Assembly: GCF_006716085.1 (NCBI RefSeq)
Contig: NZ_VFON01000002.1
Span: 1-64,000, forward strand
Origin: Leucobacter komagatae
GTDB taxonomy: Bacteria; Actinomycetota; Actinomycetes; Actinomycetales; Microbacteriaceae
Length of the DNA stretch: 64,000 nucleotides
Direction of reading: 5' to 3'
Made by a program: the position numbers and the translations under genes. The stretch's first letter is position 1; each line of letters starts with the position of its first letter. A model generated the notes under the pieces. It was not told the DNA's origin and did not search any database. It saw only the letters and a list, made by a program, of their open reading frames with translations. Below are positions 1 through 64,000 of the stretch, piece by piece.

Positions 1-577
1 GGGCGCGAGCTGCTCGGGCTGAGCGACCGCGAGCTCGCGGCGATTCGCGGCGACCGCATTGGCATGGTCTTCCAGGAGCCGAAGACAGCGCTGAGCCCGT
101 TCCGTCGGCTCGGAACCCAAATGACGGAGGCGCTCGCGATCCACTACCACCTCGGTCGCGCTCAGCGGCGCGAGGCGGCGCTCAGGCTTGCGCGGCAGGT
201 CGGGCTCCGCGATCCTGAACGTATCGTTCGCGCCTACCCGCACGAGGTGTCGGGCGGCCAGCGGCAGCGAGCGGCGATCGCCGCGGCGATCTCGGCGTCG
301 CCTGGCCTGCTGCTCGCTGACGAACCGACGACCGCGCTCGACGTGACCGTGCAGCGCGGCATCCTCGAGCTGTTTACCGAAATCACCGACCGCGACGAGT
401 GCTCCCTCGTCTGCATCACGCACGACATCGCTGTCGTGAATCAGGTCGCCGAGCGCGTGCTCGTGTTTCGCCGACGGGCAGATCGTCGAGCAGGGCAGCG
501 TGCGAGAGATTCTCGAGCGCCCCACCCACGAGGTCACCCAGGCGCTCATCGCAGCGGCAGGAGGGGAAGCCGCATGA
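1..577 (+). pseudogene. ABC transporter ATP-binding protein, DppD/OppD-like, 5'-truncated and frameshifted
   Basis: ATPase subunit of a dipeptide/oligopeptide/nickel-type importer, energising uptake at the inner face of the membrane. The reading frame is already open at base 1, so the Walker A part lies outside the window. Visible are the Q-loop (VFQEPKTALSP), the signature SGGQRQR, Walker B (LLLADEPTTALD) and the H-loop (ITHD). An extra T in the run 466-468 breaks the frame; removing it restores the usual C-terminus (VFADGQIVEQGS, then ERPTHEVTQALI) ending at the TGA at 575-577, which overlaps the next start as ATGA. The indel is in a homopolymer and may be a sequencing error. The call is made on conserved motifs; the substrate is unknown. 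Confidence 0.8.
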
Positions 578-1494
578 ACGACCAGACGCCGGCCGCCACT
601 TGGACGGGCAGTACCCCTTGGACCGGGCAGTTAAACCTCCCGGACGCGGAGCAGCGCGCCCGCGAGGCAGGCCACCCGCTCGTCGAGCTCACTGACGTCT
701 CGAAGGAGTTTCGCACCCCGGCACGCAAGCTCTTCGAGCGCGGCCAGGTCGTACGCGCCCTCGACGGCGCCTCGCTCACGATCGAGCGCGGCTGAGAGCG
801 TCGCAATCGTCGGGGAATCAGGATCGGGCAAGACCAACACTCATCAGGCAGCTCCTCGGCCTGAGCAAGCCGACCACCGGCACCATCCGCTTCGCGGGCC
901 GCGAGGTCGACGCACGTTCTGGCGACCTGGGCTGGCTGCGCCGCCGCACCGGCCTCGTCTCCAAGACCCGTACTCGTCGTTCAACCCGCGGCGCACCATC
1001 GAACAGTCGGTCTCCGAGTCGCTCGAGGGCGCAGGGGTCGCCGGCGACCACGGCGCGATGGTGCGCGCCGTGCTGGAGCTCGTCGGCCTGCCTGCGAGCG
1101 CCGCGACCCGCTACCCCGATGCGTTTTCCGGCGGCAGCGGCAGCGCATCGCCGTCGCCCGAGCGATTGTGCACGGGACCGAGCTGCTCGTCGGCGACGAA
1201 CCGGTGAGTGCGCTCGACGTGCTCGTGCGGGCGCGCGTGCTCGGCCTCCTCGCCGAGCTGCGGGAAGAGTTCGGGCTCACCCTCGTGACGATCACGCACG
1301 ACCTCGGCATCGTGCCGCAGCTCGCTGAGCGCACGGTGGTCATGCAGGGCGGCAAGATCGTCGAGGACGGGCCGACCGCCGAGCTTCTCGAAGCCCCAAC
1401 GCACCCGTACACACGGGAGCTCGTCGCCTCGCGGCTGCGGCTCCCCGACACCACCTGGCGCGGCGAGGCCAGCGCCCCACCGAGCGAAGGATAG
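574..1494 (+). pseudogene. ABC transporter ATP-binding protein, DppF/OppF-like, four frameshifts
   Basis: Partner ATPase of the preceding gene, translationally coupled through an ATGA overlap at 574-577. The N-terminus reads MNDQTPAATW and leads to LVELTDVSKEF. Four single-base changes interrupt it: an extra T at 793, an extra A at 836/837, a missing T near 960 (VFQDPYSSFNPRRT appears when restored) and a missing C near 1134 (SGGQRQRIAVARAI when restored). The net shift is zero, so the last 108 codons from 1168 are back in the starting frame and contain Walker B (LLVGDEPVSALD) and the H-loop. After correction it is a normal-length ATPase of about 305 residues. Either a decayed gene or uncorrected read errors; the latter is favoured because all changes sit in short base runs. 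Confidence 0.75.
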
Positions 1495-1496
1495 AC

Positions 1497-1985
1497 ATGA
1501 GCATCGACACCGTGCGCACCCACCTGCTGGCGCAGGGCTGGAACGGAAGCATTCTCGAGTTCGCCGAGTCGAGCGCGACGGTCGAGCTCGCCGCGAAACA
1601 GGCCGGCACCGAGCCAGCGCGCATCGCGAAGACGCTCGCGTTTGCAAGCACGACCGACGAGCCCGGCGCAATCCTCGTCGTCGCTGCGGGCGACGCGAAG
1701 GTCAACGGCGGCATGTTCAAACGCGAGTTCCGCGCGAAGCCGAGCATGCTGAAGTTCGACGACGTTGAGCGGCTCACCGGCCACCCCGTCGGCGGCGTGT
1801 GCCCGTTTGCGAACCCCGACGAGGCACGCGTCTACCTCGACGCATCGCTCAGGCGCTTCGCGACAGTGTTCCCGGCCGCGGGCAGCGCGAACTCAGCCGT
1901 CGAGCTGACGATCGCCGAGCTTGAGGAGCTCAGCGACGCGCTCGGATGGGTCGACGTCTGCACCGGCTGGCACGACGAGGAGTAA
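1497..1985 (+). CDS. YbaK/EbsC-family aminoacyl-tRNA deacylase
   Basis: A 162-residue single-domain protein of the YbaK/ProX family, cytosolic proteins that hydrolyse misacylated tRNAs such as Cys-tRNA(Pro) or Ala-tRNA(Pro). Diagnostic parts are KTLAFASTTDEPGAILVVAAGD, the conserved lysine in GDAKVNGGMFKREF, and GHPVGGVCPF near residue 100. The ATG follows the upstream ATPase stop by two bases, so it may be cotranscribed with it. Length is usual for the family. The stop lies four bases before a 22-bp direct repeat that bounds the following islet. Which mischarged tRNA it edits cannot be told from sequence. Confidence 0.85.
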   Translation: MSIDTVRTHLLAQGWNGSILEFAESSATVELAAKQAGTEPARIAKTLAFASTTDEPGAILVVAAGDAKVNGGMFKREFRAKPSMLKFDDVERLTGHPVGGVCPFANPDEARVYLDASLRRFATVFPAAGSANSAVELTIAELEELSDALGWVDVCTGWHDEE

Positions 1986-1989
1986 CCGG

Positions 1990-2011
1990 GCTAGACGGTG
2001 AGGCCTCGGAG
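1990..2011. repeat. 22-bp direct repeat, left copy (putative attL-like site)
   Basis: Perfect copy of the sequence at 3356-3377, beginning gctagacggtg and ending cctcggag; the flanking bases on both sides differ. The right copy is the last seven codons plus stop of rsrA, so this copy duplicates a gene end. Target-end duplication is typical of site-specific integration, but no integrase is visible. Confidence 0.85.
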
Positions 2012-2168
2012 GCTAATGCGGCCCCGGGGCCGGTGCGTTTGATGGGTGCGTGCGTGTGTCTCTTTGAACACTCACACGTTGGACCCCGCGCCACAGGTCA
2101 GACCGCTTTCGACAACACAATTCACGTCAACTGTTGCAAACATGATTGCCCCCTGAAATGATGTGCGT

Positions 2169-2547
2169 ATGGTTCAGTTCAGTCCCGAGGCTGCCGACGG
2201 CCTCGTGAAAGCCGCTGAGCGCGCCGCGTCCACGCTCCGCGTTCAGGGTTGGTCTCGATCCCAGCTCGCCTCGCACGCGTGCGAGGGCTTTTCCGGCCGT
2301 CACGCACGCCCTTCCACTGAACTCTGCACCGTTGAAGCGGCGATCCCCGGCGTGGGAACAGTGGTCGGAGGTTTGATCGGCGGATTTGCCGGGACTACCG
2401 CCGGGCCAATGGCTGGGTGATCAGATCAAGGACGTTGCCGGAAAGGCGACCCAAGGCGTCGCTGACGCTGCAACTAAGATCGGTGCGGGTATAGCCGTTG
2501 GCCCGCAATCGGCCGGTATATTCTTCGGAGGGTTGTTCGGTACCTGA
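2169..2547 (+). pseudogene. Small glycine-rich islet protein, frameshifted; possibly secreted-effector-like
   Basis: Not confidently recognised. The start is read as the ATG at 2169 (MVQFSPEAADGL); a GTG at 2163 is in frame. Residues 1-60 are an Ala-rich predicted helix containing one QGW and two cysteines, loosely reminiscent of N-termini of actinobacterial type VII-exported proteins. It then runs into a glycine-zipper-like stretch (IPGVGTVVGGLIGGFAGT). An extra C at 2406/2407 gives a stop at 2418-2420; removing it continues as GQWLGDQIKDVAGKATQG and ends at TGA 2545-2547, overlapping the next gene as TGATG. That coupling supports the corrected frame. The glycine-rich part could insert in membranes. 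Effector or bacteriocin-like function is a guess. Confidence 0.45.
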
Positions 2548-2975
2548 TGATCCTGTGGACTCTATTCGGCGGGCTTCTCTCGCTCGCGGCGCTTGGCTTC
2601 TGGGTGAGATGGTTACTCACTCCATCTTCTTCAACCTGGCACCAAGGGTACTTGCGTTCTACGCTGATGTACGGGGTGCCTGGTTTCCTTATGGGACTCT
2701 CGGTGATCTTGTTGATGCGCTTCGCCGAGAATGTGGGAGTCCCAAATCCACTAGTCACTCGCGTCGCCGCGCTCCCCGTTCTCGCATGCCTCGCACTTGG
2801 CGCACTCGTACTCCTGGTCTACGCGGGCGTCCCGGCTCCGCCATTCTGCGTTCCGAAGTGGATTCGCGCGCACGACCAGGAGCGACGCGGGCGACGCCGC
2901 GCGCGCAAGCGGCAAAAGGCCCGGAGGCGAGGCGTAGCGCGAGGTACGGGAGACGTGCGTCCGAAGGGAGACTGA
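2547..2975 (+). CDS. Small membrane protein of the islet, function unknown
   Basis: 142 residues, not recognised. Three hydrophobic segments are visible at about residues 3-24, 41-60 and 73-93, followed by a strongly basic tail of about 45 residues rich in Arg and Lys (RRGRRRARKRQKARRRG) that should face the cytoplasm. The ATG overlaps the stop of the preceding gene and its own stop overlaps the next start (TGATG both times), so the three islet genes are probably one translationally coupled unit. An immunity or accessory role for a neighbouring secreted protein is possible, but there is no direct evidence. Confidence 0.5.
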   Translation: MILWTLFGGLLSLAALGFWVRWLLTPSSSTWHQGYLRSTLMYGVPGFLMGLSVILLMRFAENVGVPNPLVTRVAALPVLACLALGALVLLVYAGVPAPPFCVPKWIRAHDQERRGRRRARKRQKARRRGVARGTGDVRPKGD

Positions 2976-3367
2976 TGCCGAACAGCGCTACGCATAGTTT
3001 GGGCGGCGACGAGGTCTTCGTCAGGGAAGCGGAATTCCCATGGGAGCTCCGGCTTGCCCCCGGCTGGACGGCTGATGTCTCCGGAGCCAGGGAAGGCAGG
3101 AACTGCGCGAGCACAACCCTAGCGTGGCTAGACACGCCATCCGGAGTGATCGTCCCGTTCCAACAGGGCGGCGTCTTCACGCGGCAACAGTTCGCGCTAA
3201 CCCTGATGCCATCCTGGCTCGTCTGGAAGAACATTCTTGACGTCCTCCCAACCAGTGAGGATGTGGAGTTGTGGAACGAGCTCGCCGCCGCGACAGCGTC
3301 CGAACGAGTGAGGTTCGGGACCCGACCACCCCCGAGGATGGCCTGGCCCGGTAAAGCTAGACGGTGA
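2975..3367 (+). CDS. Islet protein of unknown function, soluble
   Basis: 130 residues beginning MPNSATHSLGGDEVFV. It has no hydrophobic segment, many Trp residues (WELRLAPGW, SWLVWKNILD) and a basic end ([14 protein letters not shown]). Its start overlaps the stop of the preceding membrane protein gene. The final codons and the stop (3365-3367) fall inside the right-hand 22-bp repeat, so they came from the recombination site rather than the cargo, and the gene overlaps the convergent rsrA 3' end by 11 bases. Family not recognised. Confidence 0.45.
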   Translation: MPNSATHSLGGDEVFVREAEFPWELRLAPGWTADVSGAREGRNCASTTLAWLDTPSGVIVPFQQGGVFTRQQFALTLMPSWLVWKNILDVLPTSEDVELWNELAAATASERVRFGTRPPPRMAWPGKARR

Positions 3368-3377
3368 GGCCTCGGAG
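3356..3377. repeat. 22-bp direct repeat, right copy (3' end of rsrA)
   Basis: Second copy of the repeat at 1990-2011, perfect over 22 bases. On the minus strand it encodes the last residues of RsrA (LRGLTV and stop) and on the plus strand the last codons of the islet's third gene. Confidence 0.85.
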
Positions 3378-3596
3378 AATCGCGTCTCGCAGGTCTGCTG
3401 GCGCAGCGCCGTCGCGTTCTTCTTCGCAGGCACGGCGTACGGCTGAGGTGAGGCGCGCGCAGACGCTCTGCTCGTTCTGGCAGTCGGCACAGTGCTCGAG
3501 GTGCTCCCGGATCGGGGCCGATTCCTCAGCGCACAGCTCACCGCGCAGCAACTCATAAATGTTGGCTTTGGCTTTGTCGCATCCGCAGTCGCTCAT
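3357..3596 (-). CDS. rsrA: Zinc-containing anti-sigma factor RsrA-like
   Basis: 79-residue ZAS-family anti-sigma factor that should hold the adjacent sigma factor inactive in the cytoplasm and release it on thiol oxidation. The redox motif H-x3-C-x2-C is visible as HLEHCADC around residues 32-39, with further cysteines at the N-terminus (DCGCDK) and at [11 protein letters not shown]. Its start overlaps the sigR stop by four bases (ATGA), the usual sigR-rsrA arrangement giving coupled, stoichiometric synthesis. The last seven codons are duplicated 1.37 kb away at 1990-2011, so the 3' end may be a recombination target. Length is slightly below the roughly 100 residues of Streptomyces RsrA. Confidence 0.88.
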
Positions 3597-4228
3597 CGCG
3601 CGGCTCCCTTCGTTGTCGGTGTTTTGGTCGCCTGTTCGGCTCTGTCTAGTCCAACGCCCTGCTCGCGCGCGTATTCCCCAAGCACCTGCCTGAGCTTCGC
3701 CCGTCCACGGTGGAGGCGACTCATGACGGTGCCGATCGGCACCTCCTGAATGTCTGCGATCTCCTGGTAGCTGAAGCCCTCAACGTCGGCGAGGTAGACG
3801 GCCATCCGGAAATCTTCGGCCAGGTCATTCAGCGCGCTCGTCACGACCGAATCGGGCGTGCGATCGATCGCTTCAGCCTCCGCCGACTGCGATGCCATCG
3901 CGGTCGTCGACTCGGCGCCTCCCAGCTGCCAGTCCTCAAGCTCCTCGACCGCCCCCAGGAAGGGCTGGCGCTGCTTCTTGCGGTATGTGTTGATGTAGCT
4001 GTTCGTCATGATACGGTACAGCCAGGCCTTCAGGTTCGTGCCCTCTTGGAACGAGGCAAACGCCTGGTAGGCCTTCAGAAAGGTCTCCTGCACGAGATCC
4101 TGCGCATCCTGCGGGTTGCGTGTCATCTTCATCGCGGCGCCAAACAGCTGGTCAAGCAGCGGCAACGCCTCGTCGGCGAAGCGGGCCTTGAGGGTCGCGG
4201 ACTCGTCGTCCTGTTCGTGGCTCTTCAC
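3593..4228 (-). CDS. sigR: ECF RNA polymerase sigma factor, SigR/SigH type
   Basis: 211-residue group-4 sigma factor directing RNA polymerase to thiol- and heat-stress promoters in actinobacteria. Region 2 is clear ([17 protein letters not shown], then [20 protein letters not shown]) and region 4 follows a short acidic linker ([23 protein letters not shown], then [17 protein letters not shown]). The long C-terminal tail is variable in the family. Cotranscribed with rsrA, whose start overlaps its stop. Divergent from aroA. I looked for a GGAAT-N18-GTT autoregulatory promoter upstream and did not find a convincing one. Confidence 0.93.
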
Positions 4229-4316
4229 TCTTCGATCCTAACCACCCCTCGCTATGAATCCCGTCATCTGGCGACTTCCCTACGCTCTCGGTGCGAAGCC
4301 CGGTAAGCTCAGACTG

Positions 4317-5846
4317 ATGCTGGCAGCAAAATTGAACCGCGGAAACGAAGACGACGGCAAGAGCTCGGGCGATATTCCCGACGACGTCGTCGAAGCTTGG
4401 GCTGCCCCGGCAGCCGACACTGACTCCGCGGGTGACCGCGCCGCGCTCAACGCGTACGTGCCGCTCCCCGGCTCGAAGTCATTGACGGGGCGCGAGCTGA
4501 TCCTCTCCGCGCTCGCGGATGAGCCCGGCACGCTCCGCGTTCCGCTGCACTCGCGCGACACCGACCTCATGGTTGAGGCGCTGCGCCTCCTCGGCACGTC
4601 GATCGACCCATTGCCGGGCAAGAACCCCTACGGCCCCGACCTCCGGGTCACCCCCGCCGCCGAGCTCACGGGCTCCACGAGCATCGATTGCGGTCTCGCT
4701 GGCACCGTGATGCGTTCGTGCCGGCGGTCGCGGCGCTCGCCCTCGGGCCGGTCTCGTTCGATGGTGACCCCTACGCCCGCAAGCGCCCCCATGCGCCCGG
4801 TGCTCGACGCGCTGCGAGCGCTCGGCGCTGACATCTCAGACGATGGCCGGGGCGCGCTGCCCTTCACCGTGCACGGCGGTGGCGGGCTTCGCGGTGGTCG
4901 CGTCGAGGTCGACGCTTCGCTGTCGAGCCAGTTCGTGTCAGCGCTGCTGCTCTCGGCCCCCCGCTTTGAGCAGGGCGTGCACGTCGTCCACACCGGCGAG
5001 CGGCTGCCGAGCGTGCCGCACATCGAGATGACGCTTGAGGCGCTGCGTGCCCGCGGCGTCGAGGCTGACTCCCCCGCGACCGGTGAGTGGCGAGTGAAGC
5101 CCGGCCCGATCGGTGCTCGCGACATCACGATTGAGCCCGACCTCTCGAACGCCGCCCCGTTCCTCGCGGCGGCGCTCGCGGTCGGGGGAACCGTGACCAT
5201 CCCGCACTGGCCAGCCGAGACGACGCAGGTGGGCGACAAACTGCGCGACCTTCTCCCCGAGTTCGGCGGTATCGCCGTGCTCGAACACGGCGCGCTCACG
5301 GTCACGGGAACGGGCGCGCTCCGCGGCGTGAACATCCACATGCCCGACGCCGGCGAACTCTCGCCCACCCTCGTCGGCCTCGCGGCGCTCGCGGCGCTGC
5401 CCCGCCCCGATGGCTCGCCTGGCGAGCCGAGCACGATCACCGGCATCGGCCACACTCGCCACCACGAGACCGACCGCATCGCTGCGCTCGTCGCGGAGAT
5501 CAACGGGCTCGGCGGCCGAGCTGAGGAGCTCGAGGACGGCATCGCGATCCACCCCGCGGAGCTGCACGGCGGGCCGTGGCGCGCGTACGCTGACCATCGC
5601 ATTGCGACGACGGGAGCGCTCATCGGCCTCCTCGTCCCCGGGGTGCTGATCGACGACATCGCATCGACGTCGAAGACCCTCCCCGAGTTCCCTGAGCTCT
5701 GGCACGGCTTGCTCGGCGCTGACAGCGACACCGACCGCGACCCGCTCGGCTTCGGGCTCGACATCGCCGCCGAGGGCGCCGTTTCGGGCGCCCAGATCGC
5801 CGGCGGCCTCGGGCGCATCGCGCGCGGCTTCCTCGAAGGGATCTGA
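4317..5846 (+). CDS. aroA: 3-phosphoshikimate 1-carboxyvinyltransferase (EPSP synthase), internal double frameshift
   Basis: Sixth step of the shikimate pathway: transfers enolpyruvate from PEP to shikimate-3-phosphate. Conserved parts are LPGSKSLTGRELILSALAD near the N-terminus, SLSSQFVSALLLSAP, and YADHRIATTGALIGLL near the C-terminus. Between 4716 and 4790 the frame is wrong: a missing T after 4716 and an extra C in 4785-4790 convert an expected RFVPAVAALALGPVSFDGD segment into an Arg/Ser-rich stretch of about 24 residues, then the frame returns at RPMRPVLDAL. The shifted segment would destroy the active-site region, so in a living strain a read error is likely. The ATG at 4317 is chosen over 4254, which would add a non-conserved 21-residue leader. 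Confidence 0.9.
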   Translation: MLAAKLNRGNEDDGKSSGDIPDDVVEAWAAPAADTDSAGDRAALNAYVPLPGSKSLTGRELILSALADEPGTLRVPLHSRDTDLMVEALRLLGTSIDPLPGKNPYGPDLRVTPAAELTGSTSIDCGLAGTVMRSCRRSRRSPSGRSRSMVTPTPASAPMRPVLDALRALGADISDDGRGALPFTVHGGGGLRGGRVEVDASLSSQFVSALLLSAPRFEQGVHVVHTGERLPSVPHIEMTLEALRARGVEADSPATGEWRVKPGPIGARDITIEPDLSNAAPFLAAALAVGGTVTIPHWPAETTQVGDKLRDLLPEFGGIAVLEHGALTVTGTGALRGVNIHMPDAGELSPTLVGLAALAALPRPDGSPGEPSTITGIGHTRHHETDRIAALVAEINGLGGRAEELEDGIAIHPAELHGGPWRAYADHRIATTGALIGLLVPGVLIDDIASTSKTLPEFPELWHGLLGADSDTDRDPLGFGLDIAAEGAVSGAQIAGGLGRIARGFLEGI

Positions 5847-5850
5847 CCGC

Positions 5851-6942
5851 GTGAGCTGGTTCAACGTCGACGACGATGACGACGCCCCCTACGGCGAGTA
5901 CGCGGACCACGAGGTGCGGGCGCGCCCAAACCCGAAGGCCAACCGGCCCCGGACGAAGCGCCGTCCCGAGCACTCCGACGCCGTCATCGGCATGGTGACC
6001 GCGGTCGACCGCGGCCGCTACACCGCGCTCGTGCCCGCGACCCCGGCGGTAAAGGGCGGGCCGAAGGCGCTCCCCGAACGCGTCGTCGTCGCCGCGCGCG
6101 CCCGCGAGCTGCGGAAAACGGCGATCGTCATCGGCGACCGGGTGCAGCTCGTCGGCGACGTGTCAGGGACGGAGGGGTCGCTTGCGCGCATCGTCTCGGT
6201 TGAGGATCGCGCGACGGTGCTTCGGCGCAGCGCCGACGACAGCGACCGCGTCGAGCGCATCATGGTCGCCAACGCCGAGCAGATGCTCATCGTTGTCGCC
6301 GCCGCGAACCCCGAGCCGCGCGTACGTCTCGTCGACAGGTACCTCGTCGCGGCGTACGACGCCGGGATCCAGCCCCTCATCTGCCTGACCAAGATCGACC
6401 TCGCAGACCCAGAACCGTTCCTCGAGAACTTCGCCGCGCTCGAGGTCCCGGTCTTTCGTTCGGCCCCCGGCGCGTGGGAGGACGACTCGACGGAGGGCGT
6501 GCTCTCGCAGATCCGGGAGACGCTTGCCGGCAAGACCACGGTGTTTGTCGGCCACTCTGGCGTCGGAAAGTCGACGCTCATCAACGCGCTCGTCCCGGAG
6601 GCCGACCGCGCGACGGGCCACGTGAACGAGGTCACGGGCCGCGGCCGCCACACCTCATCCTCGTCCGTCGCACTCAGCGCGCCTACCCCGGGGGCCGCCG
6701 GGGGCGACACCGGCTGGGTCATCGATACCCCCGGCGTGCGCTCCTTTGGGCTGGGCCATGTGACAAGCGATGGCATTCTGCGCGGGTTCACCGACCTGAT
6801 CCCACTCCTCGACGCTTGCCCGCGCGGCTGCACTCACACCGACGAGGCGCCGGACTGCGAGCTCGACCTCGCGATCGCTGACGGCCGACTCGACGCACTC
6901 GGCGCGAGGCGGGTCGAGTCGCTCCGCCGCCTACTGAAGTAG
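5851..6942 (+). CDS. rsgA: Ribosome small-subunit-dependent GTPase RsgA
   Basis: 363-residue circularly permuted GTPase that helps 30S subunit maturation. The GTP-binding motifs occur in the permuted order: G4 (LTKIDLADP) precedes G1 (GHSGVGKSTLINAL) and G3 (DTPGVRSFGL). An N-terminal OB-like region precedes them and a zinc knuckle lies near the C-terminus (ACPRGCTHTDEAPDCEL). The start is a GTG four bases after the aroA stop, so the two genes are probably an operon, a common actinobacterial order. The N-terminus is rich in Asp and then in basic residues. Confidence 0.94.
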   Translation: MSWFNVDDDDDAPYGEYADHEVRARPNPKANRPRTKRRPEHSDAVIGMVTAVDRGRYTALVPATPAVKGGPKALPERVVVAARARELRKTAIVIGDRVQLVGDVSGTEGSLARIVSVEDRATVLRRSADDSDRVERIMVANAEQMLIVVAAANPEPRVRLVDRYLVAAYDAGIQPLICLTKIDLADPEPFLENFAALEVPVFRSAPGAWEDDSTEGVLSQIRETLAGKTTVFVGHSGVGKSTLINALVPEADRATGHVNEVTGRGRHTSSSSVALSAPTPGAAGGDTGWVIDTPGVRSFGLGHVTSDGILRGFTDLIPLLDACPRGCTHTDEAPDCELDLAIADGRLDALGARRVESLRRLLK

Positions 6943-6977
6943 CCCGGGTTCTCACGCGCTCCGCGTAAACTGGGGCC

Positions 6978-7802
6978 ATGACTGACGAGCAGCCTCAGCA
7001 GCCCCCGACCCCGCGCTACGCGCCGCCGCATGCCCAGGCGCCTGGGCATGCGCCCGCTGCGCCGGGCTATCCCCCGCAGGTCGTGCCTAAGCCGTTGCCC
7101 GACCTCGCTCGGGGCTACCAGTCGCTCGTGGCGTTCACGCAGCCGCTCTTGAGCGTCGTGTTCCCAGTACTCGGGCTATTCCTGCTCGGGGTCTACGGCC
7201 TGGGACTCGGCGCATGGGCCGGCCTCGCGGGCCCATCACTCATGCTCGCGTTCATCGGCTGGCTCTGCATCGTCGGCGGCGTCGTCACCAGCGGCGTTAT
7301 CGTCCGCCGGATGGTCAAGGACTTCGTTCGTTCCGGTAGTTACTTCAGCGCCCTGCTGTGGCTCGGGATCATCGTGCCGAGCTTTGGCCTGATCCTCATC
7401 CTCATCTCCCCGCTCGCGAGCCCGTACGCGATCACCTCGGGTTCGCTCAACGGGTTTCCGATGCTCGGACTCTTCGTCGTCTGTGTCATCCTCACGCCGC
7501 TCGTCGGCCTCACGCAGGCGATGAGCGTGCGCCGCGTGGAGCGGGGGTTCGGGGCCGCCGGAGTGTCTGCGCTCTGGGCGTTCCAGCAGGGCAACCTCTC
7601 GCGCGAGCACCAGTACCTCGCGCAGTTCGCGGTGCCGCAGCAGTTCGCGGTGCCGCAGCAGTTCGCGCAGCCGCAGCAGTTCGCGCAGCCGTCGCCATAC
7701 GGGCAGCAGCCGCCATACGGGCAGCAGCCGCCACACGGGCAGCAGGCGCCGTACGGCCAGCAGCCGCCTGCCAGCGACTCCGGGCAGCCGGGTCTCAGGT
7801 AG
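6978..7802 (+). CDS. Membrane protein with Pro/Gln/Tyr-rich repeat tail
   Basis: 274 residues. A proline-rich N-terminus (QPQQPPTPRYAPPHAQAP) is followed by four hydrophobic segments at about residues 57-80, 87-110, 129-152 and 160-180, then a C-terminal low-complexity tail of near-perfect tandem repeats (PQQFA about four times, PYGQQP about four times). Similar Pro/Gln/Tyr tails occur on actinobacterial envelope proteins, but the family is not recognised. Its ATG is 35 bases after rsgA. The tail repeat DNA at about 7620-7775 is prone to copy-number change. Confidence 0.7.
   Translation: MTDEQPQQPPTPRYAPPHAQAPGHAPAAPGYPPQVVPKPLPDLARGYQSLVAFTQPLLSVVFPVLGLFLLGVYGLGLGAWAGLAGPSLMLAFIGWLCIVGGVVTSGVIVRRMVKDFVRSGSYFSALLWLGIIVPSFGLILILISPLASPYAITSGSLNGFPMLGLFVVCVILTPLVGLTQAMSVRRVERGFGAAGVSALWAFQQGNLSREHQYLAQFAVPQQFAVPQQFAQPQQFAQPSPYGQQPPYGQQPPHGQQAPYGQQPPASDSGQPGLR
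7620..7775 (+). repeat. In-frame coding repeats: 15-bp cagttcgcggtgccg-type and 18-bp ccatacgggcagcag-type units
   Basis: Direct repeats inside the membrane protein gene: four units encoding QFA(V/Q)PQ, then four units encoding PYGQQP or its variants (PHGQQA). The units keep the reading frame, so length variation would change the tail without breaking the gene. Confidence 0.8.
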
Positions 7803-7844
7803 AGCCCGTGCCCCTTGTCCCTGGTCGCCGCTAGGCTGGGGTGC

Positions 7845-8318
7845 ATGACTGAACGTGTGATCCTTGAGCCAGGTATGCCCGCCCCCGACTTCACGCTGCT
7901 CGACCAAGATGGCACCGAACGAAGCCTCAGCGAGTTCCGTGGCTCGAAGCTCGTCATCTTCTTTTACCCCCAGGCGATGACGCCCGCGTGCACGACTGAA
8001 GCCTGCGAGTTTCAGGAGTCCACGGCCCCGCTCGCAGCGGCAGGCTACAGCGTTATCGGCGTTTCGCGCGACGCGGTCGACAAGCTGAAGCGCTTCGCCG
8101 AGCGCGATGGCCTCGAGTACCCGCTGCTCAGCGACCCCGATACCGCGGTGCACCGCGCGTACGGCACGTTCGGCGAGAAGAACAGCTACGGGCGAATCGT
8201 CGAGGGCGTGATCCGTTCGACCTTCGTCATTGACGAAGAGGGCAAGGTTGAGCGCGCGCTCTACAACATCAAGGCAACCGGTCACGTCGCTCGCGTGCTG
8301 AAGATGGTGGGCGTCTAG
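7845..8318 (+). CDS. bcp: Thioredoxin-dependent peroxiredoxin (BCP/PrxQ type)
   Basis: 157-residue cytosolic thiol peroxidase reducing H2O2 and organic peroxides. The fold markers are PAPDFTLLDQDG at the start, FFYPQAMTPACTTEACEF with the peroxidatic Cys (TPAC) and a resolving Cys five residues on (C-TTEA-C), as in BCP/PrxQ proteins, and GVSRDAVDKLKRFAERDGL. The ATG at 7845 is chosen because it starts right before the conserved domain; an upstream TTG at 7815 would add ten residues without homology. A hairpin at 8351-8388 follows. Confidence 0.93.
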   Translation: MTERVILEPGMPAPDFTLLDQDGTERSLSEFRGSKLVIFFYPQAMTPACTTEACEFQESTAPLAAAGYSVIGVSRDAVDKLKRFAERDGLEYPLLSDPDTAVHRAYGTFGEKNSYGRIVEGVIRSTFVIDEEGKVERALYNIKATGHVARVLKMVGV

Positions 8319-8350
8319 CGGCGCGACCGGCAACCGTTCCTCCACCAAGC

Positions 8351-8388
8351 GTTCATCCCGCTGCGCCTCTGGGCCCGGCGGGATGAAC
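8351..8388. terminator. Bidirectional terminator between bcp and the membrane protein gene
   Basis: Perfect 11-bp inverted repeat (gttcatcccgc / gcgggatgaac) with a 16-base loop between convergent genes. Confidence 0.65.
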
Positions 8389-8432
8389 TGTTGCGCCGCC
8401 GTCCGAAGCCCGAAGAGCGGGCTGTGCGAGGG

Positions 8433-8831
8433 CTAGCTGGGCTGCGGCGCGCCCTGTGCGGGCTTTCCGACGAGGATCGCAGCCGCGAATCCGGCGACCG
8501 CGAGAACAAGGAGCAGCGCGCCGATCGCGGGCGTCCCGAGGATGCCTTGGAACACCCCGAGGGCGGCGGCGAACATGAGCACGTGGATGGTCACGGCCGA
8601 ACCGCGCACCCAACTCCCCTGTCGCCGCAACGATCCGAGAAGGGTGATCGCGACCCACACACACGAAATAATAACGCTGAGCAGCAAGCTGATCCAGAGC
8701 GGGGCGAGCGCTTCACGTTCTGGCCCGGCCGCCGGAAACGTCGGAATCATGGTCACGACGAGCGCGAGACCCAGCACCAACTCGACGGCGAGTGCTGCTG
8801 CGAGCACAACCCAGGCGGAGCGTGAGCGCAT
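8433..8831 (-). CDS. Small four-helix membrane protein, function unknown
   Basis: 132 residues from the ATG at 8831 (MRSRSAWVVLAAAL); an in-frame ATG at 8843 would add four. Four hydrophobic segments at about residues 7-29, 43-65, 74-96 and 101-122 with short loops, and a short polar tail. It resembles the generic small integral membrane proteins common in Microbacteriaceae that carry no functional annotation. Convergent with bcp, divergent from whiB1. Confidence 0.65.
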   Translation of the reverse strand: MRSRSAWVVLAAALAVELVLGLALVVTMIPTFPAAGPEREALAPLWISLLLSVIISCVWVAITLLGSLRRQGSWVRGSAVTIHVLMFAAALGVFQGILGTPAIGALLLVLAVAGFAAAILVGKPAQGAPQPS

Positions 8832-8957
8832 ATTCGTCACCATACCTATTCGTTTCCTGAAACAACAGCAAAAAGCCTATTGTCTTTCGTTCAATTCCGT
8901 GGAACCATATATTCATCAAGAGTTTCGCGCACGCCGGTGTGAGCATTCTCAGTCACG

Positions 8958-8991
8958 TTGACAAAAGGCAACGCGCGATCTCTCTTAGGCT
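8958..8991 (+). promoter_or_regulatory. Possible whiB1 promoter elements
   Basis: A consensus-like TTGACA at 8958-8963 lies about 95 bases before whiB1, with a TAGGCT at 8986-8991. The 22-base spacer is longer than the usual 16-18, so the pairing is uncertain and the -35 box may use another -10. Confidence 0.25.
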
Positions 8992-9058
8992 ACCTGGTCT
9001 TTGCTGATTAGCGCGTGTACAGATTGAGCATCGCACGTGCGACGCAGAGGAGGTAAGT

Positions 9059-9307
9059 ATGGATTGGCGTGAACAGGCTGCGTGCCTGACCGTAGATCCC
9101 GAGCTGTTCTTTCCGGTTGGAAACACCGGGCCGGCAGTGGATCAGATTGAGCGAGCCAAGGCCGTCTGCGCCCGCTGCCCAGTGACGGAAATGTGCCTCC
9201 AGTACGCAATGGACACCGGCCAGGATTCCGGTGTCTGGGGCGGCCTCAGCGAGGACGAGCGCCGCGCTCTCAAGCGTCGCGCAGCACGCGCCCGCCGCGC
9301 TTCCTAA
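9059..9307 (+). CDS. whiB1: WhiB-family transcriptional regulator, WhiB1/WblE type
   Basis: 82-residue iron-sulfur regulator. The four cluster-binding cysteines are at residues 9, 37, 40 and 46 (C, then CARC and C), followed by the GVWGG turn (DSGVWGGLSEDERR) and a basic tail (KRRAARARRAS) used for DNA binding. Length and the N-terminus (MDWREQAACL, DPELFFPVGN) match WhiB1 of mycobacteria and WblE of streptomycetes, an NO-sensitive, usually essential protein that binds the housekeeping sigma factor. A strong ribosome-binding site (gaggaggt) precedes the ATG. Monocistronic, with hairpins downstream. Confidence 0.95.
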   Translation: MDWREQAACLTVDPELFFPVGNTGPAVDQIERAKAVCARCPVTEMCLQYAMDTGQDSGVWGGLSEDERRALKRRAARARRAS

Positions 9308-9334
9308 GCGTCTCCCGCCGCTCACGCGGCCGCA

Positions 9335-9372
9335 AGCGAGTCCCGGTTCCTGAAAGGGCACCGGGACTCGCT
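9335..9372 (+). terminator. Terminator downstream of whiB1
   Basis: Perfect 13-bp stem (agcgagtcccggt / accgggactcgct) with a 12-base loop, 28 bases after the whiB1 stop. Confidence 0.75.
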
Positions 9373-9397
9373 GCGTTGTGCGGGGTCGCCCCGGATA

Positions 9398-9443
9398 CGG
9401 CTGTGGGCCGCGTCCGACCGAAGTCAGGCGCGGCCCACAGCCG
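9398..9443. terminator. Second hairpin between whiB1 and argG
   Basis: Perfect 15-bp stem (cggctgtgggccgcg / cgcggcccacagccg) with a 16-base loop, 38 bases beyond the argG stop on the minus strand; probably the argG terminator. Confidence 0.75.
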
Positions 9444-9480
9444 TTCGTCCGTAGTCCGCTGCCGAATCGGCAGCCTGCCG

Positions 9481-10911
<1,431 letters not shown>

Positions 10912-10969
10912 TTACGGGTGCTTGACGTACCGGGTGGACGCTTCCGGAGCGGGTGGGCCCGGGTGGCTG

Positions 10970-12007
10970 TCAGATGAGACCGAGCGCCGCCACTTGATCG
11001 CGCTCGGCGGCCAGCTCGGCGACGGAGGCGTCGATCCGCGCTCGCGAGAATTCGTCGACGCTGAGCCCCTCGACGACTTGCCACTGTCCGTTGATCGAGC
11101 GCGCCGGAACCGAGGCGATGAGGTCCTCTGGAATCCCGTAGGCGCCCGTTGACGGGAGCGAGACCGAGGTCCACGGCGCCGGGGCGCCGGACGTCGCAGC
11201 CGCGTTGCCCGTGCCGAGCACCCAATCGCGGACGTGGTCGATAGCCGCGTTCGCCGCCGATGCTACGGACGAGCCGCCGCGCACCTCAATGATTTCGGCC
11301 CCGCGCTTCGCGACCCGGTCTGCGTAGGCGCCGCGGCCCCACTCTGCCCCGACGACGTCGAGCGCTGGACGCCCCGCCACCGTTGCGTGGCTGAGGTCTG
11401 GGTACTGTGTTGTCGAGTGGTTGCCCCAGATCGTCACCCCGGAGATGTCTGCGACCGCGGCGCCCGCGCGCTCGGCGAGCAGGCCGACCGCACGGTTGTG
11501 GTCGAGCCGCGTGAGCGCGGTGAAGCGGTCGGCGGGCACGTCAGGCGCATTCCGTTGTGCGATCAGCGCGTTAGTGTTCGCGGGGTTGCCGACGACGAGC
11601 ACCCTGACGTCTTCCGCCGCGTGATCGTTGATCGCACGCCCCTGCGGGCCGAAGATCGCACCGTTCGCTGCGAGGAGGTCGGCGCGTTCCATTCCAGCCG
11701 TGCGGGGGCGCGAGCCGACAAGCAGGGCGACGTTTGCCCCGTCGAAACCCCGCTCGGGCGCCGTGGCAATGTCGACGCTCGCGAGCAGCGGGAAGGCACA
11801 GTCGGTGAGTTCGAGGGCCGCGCCCTCGGCGCCCTTCACGCCCTGCGGGATTTCGAGCAGCCGAAGCGCGACGGGTTGGTCGGGGCCGAACATGGCCCCC
11901 GACGCGATTCGGAACATCGCCGCGTACCCGATCTGGCCGCCCGCCCCCGAGATCGTGACGGTGATGGGTGCGGGGCTGCCTGCACCGCCCACTGTTGATG
12001 AGGTCAT
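10970..12007 (-). CDS. mdh: Malate dehydrogenase
   Basis: 345-residue NAD-dependent enzyme interconverting malate and oxaloacetate in the TCA cycle. Visible are the nucleotide-binding turn [14 protein letters not shown], the substrate-binding [13 protein letters not shown] (mobile-loop arginine), [27 protein letters not shown] and the catalytic histidine in [12 protein letters not shown]. It belongs to the MDH type 2 group found in many actinobacteria. The ATG at 12007 is chosen; the open frame extends to 12424 but the extra part lies antisense to the next gene. Downstream of a serine hydrolase gene on the same strand, separated by 61 bases. Confidence 0.95.
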
Positions 12008-12068
12008 CTTGGCTCCGTTCGCTGCGCTGCTGTCAGTGGTGAAATTTTGGTGGCGCTCTCTGGTGGCT

Positions 12069-12893
12069 TTATGCGTTGAGGCGTGCGTATTCCGCGAGCA
12101 CCGCGTCTGAGAACGGCGGCCAGACCTCAGCCGACCACTCGCCGAAGTTGCGGTCAGCGAGGCCGACGCACGCGAGCCCCGCGACGGGATCGACCCACAG
12201 GAACGTGCCCGCCTGGCCGAAGTGGCCAAACGTCTGCGGGCTATTCGTGCTACCCGTCCAGTGCGGTGCCTTCGAATCCTTGATCTCAAAGCCAAGGCCC
12301 CAGTCGTTCGGGCGCTGGCGGCCGTAGCCAGGCAGCACGCCGTCGATCCCGGGGAACACGACCTGGGTCGCCTGCGCGATCGTCTCAGGGTGCAGAATGC
12401 TCGGATTCTGCAGTTCCGCGGCAAAGCGCGACAGGTCGGCGGCGGTCGAGACCCCGCCAGCGGCGGGGCTGCCCGTGAGCTTCGTGGAGTGCATGCCGAG
12501 GGGCTCGAGCAGCCCCTCCCGCAGGTATTCCGCGAACGGCATCTCGGCGCGCTCCGTAAAAGTCTCAGCGAGCACGTCGATGCCGAGGTTTGAGTAGATG
12601 CGTCGCTGGCCGGGGCGGCTTCGCACGGTGTCTTCCGAGAAGTCGAGCCCCGAGGCGTGCGCGAGTAGGTGCCGAATCGTGGAACCTTCGGGGCCCGCCG
12701 GGTCGTCGAGTTCGAGCGCCCCCTCCTCGATCGCGAGCAGGATCGCGCTGGCGCTCAACAGCTTCGTCACCGAGGCGAGGGCGAACTGCCTCTCTTGGTC
12801 CCCTCGAGAACCCACAACCGTTCCGTCTTTCGCGATGACGGCAACGGCAGCGTTGTCGACGGGCCAGGTATCGATGAGGCTCAGACTCTCCAT
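12069..12893 (-). CDS. Serine hydrolase, beta-lactamase/transpeptidase fold (class C-like)
   Basis: 274 residues with the penicillin-binding fold's three motifs: S-x-x-K (ASVTKLLS, about residue 41), Y-x-N (IYSNLGID, about residue 100) and a C-terminal HxG-type box ([13 protein letters not shown], about 230). There is no signal peptide, so it is cytoplasmic as read, more like a small esterase or D-amino-acid peptidase than a periplasmic beta-lactamase. It precedes mdh in the same direction, with no evident functional link. Substrate unknown. Confidence 0.85.
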
Positions 12894-13021
12894 AACTCCA
12901 CGCTACTCCGTCGGCCCGAGAGCCCCGCAACTTTGTCTACGGATTGACGTAGTTCACACCCCTCCAAGTACGTCAAAACCGAGACAAAGCTGGGGTGAAG
13001 GGCCAGGTGGCAGGTGCCCTC

Positions 13022-13858
13022 CTACCGGGCGTCCATCTCGTGCGGGTTCGACCCGAAGTTCTTCTGCTCGTCGAGGGCGTCAATCGCGGCCATCTCGGCG
13101 TCCGAGAGTTCGAAGTCGAAGATCTGTGCGTTCTCCACCATGCGCTCGGCGCGCACGGTCTTGGGGAACACGATGCGCCCCTGCTGCGCGTGCCAGCGGA
13201 GGATCACCTGAGCCGGGGTCTTCGAGTGCGCGGCAGCGGCGTCAGCGATTGCCGGGCGCTCGAACAGGTCTGACTTGCCCTGCGCGAGCGGCCCCCAGGC
13301 CTCAATGCGGATGCCCTTGGACTCGCAGTACTCAACGAGTTCGCGGCGCTGGTGCAGCGGGTGCAGCTCGATCTGGTTCACGGTCGGCACGACGCCGGTC
13401 TCCGAGATGATCTCCTCAAGGTCAGAGATCTCGAAGTTCGAGACACCGATCGAGGCCGCGCGCCCCGACTCGTGGATCTTCAGCAGCGACTTCCACGCGG
13501 TGAGCGCCTCGCCAAACATCGGCTGCGGCCAGTGCACGAGGTAGAGGTCAACGCGGTCAAGCCCGAGCTTCTCGAGGCTCTCGGCGAAGGCCTCCTCGCC
13601 GCGGGTCTGGTCGCTGTTCCAAAGCTTCGTGGTCACGAACAGCTCGTCGCGCGGGATGCCGCTCGCGGCGATCGCAGCCCCCACCTCGGCCTCGTTCCGG
13701 TAGATCGCGGCGGTATCGATGTGACGGTAGCCTGCGGCGAGCGCGTCGGCGACAACGCGCTCCGCTTCGCCTGGGTCGACCTTGAAGACGCCCAGCCCGA
13801 GCTGGGGAATCTCGGTGCCGTCGTGCAGGGTGATGTTCGGGATATCGAGTGCAGCCAC
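13022..13858 (-). CDS. Aldo/keto reductase (2,5-diketo-D-gluconate reductase-like)
   Basis: 278-residue NADPH-dependent carbonyl reductase of the AKR5 type. Catalytic-tetrad regions are visible: GYRHIDTAAIYRNE (Asp and Tyr), FVTTKLWN (Lys) and YLVHWPQP (His). The cofactor region VFPKTVRAERMVEN is near the C-terminus. The start is the GTG at 13858, preceded by aaggaga; the open frame further upstream overlaps the divergent hrpA on the other strand and is not coding. Physiological substrate cannot be told from sequence. Confidence 0.9.
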   Translation of the reverse strand: MAALDIPNITLHDGTEIPQLGLGVFKVDPGEAERVVADALAAGYRHIDTAAIYRNEAEVGAAIAASGIPRDELFVTTKLWNSDQTRGEEAFAESLEKLGLDRVDLYLVHWPQPMFGEALTAWKSLLKIHESGRAASIGVSNFEISDLEEIISETGVVPTVNQIELHPLHQRRELVEYCESKGIRIEAWGPLAQGKSDLFERPAIADAAAAHSKTPAQVILRWHAQQGRIVFPKTVRAERMVENAQIFDFELSDAEMAAIDALDEQKNFGSNPHEMDAR

Positions 13859-13918
13859 AGTCTCTCCTTGAAGTCGAATGGGTGCCAGTCTATGACTCGC
13901 GCGATAATGGATCCTGTT

Positions 13919-16900
13919 ATGTCGAACCCCGAAAGCCACGCCCCCCGCATCGAGTTCCCCGAGGACCTCCCGGTCTCGCAGATGCGAGACGAAATCCAGC
14001 AGGCGATCTCCGACCACCAGGTCGTCATCGTCGCGGGCGAGACGGGGTCGGGAAAGACCACGCAGCTCCCGAAGATCGCGCTCGCGCTCGGCCGCGAGCG
14101 GATCGCGCACACGCAGCCGCGCAGGATCGCCGCCCGCACAATCGCCGAGCGCATCGCCGAGGAGACCGGCACCGAGCTGGGCGGACTCGTGGGCTACCAG
14201 GTGCGGTTCACTGATCAGGCGTCGAAGGACACGAAGATCCGGCTGATGACCGACGGCATTCTGCTGAACGCGATCCACCGCGACCGCGATCTCAAGGCGT
14301 ACGACACGATCATCATCGACGAGGCGCACGAGCGTTCGCTGAACATCGACTTCCTGCTCGGATATTTGCGCACGCTGTTGCCCCGCCGCCCCGACCTGAA
14401 GGTGATCATTACGTCGGCGACGATCGATCCCGAATCGTTCGCGAAGCACTTCGCCGACCACCGCACGGGCGAGCCCGCCCCGATCATTGAGGTGTCGGGC
14501 CGCACCTACCCCGTCGAGATTCGGTACCGGCCACTCATCGAAGAGCGCGAGGTCATCGACCCGAAAACGAAGCAGGCGAAGACCCGCAAGATTGAGCGCG
14601 ACGTGTTCGAGGCGATCGGCGAGGCCGTCGACGAGCTCGGGCGCGAGTCACGCGGCGACGTACTCGTGTTCCTCTCGGGCGAAGCGGAGATCCGCGACGC
14701 GGCCGACGCGCTGCAGGGGCGCGCGGGTCGCGGCGGGCCTGCGAACCGCACCGAGATCCTCCCCCTCTACGGCAGGCTCTCGGCGGCCGAGCAGCATCGG
14801 GTGTTCGAGCGTCGGCAGGATTCGGGCGCGCGCCGGATCGTGCTCGCGACGAACGTCGCCGAGACCTCGCTCACCGTCCCGGGAATCAAGTACGTCATCG
14901 ATGCCGGCACGGCGCGCATCTCGCGCTACTCGTCGCGGTCAAAGGTACAGCGGCTCCCGATCGAGGCGATCTCTCAGGCGAGCGCGAACCAGCGTTCCGG
15001 CCGGTCGGGGCGCACGAGCAACGGCATCGCGATCCGGCTTTACAGCGAGGAAGACTTCGAGTCGCGCCCCGCGTTCACGGAGCCGGAGATTCGGCGCACC
15101 GGCCTTGCCAGCGTCATCCTGCAGATGCTGTCGCTCGGGTTGGGCGACATCGCGGGCTTCCCGTTCCTCACTCCCCCGGACCAGCGCGGTATCCGCGACG
15201 GCCTCGGCCTGCTCGAAGAGCTCGGGGCGGTGCGGCCCGCTGGGCGAGGACGCGCGAAGCGCGGCGCAGACGCGCCGGCTTCTGACGGTGCGACCCACGC
15301 GATCACGAAGACGGGCCGCGAGCTCGCCCGCCTGCCGATCGAGCCTCGGTTCGCGCGTATGGTCATCGAGGCGCGCAGGCACGAGGTCGTTCCCGAGGTG
15401 CTCGCGATTGTCGCGGGGCTCACGATCCAAGACGTGCGCGAGCGGCCCGTCGCTGAGCGCGCGCAGGCCGACCAGTTCCACGCCCGGTTCAGTGACCCGC
15501 TCGGCGACCTCATGACCCTGCTGAACCTCTGGAACCACCTGCAGAAGCAGCAGGCGGAGCTCTCGTCGAGCGCGTTCCGCAGACTCTGCAAAAAGGAGTT
15601 CTTGAACTTCTTGCGGGTGCGTGAGTGGATGGACCTCGTCAGGCAGCTCTCGCGGGCAGCGGGCATCAAGGGGCAGGTGCGCGAGGTGACCGGCGGGTCA
15701 GCGGAGCTCATCCACCGGTCGGTGCTTGCTGGCCTCCTCTCCCAGCTCGGCGTGCGCGATGACCGGCAGGATAGGAGCGCCCCGGGCCGCGGTCGCGAGG
15801 TGCCCGGCGCGGTGAAACGCAAGCCGGCGCAAGAGTATCTCGGCTCGCGCGGCACCCGGTTCGTGCTCTATCCGGGCTCGGTGCTCGCGAAGAAACCGCC
15901 GGAGGTCGTGATGAGCGTCGAGCTCGTCGAGACGAGTCGCCTCTTCGCTCGCTCGAACGCTCAGGTCGAGCCAGAGTGGGCCGAGGAGCTCGCGGGGTCC
16001 CTCGCGAAGCGGCAGCTTTCTGAGCCCCGCTGGGAGCGCAAGCAGGGCGCGGCCGTCGCGACCGAGCGCGTCACACTGTACGGCGTGCCCATCGTGACCG
16101 GCCGTCGCGTGCAGCTCTCTCGCTTCGACCCAGTTGAGGCGCGCGAGCTGTTCATCAGACACGCGCTCGTCGATGGCGACTGGGATTCACCCCAGGCATT
16201 CGATCGCGCGAATCACCAGCTCCGGCGCGAGCTCGTGCAGCTCGAAGAGCGTACTCGCCGCCGCGACATTCTCGACGGCGACGAAGCGGTGTTCGAGTTT
16301 TACGACGCCCGCATTCCGAAGGATGTTGCGAGCACCCGCGACTTCGAGGGCTGGTGGAAGACAAAGCGGTCGGAAGACCCGCAGTACCTGCACCTCAAAC
16401 GCGAAGACCTTGTCGAGGAAGAGTCGGCCGAGGTCGATGAAACCGAGTACCCCCGCCAGTGGCAACACGGTGACCAGTCGCTGAAGCTCAGGTACCGGTT
16501 CGACCCGACGAGCGACGACGATGGCGTGACCGTCAACGTGCCGCTCCCCCTCCTGCCGCGTCTTGCGCAGGGCGACTTCGAGAAGCTCGTGCCCGGCATG
16601 CGTGAGGAACTCGTCACAGCGCTCATCAAGACGCTGCCGAAGGCGATCCGCAAGCATGTCGTGCCCGCTGCGGACTGGGCACGCACGCTGCTCAGCGCGG
16701 TTGGCCCGAAGCTTGACGGTGCCGCTGCGGGTGGCCTCGGCGCGGGTGGCTCCGACGTGTCGCTCACGCAGCTGCTCGCCGACGAGATCAGGCGCCGCAC
16801 GAGCCAGCAGGTGCAGCCGAGCGATTTCGACCCTTCGCGGCTCCCGGCGCACCTCACGCCAACCTTCCGCATCATCGACGCGCGCGGCCGCACGGTAGGA

Positions 16901-17881
16901 GCTGGCAAGGATCTCGCCGAGCTCCAGTCAAAGCACAGGGAGCAGGCGACAAAGGGCGTCGCCAGGGTTGCGCAGGCAGCGCTCCCGAAGAGCGAGCTCG
17001 AGCGCACCGGCGCGACGACGTGGGATTTCGGCGACCTCCCCAAGCACGTGGATTCGAGCTACGCGAAAGGCCGCTCGGGCAGCGCTGGCGTCGTTCGCGC
17101 CTACCCGGCGATCGTGGATCGGCGCACGAGCGTCGACCTCGGGCTCGTCGCCGACGAGGCCGAGCAACGGCGCGCGTCGCGGCGCGGAATTCGCCGCCTC
17201 GTCGTGCTGTCGAGCCCATCACCCGCGAGCTACGTGCGCGACCATCTCTCGAACCAGGAGAAGCTGCTACTCGGGGCAGGCCCGTACCGCTCGCTCGACA
17301 CCGCGATCGCCGACGTGTCACTCGCCGTTGCCGACCGGGTGATTCAGCGTCACGCACCCGACGGGCTCGTCTGGCGCGCGGCCGACTTCGAGGCGATCGC
17401 GAACGACTACGCACGCAGCCTCATCGACGAGATCTACGGCACAATCGCGCTCACCGCAAAGGTGCTCGACTGTGCGAGGCTCGCGAAGAAGGCGATCGAC
17501 CAGGTGAAGTCGCTGCAGGTGCTCGGTCAGGTCGCCGACGCCGCAAAGCAGCTCGACGGTCTCGTGTTCGACGGCTTTGTGTCGCGGACAGGCGCGACCC
17601 AGCTCGAGCGCGTTCCCGTCTACCTCGAAGCGCTGAAGCTGCGCATGCAGGCGCTGCCCACGAACCCCGGCCGCGACCGAGCGTGGCAGAACGACGTCGA
17701 CCGCGCGCTCGTGCTCTTCGACGAGGCAGGTGGGAAGATCCCGCTGCCCGCGGACCCGCCCCCGCACCTCGAGCGCGCACGCTGGCTCATTGAGGAGTTT
17801 CGGGTCAGCCTGTTCGCGCAGCAGCTGCGTGCGGCCGAGGCGGTCTCGCTCACGCGCATCCAGAAGGCGCTCGCCGGGTAG
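13919..17881 (+). CDS. hrpA: ATP-dependent RNA helicase HrpA (DEAH family)
   Basis: About 1,320 residues. Motif I is GETGSGKTTQLPK near residue 40; the DEAH box is IIIDEAHERSLNIDF; motif III is ITSATIDPE; motif VI is SGRSGRTSNG. It is followed by a helicase-associated/OB region and the large DUF3418 C-terminal domain that distinguishes HrpA from shorter DEAH helicases. In E. coli HrpA rescues stalled ribosomes; that role is inferred here. Three in-frame ATGs (13892, 13907, 13919) are possible; 13919 (MSNPESHAPR) begins just ahead of conserved sequence. Divergent from the aldo/keto reductase gene, with only 60 bases between starts. Confidence 0.93.
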   Translation: MSNPESHAPRIEFPEDLPVSQMRDEIQQAISDHQVVIVAGETGSGKTTQLPKIALALGRERIAHTQPRRIAARTIAERIAEETGTELGGLVGYQVRFTDQASKDTKIRLMTDGILLNAIHRDRDLKAYDTIIIDEAHERSLNIDFLLGYLRTLLPRRPDLKVIITSATIDPESFAKHFADHRTGEPAPIIEVSGRTYPVEIRYRPLIEEREVIDPKTKQAKTRKIERDVFEAIGEAVDELGRESRGDVLVFLSGEAEIRDAADALQGRAGRGGPANRTEILPLYGRLSAAEQHRVFERRQDSGARRIVLATNVAETSLTVPGIKYVIDAGTARISRYSSRSKVQRLPIEAISQASANQRSGRSGRTSNGIAIRLYSEEDFESRPAFTEPEIRRTGLASVILQMLSLGLGDIAGFPFLTPPDQRGIRDGLGLLEELGAVRPAGRGRAKRGADAPASDGATHAITKTGRELARLPIEPRFARMVIEARRHEVVPEVLAIVAGLTIQDVRERPVAERAQADQFHARFSDPLGDLMTLLNLWNHLQKQQAELSSSAFRRLCKKEFLNFLRVREWMDLVRQLSRAAGIKGQVREVTGGSAELIHRSVLAGLLSQLGVRDDRQDRSAPGRGREVPGAVKRKPAQEYLGSRGTRFVLYPGSVLAKKPPEVVMSVELVETSRLFARSNAQVEPEWAEELAGSLAKRQLSEPRWERKQGAAVATERVTLYGVPIVTGRRVQLSRFDPVEARELFIRHALVDGDWDSPQAFDRANHQLRRELVQLEERTRRRDILDGDEAVFEFYDARIPKDVASTRDFEGWWKTKRSEDPQYLHLKREDLVEEESAEVDETEYPRQWQHGDQSLKLRYRFDPTSDDDGVTVNVPLPLLPRLAQGDFEKLVPGMREELVTALIKTLPKAIRKHVVPAADWARTLLSAVGPKLDGAAAGGLGAGGSDVSLTQLLADEIRRRTSQQVQPSDFDPSRLPAHLTPTFRIIDARGRTVGAGKDLAELQSKHREQATKGVARVAQAALPKSELERTGATTWDFGDLPKHVDSSYAKGRSGSAGVVRAYPAIVDRRTSVDLGLVADEAEQRRASRRGIRRLVVLSSPSPASYVRDHLSNQEKLLLGAGPYRSLDTAIADVSLAVADRVIQRHAPDGLVWRAADFEAIANDYARSLIDEIYGTIALTAKVLDCARLAKKAIDQVKSLQVLGQVADAAKQLDGLVFDGFVSRTGATQLERVPVYLEALKLRMQALPTNPGRDRAWQNDVDRALVLFDEAGGKIPLPADPPPHLERARWLIEEFRVSLFAQQLRAAEAVSLTRIQKALAG

Positions 17882-17913
17882 CGTGCCCCGCGCGCTTACC
17901 GCGCCTACCGCGC

Positions 17914-18360
17914 CTACCGCGCGGGAACGAGGAGACGGATGAAGCGCACCCGCCGATCTGCCAGGTAGGCGACCTCGACCGCGACGCCCGGCACGAACCT
18001 GGGCATGTCACCGAGATTGATGCGGGTGCGAGTCACAGCGCGAAACGTCGCTTCGGGCGTGACCACGTCGATCGTGAGATCGGCGGCAGCCGACCCGGCC
18101 TCGCTGACGTCGGTCGCCGCGATCTCGACGAGCTCGCCAGATGCACGCGGCGCGCCGCGAAACTCCCAGTCGAGGTGGCTGCTGCCGGTGAATTTCCAGA
18201 TCGCAGCGACGACAAGCCCGCCGAACACGGGCACGAACACCGGCGCGGGAGACGACCACGGGTGCTCGGCCGTCGCCGTGGCAACGAAAGCCAAGGCAGT
18301 CGCACAGCCGAGCACGACGAGCGCGCCCCACCTGAGGAGGTCGCGCGTTCGCCTAGTCAT
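17914..18360 (-). CDS. Two-helix membrane protein with beta-rich domain, function unknown
   Basis: 148 residues from the ATG at 18360 (MTRRTRDLLRW). Two transmembrane helices at about residues 11-32 and 40-57, then a likely extracytoplasmic or cytoplasmic beta domain of about 85 residues (LTIDVVTPEATFRAVTRTRINLG, then PRFVPGVAVEVAYL). The start overlaps the 3' end of the preceding minus-strand gene by eight bases, so the two are probably translated together. The last codons are made of a 9-base tandem repeat (taccgcgcc, 17897-17923). Family not recognised. Confidence 0.6.
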   Translation of the reverse strand: MTRRTRDLLRWGALVVLGCATALAFVATATAEHPWSSPAPVFVPVFGGLVVAAIWKFTGSSHLDWEFRGAPRASGELVEIAATDVSEAGSAAADLTIDVVTPEATFRAVTRTRINLGDMPRFVPGVAVEVAYLADRRVRFIRLLVPAR

Positions 18361-18847
18361 CAGCCCCGCTCTCATGGCCATGCCCCAGGCCCCGCGCCCG
18401 CTCCAAGCCCCGCGCCCGACCCTTGGCCGCGAGCCATACCTCGTAGCGCTCGCTCACGCGTGCCGCGATGCGGTCGTAGCTCACCCAGCTGTCTGGCACG
18501 TGGTAGATCGTCTCGCCCGTGTCCCAGAACTCGTCGGCGTAGTCGTCGAGGTAGGAGCCCTCGTCGGCGTCGTAGTAGGCCTCGGCGAACCGGCCGCCGC
18601 GCTGGCTGAAGAGCTCGCCCGAGAGCACACCGTCACACGCGGTGCGGATCGCGGTGCCCGGCGTGATGGTTCGCGCGCGAAGCGCGGTGACGGTGTCACC
18701 CAGGCCGACCTCGTGCTCGGTGGCCAGCAGCCCCGCCTGCGCCGCCCACGCAAGAAACATGCCCATATGGGTCGCGCCGGCCGAGGCCGGCACGTCGGCC
18801 GGGAAGTCGCCCCCGGTGTGCCACTTCACGTCGTCAAGCTTCGCCAC
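18353..18847 (-). CDS. DUF7832-like protein
   Basis: 164 residues starting at a GTG with a good ribosome-binding site (ggagggcac). The N-terminus KLDDVKWHTGGDFPADVP, followed by AGATHMGMFLAWAAQAGLL, is the hallmark of a widespread small domain of unknown function found in bacteria and often near toxin or immunity-like genes. The rest, with TACDGVLSGELFSQRG and DADEGSYLDDYADEF, also fits. No membrane segment. The C-terminal end is low-complexity (RARGLERARGLGHGHE). Overlaps the membrane protein gene downstream. Function unknown. Confidence 0.7.
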   Translation of the reverse strand: MAKLDDVKWHTGGDFPADVPASAGATHMGMFLAWAAQAGLLATEHEVGLGDTVTALRARTITPGTAIRTACDGVLSGELFSQRGGRFAEAYYDADEGSYLDDYADEFWDTGETIYHVPDSWVSYDRIAARVSERYEVWLAAKGRARGLERARGLGHGHESGADD

Positions 18848-19101
18848 GTGCCCTCCTCACACTCCATGCTGCTCAGCGATGGCCACACCCGAGTGAACGG
18901 AGGGCGAGCATTCGGTGAATTCTGTGCGCGCTGCCCGTGCCAAGCAGATCCCCCGCAGCGCCACGCGCACGAGTCTGCGCAGGGCAACCGCCAGCGGGCG
19001 CTCAACCATCCCAGACGGTCTCTCGATGCCCCCAAATATTCACCGTGCCAAAACGGCGAACCTGCTCGAATTGCGAAGGCCTTGAGCACTAGAATCGCCT
19101 G

Positions 19102-20328
19102 ATGGGCATTTATCGTGAGCTCGCACGTAATGAGGGCGTTTTTCGTATTCTTTTCTCGCAGCTCACGGCGAGGTTCCCGTTTGGGATGCTGTCCATCATT
19201 GTGCTGTTGCACATGCAGGAGCAGTTCGGCGAGTACACCGCTGCCGGCATCGTGCTTGCCACGCAGAGCATCGGCCAGGCGATCTCGGGGCCGCTCTCGA
19301 GCCGCCTTATGGGCCGCTTCGGGATGCGCCGAGTGCTCTGGATCACCTCGGTGCTCTGCAGCGGCTTCATCGTGCTCATCGCGTTCGTGCACCTGCCGCT
19401 CGCGGTCACCGCGCTGATCTCGTTCTCGATCGGGCTCACCACGCCGCCGATCACGCCCGCGGTGCGCACGCTCTACCCGCGGCTCGTTCCGGGCAAGCAG
19501 ATCTCCGCGCTGTTCTCGCTCGATGCGGCGGCACAAGAGCTCATCTGGGTGCTTGGCCCGGTCATCGCCGTGTTCGTCGCAGCACAGTTTGGCACCGCGG
19601 TAGGCCTGTCGGTCGCAGCAGCGTTCATGCTGTGCGGCGGCGCCTGGTTCATCATGAGCCGCCCCGTCGGTGTCGTGAAGATCCCGCCGTCGAAGGCGAG
19701 TCTCGGCGCGGTACTCAAGCGCCCCACCGTCATCATTGCGACGGTCATCGGTTTCTTCTTCGTCGCGTCGTTCGCCGCGATTGAGGCCGGCGTCGTGCGC
19801 GCGTTCGCGCCCGCCACGGAGGGCGGCCACTCGAGCATCGAGTCGGGCATCGTGCTCGCCGTGTTCGCCGGCGGCTCGCTCGTGGGCGGCCTCATCATTG
19901 GGCACCGCCCGCTGCGCCCCTGGTCGCTCGCGATTAGGATCGGGATCGTCCTCCTCGGCACCGCAGCCTGCCTCGTGAGCCTGAACATCTGGTGGCTTTC
20001 GATCGTGCTGTTCATCGGCGGGCTCGGAACCGCGCCGACGTTCGCGGGCATCTCGAGCATGATCGGTTCGACGATTAAGTTCTCCGAGACCGCAGAGGCA
20101 TTCGGGTGGATCGGCACCGGCCAGCTCGTCGGCGTCGCGACGGGCTCGGCGATCGCTGGCGTCGCTATCGACGCGATGGGGGCTGAGGGCGCGATCATCG
20201 TGTCGACCGCCCTGATCCTCATCGCAGGCATCATCGCCGCGTGCACCACGAAATGGGTGCCCGACCTCAAGGACCGAGACATCGAGCAGCCGCCCGAGAC
20301 TGGCACCATCACGCTTCCGCTTCCGTAA
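19102..20328 (+). CDS. MFS transporter
   Basis: 408-residue major facilitator with about twelve hydrophobic helices in two halves. The loop after helix 2 carries the family signature in the form SSRLMGRFGMRRVLW. The central loop (PVGVVKIPPSKASLGAVLKRP) links the halves. The closest impression is of actinobacterial exporters annotated as multidrug MFS proteins; substrate unknown. The upstream sequence ends in TTGAGCACTAGAAT about 20 bases before the ATG, suggesting a short-leader or leaderless transcript. No obvious ribosome-binding site. Confidence 0.85.
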   Translation: MGIYRELARNEGVFRILFSQLTARFPFGMLSIIVLLHMQEQFGEYTAAGIVLATQSIGQAISGPLSSRLMGRFGMRRVLWITSVLCSGFIVLIAFVHLPLAVTALISFSIGLTTPPITPAVRTLYPRLVPGKQISALFSLDAAAQELIWVLGPVIAVFVAAQFGTAVGLSVAAAFMLCGGAWFIMSRPVGVVKIPPSKASLGAVLKRPTVIIATVIGFFFVASFAAIEAGVVRAFAPATEGGHSSIESGIVLAVFAGGSLVGGLIIGHRPLRPWSLAIRIGIVLLGTAACLVSLNIWWLSIVLFIGGLGTAPTFAGISSMIGSTIKFSETAEAFGWIGTGQLVGVATGSAIAGVAIDAMGAEGAIIVSTALILIAGIIAACTTKWVPDLKDRDIEQPPETGTITLPLP

Positions 20329-20382
20329 CATTCGCGCGTGAGCAGCTTCCGCGCGGGCCCGGGGTAGCGCTATCTTTAGCGC

Positions 20383-21318
20383 ATGACAAGCAAGCGATTT
20401 GCCGCGAGCCTCGCGGCCGCGCTCCTCGCACTCGGCCTCGCCGGGTGCTCAACGGCCTCCCCCGAAGTCGCGGTGGGGCCAGTTCCGCTCCAACCAGATG
20501 GCGGAGGGTCTTCCGCCGTGGCGGATGGGTCGCTCGCTGACAGCGGCGACCTCACCCGCCTCGGTGCCGAGGCCTCGCAAGCGAGCGCGGTGCGTTCGAT
20601 CGTGCGCACCGCGAACGTCACGATGACCGTGAAGTCAGCCCGCACCGCGGCCCAGGAGATTGGCGCCCTCGCCGAGCGGCTCGGCGGCTCCGTCACGGCG
20701 CAGACGCTCACGGGCGAAGGCGGCGCAGTGTTCGCGGGTGACATCGGCATCAACGTGCCGACGGCGAAGCTCGACGACGCGATCGCTGAGCTGGGGAAGC
20801 TCGGCAACATCACCTCCGAGCAGCGCTCATCCGACGACATCACCGAGATGCACGTTGATCTGAAGGCGCGCGTAGCCGCGCTCGAGGCGTCGGTCGATCG
20901 GCTCACCCAGCTCATGGGACAGTCGGCGACAACGAGCGAGCTCATCGAAGCGGAGACTGCGCTCTCCGCGCGCCAGCAAGAACTCGATGGGCTGCGGGCG
21001 CAGCTCGAGTCGGTTGAGGGCCAGGTCACCGAAGCGAGCATCTGGGTGTCATTCGGCGAAGCGAGCGCGCTACCCGGCGGCGGCCCCCGTACGTTCTGGG
21101 ATGCGCTGCAGGCGGGCTTCGCCTCGATCGGCACATTCTTCGTCGGGGCGTTCATCGCCCTCGGGTTCGCGCTCCCCTGGCTCGTGCTTGCGGCGCTCAT
21201 TGCCCTCGCGATCATCATCCCAATCCGCAGACGACGACGCGCCCGAGCGACCCCGCCCGCTGAGAAACCACTGAGCGCGGATTCGACGGAATCAGTCGCA
21301 GAGCCCGACGCTCCCTAG
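20383..21318 (+). CDS. DUF4349 lipoprotein
   Basis: 311 residues. Signal peptide and lipobox at the N-terminus (ALLALGLAGC, lipidated Cys22). The DUF4349 core starts around residue 68 (SIVRTANVTMTVKSARTAAQEI), contains a coiled-coil stretch (VDLKARVAALEASVDRLTQL and the following ARQQELDGLRAQLESVEGQ) and ends in a transmembrane helix (FVGAFIALGFALPWLVLAAL) with a basic cytoplasmic tail RRRRRARA. Dual anchoring, lipid outside and helix at the C-terminus, is typical of this widespread family. Function unknown; a role in envelope maintenance is conjecture. Confidence 0.88.
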   Translation: MTSKRFAASLAAALLALGLAGCSTASPEVAVGPVPLQPDGGGSSAVADGSLADSGDLTRLGAEASQASAVRSIVRTANVTMTVKSARTAAQEIGALAERLGGSVTAQTLTGEGGAVFAGDIGINVPTAKLDDAIAELGKLGNITSEQRSSDDITEMHVDLKARVAALEASVDRLTQLMGQSATTSELIEAETALSARQQELDGLRAQLESVEGQVTEASIWVSFGEASALPGGGPRTFWDALQAGFASIGTFFVGAFIALGFALPWLVLAALIALAIIIPIRRRRRARATPPAEKPLSADSTESVAEPDAP

Positions 21319-21447
21319 TGAATCACGCGTAGCACACGCCCGTTCCTTACCTAATAAGCAGCGCGTGGGGCGCTAGTGCTCCGCACCCAGGTGTGAAAGA
21401 CTAGCCTGAACCAGTCACCGACGAAGTCACTAAGGAGTGAGTCAACT

Positions 21448-22803
21448 ATGGGCACCTTCGCCGTCATTAACCCGGCTACGGGCGAGAAGCTCGCAGAGTA
21501 CCCGGACGCGACAGCTGCTGATATCGAAGCGGCGCTCGCTTCGACGCAGCAGACCTACCAGGAGTGGTCGCGCAAGACCACCGTCGCCGAGCGTGCGGCA
21601 CTCGCCAAGCGCGCGGCAGAGCTCTTCGACGAGCGCAAGGAAGAACTCGGCGCGATCATCAACCGCGAGATGGGCAAGCCGCTCGATCAGTCGATCGGCG
21701 AGGCTGAGTTCTCGGGCGCGATCACCGCTGCGTTCGCCGACAACGCTGAGAAGTGGCTCGCCGACGAGCACCTTGAGGTTGAGGACGGTCTGAAGACCTT
21801 CTTCCGCTTCCAGGGCACCGGCGTGATCCTCGGCATCATGCCGTGGAACTACCCGTACTACCAGGTCGCGCGCTTCGCCGTGCCGAACCTGATCCTTGGC
21901 AACACCATCGTGCTGAAGCACGCAGCGCAGTGCCCCGAGTCCGCACTCGCGCTCGAGCAGCTCTTCCTCGACGCTGGCTTCCCGAAGGGCGCCTACGTCA
22001 ACATCTTCGCGACGCACGACCAGATCAGCGACATCATCGCTGACGACCGCGTGCAGGGCGTCTCGCTCACCGGTTCGGAGCGCGCAGGCGCGATCGTCGC
22101 TGAGCAGGCGGGCCGCGCGCTGAAGAAGTGCGTGCTTGAGCTCGGCGGCTCGGACGTCTTCCTCGTGCTCGACTCGGCGAACCTCGACCACGCTGTCGAG
22201 CACGCTGTCGGCGGCCGCATGGAGAACACCGGCCAGGCATGCAACGGTTCGAAGCGCATCGTGGTCATGGACAAGTACTTCGACGAGTTCTCGGAGAAGT
22301 TCCAGGCCGCTATTGCTGGCCAGTCGTACGGCGACGGCGACTTCGGCCCGATGTCGTCTGACGCCGCGACCAAGACGCTCACCGCGCAGGTTCAGGGCGC
22401 GATCGACCAGGGCGCAGACGTTGTCGTGGGCAACAACACCCCCGAGGGTAACGTCTACACCCCGTCGATCATCACGAACATCACCCCGGCGATGGACGTG
22501 TACAGCCAGGAGCTCTTCGGCCCCGTCGCGCAGCTGTACAAGGTATCGAGCGACGAAGAGGCGATCCAGCTCGCCAACTCCTCGCCCTACGGCCTCGGCT
22601 CCGTCATCATCTGCGACGATCTCGATCGCGCCGAGCAGGTTGGTAACCAGCTCGACGTCGGCATGGTCTTCATCGGCGGCGCCGGCCTCGAGGGCGCTGA
22701 CGTGCCCTTCGGCGGCGTGAAGAAGTCGGGCTACGGGCGTGAGCTCGGCAAGGTCGGCATGCTCGAGTTCGCGAACAAGAAGCTCTTCCGCTACGCGGGC
22801 TAA
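21448..22803 (+). CDS. NAD(P)-dependent succinate-semialdehyde dehydrogenase-like aldehyde dehydrogenase
   Basis: 451-residue ALDH. The catalytic cysteine is Cys265 in NTGQACNGSKR and the general-base glutamate is in LELGGSD. MPWNYPYYQV and VPFGGVKKSGYGRELG are conserved. Its compact length and sequence fit the Sad/GabD1 subgroup that oxidises succinic semialdehyde, often NADP-dependent, so a role in GABA or related catabolism is likely but other aldehydes are possible. A ribosome-binding site (aaggagtgag) precedes the ATG. Ends in a very strong palindromic terminator. Confidence 0.9.
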   Translation: MGTFAVINPATGEKLAEYPDATAADIEAALASTQQTYQEWSRKTTVAERAALAKRAAELFDERKEELGAIINREMGKPLDQSIGEAEFSGAITAAFADNAEKWLADEHLEVEDGLKTFFRFQGTGVILGIMPWNYPYYQVARFAVPNLILGNTIVLKHAAQCPESALALEQLFLDAGFPKGAYVNIFATHDQISDIIADDRVQGVSLTGSERAGAIVAEQAGRALKKCVLELGGSDVFLVLDSANLDHAVEHAVGGRMENTGQACNGSKRIVVMDKYFDEFSEKFQAAIAGQSYGDGDFGPMSSDAATKTLTAQVQGAIDQGADVVVGNNTPEGNVYTPSIITNITPAMDVYSQELFGPVAQLYKVSSDEEAIQLANSSPYGLGSVIICDDLDRAEQVGNQLDVGMVFIGGAGLEGADVPFGGVKKSGYGRELGKVGMLEFANKKLFRYAG

Positions 22804-22812
22804 GCGCTTGCC

Positions 22813-22864
22813 AAAGCACTGAGGGGGTGCGGATCCGATCGGATCCGCACCCCCTCAGTGCTTT
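22813..22864. terminator. Perfect 52-bp palindromic bidirectional terminator
   Basis: Two 26-base arms, exactly complementary with no unpaired centre (aaagcactgaggg on the left, ccctcagtgcttt on the right). It sits nine bases after the aldehyde dehydrogenase stop and 16 bases beyond the PucR gene stop, so it can serve both convergent genes; flanking A and T runs give a terminator in either direction. Confidence 0.9.
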
Positions 22865-22879
22865 ACGGTGGCTCGTGTG

Positions 22880-24583
22880 CTACCGTTCGAGCAGCCGCAG
22901 CTGCAGCATCGCTTCGAACCTGTCGTCGGCGTTCTCGAGATCGATACCGCTGATCTCGACGGCGCGACGCAGCCGGTACCTAAACGTATTCGGGTGCACG
23001 AACAGCATGTCCGCAGCCTTCGCGACGTCGCCGAAATGGTCGAACCAGGCCCGCAGGGTGTCGACGAGGTGCCCCTTCTGCTTCGCGTCGTGCTCCATGA
23101 GCCTCGACACCGGGCCCGTAAACTCGTCGCCGCGCACCACCATGAGGTCTCGCAGCTCGAGCATGAGCACTGAGGCGTGCACGTCGCTGAGTCTGGCGAC
23201 GCGAGACCGCGCGAGCCCCTGGCGCTTCCGCGGCCTGGGCTCGGTCTCTGGCTGCTGGGCCACGGCCTGGCCAGCTGCGGGCTCCAGGAGCGCCCTGAGC
23301 ACGCGCCTCGCCGACGACCGCGACCGCGCAATACCGCCGATGTCCTCGGCCGGCGGCCCGACAGCGATGACGGCAGACATGCGACTGCCGACCCTGTCGA
23401 GGAAGTCTTCCATCGTGCGCACCGCGTGGTCGCCGGTCGGGTCGTTCGGCTCAGGCAGGATCCCGTACGCCGTGTCGCCGAGCAGCGCGACCGCGGAGCC
23501 CGGGCGCATCGCCGACAGATGCACGGCGAGCGCGTCTGCAAAGCGCTCGCGGTCGGCCATCAGCGCCTGATCGCCGCCCTGCTCCGTGTCGGTGAGCACC
23601 GCCGCGACGACGCACACGGGTTGGCCCGAAAGGTTCAGGCGCGCGAGCGCCTCGCTCGCGCCGTGCCCGCCCTCAAGCGCCGTGCTCAAGAGCTCGGCGC
23701 GCAGCCGCCGCTGCACGTCTGCGCCCGCGCGCACGCGGAGCAGGTGCAGGGCGACGAGCTTCGCCGCGTCGCGCAGCGTGATCCGGCGCTCCTCGGTCAG
23801 CGGCCCGTCCATCGCCGCCCAGATTGAGCCGAGCACCTCGTCGCCCGCGCGCACGCCGATCGCGACGCGCTGCGTCGACATGTCGGCCTCGGCTTCAATG
23901 CGCGAGATAACGACGGGATCCTCGCTGCGATAGAGCTCGCGGAACACACCCTGCTGGGTGAGCTGGTGACGGTACCGCTCGGGCACGCGCCGACCGATGA
24001 TTGTCTCGGCACGCGCCGGATCCGCTTCCTCCTGCCTGCCCGAGAACGCGAGCACGCGCGACGACCTATCCTCAATCGTCACGGGCGCGTCAAGCAGCGA
24101 CGAGATCGCGTTCGCGACCGCGAAGAGGTCACCCGACGGGATGCCGCCGAGCGAGTCGACGTGAGTGTCCCCCACGTCGTCTTCCGCAAGCAGCGAGCGC
24201 AGCAGCGCGGCAAGCTGCGTCCACGTTGCGCCGCGCGCCAGCCCGAGCACGACGATGCCGTGCTCATCGGCCGCGCGCTGCACTTCCTCAGTGATCTCGA
24301 CCGGCGAACGAACGACAACGGCCGCGGCCGAGTGGCTCGCGAGCCCCTCGAGCACCTCAGCCAGCGCCGCACTGCCATGGACGCCGACGCCGAGCACGAC
24401 CGCGTGGCGCGGGTAGACCGGCTCATCGACGGGGTCATAGATCACGACACCGCCAACGTCTTGCTGGTCGTCGATGCGGCCGTGGGCGACCTCGAGCAGG
24501 GTAAGCCCGAGGTCGTCCAACACCCGGCCGAGGCTGAACCGGGTAAATCGTGGTTCTTGCCGGTCGCTCATGAAGGGAAGCAT
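22880..24583 (-). CDS. PucR-family transcriptional regulator
   Basis: 567 residues. An N-terminal PucR-type domain (about residues 15-140, VLDDLGLTLLEVAHG with VVIYDP) is followed by a sensory middle region and a C-terminal helix-turn-helix of the PucR type (about 505-560: LVDTLRAWFDHFGDVAKAAD, then LFVHPNTFRYRLRRA). It is the last gene of the long minus-strand run and lies 42 bases after the N-acylamino-acid racemase gene, which makes it the likely regulator of the D-peptide locus, perhaps sensing an N-acyl amino acid or peptide. The start may be the ATG at 24583 or 24571. Confidence 0.88.
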   Translation of the reverse strand: MLPFMSDRQEPRFTRFSLGRVLDDLGLTLLEVAHGRIDDQQDVGGVVIYDPVDEPVYPRHAVVLGVGVHGSAALAEVLEGLASHSAAAVVVRSPVEITEEVQRAADEHGIVVLGLARGATWTQLAALLRSLLAEDDVGDTHVDSLGGIPSGDLFAVANAISSLLDAPVTIEDRSSRVLAFSGRQEEADPARAETIIGRRVPERYRHQLTQQGVFRELYRSEDPVVISRIEAEADMSTQRVAIGVRAGDEVLGSIWAAMDGPLTEERRITLRDAAKLVALHLLRVRAGADVQRRLRAELLSTALEGGHGASEALARLNLSGQPVCVVAAVLTDTEQGGDQALMADRERFADALAVHLSAMRPGSAVALLGDTAYGILPEPNDPTGDHAVRTMEDFLDRVGSRMSAVIAVGPPAEDIGGIARSRSSARRVLRALLEPAAGQAVAQQPETEPRPRKRQGLARSRVARLSDVHASVLMLELRDLMVVRGDEFTGPVSRLMEHDAKQKGHLVDTLRAWFDHFGDVAKAADMLFVHPNTFRYRLRRAVEISGIDLENADDRFEAMLQLRLLER

Positions 24584-24625
24584 ATCGCTAGCACCCGTCT
24601 TCCGGCGTGAGCGGCGCCCGCACGG

Positions 24626-25726
24626 CTAGACCGCGATCCACTCGACGCTGGTGGTGAACTCCTCGAGCAGCTCGGGGATCGGCGCGACGCCGAGACCGGG
24701 GCCAGTCGGCACGGTGAGGTGGCCGTTCTCCATGACCCAGGGCTCGGTGATGTCGGTCTTGTAGAAGCGGTTGCTCGACGACACGTCGCCGGGAAGCGTG
24801 AAGCCGGGAAGCGACGCGAGAGCGATGTTCGCCGCGCGGCCGATGCCCGACTCGAGCATGCCGCCGCACCACACCGGAACGCCAGCGGCCACGGCGATGT
24901 CGTGGATGCGTCGCGCCTCGAGGTAGCCCCCGACGCGGCCCGGCTTGATGTTGATGATGCTCGTCGCGCCGAGGCGGATCGCCGCCGACGCGGTCTGAGC
25001 CGAGGTCACCGACTCGTCGAGGCAGATCGGGGTCTTGAGCATCTTCGCAAGGTCGGCGTGACCGACGATGTCTTCCTCCTCAAGCGGCTGCTCGATGAGC
25101 AGCAGGTCGAAGTCGTCGAGCTTCGCGAGGTGCCGGGCGTCGCGCAGGGTGTACGCGGTGTTCGCGTCGACCTGCAGCTGGATCTCGTCGCCGAAGCGCT
25201 CGCGCACTGCGCGCACCGCCTCAATGTCCCAGCCCGGCTCGATCTTCAGCTTGATGCGCACGTAGCCCTCGTCGATGTAGCTGCCGACGGCGTCGAGCAG
25301 CTCAGGGATCGAGTCCATGATGCCGACCGAAACACCGCAGGGCACGACGTCACGCGCGGAGCCGAGCTCGCGGCCGAACGAGCGGCCCTCTGCGCGCAGC
25401 TCGGCGTCGAGCACAGCGGTCTCGAGCGCGGCCTTCGCCATCGGGTGTCCCTTAAACTTGTGCAGCGCTTGGCCGACCCCGTTCGCGTCGGTGACGTTCG
25501 CGATGGCCTCGATGAAGTAGCGCTTCATAATGTCGGCAGCGCCGTCAGTGTACTCGGGCGAGTACAGCGGGTCACCGAGGGTGACGCACTCGCCCCAGCC
25601 CTCGGCCTCGTCGGTGACGGCCTTGACGAGCAGGATGTCGCGCGCGGTCTGCGTGCTGAACGACGTGCGGAACGGCGATACGAGGGGCAGCCCAACGCGG
25701 CGCAGCTCAAAGCCTTCGATCTTCAT
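24626..25726 (-). CDS. N-acylamino-acid racemase / o-succinylbenzoate synthase family (enolase superfamily)
   Basis: 366 residues. The muconate-lactonising subgroup's barrel is visible: the catalytic lysine motif KLKIEPGWD, metal ligands in LQVDANTAYT (Asp), LIEQPLEEED (Glu) and CLDESVTS (Asp), and the second lysine in INIKPGRVGGYLEA. The same fold makes o-succinylbenzoate for menaquinone or racemises N-acyl (often N-succinyl) amino acids. The neighbours decide: the start overlaps the stop of a GNAT gene (TGATG) that follows an M20 deacylase, the known set of the succinyl-CoA-dependent D-to-L amino acid conversion. There are no men genes here. So N-succinyl/N-acylamino-acid racemase is favoured. 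Confidence 0.87.
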   Translation of the reverse strand: MKIEGFELRRVGLPLVSPFRTSFSTQTARDILLVKAVTDEAEGWGECVTLGDPLYSPEYTDGAADIMKRYFIEAIANVTDANGVGQALHKFKGHPMAKAALETAVLDAELRAEGRSFGRELGSARDVVPCGVSVGIMDSIPELLDAVGSYIDEGYVRIKLKIEPGWDIEAVRAVRERFGDEIQLQVDANTAYTLRDARHLAKLDDFDLLLIEQPLEEEDIVGHADLAKMLKTPICLDESVTSAQTASAAIRLGATSIINIKPGRVGGYLEARRIHDIAVAAGVPVWCGGMLESGIGRAANIALASLPGFTLPGDVSSSNRFYKTDITEPWVMENGHLTVPTGPGLGVAPIPELLEEFTTSVEWIAV

Positions 25727-26541
25727 CAGTCTTGTTCTCCTTCGGTTGATGCGTGTTGCAAGATGTAGCCGGTGCCGCGCTGGAATCCAACGATGCGGGC
25801 GCCGCTGTTCAGGTGGGAGGTGAGCTGCTCGCGGATCAGGCCGCGCCACTCCCGGGCGCCGTCGGGATCGCTGACGCGGAGCCCCTCGATGTCGTCAGGG
25901 ATCGCGACCGCGAACCCCTCGGCCGGGGCGGCAGCCGAGCGGTCACCGCCTGCGAGCCGCGAGACGCTGTCGTCGAGCAGGTGCCAGCGCACGAGCAGTC
26001 TGTCACTCAGGTCGCCCGCGTTGATCGTGTCGGCCATGAGCCCGTAAAAATTCTCGAGATACTCGACCGGTACGGCGCCGAGCTTGTTGAAGTTGAAGTT
26101 CGCGTTGCGCGAGACGAGCGGATCGTACGTCCACTCAATCGCCTCGATGCCGCGGTCGAGCGCCCAGGCCCGCTGGTGCAGCTTTATGCCGTAGCCGACC
26201 GACTTCCCGACCAGCCCTGGCACCACACCCGTGATGTGGCTGTGCAGGGTCGAGCGCTCCGGGCTCGAGTGCAGCCCGAGCGCCGCGCCGACGAGCTCGC
26301 CGTCGAGGAATGCGCCCGCAATGTAGTTACCGGTCTTTCCGAGCACCCGCATGATCTCTTTGGGCACGACGGGGTTGTCGGCGGTGCGGCCCCAGATGAG
26401 GGCGAGCAGGTCAATCACCTGGGCTTCCTCTTCGCTGCCGCTCATCTCACGAACGGTCACGCCGGTGAGGGCGGCCGCGCGCTCGGCATCGGCGTGCGCC
26501 TGCTGCCGCATGTGTGGGGTGATGCGTTCTTCAGCCATCAT
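25726..26541 (-). CDS. GNAT acyltransferase, probable D-amino-acid N-succinyltransferase-type
   Basis: 271 residues. The predicted GNAT fold of the COG3375 type shows HSHITGVVPGLVGKSVGYGIKLHQR, resembling an acyl-CoA-binding turn, and IEWTYDPLVSRNANFNFNKLGA. Homologues lie next to N-acylamino-acid racemases in other bacteria, where one has been shown to transfer succinyl from succinyl-CoA to D-amino acids. The start overlaps the M20 gene stop and its stop overlaps the racemase start, so all three are translationally coupled. The acyl donor and acceptor are inferred from context and not from residues. Confidence 0.8.
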   Translation of the reverse strand: MMAEERITPHMRQQAHADAERAAALTGVTVREMSGSEEEAQVIDLLALIWGRTADNPVVPKEIMRVLGKTGNYIAGAFLDGELVGAALGLHSSPERSTLHSHITGVVPGLVGKSVGYGIKLHQRAWALDRGIEAIEWTYDPLVSRNANFNFNKLGAVPVEYLENFYGLMADTINAGDLSDRLLVRWHLLDDSVSRLAGGDRSAAAPAEGFAVAIPDDIEGLRVSDPDGAREWRGLIREQLTSHLNSGARIVGFQRGTGYILQHASTEGEQD

Positions 26542-27659
26542 GCACCGGCTTTCGGGTCGTTGAGGAGGCTCGCGACGAGCTCGGTCAGCAGCAGGGTTCT
26601 CGGTTCGATCTCGGCGATGAGCACGTGCTCACTCTCGGCGTGAGCGCCACCGCCAACGGCGCCGAGACCGTCGAGCGTTGGCACGCCGATGCCCGCGGTG
26701 AAGTTGCCGTCGCTCGCCCCGCCAACCGCGACGCCCTCGAGCGGGTCGAGCCCGAGGCGCGAGGCGATGGCCTGTGCGCGGTCAAACAGCTCCGCCGCTG
26801 AGGCGCTCTCAAACGGGGGTCGGTTCGGCCCACCGATGACCTCGAGCTGCGCGCCCCCCAGCACCGGGCGGAGAGCGAGCATCGCCTCGTGCACCCGATC
26901 CTGCTCGGCGAACGTGCGTGCGCGCACGTCGACCTTGAATGAGGCCCGCGCCGGCACCGTGTTGCTCGTCGTGCCCGACGTCGCGACCGTCGGCGTCACG
27001 GTCGTGCCGAGTTCTGGGTTCCCGAGGCCCGCGACAGCGATGAGCTGATGCGCGAGCTCGAGCGAGGCGTTCACGCCCTTCTCGGGTTCGAGGCCCGCGT
27101 GAGACGCGACACCGTAGACGACGAGCTCGTAGAGCGAGACGCCCTTTCGCTCAATCTTCAGCGCCCCGCCGTCGGCCGACGCCTCAAGCACGAGCGCGGC
27201 GTCCGCGCCCCTCGAGGTCTCCTCGATGAGGGCGCGAGAGCTCGGCGACCCGAGCTCCTCGTCGCCCGTGACGAGGATGGTCACGCCATCGCGGTCGTCG
27301 AGCGCTGCGACAGCGTGCAGCGCCATGGCGAGGCCGGTCTTCATATCGAAGCAGCCGGGGCCGGTGAGCACGCCCTCGGCGTTCGTGAAGGGCAGCCGTG
27401 CGAGGGTGCCGAGCGGCCACACCGTGTCGTGATGCGCGACGAGCAGCACCCGCGTCGTCTCGCCGAAGCTCCACTTCAGGTGGCTCACGCCGTCGATGAG
27501 GATCCGCTCGGGTGCGGTGCCGAGCAGCTCACCCCCGAGCTCGGCAACGAGCGCGGCAGACGCGGCGACCGCGTCGTGGTTGTCTGATGGGGACTCGCAT
27601 TCGACGAGCGTGTGGATCGTCTCGACGATGTCATCGAGGCGCACCGGGTGCGGTGTCAT
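26538..27659 (-). CDS. M20-family peptidase/deacylase (N-acyl-L-amino-acid hydrolase-like)
   Basis: 373 residues, a zinc hydrolase related to glutamate carboxypeptidase and CPG2. Metal-site segments are LVAHHDTVWPLG, GPGCFDMKTGL, the catalytic glutamates in TGDEELGS, and a C-terminal histidine in GGGAHAESEH. The lid/dimerisation domain lies between about residues 175 and 285. No signal peptide, so cytoplasmic. In its coupled set with GNAT and racemase it would release the L-amino acid from the N-succinyl-L form, completing an irreversible D-to-L conversion. It could also act on dipeptides or folate-like glutamates; context favours the deacylase. Confidence 0.85.
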   Translation of the reverse strand: MTPHPVRLDDIVETIHTLVECESPSDNHDAVAASAALVAELGGELLGTAPERILIDGVSHLKWSFGETTRVLLVAHHDTVWPLGTLARLPFTNAEGVLTGPGCFDMKTGLAMALHAVAALDDRDGVTILVTGDEELGSPSSRALIEETSRGADAALVLEASADGGALKIERKGVSLYELVVYGVASHAGLEPEKGVNASLELAHQLIAVAGLGNPELGTTVTPTVATSGTTSNTVPARASFKVDVRARTFAEQDRVHEAMLALRPVLGGAQLEVIGGPNRPPFESASAAELFDRAQAIASRLGLDPLEGVAVGGASDGNFTAGIGVPTLDGLGAVGGGAHAESEHVLIAEIEPRTLLLTELVASLLNDPKAGA

Positions 27660-27727
27660 ATCGATGGACCTTTCTTCTGTTCCGTGCGGCTCGTGGTCGC
27701 CCGGGGCAAGCGTGTGGGGGTGGAGGT

Positions 27728-29203
27728 TTACCGGAGTTGGCCGCGAAGCCCGCGCCCGGGGTAGGCGTCGACGACGATGTCTTCGTCGCGCACGACGAAC
27801 TCGCCGGCGACGAGCACGTGCTCGATGCCGATCGAGGGCCGCGTGCTCGCGAGGTAGGTCGCCTGATCGGTGACGCGCTCGGCATCGATCACGACCAGGT
27901 CGGCGTCGGCCCCGATGGCGAGGTGGCCCTTCTGCGCGAACGCGGGGGTCGTCGAGTCCATGACGCGCGCGGGCAGGTAGCTGCAGCGCCTGAACGCCTC
28001 AAGCCAGCTCCACGCCCGCTGCTCGCGCACCATCATGCGCAGCGACCGCGCGAACGTACCGGAGGTGCGCGGGTGCGTGGTGCCGCCCTCGGGCAGCGGC
28101 CACTCGCGCGTATCGACGCTGCCGTCTGGCCAGTTGACCTGCATCGCGTCTGAGGCCACGATGCCGTCGGGGAACGCGAGTGCGCGCTCGAGCAGCGCCC
28201 TGTCGGCCGGATCTTCATCGTCGAGGAACTCGACGATGCACGCGGCGCCGGGGTCAATCTTGCGCATGTGGCGCAGGTGGTCTGCGTCGCGGATGCGCTC
28301 CCCCGTCGCAACGATCACGATGTTCGCCGGGGTGATCCCCCACACACTGAGGCGCTCGGGGGCGAGGAATGCCGCGCCGATGCCCGTGCTCCCGGCCCCG
28401 TATGGGTACGTCTCGACGGTCATCGCGGCCCCGCCAGTCTTCGCCCGCTCGATCACGCCAAGCGTGCGGTCGATGTGCCTGCGCGAGGTACTGTTCACGT
28501 GGCAGTGGTGCACCTGGCCGCCGAACTCCATGGCGGCCCGAGCGGCCTCCTCGGTGCCGTCCATGGGCGTCGTCGGGTCGGCCTCGGTGATCTCGCGGAC
28601 GTGAGTGAACGTCGGCACGCCTACGCGCGCAGCGAGCTCGTTCACGGCGAGGTACTCTGCCGGGTCGGTGCGCGGGGCGTAGCCCTGCAGGATCCCGATC
28701 CCGAGCGCCCCGTCCGCGAGCTCACTCTCCAGGCGGCCGAGCCACGCCCGCAGTTGCGCGGGCGTCGAGTCGGCCTGCCACGCCGGGTCGCCGAGGATCG
28801 AGAGGCCCTCGGCGAAATCGGCGTTCGCAGAACGGCCGGAAAGCACCTCCGCGCGGGCCATGCCCCAGGAAGCGGAGAACCCGAAGTTGATGGGGCGCCC
28901 CTCCCGCATCGCCTTCTCGTAGGCGAGTTCGACGGGCAGCAGCCCCGCCTCAAGTTCGAGCGCCGTTGTCACGCCGTCGCGGGCTTGGAGCCGCTGACCC
29001 GCGATCGAGTTCACGTGGCTGTGCAGGTCGACGAAGCCGGGGCCGACGATCTTGCCTGCCACGTCGAGCTCATCGGCGCCCTCGACCTGAAGTTCGAGGC
29101 CGATTGCGGCGATCTTGCCGTTCTCGATGAGCACGTCGGCGACGCGGTCGGTTCCGGTTCCCGGATCGACCACGCGCCCGCCGCGCAACAGCACGCGGTT
29201 CAT
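27728..29203 (-). CDS. N-acyl-D-amino-acid deacylase-like amidohydrolase
   Basis: 491 residues, amidohydrolase superfamily, subgroup of D-aminoacylases. An N-terminal beta-sandwich segment (NRVLLRGGRVVDPGTGTD) leads to the metal-binding HxH (GFVDLHSHVNS, about residue 61). Further likely ligands are in FTHVREITEAD and HHCHVNSTS, and the closing segment is KGHLAIGADADLVVIDAERV. The start overlaps the serine hydrolase stop (TGATG) and a 68-base gap separates it from the M20 gene. It would release D-amino acids from N-acyl-D-amino acids or act on D-peptides; the exact substrate is not determinable here. Confidence 0.83.
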   Translation of the reverse strand: MNRVLLRGGRVVDPGTGTDRVADVLIENGKIAAIGLELQVEGADELDVAGKIVGPGFVDLHSHVNSIAGQRLQARDGVTTALELEAGLLPVELAYEKAMREGRPINFGFSASWGMARAEVLSGRSANADFAEGLSILGDPAWQADSTPAQLRAWLGRLESELADGALGIGILQGYAPRTDPAEYLAVNELAARVGVPTFTHVREITEADPTTPMDGTEEAARAAMEFGGQVHHCHVNSTSRRHIDRTLGVIERAKTGGAAMTVETYPYGAGSTGIGAAFLAPERLSVWGITPANIVIVATGERIRDADHLRHMRKIDPGAACIVEFLDDEDPADRALLERALAFPDGIVASDAMQVNWPDGSVDTREWPLPEGGTTHPRTSGTFARSLRMMVREQRAWSWLEAFRRCSYLPARVMDSTTPAFAQKGHLAIGADADLVVIDAERVTDQATYLASTRPSIGIEHVLVAGEFVVRDEDIVVDAYPGRGLRGQLR

Positions 29204-30630
29204 CAGGCCGCCACTTCGACGGCGTCGCGCTTGCGGAGGCAGCGAATGTCAGCGTACAGGCACGGCTGGCCATCAACGGTCGTGAACGTGAGTTGCGACC
29301 AGGTGGAGAGCGCGTCGGGGCGCGAGACGAACCGGTTCGGCTTCGCGGTCGGCAGGACATCGAAGACCGTTGAGGTGACCGAGCTCGGGTCGAGTCCCTG
29401 CGTGAGCTTCGCCTTCACCTGGCCCTCTTCAGTCTTGTATACCTCGACCGAGGTGATGAAGTCGCCGTAGGTGCCAAGCCATTCGTCCTTGACGACAGCC
29501 TCAGTCGCGGGCCCCGAGGGGCCTGTGCCTGCGCCCGTCGTCACCCCGACAAACTCGCGCGCGAAGGCGTCGACAATGTCGGCGCCTGCTCGGTTCGCGA
29601 TGCCGCCGTTGCAGAACACGACGATGACAACGCCGTCGTCTGGGAGCACCTGAAACCAGGCCTTGTTGCCGACCGTCGTGCCGCCGTGCCAGAAGAGCCG
29701 GTGGCCCTCCCACTCATCAAGGATCCAGCCGAGGCCCCACTGGGGCGACAGCGCGTCGGCGTCGCCCAGGTCTGCCTGGACCTGCGCCATGAGTTCAACC
29801 GACTCCGGGCTCAGCACGTTCGTGCCGGCCACCCCGAGACCGCCGCGCAAGAACGAGCGGCCGAAATCGAGCAGGTCGTCGACGCTGCTGTTGATGATGC
29901 CGGCGGGGCCAACGGAGCGCGGGAGGGCGGTCGTCGGTGCGGGGACCCAATCATTCGCGCCAGTGTCGCGGGTGTGACCGTGCTGGTATCGGTGGCTCAT
30001 GATCTGCTCGGGCAGCGTCAAGAACTGGTGGAGGTCGAGGCGCTGGCTGATGCGCGCCTGCACCGACGCGTCCCAGGTGCGGCCATCGATGAGCTCGATG
30101 ATGCGGCCGAGCACGACCCAGCCCGAATTGCAGTACGACCAGCCGTTCCCGGGGGTGAAGAGCGGCTCGGCGTCCTTCAGCAGGGCAACGTACTTCTCGA
30201 TGCAGTCATCGCCGCGGCCGGTGTCGGTGAAGACGTCGCCGTTGATGCCAGACGTGTGCGAGAGCAGGTGGCGGATAGTGATCTTCGTGCCGTCGTCCTG
30301 CGTCGAGAGCGGGGTGTCCGGGAGCAGCTCTGAGACGAGCGTCTCAAGCTCGAGCTTGCCTTCCTCGCGCAGCTGCATGATCATCGTCGCGGTGATGATC
30401 TTCGTGACGGAGCCGATCTGGCAGAGCGTATCGCGGGTCGTCTCGACGCCGGTGCGGTTGTTCGCCAGGCCGGTACTCGCGACGAAGCGCTGCTCGACCC
30501 CGGTCTCACCGTCGATGCGCAGCACGCCCGCGACGATGCCGGGAACGTGGTGCCTCCTCGCGGTCTCACCGAGAAACTGCTCCCAACGCGCGGTGTCGAA
30601 AGCAAGTGGGCTCAGAGTGTTCGTCATCAT
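29203..30630 (-). CDS. Serine hydrolase of the beta-lactamase fold (D-aminopeptidase/esterase-like)
   Basis: 475 residues, no signal peptide. Fold motifs are S-x-x-K (QIGSVTKIIT, about residue 75), Y-x-N (WSYCNSGWV, about 165) and HGG near the C-terminal half (FWHGGTTVGNKAWF, about 315). A C-terminal beta domain of about 110 residues follows (LGTYGDFITSVEVYKTEEGQ). This architecture is shared by D-aminopeptidases and esterases of family S12. Overlap with the D-aminoacylase-like gene and the peptide-transporter neighbourhood favour a D-peptide substrate. Confidence 0.82.
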   Translation of the reverse strand: MMTNTLSPLAFDTARWEQFLGETARRHHVPGIVAGVLRIDGETGVEQRFVASTGLANNRTGVETTRDTLCQIGSVTKIITATMIMQLREEGKLELETLVSELLPDTPLSTQDDGTKITIRHLLSHTSGINGDVFTDTGRGDDCIEKYVALLKDAEPLFTPGNGWSYCNSGWVVLGRIIELIDGRTWDASVQARISQRLDLHQFLTLPEQIMSHRYQHGHTRDTGANDWVPAPTTALPRSVGPAGIINSSVDDLLDFGRSFLRGGLGVAGTNVLSPESVELMAQVQADLGDADALSPQWGLGWILDEWEGHRLFWHGGTTVGNKAWFQVLPDDGVVIVVFCNGGIANRAGADIVDAFAREFVGVTTGAGTGPSGPATEAVVKDEWLGTYGDFITSVEVYKTEEGQVKAKLTQGLDPSSVTSTVFDVLPTAKPNRFVSRPDALSTWSQLTFTTVDGQPCLYADIRCLRKRDAVEVAA

Positions 30631-30676
30631 TGACTCCTAGTTCTGGTGTGGTGTGCAGTTCTGTTCTGTGCTGGTG

Positions 30677-32272
30677 CTACTTGACGAGGATCATCGCGGT
30701 GTAGAACTCGTCGATGCCCGACGCCTCAACACCCTGCGAGAAGCTCTTGCCCGAGGTCATCGCAAACGGAACGTAGTCGGCCGACTGGTACATCTCGGCC
30801 TCCGCGGTTTCCCAGGCGGCGCAGGCCTCCGCGCCGGTGTGCTGGTTCGCCTCGGCGACGAGCTCATCGAACTTCGGGTTGTTGAGCGCAGCGAAGTTGT
30901 TGCCCTTCGGCGGGGTCTCACCCGTGAAATACACCATCAGAGCGCTCGGCACGGGGAAGTTTGCGGAGAGCATGATGGTGTCGATCACCGAGGCCGCGCC
31001 GGGCTTGCTGATCTCTTCGATGAACGCGCCGTAATCAGCGCCGTGGTGGTTCACGCCGACACCGATCGCGCCCCACTGGTCGGCCATCATCTCGGCGGTC
31101 GCCGCGGTCTCAGCGCCCTTCGACTGCCACGCGAACTCGAGCACGAGCGGCTGCCCATCCTTCGTGCGCTTGCCGTCGGCGCCCTTCTTCCAGCCGGCTT
31201 TGTCGAGCATCTTTTCGGCTGCGGCGACGTCTGTTTTCGGAAGGTTCGGGCCCGCCGCGTCGTACTGGCAGACCTGCGGGTTCGCGACGGCGAGGCGCTG
31301 GGCGCGCTCGCCCTTGCCAGCGGAGCTCACCTGCATGAGCTCGTCGAGGTTCAGCGCCTTCGTCAGCGCGATGCGCACGTCGCGGTCGGCGGTGGGCTTG
31401 CCCTCGGCCTGGCTGTAGAGGATGCCGCCGCTCAGCAGCTTGCCGGTCGCGTAGACGTCAACCTGGCCCTCGAGGCGGTCAGCGTCGGGGCCCGAGACGG
31501 TCGCGAGGTTCAGTTCCTTCGACAGGAGCAGGTTGGCGCGGGTGCTCTCGTTCTCAACGATGCTGATGACCACGGTCTTCGGCACACCGGGCGTCGCGCC
31601 AGTCGGTGCCCCCTTGGGGCCCCACGTGTAGTCGTCGCGGCGCTCGAGCGTGTAGTGGTCGCCCGTGACGGCGTCGGTCATCTTGTAGAGGCCGGTGCCG
31701 TTCGTGGACGTCGCGATGGTCTTCGGGTCGTCGAGCGCGGCCTGGCAGTAGATCGGCATCGTGCCGATCGCAGTGATGCGGAAGGGGTCGGGCTCGGTCG
31801 TCGTGATCGTGACGCTCTTGTCGTCGTTCTCGATCTTTGCGTCAGAGGGCACAACCAGGTTGATTGCGGTCGAGTTGTTCGCCGGGTCGGCGATCCACCG
31901 GAAGTTGTTCGCGATCGTCTCGGCGGTGAGCTTCGTGCCGTCCGAGCACACAGCGTCGTCGCGGACCTCGAAGTGCAGCGACGTCGGCGTCTCTTCCCAC
32001 TCCGTCGCGAGCCAGCCCTGGGCGGTGCCCTCGGTGTCGAAGTACACGAGCGACTCGTAGGCCCACGGGGTGACCGAGCCGAGCACCGCGCTCGGGTTGA
32101 GCGAGGTGAAGAGCATGCCCGGGTCACGGGTGAGCCCGAAGTTCAGCGTGCCGTCGATGACGGGTTCGCCGCCGCCCGCGCTGCCAGTGCCGGTGCCAGC
32201 GCCGCCGCCGGTGCAGCCGGAGAGCGCGAGCGCCCCAACGGCCGCGAGGCCAAGCATCTTGTACGCCTTCAT
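30677..32272 (-). CDS. Peptide ABC transporter substrate-binding lipoprotein, copy 1
   Basis: 531 residues, bacterial extracellular solute-binding family 5. The signal peptide and lipobox are MKAYKMLGLAAVGALALSGC (lipidated Cys20), then a Gly/Thr linker. The mature domain begins at VIDGTLNFGLTRDPGMLF, and LHFEVRDDAVCSDGTKL, with DVRIALTKALNLDEL, is typical of the family. It is a tandem duplicate of the gene at 32492-34090, with identical signal-peptide surroundings and leader. The two together feed the permease/ATPase genes upstream. Four cysteines in the mature part are shared with the paralogue and could form disulfides. Ligand not deducible; D-containing peptides are suggested by the neighbours. 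Confidence 0.92.
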   Translation of the reverse strand: MKAYKMLGLAAVGALALSGCTGGGAGTGTGSAGGGEPVIDGTLNFGLTRDPGMLFTSLNPSAVLGSVTPWAYESLVYFDTEGTAQGWLATEWEETPTSLHFEVRDDAVCSDGTKLTAETIANNFRWIADPANNSTAINLVVPSDAKIENDDKSVTITTTEPDPFRITAIGTMPIYCQAALDDPKTIATSTNGTGLYKMTDAVTGDHYTLERRDDYTWGPKGAPTGATPGVPKTVVISIVENESTRANLLLSKELNLATVSGPDADRLEGQVDVYATGKLLSGGILYSQAEGKPTADRDVRIALTKALNLDELMQVSSAGKGERAQRLAVANPQVCQYDAAGPNLPKTDVAAAEKMLDKAGWKKGADGKRTKDGQPLVLEFAWQSKGAETAATAEMMADQWGAIGVGVNHHGADYGAFIEEISKPGAASVIDTIMLSANFPVPSALMVYFTGETPPKGNNFAALNNPKFDELVAEANQHTGAEACAAWETAEAEMYQSADYVPFAMTSGKSFSQGVEASGIDEFYTAMILVK

Positions 32273-32443
32273 AGTGTGTTCCTTCGTGTTGAGGCTCAGG
32301 ATTCCATCATCTCGGGAGTGCGCACCCGAGCACTTCGGTGTGGGTTACAAATTTGCACACCCAAGCTGTTCCCCTGAACAGTTCGTGTGGTGTGACCCGC
32401 GATTCGGGCCTGGGCGGGCATGCGCGCCCGGAGAGGTGTAGCA

Positions 32444-32480
32444 ATGGGGCGCCACCGGACTCCGCCCGGCGACGCCCCAT
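32444..32480 (-). terminator. Hairpin after substrate-binding protein copy 2
   Basis: An 8-bp outer stem (atggggcg / cgccccat) and an inner ccgg pairing, 12 bases beyond the copy-2 stop. It could end or attenuate transcription before copy 1, giving the two copies different expression. Confidence 0.55.
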
Positions 32481-32491
32481 CGCTCGCTCAG

Positions 32492-34090
32492 TTACTTGAC
32501 GAGAATCGTGCTCGGCGCGAACTTCTCGATGCCGTACTCGCTAATGCCCTGCGCGAAGGTGGGGTGCGACATCATCGCGAACGGCACATAGTCGGCCGAC
32601 GCGTACATTTCGCCCTCGGCTGCTTCCCAGGCCTTGCACCCCTCGGCGCCGGTGCTGTTGTTCGCCTTCTTCACGAGCTCATCGAACTTCGGGTTCTTGA
32701 GCGCGGCGAAGTTGTTGCCCTTCGGCGGGGTCTCACCCGTGAAATACACCATCAGGGCGCTCGGAACCGGGTAGTTCGCGTTAAGCCACATCACGTCGAT
32801 CTTCGAGGCGGCACCGGGGGTGCTGATCTTCTCGATGAACGCGCCGTACTCGGAGCCATCGTGGTTCACGCCCACGCCGATCTCTGCCCACTGGTCAGCC
32901 ATCATCTCGGCGGTTGACGCAATCTCGGCGCCCTTCGACTGCCACGCAAACTCGAGCACGAGCGGCTGCCCATCCTTCGAGCGCTTCCCGTCGGCGCCCT
33001 TCACCCAACCGGCCTCATCGAGCAGCTTCTCAGCGCCCGCGACGTCGGTCTTCGGCAGGTTCGGGCCGACGGCGTCGTACTGGCAGACCTGCGGGTCAAC
33101 TGTTGCAAGGCGCTGAGCGCGCTCACCCTTGCCCGCCGTGCTCACCTGCATAAGCTCGTCAAGGTCGAGCGCCTTCGTGAGCGCGATGCGCACGTTCTTG
33201 TCTGCGGTCGGACGCCCCTCGGCCTGGCTGTACAGGAAGCCGCCAGTGAGCAGCATGCCCGAGTTGAGCACGTCAACCTTGCCCTCGAGCCGGTCGCCGT
33301 CGGGGCCGGTGATCGTGCCGACGTTGAGCTCGCCCGAGAGCAGCAGGTTCGCGCGCGTGCTCTCATTCTCGATGATCTTCAGCACGACGGTCTTCGGTAC
33401 ACCGGGGGTCGTGCCGATGGCGGCGCCCTCGGGGGCCCAGCTGTAGTCGTCGCGGCGCTCAAGCGTGAGGTGATCGCCCGTGACGACCTCGGTGACGTTG
33501 AACATGCCGGTGCCGTTGCTCGCGGTCGAAACCGACTGCGGGTCGTCGAGCGCGGCCTGGCAGTAGATCGCCTGCGAGCCGATAGCGGTGATCATGAACG
33601 GGTCGGGTTCGACCGTCGTGATAGTGACGCTCTTGTCGTCGTTCTCGATCTTCGCGGTCGAGGGCACGACGAGGTTGATCGCGGTCGAGTTGTTCGCCGG
33701 GTCGGCGATCCAGCGGAAGTTGTTCGCGATGGTCTCCGCCGTGAGCTTCGTGCCGTCGGCGCAGACCGCGTCATCGCGCACTTCGAAGTGCAGGGACGTC
33801 GGCGTCTGCTCCCAGTCTGTCGCGAGCCACCCCTGCGGCTGGCCGTCCGCGTCGAAGTAGATGAGCGACTCGTATGCCCACTGGCTCACCGAGCCGAGCG
33901 TGCCGCTCGCGTTCAGCGGGCTGAAGAGCATCCCGGGGTCACGCGCAATCGCGTAGTTCAGCGTGCCGTCGATGACGGGCTCTCCACCGCTCTCGGGGCC
34001 GGTGCCGGTTCCGCCACCGCCGCCGCCCGTGCACGCTGACAGCGCCAGCGCCCCCACGGCCGCGAGGCCAACAATTGTGTACGCCTTCAT
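32492..34090 (-). CDS. Peptide ABC transporter substrate-binding lipoprotein, copy 2
   Basis: 532 residues starting at the ATG at 34090 (MKAYTIVGLAAVGALALSAC, lipidated Cys20). Paralogue of the copy at 30677-32272, roughly three quarters identical by eye over the whole length, including long identical blocks (KLTAETIANNFRWIADPANN, ALMVYFTGETPPKGNNFAAL). The substitutions lie mostly in mid-protein segments that may line the ligand cleft. It is nearer the transporter genes: the ATPase gene ends 137 bases upstream. The duplication probably widens the ligand range. The open frame extends upstream to 34165, but only the 34090 ATG is followed by a signal peptide. Confidence 0.92.
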   Translation of the reverse strand: MKAYTIVGLAAVGALALSACTGGGGGGTGTGPESGGEPVIDGTLNYAIARDPGMLFSPLNASGTLGSVSQWAYESLIYFDADGQPQGWLATDWEQTPTSLHFEVRDDAVCADGTKLTAETIANNFRWIADPANNSTAINLVVPSTAKIENDDKSVTITTVEPDPFMITAIGSQAIYCQAALDDPQSVSTASNGTGMFNVTEVVTGDHLTLERRDDYSWAPEGAAIGTTPGVPKTVVLKIIENESTRANLLLSGELNVGTITGPDGDRLEGKVDVLNSGMLLTGGFLYSQAEGRPTADKNVRIALTKALDLDELMQVSTAGKGERAQRLATVDPQVCQYDAVGPNLPKTDVAGAEKLLDEAGWVKGADGKRSKDGQPLVLEFAWQSKGAEIASTAEMMADQWAEIGVGVNHDGSEYGAFIEKISTPGAASKIDVMWLNANYPVPSALMVYFTGETPPKGNNFAALKNPKFDELVKKANNSTGAEGCKAWEAAEGEMYASADYVPFAMMSHPTFAQGISEYGIEKFAPSTILVK

Positions 34091-34227
34091 AGTGTGTTCC
34101 TTCGTGTTGATGCCCAGGGCAACCCCTTCGGGCGAGCGTGCGCGACACTTCGGTGTGCTGCGCACATGTGCTCGCCCGGGTCACCACCCTGAGCTGGATG
34201 GGTGAGTCGGAATGGATGAATCGGTCG

Positions 34228-35007
34228 TTACAGCGTGGGTACCGCGGCGATGAGCTCGCGGGTGTAGTCGTGCTGCGGCTCGTGCATGACGTCGAGCGTC
34301 TCCCCCACCTCAACGAGGCTGCCCTGGCGCATCACCGCAACGCGGTCGCACACGAGCCGGACGACGGCGAGGTTGTGGCTGATGAACAGCATCGAGAAGC
34401 CGAGGTCGCGCTGCAGCTGCTTAAGCAGGTTGAGCACCGAGCCCTGCACGGAGACGTCGAGCGCCGAGGTAATCTCGTCGGCGAGGATCACGGCGGGCTT
34501 CGCCGCGATCGCTCGCGCCACAGCGACGCGCTGCCTCTGGCCGCCGGAGAGCTGCGTGGGCATCCGCTGCGCGGTGTCAGCTGGGAGAGCCACGGCTCGC
34601 AGCAGGTTCGAGATTTCGTCTTTGCGAGCGCGTACCGCGGGGATCGCCGAGCCGTCACGCTTGTGCGCCGCGACGAGGGCCTCATCGAGCGACTGCCCAA
34701 TCGTGCGTCGGGGGTTGAAGCACGACTGCGGGTCTTGGAAGATCATCTGCACCCGCCGCCGCTCCCGCAGCATCTTGCCGCGTGCGTGCGAGATCTCGCT
34801 CCCCTCAAGCACGACCCGACCGTCAGACGGTTCGGCGAGGCCGACCGCGGCGCGGGCGAGGGTCGACTTGCCCGAGCCAGACTCACCGACGAGGCCGAGC
34901 ACCTCGCCCGCTCGCAGCTCGAGGCTCACGTCGTTCACCGCTTTGAACGAGGAAATGCCGTGGCCGTAGGTGATGCTCACCGAGTCGAATACGAGTTGGT
35001 TGCTCAC
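34228..35007 (-). CDS. Peptide ABC transporter ATP-binding protein (DppF/OppF-like)
   Basis: 259 residues. Walker A is GLVGESGSGKSTLARAA, Q-loop MIFQDPQSCFNPRRTI, signature QLSGGQRQRVAVARAIA, Walker B VILADEITSALDVS, H-loop FISHNLAVV. It lacks the extra C-terminal extension seen in some OppF proteins. Its ATG overlaps the stop of the fused permease-ATPase gene by four bases, so the three transport genes form a coupled unit. It pairs with the ATPase half of that fusion. Confidence 0.93.
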   Translation of the reverse strand: MSNQLVFDSVSITYGHGISSFKAVNDVSLELRAGEVLGLVGESGSGKSTLARAAVGLAEPSDGRVVLEGSEISHARGKMLRERRRVQMIFQDPQSCFNPRRTIGQSLDEALVAAHKRDGSAIPAVRARKDEISNLLRAVALPADTAQRMPTQLSGGQRQRVAVARAIAAKPAVILADEITSALDVSVQGSVLNLLKQLQRDLGFSMLFISHNLAVVRLVCDRVAVMRQGSLVEVGETLDVMHEPQHDYTRELIAAVPTL

Positions 35008-36875
35008 TTCAGGGCTCCTTCAAAGTCGATCAGGCGCACCGCGCCGGTTGGCGGCATGACGGCCTCGATGACACCGATGGGCGAGGTGCCCGAGAAGTCA
35101 GCGTCGTCGGGGATCGACGCCATCGCCTCGCCTCGCGGACTCTCCATCGTCGGAACGGTTGCCATGAGCGCCTGCGTGTAGGGGTGAGCGGCGTTGCCGT
35201 TCCGCAGCTCCTCGGAACTGATGTCTTCCACGATCCGACCCCGGTACATCACGAGCACGCGCGTGCAGAGCGAGGTCACCACGGCGATGTCGTGCGAGAC
35301 GAACATGATCGCCGTACCGTCCTCCTCATTGATCTGCTTGAGCAGCTTGAGGATGCCTGCTTGCACGGTGACGTCGAGCGCGGTGGTCGGCTCGTCGGCG
35401 AGAATCAGCGACGGCTTGCCCATAAGCCCCGCGGCAATCATCGCGCGCTGGCGCATGCCGCCCGAGTACTCGTGCGGGTACTGCGAGTAGCGGCGCTCGG
35501 CGTCGGGAATCTTCACGGCGTTCAACCGCTCGATCGCCGCGTCCTTCGCCTCGGCCTTGCTCATGTCGAGGTGCAGCAGCCCGCTCTCAGCGACCTGGGT
35601 ACCGACGTGAAGCGCCGGGTTCAGCGACGACATCGGGTCTTGGAACACCATCGCGAGCTTGGTGCCGAAGTGGTGGTCGAGCGACCTGGGGTGCCCCTCT
35701 TCGCTGAGCACGAGGTCTTCCCCGTCGAAACTCGCCGAGCGCGACGTAACGTGCAGCGGTGCTTCGAGCAGCCCGGCGATCGACATGAGCGTGAGGCTCT
35801 TCCCCGATCCCGATTCGCCGACGACACCGACGATCTCGCCGCGACCGACGTCGAACGAGACGCCATCGACGAGCGGGCGAAGCGACGTTCCGCCCTGCGG
35901 CGCGAACACCTTCAGGCCACGAACAGAGAGCACCGTGTCGCTCGACGCGTCGGTCGCAATGTTCTCGCCCCGGCGCTTCACCTCGGCAGCGTTCTCAGCG
36001 CGAGACAGCTTGAGCTTCTTGAGCAGGCGCGACGAGAGGTTGCGCTGCACACCGGTGCGGAGCGTGCGATTGAGCACCTCGCCCAGGAGCACGAAGGTCA
36101 TGCCTGCGAGGATGATCGCCATGCCGGGCACGAGCGCCAGGGTCGGGGTGACGAAGATGCGGCTGATGCCCTCGTTGAGCATGCGGCCCCAGTCGTACTG
36201 CGGCACTTGAACGCCGAGACCGAGGAACGAGAGGCCAGCGAACGCGAGCAGGGTGCCGCCCGCGGTGAGCGTGGCGTTCACGAGCAGCGGGTCGCGGATG
36301 TTCGGCAGCACGTGCCTGAACACGATCTGGCGCTTCGGCACGCCGAGCACGAGCGCGGCGGAGACGTAGTCGCGCCCCCACACCGACGCGGCGAGGTTGT
36401 GCACGAGGCGCCCGTAGTTCGGCATCATCGCGATCGCAATCGCGAAGCTCGCCGCCATCGCGCTCTGTCCAAGGATCACGGAGAAGGCGATCGCGAGCAG
36501 CAGGCCCGGGAACGCAACACCGATGTTGATACCTGCGACGAGCCACCGGCCTGCGCGACCGCCGAGTACGAGCGGCATGAGGCCGAGCACGACGCCGCAG
36601 ACGATACCGATGATGGTGGCGGTGAGCGCCATCACGATCGACAGGCGCGTCGCAACGAGCGTGCGCAGCAGAATGTCGCGGCCGCTGCCGTCGGTGCCGA
36701 ACACGTGCTCGGCGCTCGGCGGCTGCGAGATCTGGCTCGCGTTCGTGACCGCGGCCTGCTCGCCCCAGATGATGGGGGCGAAGATCGCGAGGAACAGGAG
36801 GGCGCCGAGGGTCACCATTGAGGCGATGCCGAGCGGCGTGCGCAGTACTGCGAGCAAGCGCTGTGTCATTGTCAT
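35004..36875 (-). CDS. Fused peptide ABC transporter permease and ATPase (DppC-DppD)
   Basis: 623 residues. Residues 1-290 are a DppC-type permease: a first helix, the periplasmic segment EHVFGTDGSGRDILLR typical of DppC, then five more helices and the coupling motif in YVSAALVLGVPKRQIVFRHVLPN. After a basic linker at about 275-310, residues 315-600 form a DppD-type ATPase with GVVGESGSGKSLT, MVFQDPMSSLNPALH, YSGGMRQRAMIAAG, LILADEPTTALD and FVSHDIAVV. Such fusions are known in actinobacteria. Both of its ends overlap the neighbouring genes by four bases. Confidence 0.93.
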   Translation of the reverse strand: MTMTQRLLAVLRTPLGIASMVTLGALLFLAIFAPIIWGEQAAVTNASQISQPPSAEHVFGTDGSGRDILLRTLVATRLSIVMALTATIIGIVCGVVLGLMPLVLGGRAGRWLVAGINIGVAFPGLLLAIAFSVILGQSAMAASFAIAIAMMPNYGRLVHNLAASVWGRDYVSAALVLGVPKRQIVFRHVLPNIRDPLLVNATLTAGGTLLAFAGLSFLGLGVQVPQYDWGRMLNEGISRIFVTPTLALVPGMAIILAGMTFVLLGEVLNRTLRTGVQRNLSSRLLKKLKLSRAENAAEVKRRGENIATDASSDTVLSVRGLKVFAPQGGTSLRPLVDGVSFDVGRGEIVGVVGESGSGKSLTLMSIAGLLEAPLHVTSRSASFDGEDLVLSEEGHPRSLDHHFGTKLAMVFQDPMSSLNPALHVGTQVAESGLLHLDMSKAEAKDAAIERLNAVKIPDAERRYSQYPHEYSGGMRQRAMIAAGLMGKPSLILADEPTTALDVTVQAGILKLLKQINEEDGTAIMFVSHDIAVVTSLCTRVLVMYRGRIVEDISSEELRNGNAAHPYTQALMATVPTMESPRGEAMASIPDDADFSGTSPIGVIEAVMPPTGAVRLIDFEGALK

Positions 36876-37894
36876 GATTTATCCAATGCGGTACGGGGAT
36901 CCAGCAGGATCAGCAGGACGTCGATAACGAGGTTGATGAGCAGCACCACTGCCCCGTAGAAGATGATGATCGCCTGAACGAGCGGGTAGTCCTTGCCCTG
37001 GATCGACTGGACGATGACGCCGCCGAGGCCGGGCCACGCGAAAATACCCTCGACGATGACGGTTCCCGCGATCATGCCGCCGAGCGCCATGCCCGAGATC
37101 GTCAGCGTCGACGTGAGCAGGTTCGGAAGCACGTGCTTGCGGTACAGGCGCACCGGCGACATGCGCCGCGCTCGGGCGGTGCGAACGTAGTCCTGCTGCA
37201 GCACGGTGAGCGTCTCGGCCCGCACGATGCGGGTGAGGCCCGCGGCCGGCCCGAAGGCCAGCGCCGTGACCGGCAGGATATACGACGTGAAATCCTCCCT
37301 TCCCGCGACCGGCAGCAGGTCGAGCGTCACCGCGAAGAAGTAGACGAGCAGGATCCCGGCGAGGAACTCGGGGATGAGCGCGAGCACCGCGGTCACCGAG
37401 TTGAAGCCGGCGTCGACGCCGGGGCGACGTTCGCCGTGCGTGAGCGCACCAAATGTCAGGCCGAGGCAAACCGCGACGAAGAGCGCGATCGCGACGGCCG
37501 ACCACGCGATCTCAAGCGTCGCAGGAGCGCGCTGCATGATGACGTCGATCACCGGCATGCGCGAGCTGATCGACTCACCGAGGTCGCCCGTGAAGAGCCC
37601 CTTCCAGAACGAGAAGTACTGGACGATGACCGGCCGGTCGAGGCCGAGCTCGACGCGACGCGCTTCGACGGCTTCGGGCGAGGCGTTCTCGCCGGCCGAC
37701 ACGCGCGCGGGGTCGCCGGGGATGAGCTGCATCAGCAAGAACGTGACCGTGATGAGCACGAACATCGAGACAACGAAGTAGCCGCCGCGGCGGAGCAGGT
37801 ACGCTGCCCAGGGCTTGCGGGCCAAGAACGACTCCCGCTTCTGCGGTTTGGGTGTCTCAGTGTCCGTTATTGGACTCGCAGAAATTGCTGGCAT
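36872..37894 (-). CDS. Peptide ABC transporter permease (DppB-like)
   Basis: 340 residues from the ATG at 37894, which follows a clear gaggagag site; the open frame to 38011 has no such site. A basic/polar N-terminal tail of about 33 residues precedes the first helix (YFVVSMFVLITVTFLLMQLI), followed by the DppB-specific PGDPARVSAG and LGLDRPVIVQYFSFWKGL. Five further helices and the cytoplasmic coupling motif (DYVRTARARRMSPVRLYRKH) follow. It is the first gene of the minus-strand locus; the 211-base region between it and the divergent D-aminopeptidase gene should hold the main promoters. Confidence 0.92.
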   Translation of the reverse strand: MPAISASPITDTETPKPQKRESFLARKPWAAYLLRRGGYFVVSMFVLITVTFLLMQLIPGDPARVSAGENASPEAVEARRVELGLDRPVIVQYFSFWKGLFTGDLGESISSRMPVIDVIMQRAPATLEIAWSAVAIALFVAVCLGLTFGALTHGERRPGVDAGFNSVTAVLALIPEFLAGILLVYFFAVTLDLLPVAGREDFTSYILPVTALAFGPAAGLTRIVRAETLTVLQQDYVRTARARRMSPVRLYRKHVLPNLLTSTLTISGMALGGMIAGTVIVEGIFAWPGLGGVIVQSIQGKDYPLVQAIIIFYGAVVLLINLVIDVLLILLDPRTALDKS

Positions 37895-38105
37895 GCGCTC
37901 TCCTCGCCGTTGGGTCGTAGCTGCTCTGTTCAGTATTGCGGAGAAGGGAATCGTGTCGCATTGTCGGACGCGCCAAGCAACGAACCCAAAAACTGTTCTG
38001 CCTACCAACATCGGCTTCTGGATACCTCATAGGCTTCGAGATTGGAGGCCTTACGCTTCGCGACGGTGCGACGCCGCCGCTTCACATCCCCTGGAAAGGT
38101 AAGTA

Positions 38106-38948
38106 ATGCGCGTATACATTTCGATCGATATGGAGGGTGTCGCCGGCATCGCCACGATGGACCAGGTTGTCCGAGGCGGCCACGGCTACCCGCGCGCACA
38201 GCAGCTCATGACCGGCGAGGCGAACGCGGCCATCGAGGGAGCATTCGCGGGCGGCGCGACCGAGGTGACCATCAACGACAGCCACGGCACGATGGACAAC
38301 CTCATTCACGAGGACCTCGACCAGCGCGCCCGCGTCGTGTTCGGCAGCCCCAAGCTTGACTGTATGGCCGAGGGCATCGACAAAGACCACGACGTCGCGC
38401 TCTTCATCGGCTACCACGCGGCCGCAGGAGGGCCCGGGGTCATGGCGCACACCTACTCATCGCTCTTCGCCGAGGTGCGCGTCAACGGCACCTCGGTCTC
38501 CGAGGCCGACGTAAACGCGCTGCAGGCGGCCGCGGTCGGCGTACCCGTCGCGCTCCTCACCGGCGACGACGTGATCTGCGCCGACATCGCGGCCTCCCTC
38601 CCCGGCATTGCGACGGTGACCGTGAAAGACTCGCACGGCTACAACGCGGCTGACTCCGTCTCCCCCACCGAGTCGCGCCGCCTCATCCACGACGCGGCGA
38701 AGCGCGCCGTGGAGAACGCCTCGTCACTCACCGTCGCCCCCACCCCCGAGATCATCGAGGTGGAGATCGATATGCCGAACATCCCCTCCGCGGAACTCGC
38801 GCAGATGATCCCGACGGCAGAGCGCACCGCGATCCGCACGATCAAGCTCACCGCGCGCTCGCCGCGCGAGGCCGTGAACTTCATCACCGCGTGCTACCAG
38901 TTCGCCGCCGCGTCGCTGCGCGGCATGCTGCCGCTCATCAACCGCTAA
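38106..38948 (+). CDS. dppA: M55-family D-aminopeptidase DppA-like
   Basis: 280 residues, close to the 274 of Bacillus subtilis DppA, a self-compartmentalising zinc D-aminopeptidase that removes N-terminal D-amino acids from peptides. The N-terminus YISIDMEGVAGI (Asp and Glu metal ligands), TINDSHGTMDNL, and FIGYHAAAGGPGVMAHTYSS (His ligand) are the metal-site segments. A good ribosome-binding site (gaaaggtaag) precedes the ATG. Divergent from the peptide transporter operon, as expected for a companion of peptide uptake; ended by a strong hairpin. Confidence 0.93.
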   Translation: MRVYISIDMEGVAGIATMDQVVRGGHGYPRAQQLMTGEANAAIEGAFAGGATEVTINDSHGTMDNLIHEDLDQRARVVFGSPKLDCMAEGIDKDHDVALFIGYHAAAGGPGVMAHTYSSLFAEVRVNGTSVSEADVNALQAAAVGVPVALLTGDDVICADIAASLPGIATVTVKDSHGYNAADSVSPTESRRLIHDAAKRAVENASSLTVAPTPEIIEVEIDMPNIPSAELAQMIPTAERTAIRTIKLTARSPREAVNFITACYQFAAASLRGMLPLINR

Positions 38949-38960
38949 CCAGCACACGCG

Positions 38961-38996
38961 CAAGAGCCCGGGCCCTTAGCGGGGCCCGGGCTCTTG
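38961..38996 (+). terminator. Terminator after dppA
   Basis: Perfect 15-bp stem (caagagcccgggccc / gggcccgggctcttg), six-base loop, 12 bases after the stop; also lies beyond the end of the convergent serine hydrolase gene. Confidence 0.85.
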
Positions 38997-39025
38997 TGTT
39001 CTCGCCAGGCGGCTGAGAACTCGAG

Positions 39026-39928
39026 CTAGCCGAGTGCGTCGGAGAGCAGGCGCGCGATGTCACCGATCGCGCGGTCTGCCGCAGGGTTGCGCGACTGCAG
39101 CGTCTTGCCGCGCAGGAAGACGGCGATCGCGTGGCGCTTGCCACCCGGGAACTCGACCACACCGATCTCGTTGCGCACCATGCCGATCGTGCCGGTCTTG
39201 CCGCTGATCTTCACGTCGTCACGCGGGAAGCCGGCGCTCAGGCGGTGCGGCCACACCTGCATACCGAGGATGCGGCGCGCCTCGGCGCACGCCTCGGGCG
39301 TCGCCGCGGCGTCCGTCCAGATCTGCTGCAGAAGCGACGTCGCCTCGCGCGGCGTCGTGCGGTTGGTCTTTTCAGGGGTCGCGGCGGTGAAGGTCGCGGC
39401 GGTGTCGTAGTCCACGCTCGCCATGCCGTCGATGGTGCCGATGCCGGCCGCCGCGAGATCCTTCGCGATGTCGTCGAAAATCACCGAGCAGTCACCGGTG
39501 AGCTGCGTGCCTGGCAGCCCGAGCTCACGCATCGTCGAGTTGACGCGATCCACAGTGACAAGCCCGGTGACGATGTCGGTCGCCGCGTTGTCGCTCACCG
39601 TGATCATCGAGGTCGCGATGTCGCGCAGCGACCAGTCGGCGACGTCCGAGAACACGCTCAGGCCCGTGGGGCCCATGGTTGCCTCCGACGGCGATACCTC
39701 GATGCGCTGCGCGGGGTCAAGCTCTCCCGCGGCCACCTGGCGCACGTACTCGACGAGCACGGGAACTTTGAAGACCGAGGCCGTCACGGTGGGGTCGTCA
39801 GAGCGGAAGCCGACCTCTCGACCTGTGTCAATGTCACGGGCGTGCGCGAACGCGAACACCCCCGCGTCTTCGGCGACCTTGGCGATCTGGGCGGTGAGGG
39901 TATCTTCATCGATAAGTTTCGTGCTCAT
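39026..39928 (-). CDS. Class A beta-lactamase-fold serine hydrolase without signal peptide
   Basis: 300 residues from the ATG at 39928 (MSTKLIDEDT); an ATG at 39985 adds 19 residues that do not form a proper signal peptide. The three class A motifs are present: S-V-F-K with nucleophile Ser51, S-D-N at 112-114 (ITVSDNAATD) and K-T-G in ISGKTGTIG. The classical Glu166 region (omega loop) does not line up clearly in this reading, so beta-lactam deacylation may be poor. Cytoplasmic location and the position among D-peptide genes suggest hydrolysis of D-amino-acid amides or peptides, but penicillin recognition or plain esterase activity is equally possible. Confidence 0.8.
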   Translation of the reverse strand: MSTKLIDEDTLTAQIAKVAEDAGVFAFAHARDIDTGREVGFRSDDPTVTASVFKVPVLVEYVRQVAAGELDPAQRIEVSPSEATMGPTGLSVFSDVADWSLRDIATSMITVSDNAATDIVTGLVTVDRVNSTMRELGLPGTQLTGDCSVIFDDIAKDLAAAGIGTIDGMASVDYDTAATFTAATPEKTNRTTPREATSLLQQIWTDAAATPEACAEARRILGMQVWPHRLSAGFPRDDVKISGKTGTIGMVRNEIGVVEFPGGKRHAIAVFLRGKTLQSRNPAADRAIGDIARLLSDALG

Positions 39929-40009
39929 ACTGAGCAGACTAGTGGCAGCTGCGACGCGCGACGTTGTGAGCACAGACGAGAGCACCCACCCCGGTTCGTC
40001 CCACAGAAC

Positions 40010-40046
40010 AACGCACCCGTCCGGCTTGTGGCCAGGCGGGTGCGTT
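40010..40046 (-). terminator. Terminator after the amino-acid dehydrogenase gene
   Basis: 10-bp stem (aacgcacccg / cgggtgcgtt) around a partly paired loop, 22 bases beyond the dehydrogenase stop on the minus strand. Confidence 0.7.
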
Positions 40047-40067
40047 GCGGAATCCCGTGTGAGAGCG

Positions 40068-41150
40068 CTACTTTCCGAGCAGCTCGTTCACGAGGTTGTC
40101 TGCGGCGACCACTGTGGTGATGCCGCGAGCTTCGGCCTCGTCGAAGACGCGCGAGAGCGTGTCGCCGATCGCGTCGATGCGCGCGATGCGCTCGTCGATC
40201 GTGTCGCCCTCGGCACCGAGGTAGAGCACGCCGCCGGCGTTGACGAGGTAGTCGGGGGCGTAGAGTATCCCGCGCGAGGCGAGCTGTTCCGCGCCGGTCG
40301 CCTGCGCGAGCTGGTTGTTGGCAGGGCCGACGACCGCGGCGACCTCGAGCTCGTCGATCACCTGCGGCGAGAGCATGCCGCCGACGCCCGCGGGCATGAA
40401 GACGTCCGCGGGAACGCGGTGAGCTTCGGCGGGCGCGACCCAGTCGGCGCCGAGCTCACGAGCGAGCTCCTGCTTCGCGTCGTTGATGTCCGACAGGGTG
40501 AGCACGGCGCCCTCGGCGGCGAGGCGCTCGGCGAGCGCGGATCCTACGTGGCCAAGACCCACGATCGTGATCTTGCGCCCCTTGGGGTCGGTGCTGCCGT
40601 GTGTGCGGCGGAGCGTCTCGCGGAGCGCGGAGTAGACGCCGCGCGCCGTGTAGGCACCCGGGTCACCGAGGCCACCCTGGTCGGCTGGCAGGCCGACGGC
40701 GTGCTCGGTGAGCTCGGAGACGACGGCCATGTCGGCCGCGGTCGTGCCGACGTCTTCGGCGGTGAGGTATGCGCCGCCGAGCGCCTCGACGGCGTCGCCG
40801 AGGTCGAGGAACGCGTTCCGTCGCAGTTCGCCCGTAAGCTGCTGGCCCGGCTCAAGCACGATAACTGACTTGCCTCCGCCGAGCTGGAGGCCAGCGAGCG
40901 CGTTCTTCGAGGTCATGCCCCGCGACAGGCGCAGCGCGTCGGCGAGCGCCTCGCCCCAGCCGCTGTAGCTCCACACGCGGCACCCGCCGAGCGCGGGGCC
41001 GAGCTTGGTGCTGTGCACGGCGACGATAATCGTGAGCCCCGAACGGGCCCCCGTCGAAATGTTGACCTTCTCGTGGTCGAGGAACGGAAACGAACCGGCG
41101 ACGTTCTCATCGGCGAGAGCGGGCTGGGCCAGGGTAGAAGCACTAGTCAT
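40068..41150 (-). CDS. Glu/Leu/Phe/Val dehydrogenase family protein (Leu/Val dehydrogenase-like)
   Basis: 360 residues, NAD-dependent oxidative deamination of branched-chain or aromatic amino acids. The substrate/catalytic segments are GPALGGCRVW, then AGLQLGGGKSVIVL (catalytic Lys) and YLTAEDVGTT; the dinucleotide fold is ITIVGLGHVGSALAERL. The length is that of leucine/valine dehydrogenases rather than of glutamate dehydrogenases (about 450). It is divergent from an Lrp-type regulator. Together with the neighbouring D-peptide genes it would feed freed L-amino acids to 2-oxo acids. Confidence 0.9.
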   Translation of the reverse strand: MTSASTLAQPALADENVAGSFPFLDHEKVNISTGARSGLTIIVAVHSTKLGPALGGCRVWSYSGWGEALADALRLSRGMTSKNALAGLQLGGGKSVIVLEPGQQLTGELRRNAFLDLGDAVEALGGAYLTAEDVGTTAADMAVVSELTEHAVGLPADQGGLGDPGAYTARGVYSALRETLRRTHGSTDPKGRKITIVGLGHVGSALAERLAAEGAVLTLSDINDAKQELARELGADWVAPAEAHRVPADVFMPAGVGGMLSPQVIDELEVAAVVGPANNQLAQATGAEQLASRGILYAPDYLVNAGGVLYLGAEGDTIDERIARIDAIGDTLSRVFDEAEARGITTVVAADNLVNELLGK

Positions 41151-41200
41151 GCAGAGAATTCAATCGAGCACTAGCGAATCCGACAAGTGGCGCCCGAGTT

Positions 41201-41219
41201 ATTGATCGTTTTGATCGAT
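41201..41219. promoter_or_regulatory. Candidate Lrp-type operator
   Basis: Imperfect dyad ATTGATC-gtttt-GATCGAT in the 103-base gap between the divergent dehydrogenase and lrp-like genes, 35 bases before the regulator start. It is AT-richer than its surroundings, as expected for Lrp/AsnC sites. No experimental support. Confidence 0.4.
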
Positions 41220-41253
41220 GCATTCACATCCGGGTGGGACTACCTTGAACAGT

Positions 41254-41706
41254 ATGCATGTCCTTGACGCCACCGACCGCCGGATCCTCACGGTCCTCGA
41301 CGCCGAGCCGCGGGCCACCGTGCAGGCCATCGCGTACCGGCTCGGGCTCGCGCGCGGCACGGTGCACACCCGGCTCGACAAGCTGCAGACCTCGGGCGCC
41401 CTCAGAGCAAACTCGCTACGCCTCGACCCGCCGGCCCTCGGCTGGCCGTTGCGCGCCCGCATCACGGCCGAGGCAAATCAGGAAGAGCTCGAGGGCATGA
41501 TTGCCGACCTCGAGCTCATCCCTGAGATCACCGAGTGCTTCGCCGTCTCTGGCCCGAGCGACCTCGCGATCGAGATCGTCGCCCGCGACGCCGACGACGT
41601 CTACCGCGTCACGCAAGAGATCATGAAGTGCCGCGGCGTCATCCGCACGTCGACCGCCATCATGCTCCGCGGGCTGATCGCTAGGCGCCAGCACCAGCTG
41701 CTGTAG
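41254..41706 (+). CDS. Lrp/AsnC-family transcriptional regulator
   Basis: 150 residues from the ATG at 41254 (MHVLDATDRRIL); an ATG at 41218 adds 12 residues. The N-terminal winged helix is DATDRRILTVLDAEPRATVQ followed by YRLGLARGTVHTRLDKL; the RAM (effector-binding) domain follows (ECFAVSGPSDLAIEIVARDADD). Divergent from the amino-acid dehydrogenase gene, a common pairing in which the regulator senses the amino acid and controls the dehydrogenase. Confidence 0.92.
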   Translation: MHVLDATDRRILTVLDAEPRATVQAIAYRLGLARGTVHTRLDKLQTSGALRANSLRLDPPALGWPLRARITAEANQEELEGMIADLELIPEITECFAVSGPSDLAIEIVARDADDVYRVTQEIMKCRGVIRTSTAIMLRGLIARRQHQLL

Positions 41707-41729
41707 CGGCGCGGGACGTGGCGCCTTCG

Positions 41730-43637
41730 TCAGTTGCGGTCGAGGAAAGCCCCCGCCAGGAACTCGCCAAGCGCCTCCGGTGCGTCGAGCGGGAGCACCG
41801 CGGCGACATACTGGTCGGGCCTCACAACGACGACCGCGCCGTCGCGACTGACGTCGCGCAGCTCGAAGATGTCTTCGTCAGCGTTCGCCGCGTAGATCTT
41901 CTCGTAGTCGGTCATGCCAAGCGGGCCCGATGCAGGCAGGAAGAGCTTCGACTGCTGCTCGAGGCGAACTTCGCGGTGCGGCTGCTGCAGCACGGCCTTC
42001 ACGTCGAAGATCGAGTCGAGGTCTGCGCCCGCGGGAGTGAACCGCTTGATCGGTGACGCCTCGTTCCCAAGCATCCAGTCGGCCCAGCGCCCGAGCCGCT
42101 CGCCCGACCGGTCGGCGAACGCGTACACGCGGTAGCGCCCGTCAGCACGGTGGTGGTGGCCGAGGTGCACGGGCACGGCATCCGCAACGCGAGTCGTCAT
42201 GACTGACTTGAACCGCTTGCCGATCGGGAAGCCCGCGGCGAGCGCCTGGTACTCGAGGCCACTCGTGAGCATCGAGTCGGTGTACTCCGTCATGAAGCCC
42301 GCGGGGAACTCGGCGGTCTGCACATAGAACTCCTCAAGCTGCGAGGGCGAGTCGAACTCCTCGGGCTTCTTTGCCATGAGCGTCGACCACTCGCGGTCAA
42401 AGTCGATGAGGTTCTTTGCGGTCACGCGGCGCTCCTCCGAGTAGGTCCCGAGCAGCGACTCGGGGCTGCGCCCGTCAAGAACATAGCCGAGCTTCCAACC
42501 CAGGTTCCAGCCGTCCTGCATCGAGACGTTCATGCCCTGGCCCGCCTTCGCGCTGTGCGTATGGCAGGCGTCGCCCATCAGGAACACGCGGCCTTTGCCG
42601 TCGGGCGACGTCTCGGCGTCGTCGAAGCGGTCGGTGAGCCGGTGGCCCACCTCGTACACGCTGTGCCACGGAACGTCGCGAACGTCGATCGTGTAGGGGC
42701 TGAGGATCGCGTTCGCTTTGGCGATCACGTCCTCGAGCGGCGTGTCCCGGACCCGGCGGTCGTCACCCTCGGCGACCTCGCCGAGATCGACGTAGATCCG
42801 GCACAGGTGGTTCCCCTCGCGCGGAATATGCAAGATGCTTCCGGCCTCGGAGTGGATGATGCACTTCTTGCGAATGTCAGGGAAGTCGGTCACGGCGAGC
42901 ACGTCCATGACGCCCCAGGCATGCATCGACGTCGACCCCGAAAGCGACCCGCCGATCGACCGGCGCACGCGGGAGCTGGCCCCGTCTGCACCGATCACGT
43001 ACTTCGCCCGCACGACGCGCGTCTTGCCGCGCGCGGCGTCAGACGAGGCATCGGCGTTAATACCTGCGCCACTCTGGCCGGTGACCTCGCGAAGCGTGAC
43101 CGCGACGGGGTACTCCCCCGAGCCAACTTCGAGCCCTTCGAACTCGTAGCCGTAATCGACGTCACCGCGTGCGGGCGCCCTGCGCGCATACTCGGCGAAA
43201 TAGTCGATCACGCGGGCCTGATTCACGATGAGGTGCGGGAACTCGCTGATGCCCGCCGGGTCATCGTCGGTGACCGAGCTGCGTACGATGTGCGCGGGGT
43301 TCTCGGGGTCGGGCGTCCAGAAGTTCGTCTCGGTGATCTGGTAGGCCTCGTCAATGATCTGGCGGGCGAACCCAAAGGCCTGGAACGTCTCAACGCTGCG
43401 AGCCTGGATCCCGTCGGCCTGGCCGAGCACAAGGCGCGAGTCGCGGCGCTCGACGACACGGGTGACGACGTTCGGGAACTGGGCGAGCTGCGCGGCCGCG
43501 ACGATTCCGGCGGGGCCCGAGCCGACGATCAAGACGTCAACTTCGTCGGGCAGCTCGTCGGGGCGGTTCAGCCCCACGCCGTCGGCTGGCAGCACGCGAG
43601 GATCCGTGGAAACATAGCCATGATGGTGGAACTGCAT
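41730..43637 (-). CDS. FAD-dependent aromatic monooxygenase (3-hydroxybenzoate 4-monooxygenase / phenol 2-monooxygenase-like)
   Basis: 635 residues. The FAD-binding fold starts at DVLIVGSGPAGIVAAAQLA (about residue 34), with LGQADGIQARSVETFQAFG conserved in this subgroup, the NAD(P)H/FAD motif in YVIGADGASSRVRRSIGG and the ribityl-binding GD motif in RVFLMGDACHTHSAKAGQGM. The C-terminal 180 residues are the thioredoxin-like phenol-hydroxylase dimerisation domain. Length and the N-terminus (MQFHHHGYVS) match 3-hydroxybenzoate 4-hydroxylases, about 639 residues. The ring substrate is inferred. Divergent from an IclR regulator with a perfect dyad between them. Confidence 0.87.
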   Translation of the reverse strand: MQFHHHGYVSTDPRVLPADGVGLNRPDELPDEVDVLIVGSGPAGIVAAAQLAQFPNVVTRVVERRDSRLVLGQADGIQARSVETFQAFGFARQIIDEAYQITETNFWTPDPENPAHIVRSSVTDDDPAGISEFPHLIVNQARVIDYFAEYARRAPARGDVDYGYEFEGLEVGSGEYPVAVTLREVTGQSGAGINADASSDAARGKTRVVRAKYVIGADGASSRVRRSIGGSLSGSTSMHAWGVMDVLAVTDFPDIRKKCIIHSEAGSILHIPREGNHLCRIYVDLGEVAEGDDRRVRDTPLEDVIAKANAILSPYTIDVRDVPWHSVYEVGHRLTDRFDDAETSPDGKGRVFLMGDACHTHSAKAGQGMNVSMQDGWNLGWKLGYVLDGRSPESLLGTYSEERRVTAKNLIDFDREWSTLMAKKPEEFDSPSQLEEFYVQTAEFPAGFMTEYTDSMLTSGLEYQALAAGFPIGKRFKSVMTTRVADAVPVHLGHHHRADGRYRVYAFADRSGERLGRWADWMLGNEASPIKRFTPAGADLDSIFDVKAVLQQPHREVRLEQQSKLFLPASGPLGMTDYEKIYAANADEDIFELRDVSRDGAVVVVRPDQYVAAVLPLDAPEALGEFLAGAFLDRN

Positions 43638-43671
43638 GCGTGAACCTCACTTCATTGTGCCCGAGAGCCGT

Positions 43672-43690
43672 GTGTTCGATAGTTGAACAC
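43672..43690. promoter_or_regulatory. IclR-type operator dyad, copy 1
   Basis: Perfect inverted repeat GTGTTC-GATAGTT-GAACAC, 35 bases before the monooxygenase start and 80 before the IclR gene. A copy with 16 of 19 identical positions stands before the MHS transporter at 49655-49673. Likely operator of the adjacent IclR-type regulator. Confidence 0.6.
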
Positions 43691-43769
43691 TAAATTCGAA
43701 TACTGCACACCAGTGTATGGGTGCGGGGCACATCGCACAACACCGACCGACAACAACCGAGGAGAGCCA

Positions 43770-44474
43770 TTGGCCACGACACAGCCCGCCGGCTCGCAGA
43801 CGCTCGCACGCGGCCTGCGAGCGCTCGAGATCCTCGCCGAGGCGCGCTCCCCGATCTCCATCGCACGGCTCTCCGAAGAGCTCGGCGTACACCGCTCGAA
43901 CACGTACCGGCTCCTGCGCACGCTTGAGGAGCACAGGTTCGCGATCCGGGACGACGCCGGCCTTATTCGCTTGGGCCCGCGGATCGCCGCCCTTGCCCAC
44001 GGCGTCGCACCGCACCTGACTACCGCCGCGGCCCCCGTGCTCACGGAGCTCGCGCACGACCTCGGCATGACCGCGTTTCTCACCGTGCTCGACGCGGGCG
44101 ACATCGTCACCCTCGCATCGGTCGAACCGGGCAACGTCGACGCGAGCATCGCCCGCAACCCGGGCGTTCGTCACCCGTGGGATCGCGGCGCCCCGGGCCA
44201 CGCGATCGAATCAACACTGTCGCCCGCCGAGCGGGAGGCGATCCTTGGCACCCCCGAGGTGAGCGCCGCAGCGCTTGAGGCCCGCGAGCTCGGATACGCG
44301 CTCAGCGAGAGCGAGGTCATCGATGGCGTGACCTCAATCGCCGTCCCGCTGCGCATCCCCGGCGAGCCCCCGGCCGCGATCGCGATCGTCCATTTCCGCC
44401 TCCCCGAGTCCGTCGACGAGGTCGCCGCGCGCCTGCACCGCGCGGTGCGAGAGGTGCTCGCAAGCTACCGGTGA
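43770..44474 (+). CDS. IclR-family transcriptional regulator
   Basis: 234 residues from a TTG at 43770, chosen because gaggag precedes it by seven bases and the helix-turn-helix begins directly after (TLARGLRALEILAEARSPIS, then ELGVHRSNTYRLLRTLEEH). The C-terminal effector domain runs from about residue 80 (FLTVLDAGDIVTLASVEPGN, then GAPGHAIESTLSPAERE). Divergent from the aromatic monooxygenase, it is the natural controller of that gene, possibly also of the ThDP enzyme directly downstream and the transporter at 48.2-49.6 kb. Confidence 0.88.
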   Translation: MATTQPAGSQTLARGLRALEILAEARSPISIARLSEELGVHRSNTYRLLRTLEEHRFAIRDDAGLIRLGPRIAALAHGVAPHLTTAAAPVLTELAHDLGMTAFLTVLDAGDIVTLASVEPGNVDASIARNPGVRHPWDRGAPGHAIESTLSPAEREAILGTPEVSAAALEARELGYALSESEVIDGVTSIAVPLRIPGEPPAAIAIVHFRLPESVDEVAARLHRAVREVLASYR

Positions 44475-44617
44475 GCCGGCATCACGCCGATCCGCTACAC
44501 TACAGATTGTCCACCCGGCCAGGCCGGGTAAGGCACCCGAAAAAGGGGCGCTGCTGCGAGCACTCGCGAGACATACACGGTCACCATTCACCGCTCGATC
44601 CAACGAAGGATTCGCAG

Positions 44618-46480
44618 ATGTCGCTCTCGCAACCAGTTTTGTCGACCCCCGTTTCGCTCGCCGCCGCCACCGCGCAGGCGCTCGCGCGCCACGCCGGCCA
44701 GAGCTTCGGGCTCATGGGCAACGGCAACGCACACCTCATCGATAACCTCGGCACTGCCGGGGTGAGCTACACGGCGGTGCGACACGAGGCGGCGACCGTC
44801 GCAGCCGCCGACGCCTACACGCGCGTGAGCGGCAAGCTCGCGATCGCGACCACGACGTACGGCGCCGGCTTCACCAACACGCTGACCGCGCTCGCCGAGG
44901 CCGCGCAGGCACGCACCCCAATGCTTGTCGTCGTGGGCGATGCCCCGTCGAGCGGCCCGCGCCCCTGGGACGTGGACGAGGAAATGCTGAGCGCCGCCGT
45001 AGGCGTTCGCCTCTTCACCCTTGGCGTTGCAGGCGTCTCAGACACCGTCGACCGGGCAGCAGCGTACGCACTGCGCATGCGACGCCCCGTGGTGCTCGGG
45101 CTCCCGTATGACCTGGTGAACGCCGCCGTGGTTCCGCAGGAGCCCGCGTCGGGTGCCGCGGGACCCGCTCGTGCGGCCGCGGCCCCTGGGGTTCCTGCCG
45201 CAGAGATCGACCTGAGCGACCCCGCGGTGCTCGCGGAGCTCTCGGTCTCGGTAGCCGCCGCTGATCCTCAGCCCGTCGCTCCCCCCGCTCCAACCGCGAT
45301 GATGCCGGGCGCAATCGTGTCAACCTCCACGGTCCCCGCGCCCCACCGCGTCGAGGCAGCCGCCGAAGCGCTCAGCCGCGCGAAGCGACCGATCATCATC
45401 GCGGGCCACGGCGCCCACCTTGCCGGGGCGTCCGCCGAACTCGGCGCGCTCGCCACCCAGCTCGGCGCACTCACCGCGACAACGGCGCTCGCGAGAGGGA
45501 TCTTCCCTGAAGCCCAGTACGACCTTGGCGTCACGGGCGGCTTCGGGCAGCCCGAGGCAATGGCCGTAGTGCAACAGGCTGACGTCGCGCTCGTCGTCGG
45601 CGCGAGCCTCAATCAGTTCACCATGCGATTCGGGGAGCTGTTCGGCGAGGGCACGACCGTGCTCCGCGTCGACACCGAGCAGGTGAGCCCGCCAAAGACA
45701 GTCCACCCCGTCACGCACCAGCTGCTGCAGGGCGGCGCGGTCGAGACGCTGCGCGCGCTCGCCGCCGCGCTGGCCGACTCCGGGGAGGCCCGCGGCCAGG
45801 GCTGGCGTGACACTGTTGCAGGGCTTGAGGCTGGTGGCACTCTCCGATCCCGATTCGCCGGCGCGAGCGAGTTCTGCGCAGACGGCCTCCTCGACCCGCG
45901 GGGCGTCGCCGCGCGCATTGGGGAGCTGCTGCCGGAAGACCGCCACGTGACGAGCGACGGCGGGCACTTCATCGCCTGGGCGAACATGTTCTGGCCGATC
46001 GCCTCGCCGGAGCGCATGATCATGGTCGGCACCGCGTACCAGACCATCGGGCTCGGCTTCTGCACCGTGCCGGGCGTCGCCGCGGCCGCTCCGGAGTCGA
46101 CGGTTGTGCTCACCACGGGCGACGGCGGGGGCCTCATGGCGCTCGCTGACCTCGAGTCGGCTATTCGCACGGCGCGCAGCCAGGTGATCGTCGTGTGGAA
46201 CGACAGCGCCTACAGCGCCGAGGTTCACCTCTACGGCGAGATGGGCCTCGACAAGGCTCCGATGATGATTCCGACGGTCGACTTTGCGGGGGTCGCGTCG
46301 GCGCTCGGGGCTCGCGGCGTCATTGTGCGCTCACTTGCTGACCTTGAATCCCTTGGCGAGTGGACGGCCGCCGGGGCTGAGGGCACCATTCTGCTCGACT
46401 GCCGCGTCTCGGGCTCGGTCATCGCTGACTACCAGCGTGAGGTGCAGCGCGTGAACGGGCTCGACGTCCCGGCCGAGTAG
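44618..46480 (+). CDS. Thiamine-diphosphate-dependent enzyme (acetolactate synthase/benzoylformate decarboxylase-like)
   Basis: 620 residues. The N-terminal Pyr domain has the activating glutamate in VRHEAATVAAADAYTRVSG, the central domain starts near AHRVEAAAEALSRAKRPIII-type sequence, and the PP domain carries the ThDP motif VLTTGDGGGLMALADLESAIR ending VIVVWND. A variable Ala/Pro-rich insert of about 60 residues follows the first domain (PASGAAGPARAAAAPGVP). Start by the gaagga site before the ATG at 44618. It does not look like the biosynthetic IlvB. Position next to an aromatic hydroxylase suggests decarboxylation of a 2-oxo acid, but this is inference. Confidence 0.85.
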   Translation: MSLSQPVLSTPVSLAAATAQALARHAGQSFGLMGNGNAHLIDNLGTAGVSYTAVRHEAATVAAADAYTRVSGKLAIATTTYGAGFTNTLTALAEAAQARTPMLVVVGDAPSSGPRPWDVDEEMLSAAVGVRLFTLGVAGVSDTVDRAAAYALRMRRPVVLGLPYDLVNAAVVPQEPASGAAGPARAAAAPGVPAAEIDLSDPAVLAELSVSVAAADPQPVAPPAPTAMMPGAIVSTSTVPAPHRVEAAAEALSRAKRPIIIAGHGAHLAGASAELGALATQLGALTATTALARGIFPEAQYDLGVTGGFGQPEAMAVVQQADVALVVGASLNQFTMRFGELFGEGTTVLRVDTEQVSPPKTVHPVTHQLLQGGAVETLRALAAALADSGEARGQGWRDTVAGLEAGGTLRSRFAGASEFCADGLLDPRGVAARIGELLPEDRHVTSDGGHFIAWANMFWPIASPERMIMVGTAYQTIGLGFCTVPGVAAAAPESTVVLTTGDGGGLMALADLESAIRTARSQVIVVWNDSAYSAEVHLYGEMGLDKAPMMIPTVDFAGVASALGARGVIVRSLADLESLGEWTAAGAEGTILLDCRVSGSVIADYQREVQRVNGLDVPAE

Positions 46481-46877
46481 TCCTGGGTCGCGGTTGGTCA
46501 GTGGGCTAGCCGGGTTGGTCGGGTTGGTCGGGTTCCACGCGCTCGGCGGGCGCCTTTCGACACTTCTCCGCGCCCAGCACATTATTCTCGGGAGCCCACA
46601 CCCTATTTCGCCCAAAGAAGATGTGATCACACGAAAGACATGTGGCCGAAGGCGGGCGACCTCCGCGAATTCCAGACACTGGACCCTGGTTCGGGCGCGG
46701 GCCAGCCAAGCCACGGCATGGCCTGGCCTGGCCTGGCCTGGCATGGCATGGCATGGCATGGCATGGCCTGGCATGAAGCGTCGCCCACAGGCGCAATGCG
46801 CTTCGCCATTTGGAACCGTTCTCCACAGTCGTGCCTGTCTCGGTTTCCGCTCCAATCTCGCTTGCGAGGCTGGAGGC
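46481..46877. other. 397-bp intergenic region with short tandem repeats
   Basis: No supportable gene. It holds a 9-base repeat gggttggtc in two and a half copies at 46512-46534 and the pentanucleotide array at 46715-46774. The plus frame of the following gene is open throughout, but there is no ribosome-binding site or conserved sequence before 46878. Confidence 0.6.
46715..46774. repeat. Pentanucleotide array, 12 units of ggcat/ggcct
   Basis: Twelve consecutive 5-base units: ggcat, four ggcct, five ggcat, ggcct, ggcat. A 5-base unit is frame-changing if translated and spacing-changing if in a promoter. It lies 104 bases before the ATG of the AbiEi-like gene. Confidence 0.9.
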
Positions 46878-48017
46878 ATGCCTTCGCAGACCAGCTTGAC
46901 GCAGACCAACAACGAGTTACTGCACACCGATGACTTGCTTCGGCAAGGGCTCAACCACGCCCACATCGCCCGCGCGGTCACCGAGCAGAGGCTCACTCGG
47001 ATCCGTCGAGGGTATTACGTTGATGGGACGCGTTGGCGAGCGGCATTGCCCGAGGAGAAGCACCTTTTCGCAATCCGGGCAGCAGCGCGTGCAACAGATG
47101 CGCTTCCGACACGATCTGCAACGCCATCGGCCCAACCGGCACTCTCGCTAACGCCCTCACCAAAGTTTCCACCAGTTTTCTCCCATCGGAGCGCAGCGAC
47201 CCTGCACCGCTGGCCCGTGTGGGCACCCTGGATTGCAGGGTTTGCGAGCAATCCGCTTCGTACAAGTGTCACCGTTGGCGCAAGCCGGCGCGCGAGTTCG
47301 TCCCGGGTCGTCAAGCGATTCAATGCAGAGCTGCTGGACGACGAGACCCTCCAGATGACTGGCCGCGCTGACGAACCCAGAATTCTCGCGACCTCGCCCG
47401 AGCGCACGCTCTCAGATCTTGCCCGTTCAGATGCGTTTGGGGTTGCCCTCGTCGCAGCCGATGCGCATTTGCGACTCGTTGCACGTGTCGGCCGGCAGAC
47501 CGATCCGGTGGCGCTCTCGGGGTGGCGGGCAAGAATGCTGGCCCAGGCGGCAGTGTTTGAGTCCCGGCCGGGCTCGTCTGCCGTTCGGGCAATGGTCCAA
47601 CTCGCTGATCCGCGCGCAGACTCCCCTTTGGAATCCATCAGCCGCATGAGATTCGCCCAGTTGGGTCTCGACGTCGATCTCCAGGTACCAGTCAAGGGCC
47701 CGCATGGCGGGACGTTCTTCCTTGACTTCTACATTCCAAGCCTTGGCCTATGGGGTGAGTGTGACGGTCGGTCGAAGTACACCGACGCTCGCCTCCGAGG
47801 CGGGAAGTCAGCCGAGGAGATTGTCTACGAAGAGAAGCGCCGAGCAGATTGGATCACTGGGAAGACGGGGCTACGCTTGATTCGGTGGGGCGTCGAAGAG
47901 GTCCGCACGCTCGCGGCGTTCACCGCGTATCTCCGCGTTCTGGGAGTCGCATCCCCCGGAAACCTTGCAAGGCGCCCAGACCCCAACGTCGCCGCGACAC
48001 TGACACGCGTACCGTAG
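46878..48017 (+). CDS. AbiEi-like / DUF559-type nuclease-fold protein
   Basis: 379 residues from the ATG at 46878, preceded by ggaggc. The N-terminus (NNELLHTDDLLRQGLNHAHI, then LTRIRRGYYVDG) is the winged-helix domain seen in AbiEi-type antitoxins, where it binds DNA. The C-terminal part (FFLDFYIPSLGLWGECDGRSK, then EEIVYEEKRRADWI, LRLIRWG) has the spacing of a PD-(D/E)xK/DUF559 endonuclease fold: Asp, then Glu-x-Asp-Gly, then a Lys-rich helix. This architecture is common, one to several copies per genome, in Microbacteriaceae, with no proven function. No partner AbiEii toxin gene is adjacent. Confidence 0.72.
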   Translation: MPSQTSLTQTNNELLHTDDLLRQGLNHAHIARAVTEQRLTRIRRGYYVDGTRWRAALPEEKHLFAIRAAARATDALPTRSATPSAQPALSLTPSPKFPPVFSHRSAATLHRWPVWAPWIAGFASNPLRTSVTVGASRRASSSRVVKRFNAELLDDETLQMTGRADEPRILATSPERTLSDLARSDAFGVALVAADAHLRLVARVGRQTDPVALSGWRARMLAQAAVFESRPGSSAVRAMVQLADPRADSPLESISRMRFAQLGLDVDLQVPVKGPHGGTFFLDFYIPSLGLWGECDGRSKYTDARLRGGKSAEEIVYEEKRRADWITGKTGLRLIRWGVEEVRTLAAFTAYLRVLGVASPGNLARRPDPNVAATLTRVP

Positions 48018-48168
48018 GGCACATCTTTCTCTCAAGAACACATCGAAATACGCGGAATTAGCGTGTGCGCCGAAGAAGTTCATGTGCTTCGGGGCAGCGG
48101 TCAAGCGAAGCCAGGCTGGACCAAGTCGGGCCGGGGTGCAGCAATCACAGACACGGCTTCAAACGCCA

Positions 48169-48227
48169 CGTTCCCCGCGGGCCGGCCCACGCCCTCATGA
48201 AGGGGCAGAACAGTTCCGCGGGGAACG
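48169..48227 (-). terminator. Inverted repeat beyond the MHS transporter gene
   Basis: 12-bp arms (cgttccccgcgg / ccgcggggaacg) with a 35-base GC-rich loop, 26 bases after the transporter stop. Possibly the transporter terminator. Confidence 0.45.
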
Positions 48228-48252
48228 AGCGTGCGAGAAGTGGGAGCCCGGG

Positions 48253-49620
48253 CTACTTCTCCCAGATGAAGTGGCCCTGCTGCTGCAGCTCTTCGTGCTC
48301 CGGGCCGAGCGGAATGTCCGTGCGGTCGCGCAGCAGCAGCGTTGCGATGAACGCGATCACCATCACGCCCGCGATGTAGAACGCCACCGAAGTTGCCGTG
48401 CCGGTCGCTGCAACGAGCGCCGACGAGATCATCGGGGCGAATGCGCCGCCCAAGATCGCGCCGATCGCGTACGTGATCGAGACACCCGAGAACCGAATCG
48501 AGGCCGGGAAGAGCTCCGTGAAGTACGCCGCCTGCGGCCCGTACGTGAGCCCGTTGCCGATAGCGAACAGCGACAGGCCGAGGAACAGCAGCCACACGTT
48601 GCCCGTGTTGACGAGCGGGAAGAGGATGAAGATGACCGCGAGGAACGCGATCCAGCCCGCGATGTAGGTCTTCTTCCGGCCGATCTTGTCGGAGATCACG
48701 CCCGCCGCAAACGTCATGATGAGCCACACAACCGACGCGGCGGCGACTGCGAGCAGCACGTGGGTGCGGTTCATACCGACGTGGCCGCCCTCATCGATCG
48801 GGGTCGTCGCGTAGTTCTGGATGTATCCGCCGGTGGTCATGTAGCCCGCGGCGTTGTTGCCCGCGAAGGTGAGCGCGGCGAGCAGTACGAGCAGCCAGTG
48901 CTTCTTAAAGAGCTCGACGACGGGAACCTTGCTCTGCTCCTTGCGCTCCGAGATCTCCGTGAAGACGGGGCTCTCTTCGACCGAGCGGCGAACGACAATG
49001 CCGACGACGATCAGCACGAAGCTCAGCAGGAACGGCACGCGCCAGCCCCACTCAAGGAACGCGTCGCCTGGTGAGATGACGCCGGTCATGAGCGCGAGCA
49101 CGCCCGACGCGAGCAGCAGGCCGATCGGAACGCCGATCTGCGGGAACGCCCCCATTCGCCCACGCTTGCCCGCGGGCGAGTGCTCAACAGCCATGAGCAC
49201 GGCGCCGCCCCACTCGCCGCCCGTCGAGAGCCCCTGCAGTACGCGCAGCAGCACGAGCAGCACCGGCGCGAGCATGCCCGCCTGCGCGTACGTAGGCAAG
49301 ACACCGATCAGCGTCGTCGCGACACCCATGAGAATGAGCGTGACCACGAGCATCGCCTTGCGGCCGATCTTGTCGCCGTAGTGCCCCGCGAGGAACGCGC
49401 CGAGCGGGCGGAAGAGGAAGCTCACGCCAACGGTGGCGAAGGAGAGGATCGTCGCGAACTGGGGCCCCGCGGGCTTGAAGAACAGCTCGGCGAAGACGAG
49501 GCCCGCGGCGCTCGCGTAGAGGAAGAAGTCGTACCACTCGATGGTGGTGCCGATAACCGTAGCGGCGGCGACCCGTCGCAGTTCGCGCTGCGATCTGGGC
49601 GCAGCAGTTGGGGAGGACAT
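48253..49620 (-). CDS. MHS-family MFS transporter (metabolite:H+ symporter)
   Basis: 455 residues with twelve helices. The signature of the metabolite:H+ symporter group is present: an N-terminal GTTIEWYDFFLYASAAGLVF, the loop HYGDKIGRKAMLV after helix 2, and LLVLLRVLQGLSTGGEWGGAVL. Members import shikimate, proline/betaine, citrate, 2-oxoglutarate and aromatic acids. The second IclR-type dyad lies 35 bases before its start, tying it to the aromatic module upstream; it probably imports that pathway's substrate. Confidence 0.92.
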   Translation of the reverse strand: MSSPTAAPRSQRELRRVAAATVIGTTIEWYDFFLYASAAGLVFAELFFKPAGPQFATILSFATVGVSFLFRPLGAFLAGHYGDKIGRKAMLVVTLILMGVATTLIGVLPTYAQAGMLAPVLLVLLRVLQGLSTGGEWGGAVLMAVEHSPAGKRGRMGAFPQIGVPIGLLLASGVLALMTGVISPGDAFLEWGWRVPFLLSFVLIVVGIVVRRSVEESPVFTEISERKEQSKVPVVELFKKHWLLVLLAALTFAGNNAAGYMTTGGYIQNYATTPIDEGGHVGMNRTHVLLAVAAASVVWLIMTFAAGVISDKIGRKKTYIAGWIAFLAVIFILFPLVNTGNVWLLFLGLSLFAIGNGLTYGPQAAYFTELFPASIRFSGVSITYAIGAILGGAFAPMISSALVAATGTATSVAFYIAGVMVIAFIATLLLRDRTDIPLGPEHEELQQQGHFIWEK

Positions 49621-49654
49621 ACCCAGGAGACTCCTTTGTCGTTTAGTGAACAGC

Positions 49655-49673
49655 GTGTGCGGTAATTGAACAC
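49655..49673. promoter_or_regulatory. IclR-type operator dyad, copy 2
   Basis: GTGTGC-GGTAATT-GAACAC, the same spacing as the dyad at 43672-43690 and 16 of 19 positions identical; one arm carries one mismatch. It lies 35 bases before the MHS transporter start, the same distance as copy 1 from the monooxygenase start. Confidence 0.55.
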
Positions 49674-49754
49674 CACAGCTCGGGGTTCACCCTACAGGAT
49701 TCTCGGCGATTGTGCCGCATCGCAGACCGCTCATTCTTGGGTCTGTGCAAGAAA

Positions 49755-49775
49755 GCCCCGAGGAAATACCGGGGC
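49755..49775 (-). terminator. Small hairpin upstream of the MHS transporter
   Basis: gccccg / cggggc with a nine-base loop, in the gap behind glcB; possibly a secondary glcB terminator. Confidence 0.3.
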
Positions 49776-49810
49776 CACCCGCGCAACCCCACCATTCCCC
49801 GCACCAAAAA

Positions 49811-49849
49811 CCTGGCCCCGCACCCCTCGAACGGGGGTACGGGGCCAGG
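49811..49849 (-). terminator. glcB terminator
   Basis: Hairpin of about 15 bp with one mismatch (cctggccccgcaccc / gggggtacggggccagg), 34 bases after the glcB stop on the minus strand. Confidence 0.7.
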
Positions 49850-49882
49850 CACCGCAGGGTGGCTGAATTTCTCCGGGTGCGA

Positions 49883-52066
49883 CTACGCCCCGGCGAGCTC
49901 AGCCTTCTTGCGCAGCCGCAGCGCGTGCAGCAGCGGCTCGGTGTAGCCGTTCGGCTGCGTCGTGCCCTCAAGGATGAGTCGGCGGGCGGCCTCGAACGCC
50001 GTTCCGGCGCCACCCGCGAGGGGCTCGTAGGTCGCGTCGGCCGCGTTTTGCCTGTCGACGATCACCGCGCACTTCTCGAGCGCCGCATCGATCTCGCCCT
50101 CGGTGATGACCCCGTGCAGCAGCCAGTTCGCGAGCAGTTGGCTGGAGATTCGCAGCGTCGCGCGATCCTCCATGAGACCGACGTCGTGGATATCGGGCAC
50201 CTTCGAGCATCCGACGCCCTGGTCGATCCAGCGCACGACGTAGCCGAGGATCGACTGGACGTTGTTCTCAACTTCGGTCGCAACGACCTCCGGCGTGAGC
50301 GCCCCCTCGGGGGCGAGCGGAATCGTGAGGAGCGCGTCGAGGCTGTCAGCCGCGAGTGCGGGCAGCCCGCGGCGCGCGACGAACGCGTCCTGCTGGTGGT
50401 AGTGGAGCGCGTGCAGCGTGGCCGCGGTGGGCGACGGCACCCACGCCGTCGAAGCACCGGCGCGCACGTGCCCGATCTTCTGCTCGAGCATCGCGGCCAT
50501 GAGGTCGGGCATCGCCCACATGCCCTTGCCGATCTGGGCGCGGCCGTCGAGGCCACAGTCGACGCCGATCGCGACGTTTCGCGCCTCGTAGGTCGGCAGC
50601 CACGGCTCCTCGCGGATCGCGCCCTTCGGGAGCATCGCGCCCGCGCGCATCGAGGTGTGGATCTCGTCACCCGTGCGGTCGAGGAAGCCGGTGTTGATGA
50701 ACACGACCCGCTCGCTCGCGGCCGCGATGCACGCGGCGAGGTTCGCCGAGGTGCGTCGCTCCTCGTCCATGATGCCGATCTTCAGAGTGTTCGCAGGCAG
50801 GCCCAGCAGCTCCTCGACCCTGCCGAACAGCTTCGCGGCGAACGCAACCTCGGCCGAGCCGTGCATCTTGGGCTTCACGATGTACATCGATCCGGCGCGC
50901 GAGTTGCGCCCCGCCGCGGGCCCGCGCAGCTCGACGAGCGAGCCGACCGCCGTCATGACCGCGTCGAGGATGCCCTCGAAGACCTCGGCCCCGTTCGCGT
51001 CGCGCACGGCCGGCGTGCGCATGAGGTGGCCGACGTTGCGCACGAACAGCAGCGAGCGGCCGGGCAGCACGAGCACCTCACCGTTCGGCGCGGTGTACTC
51101 GCGGTCGGGGTTCGCGGTGCGGGTGAAGGTCTTCCCGCCCTTCGACACCTGTTCGGCGAGGGTGCCGTCCATGAGGCCGCGCCAGTTGCGGTAGCCGAGC
51201 GCCTTGTCGTCGGCGTCAACGGCAGCGACCGAGTCTTCGAGGTCCATGATCGTCGTGAGCGCCGACTCGAGCTCGATGTCGTCGATACCCGCCGAGTCGG
51301 TCTTGCCGTTCGTGCCAGACCTGTCGATGACGATGTCGACATGGAGCCCGTTGTGGCTGAGTAGCACCCGCTCGGGCGCAGCCGCTTCACCCCGGTAGCC
51401 GACGAACGCCGCGGGGTCCGCGAGCCCGGTCGTGCCGCCCTCGGACGTCGAGACCACGAGCGCGCCATCGATGACGGCGTAGCCTGTTGCGGTGGTGTGG
51501 GATCCCTGTTCGAGCGCGACGTGCGCGTCGAGGAACCGGCGCCCCTCGGCGATGACCGCGGCGCCGCGGGCCGGGTTGTAACCCGCACCTGGCGCGAGCT
51601 CACCCTCTCGCGAGATCGCATCGGTGCCGTAGAGCGCGTCGTACAGCGAACCCCAGCGGGCGTTCACCGCGTTGAGCGCGAAGCGCGCGTTCAGCAGCGG
51701 CACCACGAGCTGCGGGCCCGCGAGCCTGGCGATCTCGGGGTCGACGTTCTCCGTCGCAACGGCGACCTGTGCGGGCTCGCCCTCGAGGTACCCGATGCCA
51801 GAGAGGAAGGCCCGGTACTCCGCGAGGTCCGGCTGGCCGGGGCGCTCTGCGTGGTACGCATCGATCTGGGCCTGGAGGTCGTCACGGCGAGCGAGCAGCG
51901 CCTCGTTCTCAGGGGTGAGGTCGGCGAGGATCGCGGCGACGCCGTCCCAGAACGCGTCATCTGTGACGCCTCCCCCGACCGCGCGATCCGCGGCAAGCGC
52001 CTCCTTGGCGAACTCGACGATCGGCGTGGCGACTGAAAGCCCTGCGCGGGTTTCGGTGGGGATCAC
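49883..52066 (-). CDS. glcB: Malate synthase G
   Basis: 727 residues, the usual length (723 in E. coli). Condenses glyoxylate and acetyl-CoA to malate. The start is the GTG at 52066, preceded by gaggagac; the open frame to 52381 is antisense to the next gene. Landmarks: [36 protein letters not shown] (catalytic and metal residues), [50 protein letters not shown] and [14 protein letters not shown] near the C-terminus. Isocitrate lyase is not in the window. Divergent from an IclR regulator, which suits repression by an IclR/GclR-type protein. Confidence 0.96.
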
Positions 52067-52146
52067 TTGGTTGTCTCCTCGGGTAGGCGGCGTTGGCGCG
52101 GGGCGCGAAGCCCTCGTGCTCAACCATAGAGGCGAAGGGCTTGTTT

Positions 52147-52160
52147 TGGAATATTGATTC
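52147..52160. promoter_or_regulatory. IclR-box-like palindrome between glcB and its regulator
   Basis: Perfect dyad GGAAT-ATTG-ATTCC, close to the classical IclR box TGGAAATNATTTCCA, midway between divergent glcB (start 52066) and the IclR gene. A further half-site (TGGAATTC) overlaps the regulator start. Confidence 0.65.
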
Positions 52161-52166
52161 CGTATT

Positions 52167-52982
52167 ATGGAATTCATGACGAACTCGCGCGACACACACC
52201 TCGAGTCCGACGGCCCAGAGGCGGGGCGCGAGCGCCCACCCGAGGGCCAGGTGCAGTCGGTCGCGCGGGCCTTCGCCCTCCTCGAAGCTCTCGCCGACGC
52301 GGGCGACCCTCTGTCGCTCCAGGCGCTCGCTGAGCGCACGGGGCTCGCCCAGCCCACCGCGCACCGCCTGCTGAAAACCATGCAGGGCCTCGGCTACGCG
52401 CGGCAGACGGCGGCGCGCGAGTACGGCCTCGGGCCCGGGCTCATCGGGCTGGGCAACCGAGCGGCCCCGCAGCTGGCCGCGCGGGCCCAACCGCTCCTCC
52501 GAGAGCTCGAGGAGCTGTCGCAAGAGACGGCGAACCTCGTCGTGCTCGATGGCACGAACGCGGTCTACGTCGCCCAGCAACCGTCACGGCACCAGATGCG
52601 CATGTTCACGGAGGTTGGCCGCCGGGTGCTGCCGCATGCGGCCGGTGCGGGGAAGGCGATGCTCGCAACCCTGAGCGACACCCGCGTCCGTGCGATCGTC
52701 AGGGAGACCGGGCTGCCCCGGTACACCGCAACGACGCTCACGACCGAGGCCGAGCTGCTCCGCGAACTGCGCGACACGCGGGGCCGCGGATATGCACTCG
52801 ATGACGGCGAGCGCGAGGTCGGCGTCCGGTGCATCGCCGTAGCCGTTCCGGGCTCGACGCCGCCCGCCGCGCTCTCCGTGTCGGGGCCGGCCGCCCGCAT
52901 CACCGACGAGATGGCGCGCCGCGTCGTGGAGGCGCTCCGTGACGTCGCGGCACGCCTCGCGGGGGCCGGAGCGGCGGCGTAG
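52167..52982 (+). CDS. IclR-family regulator of malate synthase
   Basis: 271 residues (or 268 from the ATG at 52176, [11 protein letters not shown]). The winged helix is [20 protein letters not shown] followed by [21 protein letters not shown]; the effector-binding domain has [20 protein letters not shown] and [18 protein letters not shown], typical of IclR/AllR-like proteins that bind glyoxylate or pyruvate. Being divergent from glcB with an IclR-box palindrome between, it very probably represses glcB and itself. Confidence 0.92.
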
Positions 52983-53055
52983 CAGGATCCCACGGCCCGC
53001 AACCGAAGCAGCCACTCGAATTGGCTTTCGAGGTTTTCGGGGTAGTCTGTGCCCC

Positions 53056-53991
53056 ATGAGTGGGCTGACCGTCATGGAAAGCCTCGGCGCTTTCCGGGGC
53101 ATGGTCTCGAGCTCGTTCGTGCCACTGGAGGTCACGAGGGAGCGAGAGCGCCGCGGCGCGCCCTTCAGCGCGAGCATGGAGTCGCTCGACACCGACGGCA
53201 TCGCCTTTACCGAAATCGCGGCGCACCCGCACATCGTTGAGCGGACCGAGGCCGGCATCGCCGACGGTGGCTCAGGGTTCTACAAGGTGAGCCTGATGCT
53301 CTCGGGCAGCGGTCACCTCTTGCAGGGCGGGCGCGAGCTCGTCATCGGCCCGGGCGACCTCGCCATCTACGACACCTCTCGGCCGTACACGCTTGAGTTC
53401 GACAACGCGTTCAAGACACTCATCGTGATGTTCCCGAAAGATCGACTCGAGTTGCCTGCGTCGCTGACCGACCAGCTCATCGCGGCGCCCCTCTCTGAAG
53501 AGCACCCGGGGCTCGTGCCCATCGTCTCGACTTACCTGGCGCAGTTCCCAGCGCAGCTCGCCCCGCTCAGCGAGGGCGTTCGCGCGAAGCTCGCTCACAC
53601 GAGCCTCGACCTGCTCGGCACCCTCTTCGCCGATGTACTCGACGCGTCGCCCGAACAGCGAGATCCGCATCAGCTCCTGCTCCAGCGCATTTGCGGCTAC
53701 ATCGACGAACACCTCGGCTCCCCCGAGCTGTCGCCCGGGTCGATCGCCGCCGCGCACTACATCTCCAAGCGCCACCTGCACGTGCTGTTCCGCAGCGCCG
53801 ACACCACGGTGTCGAGCTGGATCAAGGAGCGCAGGCTCGAGCGCTCACGCGCCGACCTCCGCGACCCCGCGCTGTCTGACCGCACCGTCGCCGCAATCGC
53901 GACGAAGTGGGGCTTCAGCGACGCCGCGCACTTCAGCCGCGTGTTCAAAGCCGCGCACGGCGTCTCGCCCCGCGAGTTCCGCGGCGCATAG
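53056..53991 (+). CDS. AraC-family transcriptional regulator
   Basis: 311 residues from the ATG at 53056 (MSGLTVMESL); 73 bases after the IclR gene. The N-terminal sensor is of the AraC_binding_2 type (SSSFVPLEVTRERERRG, then YKVSLMLSGSGHLLQGGREL and PGDLAIYDTSRPYTLEF). The two helix-turn-helix units are at the C-terminus (GSIAAAHYISKRHLHVLFRS and AAIATKWGFSDAAHFSRVFK, then AHGVSPREFRG). It lies 116 bases before the copper amine oxidase gene in the same direction, so it is a candidate activator of amine catabolism, as in tynA/maoA-type systems. Confidence 0.9.
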   Translation: MSGLTVMESLGAFRGMVSSSFVPLEVTRERERRGAPFSASMESLDTDGIAFTEIAAHPHIVERTEAGIADGGSGFYKVSLMLSGSGHLLQGGRELVIGPGDLAIYDTSRPYTLEFDNAFKTLIVMFPKDRLELPASLTDQLIAAPLSEEHPGLVPIVSTYLAQFPAQLAPLSEGVRAKLAHTSLDLLGTLFADVLDASPEQRDPHQLLLQRICGYIDEHLGSPELSPGSIAAAHYISKRHLHVLFRSADTTVSSWIKERRLERSRADLRDPALSDRTVAAIATKWGFSDAAHFSRVFKAAHGVSPREFRGA

Positions 53992-54107
53992 CCGCCGGCT
54001 TCGATCACCGCCCGTCAATCGGGCTGCGCCCACGTGCAAGCCCGCCGATCACGCGCTTGCCATACTGAGGATGGTTCACTCCATCAACGGCGACAAGGAC
54101 GGTTTCA

Positions 54108-56180
54108 ATGACGCACGTTCCAGGCTCACACGCCCCGGATGTCACGCACACGCACGGCAAGCGGATCACGACGCCGACCGACGTTCGGCACCCGCTCGAC
54201 CCGCTCACCGGCGACGAGATTGCCGCGGCGCGCGCGATCCTCGTGGAGGCCGGCCATTTCTCGGAGCACACGCGGGTTCCCCGGATGCTCCCGCTGGATC
54301 CGGCGAAAGACGCGCTCGCCGCGTGGCGCGCCGGCGACGCGATGGATCGCAGGATCCGGGTGACGCTGCTCGACCGCTCGACGGGCGTCGCGTCGGAAGC
54401 GATCGTGTCGGTGACGCGCGGTGAGGTCGACTCGCTCAACGTCATCCCGAACGGCGAAGCCCCGTACGGGCAACCGCAGTACCTGTTCGAGGAGTACGAC
54501 GACGCCGCCGACATTGTGAAGGCCTCCCCCGAGTGGCAGGCGGCGATGCGCCGCCGCGGGCTCGAGGAACACATTGAGCTCGCGTTCTGCTCGCCGCTCG
54601 CGCCGGGTTTCTTCGGCCGCGAGGACGAGGTCGGCAAGCGCATCGTCCGCTCACACACCTACCTTCGGTTCTCGGAGAACGACAGCCCGTGGGCGCACCC
54701 GATCGAGGGGCTCGTCGCGCACGTTGACCTCACCGAGCGACGCGTCTTCAGGCTCGACGACGAGGGCGACGTGCCCGTCCCCGAGCAGCACGGCAACTAC
54801 ACGCTCGACGTGCAGGGCCCTGTGCGCACCTCGCTCAAGCCGATCGAGATCACCCAGCCCGAGGGCCCATCGTTCTCCGTCGACGGCAGCCTGGTGCAGT
54901 GGGAGAACTGGAAGTTCCGTGTCGGCTTCAACCAGCAGGAAGGCCTCGTACTCAACCAGGTCACATGGCGCGACGGCGATGAGGATCGCTCGGTCGCGAC
55001 CCGCGCGAGCGTACCCGAGATGGTCGTGCCGTACGGGGACACGTCGGTGAGCCGCCACTGGATCAGCTACTTCGACGCCGGCGAGTACCTGCTCGGCAAG
55101 AACGCGAACTCACTCGCGCTCGGCTGCGACTGCCTCGGCGTGATCCACTACTTCGACGCGTTCGTGCCCGACGACCACGGCAACCCGGTCGTCATTCCGC
55201 AGGCCGTGTGCATGCATGAGGAAGACTACGGCATTCTCTGGAAGCACACCGACCTCGCGGGCAACGCTGAGACCCGTCGCAGCCGCCGGCTCGTGGTGAG
55301 CTACTTCACGACGATCGGCAACTACGACTACGGGTTCTTCTGGTACTTCTACCTCGACGGTTCGATCCAGATGGAGGCCAAGGCGACCGGGATCGTGTTC
55401 GCCGGCGCCGGCATCCCGGGCAGCGAGAACCCGCACGGCCCCGAGATTGCGCCGGGCATCTTCACCCCCGTGCACCAGCACATCTTCTGTGCGCGCATCG
55501 ACGTCGCAATCGACGGCGAGGACAACACGCTCCACGAGATCGAGGCCGCGGGCATTCCGACGGGCCCCGACAACCCGTACGGCAACGCGTTCACCTGGAC
55601 GAACACGCAGCTCACCAGCGAGCTTGAGGCGCAGCGCATCGCGAACGGGCTCAAGTCTCGCGTGTGGGAAGTGCGCTCTGCACACCGCACGAACTACGTC
55701 GGCAAGCCGACGGCGTACTGGCTCATCCCTGAGGGCAAGATGCTGCTCGCGGCGCAGCCCGAGGCCACCGTGCACGGGCGCGCGGCGTTCGCGACGAAGC
55801 ACCTCTGGGGCACCCAGTACGACCCCGACGAGCTCTACCCGGCCGGCTTCTACCCGAACGCGCACGAGCCAGGCGCTGGCCTGCCCGCGTGGACAGCGGC
55901 CGACCGCTCGCTCGACGGCGAAGACCTCGTGCTCTGGCACTCGTTCGGCCCAACCCACATCCCCCGCACCGAAGACTGGCCGATCATGCCGGTCGACTAC
56001 TCGGGCTTCTGGTTCAAGCCCCACGGCTTCCTCGACCAGAACCCGGCGATGAACCTGCCGGAAGACGCGCGCGCCGGAGCTGCCGGTGGATGCTGCGCGG
56101 GCGGTGGCTGCGGCTGCTGCGCCGGTGAGAGCTGCCGCTGCGGCGGTTCTGCGTGCGCCTGCGGAAAGCCTGGAGCGTAG
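54108..56180 (+). CDS. Copper-containing primary amine oxidase with cysteine-rich C-terminal tail
   Basis: 690 residues. Oxidises primary amines such as phenylethylamine, tyramine or histamine to aldehydes, giving NH3 and H2O2. The topaquinone precursor is Tyr406 in TTIGNYDYGFFW; the catalytic base is Asp323 in SYFDAGEYLLG; the copper ligands are His456 and His458 (HQHIF) and His617 (GPTHIPRTEDWPIMP). Residues 662-685 form a tail with nine cysteines (CC, C, CCC-like groups and CxC pairs) spaced by Gly/Ala/Ser, looking like a metal-binding module not usual in this family. No signal peptide, as in Arthrobacter enzymes. The ATG has an aaggacgg site. Confidence 0.94.
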   Translation: MTHVPGSHAPDVTHTHGKRITTPTDVRHPLDPLTGDEIAAARAILVEAGHFSEHTRVPRMLPLDPAKDALAAWRAGDAMDRRIRVTLLDRSTGVASEAIVSVTRGEVDSLNVIPNGEAPYGQPQYLFEEYDDAADIVKASPEWQAAMRRRGLEEHIELAFCSPLAPGFFGREDEVGKRIVRSHTYLRFSENDSPWAHPIEGLVAHVDLTERRVFRLDDEGDVPVPEQHGNYTLDVQGPVRTSLKPIEITQPEGPSFSVDGSLVQWENWKFRVGFNQQEGLVLNQVTWRDGDEDRSVATRASVPEMVVPYGDTSVSRHWISYFDAGEYLLGKNANSLALGCDCLGVIHYFDAFVPDDHGNPVVIPQAVCMHEEDYGILWKHTDLAGNAETRRSRRLVVSYFTTIGNYDYGFFWYFYLDGSIQMEAKATGIVFAGAGIPGSENPHGPEIAPGIFTPVHQHIFCARIDVAIDGEDNTLHEIEAAGIPTGPDNPYGNAFTWTNTQLTSELEAQRIANGLKSRVWEVRSAHRTNYVGKPTAYWLIPEGKMLLAAQPEATVHGRAAFATKHLWGTQYDPDELYPAGFYPNAHEPGAGLPAWTAADRSLDGEDLVLWHSFGPTHIPRTEDWPIMPVDYSGFWFKPHGFLDQNPAMNLPEDARAGAAGGCCAGGGCGCCAGESCRCGGSACACGKPGA

Positions 56181-56209
56181 CGCGGGCCTCAGGCTACGGA
56201 GCTGACGAC

Positions 56210-57016
56210 GTGCGTGGCCCCTCGGTAGCGATCCCGGTGCACGGGATCGACACCAACGCCGGGGCCACGCGCGGCGAGCTGCTCACCGTCGAGCGGGTCA
56301 CTGACGCAACCTCCCACGGAGTGCCCCACAGACACTCGTTCACCCAGGTCGTGTTCGTTGAGGCCGGCAGCGGGGCTATCCTCGCTGATTTCACGCGCAG
56401 CGCTCTCTCCCCCGGCGACATACACGTGCTCGCCCCCGGCCAGGTCCACGCGTGGGCTGACCTCTCGGGGCTTGAGGCAACCGCGGCGATGTTTTCCGAG
56501 CGCGAACTCGACCGGGCAGGCCCGCTCCCTGACCCCATCCGCGAGTTGCTCCTCTTCGGCGCCGCGTCGATCCCTACGAGCCCACCAGCCCGCGGCCGCA
56601 TCCGCACCCTGCTCCGAGCGCTTGGTGAGGCCGGCAGCATCGAGTCTGGCCGCCACCTCGTCCTCGCGCTGCTCTGGGAGTGCACGCATGCGCTCCGCGA
56701 CTTCCCCGCTGGGGCCAGCGGCGGCTCCTCACCACTCGCGCACGAATTCATGCGGCTCGCAATGCACGAGCCGCGCGCGGACCGCACCGTGGCGGCGTGC
56801 GCGGCGGCGCTTGCCGTGACCCCGGGCTATCTCGCCGAGCACCTCGCGCGTGAGGTAGGAACTTCCCCGGGACAGCTGCTTCGCGTGGCCCTCGCGCGTG
56901 AAGCCCAGAGGCAGCTCTCAGGTACCGAGCTCACCGTCTCGCAGATCGCTGAGACCCTCGGGTTCAGCGCGGCTTCGTACTTTGCACGGTTCTTTCGCCG
57001 CGAGGTCGGGTGCTAG
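56210..57016 (+). CDS. AraC-family regulator with cupin sensor, C-terminus cut by an in-frame TAG
   Basis: 268 residues from the GTG at 56210, which has a GGAG site; an upstream in-frame GTG at 56153 overlaps the amine oxidase end. An N-terminal cupin (GVPHRHSFTQVVFVEAGSGA, then LSPGDIHVLAPGQVHAW) is followed by two helix-turn-helix units (AACAAALAVTPGYLAEHLAR and SQIAETLGFSAASYFARFFR). The TAG at 57014-57016 stands where the AraC signature would have Ser (REVGC-stop-PSEYRQ); the frame then continues to a TAA at 57071-57073. A TCG-to-TAG change would explain it. The truncated protein loses the last 19 or so residues and may still bind DNA poorly. Confidence 0.75.
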   Translation: MRGPSVAIPVHGIDTNAGATRGELLTVERVTDATSHGVPHRHSFTQVVFVEAGSGAILADFTRSALSPGDIHVLAPGQVHAWADLSGLEATAAMFSERELDRAGPLPDPIRELLLFGAASIPTSPPARGRIRTLLRALGEAGSIESGRHLVLALLWECTHALRDFPAGASGGSSPLAHEFMRLAMHEPRADRTVAACAAALAVTPGYLAEHLAREVGTSPGQLLRVALAREAQRQLSGTELTVSQIAETLGFSAASYFARFFRREVGC

Positions 57017-57209
57017 CCAAGCGAGTACCGGCAGATCCCGCATTCGTCGCAGGATCACGGCGGCGTGGCCTAATCAGCACCGCCCTGTGACCGACACTCG
57101 CCGCCAAAAGTGTCAGCCTCACCGCAGCGAGTGGCTGGAGAACCATACCCGCTCTTCCTAGGCTCGGGAGCGCGCCCACGCGCACCCAAACTTCAAAGGA
57201 GAAGCCACA

Positions 57210-58169
57210 ATGTCACAGAATCGCACCGAGCACCTCTTCGTGCGCAACATGCGCAGCTGCGCCGCAGATTTCATCTATGAGGGAGACCCCGCGGGGCTCC
57301 CCAACCCGACAAACGTCGACGAGCCGCTCGGGCTCATGCGGCCCGCCGACGTACCTGAGAGCTCCATCCACATGAGCCACACGTGGATCCGCCCGATCGC
57401 CGAGCCCCAGCACTGGGTCGACGAGCACGAGCACGACTACGACGAGATCCTCATCTGGACGGGAGCAGACCCCGACAACCCCGAAGACCTCGGCGCCGAG
57501 CTGTACTTCGAGATCGAGGGCGTGCGGCACTCGGTTACGACCTCAGGCTCCGTCTACATTCCCGCGGGAACGAAGCACTGCCCGCTCGGATTCACCAGCA
57601 TCGAGCGCCCGTTCAACTTCAGCGCCCTGTCGCTGAACGCTGGCTACTCCTCCGAGGATGACGCCCCCGCCCTTGCTGAAAAGCTCGCGCCCGCCGCGCC
57701 GCCGTACGAACGCCTGTTCACTCGCGAGCTGCGCGACTGCGCCACAGACATGGTGAACGAGGGCGAAGCGGCAGGCGGTGAACGCCCCGCGAATCTCAGC
57801 GATCCCTGGGCGATCGTGCGAGCCGCCGACGTTCCCGAGGCGCAGGCGTACATCACGATGAGCTGGGTGTATCCAACCGATGAGCCGCAGCACTGGGTTG
57901 ACGAGCATGTGCACGACTACGACGAGGTGCTCGTGTGGACGGGGTCAGACCCCGATGCGCCGCACGACCTCGGCGCTGAGGTCACCTTCGAAATCGGGGG
58001 CGAGCGCCACTCGGTCACGACCTCGGGGTCCGTGTACATTCCGGCTGGCACAAAGCACTGCCCGCTGGGATTCGCCCGCGTCGACAGGCCGTTTCGATTC
58101 ATGGCGATCGCGCTCTCGGGCGACGGTCACTACCTCTCTGCGGCTGAGCGCGCTGCAGCGGTCGGCTAA
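57210..58169 (+). CDS. Bicupin protein made of two near-identical halves, function unknown
   Basis: 319 residues, two cupin units offset by 160 residues. Each half has an N-terminal segment (HLFVRNMRSCAADF; RLFTRELRDCATDM), the metal-binding cupin motif QHWVDEHxHDYDE(I/V)L(I/V)WTG at residues 67 and 227, and HSVTTSGSVYIPAGTKHCPLG with the last His. Both halves keep their likely metal-binding His residues. The ATG has a strong aaaggagaag site. It lies between the amine oxidase and the binding lipoprotein; a metal-dependent step on an amine-derived acid or aldehyde, or a sensing role, is possible. No specific function is known to me. Confidence 0.78.
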   Translation: MSQNRTEHLFVRNMRSCAADFIYEGDPAGLPNPTNVDEPLGLMRPADVPESSIHMSHTWIRPIAEPQHWVDEHEHDYDEILIWTGADPDNPEDLGAELYFEIEGVRHSVTTSGSVYIPAGTKHCPLGFTSIERPFNFSALSLNAGYSSEDDAPALAEKLAPAAPPYERLFTRELRDCATDMVNEGEAAGGERPANLSDPWAIVRAADVPEAQAYITMSWVYPTDEPQHWVDEHVHDYDEVLVWTGSDPDAPHDLGAEVTFEIGGERHSVTTSGSVYIPAGTKHCPLGFARVDRPFRFMAIALSGDGHYLSAAERAAAVG

Positions 58170-58186
58170 CGGGGAAGGTGCTCGGC

Positions 58187-59737
58187 ATGTCTCCCACACG
58201 CTATCCCGTTTCCCCCGCCCGCCGGCGCCGGGTGGCGGCCGCGCTCGCGTCAGTCGCGGCTGTCGCCCTTGCGGGTTCTCTCGCTGCGTGCGCGCCGCCA
58301 ACCTCAGGCAGTGCCGCGGCTGACACGCTCACGCTCGGAATGGTGGGTAACACCAAGGATGAGCAGCAACCGTACTCGACGCAGAACTCCGTCTCGTCTC
58401 AGGCGATCTACCATCAGCTCTACGACGGGCTCACGCGTTTCGACGCCGAGGGCGCCGTGCAGTACGCGCTCGCGGAGTCCATGACCCCAAACGATGCGCA
58501 CGATGTCTGGACCGTGCACCTGCGAGAGGGCGTGAAGCTGCACAACGGCGACGAGTTCGTCGCGGACGACGTGATCGACAGCCTGCGCTACATGCTCGAC
58601 CCCGAGAACGCGTTCGCGCCCTCGACTCAGCTCAGCTTCATCGACCCTGACGGGCTCAAGCGGGTCGACGACTACACCGTCGAGATGACGCTCAACGAGC
58701 CCTACGGGCCCGTCCCCGACGCGTTCGCCGACGACCGGATGGCGATGCGTAGCGTTCGAGGTGCGTCGGTCGACGAGCCCGTCGGCACCGGACCGTTCAT
58801 GCTCGACGCGTTCACGGCCGGGCAGCAGGCGACGCTCACCCGGTTCGGCGATTACTGGGGCGCTCAGCCAAAGTTCGAGCGGCTCACGGTGCAGTTCTTC
58901 CAGGAACAGCCGGCGATCACGAACGCGTTGCGTGGCGGCCAGATCGACGTCGCGTATTCAGTGCCGTTCACCGACGTCGAGACGCTTGGCGCCGAGGATG
59001 GCATCACCGTGCTCGCGAGCGACAGCGCGAGCTACCTGCTCGTCGAAATGAACACCGCGATCGAACCGTTCAATGACCCCCGGGTGCGCGAGGCGATGCG
59101 ACTCATCGTTGACCGTGAGCAGATCAGAGACAACGCTTACGGTGGCTACGCGACCGTGGCGAACGACTTCATCGGCAACAACACCGCTTGCGCGCCACCG
59201 GAAGTACCGCAGCGGACGCAGGATCTGGAGCGTGCGAAGCAGCTGCTCGCTGAGGCGGGCGCGCAAGACCTATCGGTGGAGCTCGTGACCGACGCCGCAT
59301 TCCCCGGAATGATGGAGACCGGGCAGCTCATCGCGCAGCAGGCCGCGGAGGCGGGGGTCACGATCGAGGTGCGAAAGCTCGACGTCGCGACGTTCCTCAA
59401 CCGGTGGCGCGAGTGGCCCTTCCTCATCGGGTTCACGTCGAACCCGTACCTCGTCACCGCGACCAACCACTTCCTGCCCGGCGGCGAGGAGAACGCGACC
59501 AACTTTGATGACGCCGAGTACAACGCCATCGCAGAGAAGCTGTACGCGTCGACGGACCCCGACGAGCAGTGTGGGTATGTTGCCGAGCTGCAGGCGATCG
59601 AGCACGAGCGCGGCGGGGACATCGTGCCGACCTACTCGCAGGTTGTCACGGCCTACCGCGACCGCGTTGTCGGGCTTCAGGAGGACCTGTACGGGCGCGC
59701 CGCGTACCAGTTCGGCGGCGTGAGTCTCGCGGGCTGA
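58187..59737 (+). CDS. Family 5 ABC transporter substrate-binding lipoprotein
   Basis: 516 residues from the ATG at 58187, with ggggaagg before it. Signal peptide with an Arg-rich start (SPARRRRVAAAL) and lipobox SLAAC (lipidated Cys35). The family 5 core is visible: DTLTLGMVGNTKDEQQPYST, VWTVHLREGVKLHNGDEFVA, PVGTGPFMLDAFTAGQQ and DVAYSVPFTDVETLG. It follows the bicupin by 17 bases. No permease or ATPase gene accompanies it, so it must use a transporter encoded elsewhere. Ligand unknown; an amine or amine-containing peptide is suggested by its neighbours. Confidence 0.88.
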   Translation: MSPTRYPVSPARRRRVAAALASVAAVALAGSLAACAPPTSGSAAADTLTLGMVGNTKDEQQPYSTQNSVSSQAIYHQLYDGLTRFDAEGAVQYALAESMTPNDAHDVWTVHLREGVKLHNGDEFVADDVIDSLRYMLDPENAFAPSTQLSFIDPDGLKRVDDYTVEMTLNEPYGPVPDAFADDRMAMRSVRGASVDEPVGTGPFMLDAFTAGQQATLTRFGDYWGAQPKFERLTVQFFQEQPAITNALRGGQIDVAYSVPFTDVETLGAEDGITVLASDSASYLLVEMNTAIEPFNDPRVREAMRLIVDREQIRDNAYGGYATVANDFIGNNTACAPPEVPQRTQDLERAKQLLAEAGAQDLSVELVTDAAFPGMMETGQLIAQQAAEAGVTIEVRKLDVATFLNRWREWPFLIGFTSNPYLVTATNHFLPGGEENATNFDDAEYNAIAEKLYASTDPDEQCGYVAELQAIEHERGGDIVPTYSQVVTAYRDRVVGLQEDLYGRAAYQFGGVSLAG

Positions 59738-59749
59738 CCCGTGCAGACT

Positions 59750-59780
59750 GCGGCCTCGCAGGCTGAGCCTGCGAGGCCGC
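59750..59780 (+). terminator. Terminator after the substrate-binding lipoprotein
   Basis: Perfect 14-bp stem (gcggcctcgcaggc / gcctgcgaggccgc) with a three-base loop. Confidence 0.75.
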
Positions 59781-59895
59781 TGGGGCGAACCGTTCGCTCT
59801 CAGGCAACCCCCCAGCCCTCGCCGACAAGACCGCGAGACCGCCCGCGACCTATCCTGAACAACACCAGGCACGATTCCTCGAAGTGGAGAGATAC

Positions 59896-61308
59896 ATGTT
59901 GAGCTACGAAGAGCTACTCGCCGCCGTGACCGCGAAGAGCGGCGAGAGCCGTGAGGTTCGCGATCCTGCGACCGACGCCGTCATCGGCCAGGCACCCGTC
60001 AGCGATGTTGCCGCGCTCGACGTGGCCATTGACCGGGCCGAGGCGGCCCAGCGTGCGTGGGCCGCGCTCGGTCACGAGGCGCGGAGCGACTACCTGAACC
60101 GCGCGGCCGACGCAATTGAGGCGCACGCTGAGCCGCTCGCCGAGCTTCTTTCCCGCGAGCAGGGCAAGCCGCTGAACGGCCCGAATGCGAGGTTTGAGGT
60201 CGGAGGGTCTGTCGCGTGGACGCGCGCCGCCGCCGACACCCCGCTCCCCGTCGAGGTCGTCGTGGACGACGAGTCGGGCTACGCCGAAATGCATTACCGT
60301 CCAATCGGTGTGGTCGGCGCAATCTCACCCTGGAACTGGCCGATGATGATCTCGATCTGGCAGATCGCCCCCTCACTGCGCATGGGCAACACCGTCGTGA
60401 TCAAGCCTGCGGAGACGACAACGCTCTCGGTGCTCGCGCTCGTGCACGTGATGAACACGGTGCTCCCGGAGGGCGTGCTGAACATCGTTCCGGGCCCGGG
60501 CCGCACGGTCGGTGACGCGCTCACGCGCAGCCCGAAGATCGGCAAGATCATGTTTACCGGCTCGACCCCGGTCGGCAAGCGCATCATCGAGGCCTCGGCG
60601 CCGAACGTCACGCGACTCACGCTTGAGTTGGGTGGGAACGACGCGGGGATCGTGCTCCCAGATGTGGATCCGAAGGCGATCGCTGAAGATCTGTTTTGGG
60701 GCGCGTTCATCAACACCGGCCAGACGTGTGCGGCGCTCAAGCGCTTGTACGTGCACGACTCGGTGTACGACGCCGTCGTTGAGGAGCTCGCGGCGGTGGC
60801 TGCGGCCGTGCCAATGGGTGTTGGGCTCGACGAGCAGAACGTGCTCGGGCCGCTACAGAACCGGGCGCAGTTCGACATCGTCGACAGGCTCGTCGAGTCA
60901 GCGAAGGCCTCGGGAGCACGCGTCGTCCTCGGCGGAAACCCCGACCGCGAGGCCGTCGGCAACTTCTACCCGGCGACGCTCATCGCCGACATCGACGCGC
61001 ACCAGGAGCTCGTGCTCGAGGAGCAGTTCGGCCCGGCCCTGCCCATCATCCGGTACTCCGACCTCGACGAGGCAGTCGCGCTCGCCAACGAGCTCGAGGT
61101 CGGCCTCGGCTCGTCGGTGTGGTCGTCGGATCGCGCCAAAGCGCTCGAGGTCGCGGCCCGGCTCGAGGCAGGCACGACCTGGATCAACTCGCACGGTGGC
61201 CTGCACCCGATGATCCCGTTCGGCGGCGCGAAGCAGTCAGGCTACGGTCGGGAGTTCGGCGTGCTCGGGCTGAAGGCCGTCGCCGAGCCGCACGTGATCA
61301 GCGGCTAA
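59896..61308 (+). CDS. Aldehyde dehydrogenase
   Basis: 470 residues from the ATG at 59896, with ggagagat before it. Oxidises an aldehyde to its acid with NAD(P)+. Catalytic Cys278 lies in FINTGQTCAALKR, the glutamate in TLELGGNDAGIV, ISPWNWPMMISIWQIAP is the conserved N-terminal substrate/cofactor segment, and IPFGGAKQSGYGREFG is near the end. It stands after the amine oxidase, bicupin and binding protein, so phenylacetaldehyde-type products of the amine oxidase are the likely substrate. It has its own leader after a terminator, so it may be transcribed separately. Confidence 0.92.
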   Translation: MLSYEELLAAVTAKSGESREVRDPATDAVIGQAPVSDVAALDVAIDRAEAAQRAWAALGHEARSDYLNRAADAIEAHAEPLAELLSREQGKPLNGPNARFEVGGSVAWTRAAADTPLPVEVVVDDESGYAEMHYRPIGVVGAISPWNWPMMISIWQIAPSLRMGNTVVIKPAETTTLSVLALVHVMNTVLPEGVLNIVPGPGRTVGDALTRSPKIGKIMFTGSTPVGKRIIEASAPNVTRLTLELGGNDAGIVLPDVDPKAIAEDLFWGAFINTGQTCAALKRLYVHDSVYDAVVEELAAVAAAVPMGVGLDEQNVLGPLQNRAQFDIVDRLVESAKASGARVVLGGNPDREAVGNFYPATLIADIDAHQELVLEEQFGPALPIIRYSDLDEAVALANELEVGLGSSVWSSDRAKALEVAARLEAGTTWINSHGGLHPMIPFGGAKQSGYGREFGVLGLKAVAEPHVISG

Positions 61309-61337
61309 CCGGCGAGGCTGCCGCACGGAGCAGTTCA

Positions 61338-61389
61338 CACACGAGGAGGCCCTCCCGAGACATTCGTCTCGGGAGGGCCTCCTCGTGTG
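61338..61389. terminator. Perfect 24-bp-stem bidirectional terminator
   Basis: Arms cacacgaggaggccctcc... and their exact complement over 24 bases, with a four-base loop (attc). It lies between the convergent aldehyde dehydrogenase and DEAD-box helicase genes, seven bases from the latter's stop. Confidence 0.92.
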
Positions 61390-61395
61390 CGCTAG

Positions 61396-63702
61396 TTACC
61401 AGCGCGGCTTGCGCTTGCCGTCTGAGCGGTCGTTGCCGCGGTCGTTGCCGCCGTAGCCGCCACGGTCTCCGCCGTAGCCCCCGCGGCCGCCGCGGTCTCC
61501 CCCGCGATCACCACGGTCATCGCGCCCGCGGTACCCACCGCGATCGCCGCCATACCCGCGGTCGTTGCCGCCGCGGTCGCCGCGGTCGCTGCCGTACCCA
61601 CGGTCGTTGCCGCCGCGGTAGCCGCCACGATCTCCGCGGTCGTTGCCGTATCCGCCACGGTCCCCACGGTCATCGCGCCCGCGGTACCCACCGCGATCGC
61701 CGCCACGGTCGTCACGTCCGCGGTAGCCGCCGCGGTCTCCACCGCGGTCGTAACCGCCACGGCCGCCGCGGTCACCGCGATCCTCCCAGCCCTTGCCGCG
61801 CGGGCCGGGGCCTGAATCCTCGCGAAGCTCAATGAGCTTGCCGCTGATGCGGGTGTCTGCAAGCGCGGCCACCGTCTCGGCCGACAGCTTCTTCGGGAGC
61901 TCAACGAGCGAGAAGTCGTCGCGCACCTGGATGCGGCCGAAGTCGTCGCGGGTGAGGCCACCCTCGTTTGCGATCGCGCCGATGATCTGGCCGGGCTGAA
62001 TCTTCTGGCGGCGGCCAACCTCGATGCGGTACATCTGTAGGTCGTCGCGCTGCGCACGCGGCTCACGCTTCTCGCGGTCGAACCGACCACCGCGGTCGTC
62101 GCGACCACCGCGGTCGCCGCGATCCCGATCGCGCTGACCGTCCTCAAGGAAGCGCGCTGCCTGCTGGCGGTCGCGAGCGAACTTCTGATCGTCGGACTCA
62201 TCGAGCAGCAGCTTCGTCTTGCCCTGCGAGACTACCGCGAGCGCGGCCGCGACGTCGGCCTCGGGCACATCGTGGTGACGCACGTAGTGGTCGATGATGT
62301 CGCGGAAGCGCTCGATGCGACTCGTCTCGCCGAGCGCCGCGGTGATCGCGTCGTCAAAGCGGGTGAGGCGGGTCGCGTTGACCTCTTCGACACGGGGCAG
62401 CTGCATCTGCGTGAGCGTCTGCTTCGTTGCCTTCTCGATCGAGGTGAGCATGCGGCGCTCGCGCGGCGTGACGAAGCTGATCGCGTCGCCCGAGCGGCCG
62501 GCGCGGCCCGTGCGGCCGATGCGGTGCACGTACGACTCAGTGTCGATCGGCAGGTCGAAGTTCACGACGTGGCTGATCCGCTCAACGTCGAGGCCGCGCG
62601 CGGCGACGTCGGTTGCGACGAGGATGTCGAGGCGCCCGTCCTTCAGCGACTGCACGGTGCGTTCGCGCACGTTCTGCGGCACGTCGCCGTTGATCGCAGC
62701 GGCCGAGTAGCCGCGCGCGCGGAGCTTCTCGGCGACCTGCTCGGAGTCACCGCGGGTGCGGGTGAAGACGATGAGGCCGTCGAAGTCTTCGACCTCAAGA
62801 ATGCGGGTGAGCGCGTCAACCTTCTGCATGTACGAGACGACGATGTAGCGCTGCGTGATGTTCGAGGAGGTCTGCGTCTTGCCCGCGATCTTCACCTCAC
62901 GCGGGTCGTTGAGGTACTGCTGCGAGATGCGGCGAATCTGGTTCGGCATCGTGGCCGAGAACAGCGCGACCTGCTTCTCCTTCGGCGTGTCAGCGAGGAT
63001 AGTCTCGACGTCCTCAGCAAAGCCCATCTTGAGCATCTCGTCGGCCTCGTCAAGCACGAGGTACTTGATCTGGGTGAGGTCGAGCGAGCCCCGCTTCAGG
63101 TGGTCCATGATGCGGCCCGGGGTGCCCACGACGATGTCAACGCCGCGGCGCAGAGCCGAGAGCTGCTGGCCGTATGCCTGGCCACCGTAAACGGGAAGCA
63201 GGTGCACCTCGGGCAGCTTCGACGCGAAGCTCTCGAAGGCCTCGCACACCTGGAGGGCGAGCTCACGGGTCGGAGCGAGCACGAGGGCCTGCGGCACGCC
63301 CTGGCCGGGCTCGATGCGCGACAGGATCGGCAGCGCGAACGCCGCGGTCTTGCCGGTGCCGGTCTGGGCGAGGCCGACGACGTCGCGCCCCGACAGGAGG
63401 GTCGGGATCGTCGCCGCCTGAATGGCGGACGGGGTCTCGTAGCCGACGGCGGTGATCGCTTCGAGCACCTTCGGCGCGAGGCCGAGGTCTGCGAAGGTCA
63501 CTCGCTCGGTCTCAGTGTCGGTTGCGTCGGCGCTCTTTGCGGGAGCGTCGGCTGCCGGAGCGTCGGTTGCGGGAGCGGAGGAAGTTTCGGGGGCGTTCGC
63601 GGGAGCGGCTTCTGGCGACTCGGTCTGCGCGTCAGCCGGAGCGGTCTCGGCAGCGATGGTTTCGTCTGCGGACTCGGGCGCGGTGTTCTCGGAAGAGGGC
63701 AT
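61396..63702 (-). CDS. deaD: DEAD-box RNA helicase with RG-rich tail (DeaD/CsdA-like)
   Basis: 768 residues. An acidic Ala/Pro-rich N-terminal extension of about 65 residues precedes the helicase core: Q-motif region [17 protein letters not shown], motif [11 protein letters not shown], motif II LDEADEM, motif III FSATMP, motif [11 protein letters not shown], motif [13 protein letters not shown] DbpA-like RNA-binding domain follows ([21 protein letters not shown]). The last 125 residues or so are made of [13 protein letters not shown] repeats. The arrangement fits cold-shock/ribosome-assembly helicases such as DeaD of actinobacteria. Confidence 0.94.
61405..61785 (-). repeat. Low-complexity RG-rich coding repeat
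   Basis: Degenerate tandem units encoding DRGGYRG, DRGDRGG and similar in the 3' end of the helicase gene. The repeat is strongly GC-rich and may vary in copy number between strains. Confidence 0.8.
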
Positions 63703-63874
63703 CGTATCAGTCTACACCCCCTTGGTATATGCAAGGGAACATCATCGCGCGGTCGCACTCGTTATGCCTCCGTGACAGCCGGAGACGCGGAAGGCGCGCT
63801 CCTGACGGTATCCTTATACCCAAGCTCGATTCATGAGCGAGATTGGCTTCACCTTCAAAGAGGATTCGGTGACG

Positions 63875-64000
63875 ATGAGCGCTGCAGTTCAGCCCCTTCA
63901 AGACTCAAGCATGCGCCCGCCACTCATGAATTTCGATTCGTTCACGGAAGTGGCATCGTCGGCCTTCGTGCCCCTCGCGATCAACAGCGGCCAACAGCAC
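63875..64000 (+). CDS. AraC_binding_2-type regulator, 5' part, runs off the window
   Basis: Open frame from the ATG at 63875 (MSAAVQPLQDSSMRPP) to the last base, 42 residues; an in-frame ATG at 63833 adds 14. An AGAGG site precedes 63875. The visible part, NFDSFTEVASSAFVPLAINS, matches the N-terminus of the AraC-family protein at 53056 (LGAFRGMVSSSFVPLEVTR), so this is probably the start of another AraC_binding_2 regulator. No further domain is visible. Confidence 0.5.
   Translation, partial: MSAAVQPLQDSSMRPPLMNFDSFTEVASSAFVPLAINSGQQH

Follow-up and report, generated by a model that had tools for sequence, protein, structure and literature searches.

A Leucobacter gene locus that probably imports D-amino-acid peptides and converts their residues to L-amino acids

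A locus of Leucobacter komagatae (GCF_006716085.1, contig NZ_VFON01000002.1, features at 22880..41706 within positions 1 to 64,000, the 64,000-nucleotide stretch analysed as a whole and called the window below) probably imports D-amino-acid peptides and makes them usable as food by converting the residues to the L form. This reading is based on gene identities, conserved co-location, active-site motifs and the predicted fold of a GNAT protein; we infer the substrates, the regulation, the reaction directions and the nature of the acyl group, succinyl or acetyl. The individual chemistry is already known piecewise, and the modular whole is a new variation on a known theme. Pfam and NCBIfam profile matches confirmed, at the same positions, the gene set that an earlier note had read from this DNA.

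Eleven closely packed genes on the minus strand, from about 37894 down to 22880, likely form one operon, with five overlaps between genes of 4 or 1 bases each. It encodes an Opp-type importer, an S12 hydrolase, a PRK09061 amidohydrolase, an M20 enzyme, a GNAT, an N-acylamino-acid racemase and a PucR regulator, and it adjoins a divergent M55 D-aminopeptidase gene and a class A-like serine hydrolase gene. The first gene encodes an OppB-type permease (36872..37894; Pfam BPD_transp_1 6e-35), whose start, at 38011 in the list of open reading frames, is placed at 37894 by a conserved start block in the Leucobacter alignment. The other importer genes, also on the minus strand, encode an OppC-type permease fused to an OppD-type ATPase (35004..36875; Pfam BPD_transp_1 and ABC_tran within a single ORF), an OppF/DppF-type ATPase (34228..35007; Pfam ABC_tran 1.7e-32; Walker A, LSGGQ) and two family 5 solute-binding lipoproteins with 76% identity. 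Lipoprotein 2 (32492..34165; Pfam SBP_bac_5 1.8e-45; lipobox) probably has its true start at about 34090, and the peptide-type lipoprotein 1 (30677..32272; Pfam SBP_bac_5 1e-47) has a lipobox LSGC at residue 17. The Opp/Dpp set is complete, with a family 5 binding protein, two permeases and two ATPases carrying Walker and signature motifs, one permease and one ATPase being joined in a single protein. The importer and its two lipid-anchored binding proteins would take up peptides.

Between the operon and dppA lies a divergent control region (37895..38105), whose conserved blocks emerged when the window was aligned to five Leucobacter relatives and in which a scan returned no sigma-70-type promoter match. 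The dppA gene (38106..38948, plus strand) encodes a DppA-type M55 D-aminopeptidase (Pfam Peptidase_M55 1.5e-91; 1hi9 3.3e-41). Aligned to 1hi9, which we take to be B. subtilis DppA, it retains positions D8/E10/H60/H104/H115/E133, presumably the zinc-site residues; it scores 203.6 bits against the NCBIfam cut-off of 430 for the Bacillus DppA equivalog, and is an M55 enzyme rather than that equivalog. The Bacillus subtilis dpp operon combines the M55 D-aminopeptidase DppA with a dipeptide ABC importer. The Leucobacter locus resembles it in placing beside an Opp/Dpp-type importer an M55 peptidase that keeps the metal-site residues of DppA, but differs in its permease-ATPase fusion, in a dppA that is divergent and not the first gene, and in the addition of S12 and of a GNAT/racemase/M20 trio.

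Together with DppA, the S12 and class A-like enzymes would act as D-tolerant, apparently cytoplasmic hydrolases that free D-residues from the peptides, although esterases and beta-lactamases also belong to the S12 and class A-like families, as do L-acting enzymes. The S12 penicillin-recognising serine hydrolase (29203..30630, minus strand; Pfam Beta-lactamase 5.9e-58), a presumed D-peptidase, bears the motifs S74xxK77, Y166xN168 and H315xG317, whose S, K, Y, N, H and G are invariant in 18/18 aligned sequences, and its subfamily keeps, fully or partly, an acidic GD..TDTGRGDD-like stretch. Its best solved match is 7spn (listed as IS11), followed by D-Ala-D-Ala carboxypeptidase and the alkaline D-peptidase 4y7p (6.4e-25). 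With 41.2 bits against a cut-off of 443, it is not classed as the NCBIfam D-aminopeptidase. PMC3347556 gives S62, K65, Y153, N155, H287 and G289 as conserved residues; in comparison with the Ochrobactrum anthropi D-aminopeptidase and the Bacillus cereus alkaline D-peptidase, all six of these have counterparts, namely S74, K77, Y166, N168, H315 and G317. The locus enzyme nevertheless belongs to a different subfamily from those two.

The class A-like (BlaB-like) serine hydrolase (39026..39985, minus strand, start codon uncertain; Pfam Beta-lactamase2 4.1e-55) is probably cytoplasmic, judging from its sequence, and has SxxK, SDN and KTG. Its nearest solved relative is 2wuq (1.5e-26), presumably BlaB of Streptomyces cacaoi, whose entry names a beta-lactamase regulatory protein, whereas the counterpart gene here stands among catabolic genes. 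The dppA and class A-like genes converge on a perfect 14-bp inverted repeat (38962..38995) that probably serves as a two-way terminator; it was matched by a terminator-like scan whose matches across the region were no more numerous than from shuffled sequence.

These penicillin-fold hydrolases could instead open D-residue antibiotics (non-ribosomal peptides, beta-lactam products), the trio consuming the D-residues, so that the locus would catabolise or detoxify such compounds. The solved relatives of S12 include penicillin-binding enzymes beside the alkaline D-peptidase, the class A-like enzyme has a beta-lactamase fold, and Streptomyces megaplasmids carry related loci. We consider this improbable: no signal peptide is apparent in either hydrolase when the sequences are read by eye, so that both would act after uptake and give poor protection; the class A-like protein scores 87.1 bits against a class A beta-lactamase cut-off of 200 and lacks E..LN, which we take to be the Glu166 deacylation motif of that class; and a penicillin-acylase-type domain is absent from the 20 window proteins scanned.

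Regarding the fate of freed D-residues in a route of D-peptide nutrition, three adjoining operon genes on the minus strand encode a candidate inversion pathway. The GNAT-fold acyltransferase (25726..26541), identified from alignment, an Acetyltransf_6 match in 12/15 orthologues and a predicted structure with the matching fold, is a presumed D-amino acid N-acyl/succinyltransferase; it would acylate the free D-amino acid, with succinyl-CoA as the probable donor. The adjoining gene encodes an N-acyl(succinyl)amino acid racemase of the enolase superfamily (24626..25726, 366 aa), which would turn the N-acyl-D form into N-acyl-L. It matches 1sja over its whole length (phmmer E 4.6e-175), with identical KLK, VDANT, IEQPL, CLDES and IKPGR stretches; we take 1sja to be the Amycolatopsis N-acylamino acid racemase and these stretches to hold the acid-base lysines and metal ligands, which are intact, as expected of the NSAR/OSBS subfamily. 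The M20 metallohydrolase of carboxypeptidase G2 type (26538..27659; Pfam M20 5.8e-26; 1cg2 E 8.7e-34), a presumed L-N-acyl/succinylamino acid hydrolase, would deacylate the L form only and so pull the inversion forward. Beside the trio, the PRK09061-subfamily amidohydrolase (27728..29203, minus strand; NCBIfam NF006560 622 bits, cut-off 340) may deacylate N-acyl-D compounds, whether imported or stray intermediates; its solved relatives, which include N-acyl-D-Glu deacylase and D-aminoacylase, are 3gip (4e-22, the best stretch being C-terminal only) and 1m7j (5.8e-20 across residues 5-484).

In Geobacillus kaustophilus, D-amino acids are reportedly converted to L by a GNAT D-amino acid N-succinyltransferase, an N-succinylamino acid racemase and an M20 L-desuccinylase, as Sakai et al. 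are said to have described in Biochemistry in 2006. The locus clusters the same three enzyme families, its racemase being of the same subfamily with the active-site motifs retained and its M20 of the carboxypeptidase G2 type; here, in addition, genes for peptide import, several hydrolases and a PucR regulator accompany the trio. The closest solved relatives of its racemase, the Amycolatopsis N-acylamino acid racemase (1sja and relatives), are to our knowledge familiar mostly as biocatalysts, their physiological role being unsettled, and the locus suggests such a role.

The racemase could also be MenC, the o-succinylbenzoate synthase, amid an ordinary L-peptide uptake cluster, given 311 bits against TIGR01928 (cut-off 201) and the menC label that racemase-type genes carry in plasmid records. 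This is extremely improbable: a dedicated MenC is encoded elsewhere in the genome (C1:2554537-2555520, 436 bits, cut-off 288), so that the window racemase is not the sole candidate for this step of menaquinone synthesis and would be dispensable for it; moreover, the best solved match is an N-acylamino acid racemase and pairing with a GNAT is frequent (in 34/40 phylum-wide neighbourhoods one lies no farther than 3.5 kb from the racemase).

Both GNAT and M20 lie near the racemase in all 17 genus neighbourhoods outside the window. In the phylum sample, M20 within 6 kb (5/40) and S12 (3/40) are rare, and neither S12 nor the trio occurs in 20 further Microbacteriaceae racemase neighbourhoods, one of which (L127) has M20 slightly beyond 6 kb; a racemase alone thus does not imply the pathway. 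Across 122 distinct neighbourhoods, nearly all retrieved through S12, racemase or transporter searches, GNAT, racemase and S12 stand together in 26, joined by M20 in 23, PucR in 23 and the fused importer in 21, and in a minority by DppA (6), the amidohydrolase (7) or the class A-like gene (7). Full but rearranged assemblies are carried by Nocardioides, Streptosporangiaceae and Streptomyces plasmids as well as by five further genomes of Microbacteriaceae; on an Arthrobacter plasmid the assembly is partial. In trees, the importer groups the Leucobacter locus with one lineage, and the racemase and PucR group it with another; the importer and inversion halves, on these trees, have different histories yet are found together.

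The earlier note's proposal of import and stereo-inversion of D-residue peptides fits this conserved co-location of importer, S12/class A-like, M55 and GNAT/racemase/M20 genes. The conservation in relatives that it called for extends to co-location of the core genes but not to their order, which varies, nor always to the importer: one Leucobacter-type relative (L009, same record as L105) has the S12-amidohydrolase-M20-GNAT-racemase half at the same site, beside a phenol-monooxygenase gene, with importer, DppA and class A-like gene all absent between the two. Its view that the locus is more complete than the usual clusters is true of this Leucobacter type, which is not unique, since a Streptomyces plasmid locus (L144) and one of another Microbacteriaceae genus (L085) are about equal.

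A leucine dehydrogenase-like ELFV enzyme (40068..41150, minus strand; nearest solved relatives the leucine dehydrogenases 6acf 8.8e-74 and 1leh 4.6e-73; phenylalanine dehydrogenase 2.4e-50) and a divergent Lrp/AsnC regulator (41218..41706, plus strand; Pfam AsnC_trans_reg 3.4e-13) flank the locus. The pair is found only in Leucobacter, at 3 of the 26 loci, is missing from the same site in the relative L108, and is an add-on of some Leucobacter outside the core locus. The dehydrogenase may, in those Leucobacter, take the L-product to the oxo acid; the earlier claim of a complete route to oxo acids leaned on this pair and was too strong. The region could as a whole be two or three side-by-side units that do not cooperate: the operon from importer to PucR, dppA with the class A-like gene, and the dehydrogenase with Lrp. 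For the last, this stands. The control region does part the operon from dppA and the class A-like gene, the terminator-like repeat parts those two, and L009 lacks them and the importer; still, such independence is unlikely for the region at large, as dppA and a class A-like gene also flank the differently ordered importer-racemase locus of L085, and class A-like genes recur in Streptosporangiaceae S12-PucR-importer loci (L017, L022, L024; also L023, which ends before any importer) and twice in L144.

The operon ends with a PucR-family (AdeR/CdaR-like) regulator (22880..24583, minus strand; Pfam HTH_30 1.1e-21, GGDEF_2; below the NCBIfam AdeR cut-off), which may sense the substrate or product. 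As for the imported substrate, the same machinery could serve the narrower purpose of recycling or scavenging peptidoglycan, the importer taking murein peptides (e.g. L-Ala-D-Glu-DAP-D-Ala) for the D-enzymes to dismantle. Cell-wall peptides are a plentiful source of D-peptides, a MurR/RpiR regulator accompanies racemase, GNAT and importer genes on Deinococcus and Pseudosulfitobacter plasmids, a distant Leucobacter locus (L119) encodes a SIS-domain protein, and N-acyl-D-glutamate deacylase is among the amidohydrolase's solved relatives. Among selected neighbours in the 26 loci, however, the sole muropeptide-type Pfam match is an Amidase_2 protein near L045; by family knowledge, leucine dehydrogenase and the racemase point to hydrophobic residues; and the patchy distribution of the racemase (17/54 genus genomes) speaks against self-recycling. 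This narrower use is possible, if on the unlikely side. In favour of the broader D-peptide reading, related loci add further enzymes suited to D-residues: an FAD oxidoreductase and an amidohydrolase (Amycolatopsis L012), an M19 dipeptidase and a D-amino-acid-dehydrogenase-like enzyme (L119; the latter 185 bits, cut-off 383) with similar proteins in L116-L118, M19 dipeptidase in L046 and L049, and a membrane dipeptidase (Deinococcus plasmid).

More tentatively than for the locus itself, we propose that bacteria have repeatedly put together several kinds of D-peptide utilisation island, at times on plasmids, and that such loci are one kind. Penicillin-recognising folds (S12, S9-S12 fusions, BlaB-like class A) would there work inside the cell as catabolic D-peptidases, with the NSAR pathway as their dedicated stereo-inverter. 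If so, GNAT-adjacent 'menC' genes would mark islands or simpler relatives in Actinomycetota, Deinococcota and Alphaproteobacteria, there would be a reason for the many menC-labelled genes that adjoin a GNAT, and a plasmid 'menC' with a GNAT would be considered a D-amino-acid inversion pair ahead of menaquinone synthesis. Actinobacterial N-acylamino acid racemases would gain a physiological role and cytoplasmic penicillin-fold hydrolases a catabolic function, and the islands would offer a genetic test of bacterial feeding on D-residue peptides, examples being fragments of the cell wall, antibiotics of peptide nature and protein that has aged.

The genome comprises 3.75 Mb in two contigs, one of which (C2, 459,807 bases) begins with the 64-kb window. 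Pfam and NCBIfam scans confirmed all the gene types that the earlier note had named by reading the sequence, the GNAT protein being identified only via its orthologues; among solved structures, neither its sequence nor its profile had a convincing match. Eleven genes are encoded on the minus strand from 37894 down to 22880: the permease PermB, a permease-ATPase fusion (PermC-ATPase), an ATPase, two binding proteins, an S12 serine hydrolase, an amidohydrolase (PRK09061), an M20 peptidase, the GNAT, an N-acylamino-acid racemase and a PucR regulator. Neighboring genes overlap by 4 bases at PermB/PermC-ATPase, PermC-ATPase/ATPase and M20/GNAT and by 1 base at S12/amidohydrolase and GNAT/racemase, and because of these five overlaps the eleven genes likely form one operon. 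The gene of the D-aminopeptidase DppA is divergent from it, and a class A-like serine hydrolase gene is convergent with dppA, the two being separated by a perfect 14-bp inverted repeat. A scan of the locus region for sigma-70-type promoters returned zero matches, against 1.3 in shuffled sequence, and its five terminator-like matches were no excess over shuffles (7.3). In the divergent intergenic region (37895-38105), several blocks shared with five Leucobacter relatives are candidate PucR sites.

Lipoboxes are present in both binding proteins, while no signal peptide was apparent, on reading the sequences by eye, in S12, M20, GNAT, racemase, amidohydrolase or DppA, so that peptide hydrolysis should come after uptake. 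The S12 protein (29203-30630) displays at residues ~128-142 an acidic stretch, GINGD.FTDTGRGDD, in which G131, D132, G140 and D142 are invariant and which marks this S12 subfamily; that it could bind a peptide amino terminus is a guess.

Conserved gene order, which the earlier note had proposed to look for in relatives, was found in two Leucobacter loci (L006 and L007) that retain all genes of the window locus in the same order, except the second binding protein. The racemase family is present in 17 of 54 genus genomes, the window's own included, and GNAT and M20 lie near the racemase in all 17 genus loci that were read outside the window, which fall into three types. Seven loci of the first type carry S12 and amidohydrolase as in the window, with the fused importer in six and missing in L105 (the same record as L009), and an eighth ends after 4 kb. 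The second type (n = 4) has the arrangement M20-GNAT-racemase-PucR with an S9-peptidase-like gene nearby, identified in L109 and similar in three. The third (n = 5) is distant, with racemases 40-45% identical and a different importer in four of the five; its scanned member, L119, encodes a SIS protein, an M19 dipeptidase, an S12 and a D-amino-acid-dehydrogenase-like enzyme, and most other loci of this type encode similar proteins.

A phenol 2-monooxygenase-type gene bordering the locus (window 41730-43637; L108:18001-19887; L009:7951-9843) identifies the corresponding site in relatives. As in the window, it comes after the lrp gene in L006 and L007. It stands immediately after the class A-like gene in L108, the leucine dehydrogenase (LeuDH) and Lrp genes being absent between them; in L009 it stands immediately before S12, and the importer, DppA, class A-like, LeuDH and Lrp genes are all absent between the two. 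One Leucobacter site thus exists in three nested states: full, without LeuDH-Lrp, and without the whole segment from importer to Lrp. Since L009 lacks them all at the same site, importer, DppA and class A-like genes have come or gone as a block. LeuDH and Lrp were rejected as core members, being seen only in Leucobacter and missing at this site in L108; with L009 also lacking them, they are an add-on. The route to oxo acids that the earlier note had read into the locus is not supported as a general feature: leucine dehydrogenase would extend the pathway that far in some Leucobacter only.

In all, 125 neighborhoods were compared, or 122 once three duplicates are dropped: L105, L113 and L115 come from the records of L009, L006 and L007, respectively. 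They were located via S12, racemase or transporter searches, so their frequencies are not those of a random sample, and L101 and L102 were chosen for their position in G000 (the window's own genome) and genome G225. Presence counts are lower bounds, many stretches stopping at contig or fetch limits. With the S12 protein as query, a scan of genome_contigs (84,980 species, one genome each) located 28 loci, several of whose stretches end at contig edges: racemase and GNAT occurred in 14 of them, with M20 too in 13, the fused importer in 19 and PucR in 17. The racemase was detected at E 1e-60 in 72/396 phylum genomes. Among 40 phylum neighborhoods, hand-picked from 73 places outside G000 and mostly best-scoring or on longer contigs, GNAT lay within 3.5 kb of the racemase in 34, M20 as well in only five and S12 in only three. 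At E 1e-100 the racemase was found in 82 and the permease-ATPase fusion in 50 of 398 family genomes; 18 fusion neighborhoods were read, five being full loci from five genomes (L083-L087) and the other 13 being without racemase. In 20 extra Microbacteriaceae racemase neighborhoods, GNAT was within 3.5 kb in 12, and neither S12 nor the GNAT-racemase-M20 trio was found in any, which led us to reject the racemase as a sufficient pathway marker. From these phylum and family counts, GNAT and racemase are commonly paired, and only a minority of such pairs belong to a D-peptide assembly.

Other settings of these genes were also observed. A saccharopine-dehydrogenase-like gene, identified in L131 and similar in seven more, lies just upstream of the racemase in eight of these 20 Microbacteriaceae loci (L131-L133, L135, L136, L138-L140), and six of the eight lack a GNAT gene within 3.5 kb; there the racemase may have another role. 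Another Microbacteriaceae group (L121-L124, L126) combines the GNAT-racemase pair with a PucR gene, and in its scanned member, L122, the neighbors are a permease and a binding protein of family 3 (polar amino acid type); this may be a version for free D-amino acids. On the window's own contig, ~350 kb away, a second S12 and an S9-S12 fusion gene (L101, C2:381414-386184) stand beside a GntR/aminotransferase-type gene; the 20 kb read there contains nothing related to the window's importer or racemase.

GNAT, racemase and S12 occur together within the stretch read in 26 loci, the threshold for S12 being 30% identity across more than half its length; the distant Leucobacter loci L116-L120, some having S12 by Pfam or similarity, are outside this set. 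M20 and PucR each accompany them in 23 and the fused importer in 21, followed by an S9 peptidase (13, often fused to S12), class A-like hydrolase and amidohydrolase (seven each), DppA (six) and LeuDH with Lrp (three). Groupings were tested for five genes, the groups being named after first, quick trees that carried long-branch warnings; L105, L110, L113, L115 and L008 were dropped, with rows under 75% coverage (in one tree set). The Leucobacter locus grouped with the full loci L083-L085 in the fusion-protein tree (support 100/100; Nocardioides-type grouping rejected, p 0.0004) and in the PermB tree (98/95, p 0.027). The racemase tree placed it with L086, L087 and Nocardioides (100/98; importer-type grouping rejected, p 0.005), and the PucR tree, built without L087, with L086 and Nocardioides (97/96; importer-type grouping rejected, p 0.0002). 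The M20 gene was not placed, its three groupings giving p 0.31-0.36. On this evidence, the importer and inversion halves were recombined between lineages and yet usually occur together, L009 being the exception, a pattern that fits the prediction of functional dependence.

The assembly also occurs on plasmids, where a protein search found the racemase in 64 records and S12 in 32. Among the best 25 of each, at least 11 records have the two genes no more than 14 kb apart: nine are from Streptomyces, one is from Arthrobacter, and one, of chromosome size, is from Nonomuraea. The Streptomyces NBC_00376 plasmid encodes a class A-like hydrolase, an amidohydrolase (60% identical to the window's and above the PRK09061 cut-off), M20, GNAT, racemase, PucR, S12, a class A-like hydrolase, a small transposase, a binding protein, an importer and an S9-S12 fusion; the Arthrobacter stretch read contains a binding protein, S12, a dipeptidase, a PucR-like regulator, M20, S12, GNAT and racemase. 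Outside these, a Deinococcus plasmid carries racemase, GNAT, importer genes, two serine hydrolases, an amidohydrolase and a membrane dipeptidase, and an alphaproteobacterial plasmid racemase, GNAT and importer. In the Firmicute comparator, a Priestia plasmid of which 20.6 kb was read, GNAT, racemase and an annotated amidohydrolase are present, and the window's M20, importer and S12 have no relatives within that stretch. A nucleotide search of plasmids gave short pieces only, ≤5% of the query in the best 20 of 95 records. In seven annotated plasmid records (L143-L149) the racemase is labeled menC with a menaquinone GO term in 7/7, and GNAT is adjacent in 6/7. A MenC reading of the racemase was rejected, a separate menC being found in the genome, and the label is worth correcting.

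Enzymes suited to D-residues recur as neighbors, different ones in different loci, which points to D-amino-acid peptides as the putative substrate. The three-step inversion by the trio is reportedly known chemistry, from work on Geobacillus kaustophilus. A literature search, with most subscription journals outside its coverage, returned no title or abstract describing such a cluster, which is weak evidence of novelty. Wall fragments, antibiotics, and host or aged proteins are candidate substrates, among which sequence does not decide. With its specific substrates still putative, we consider it fairly probable that the whole locus is a variant of the known systems for D-amino-acid and D-peptide utilization.
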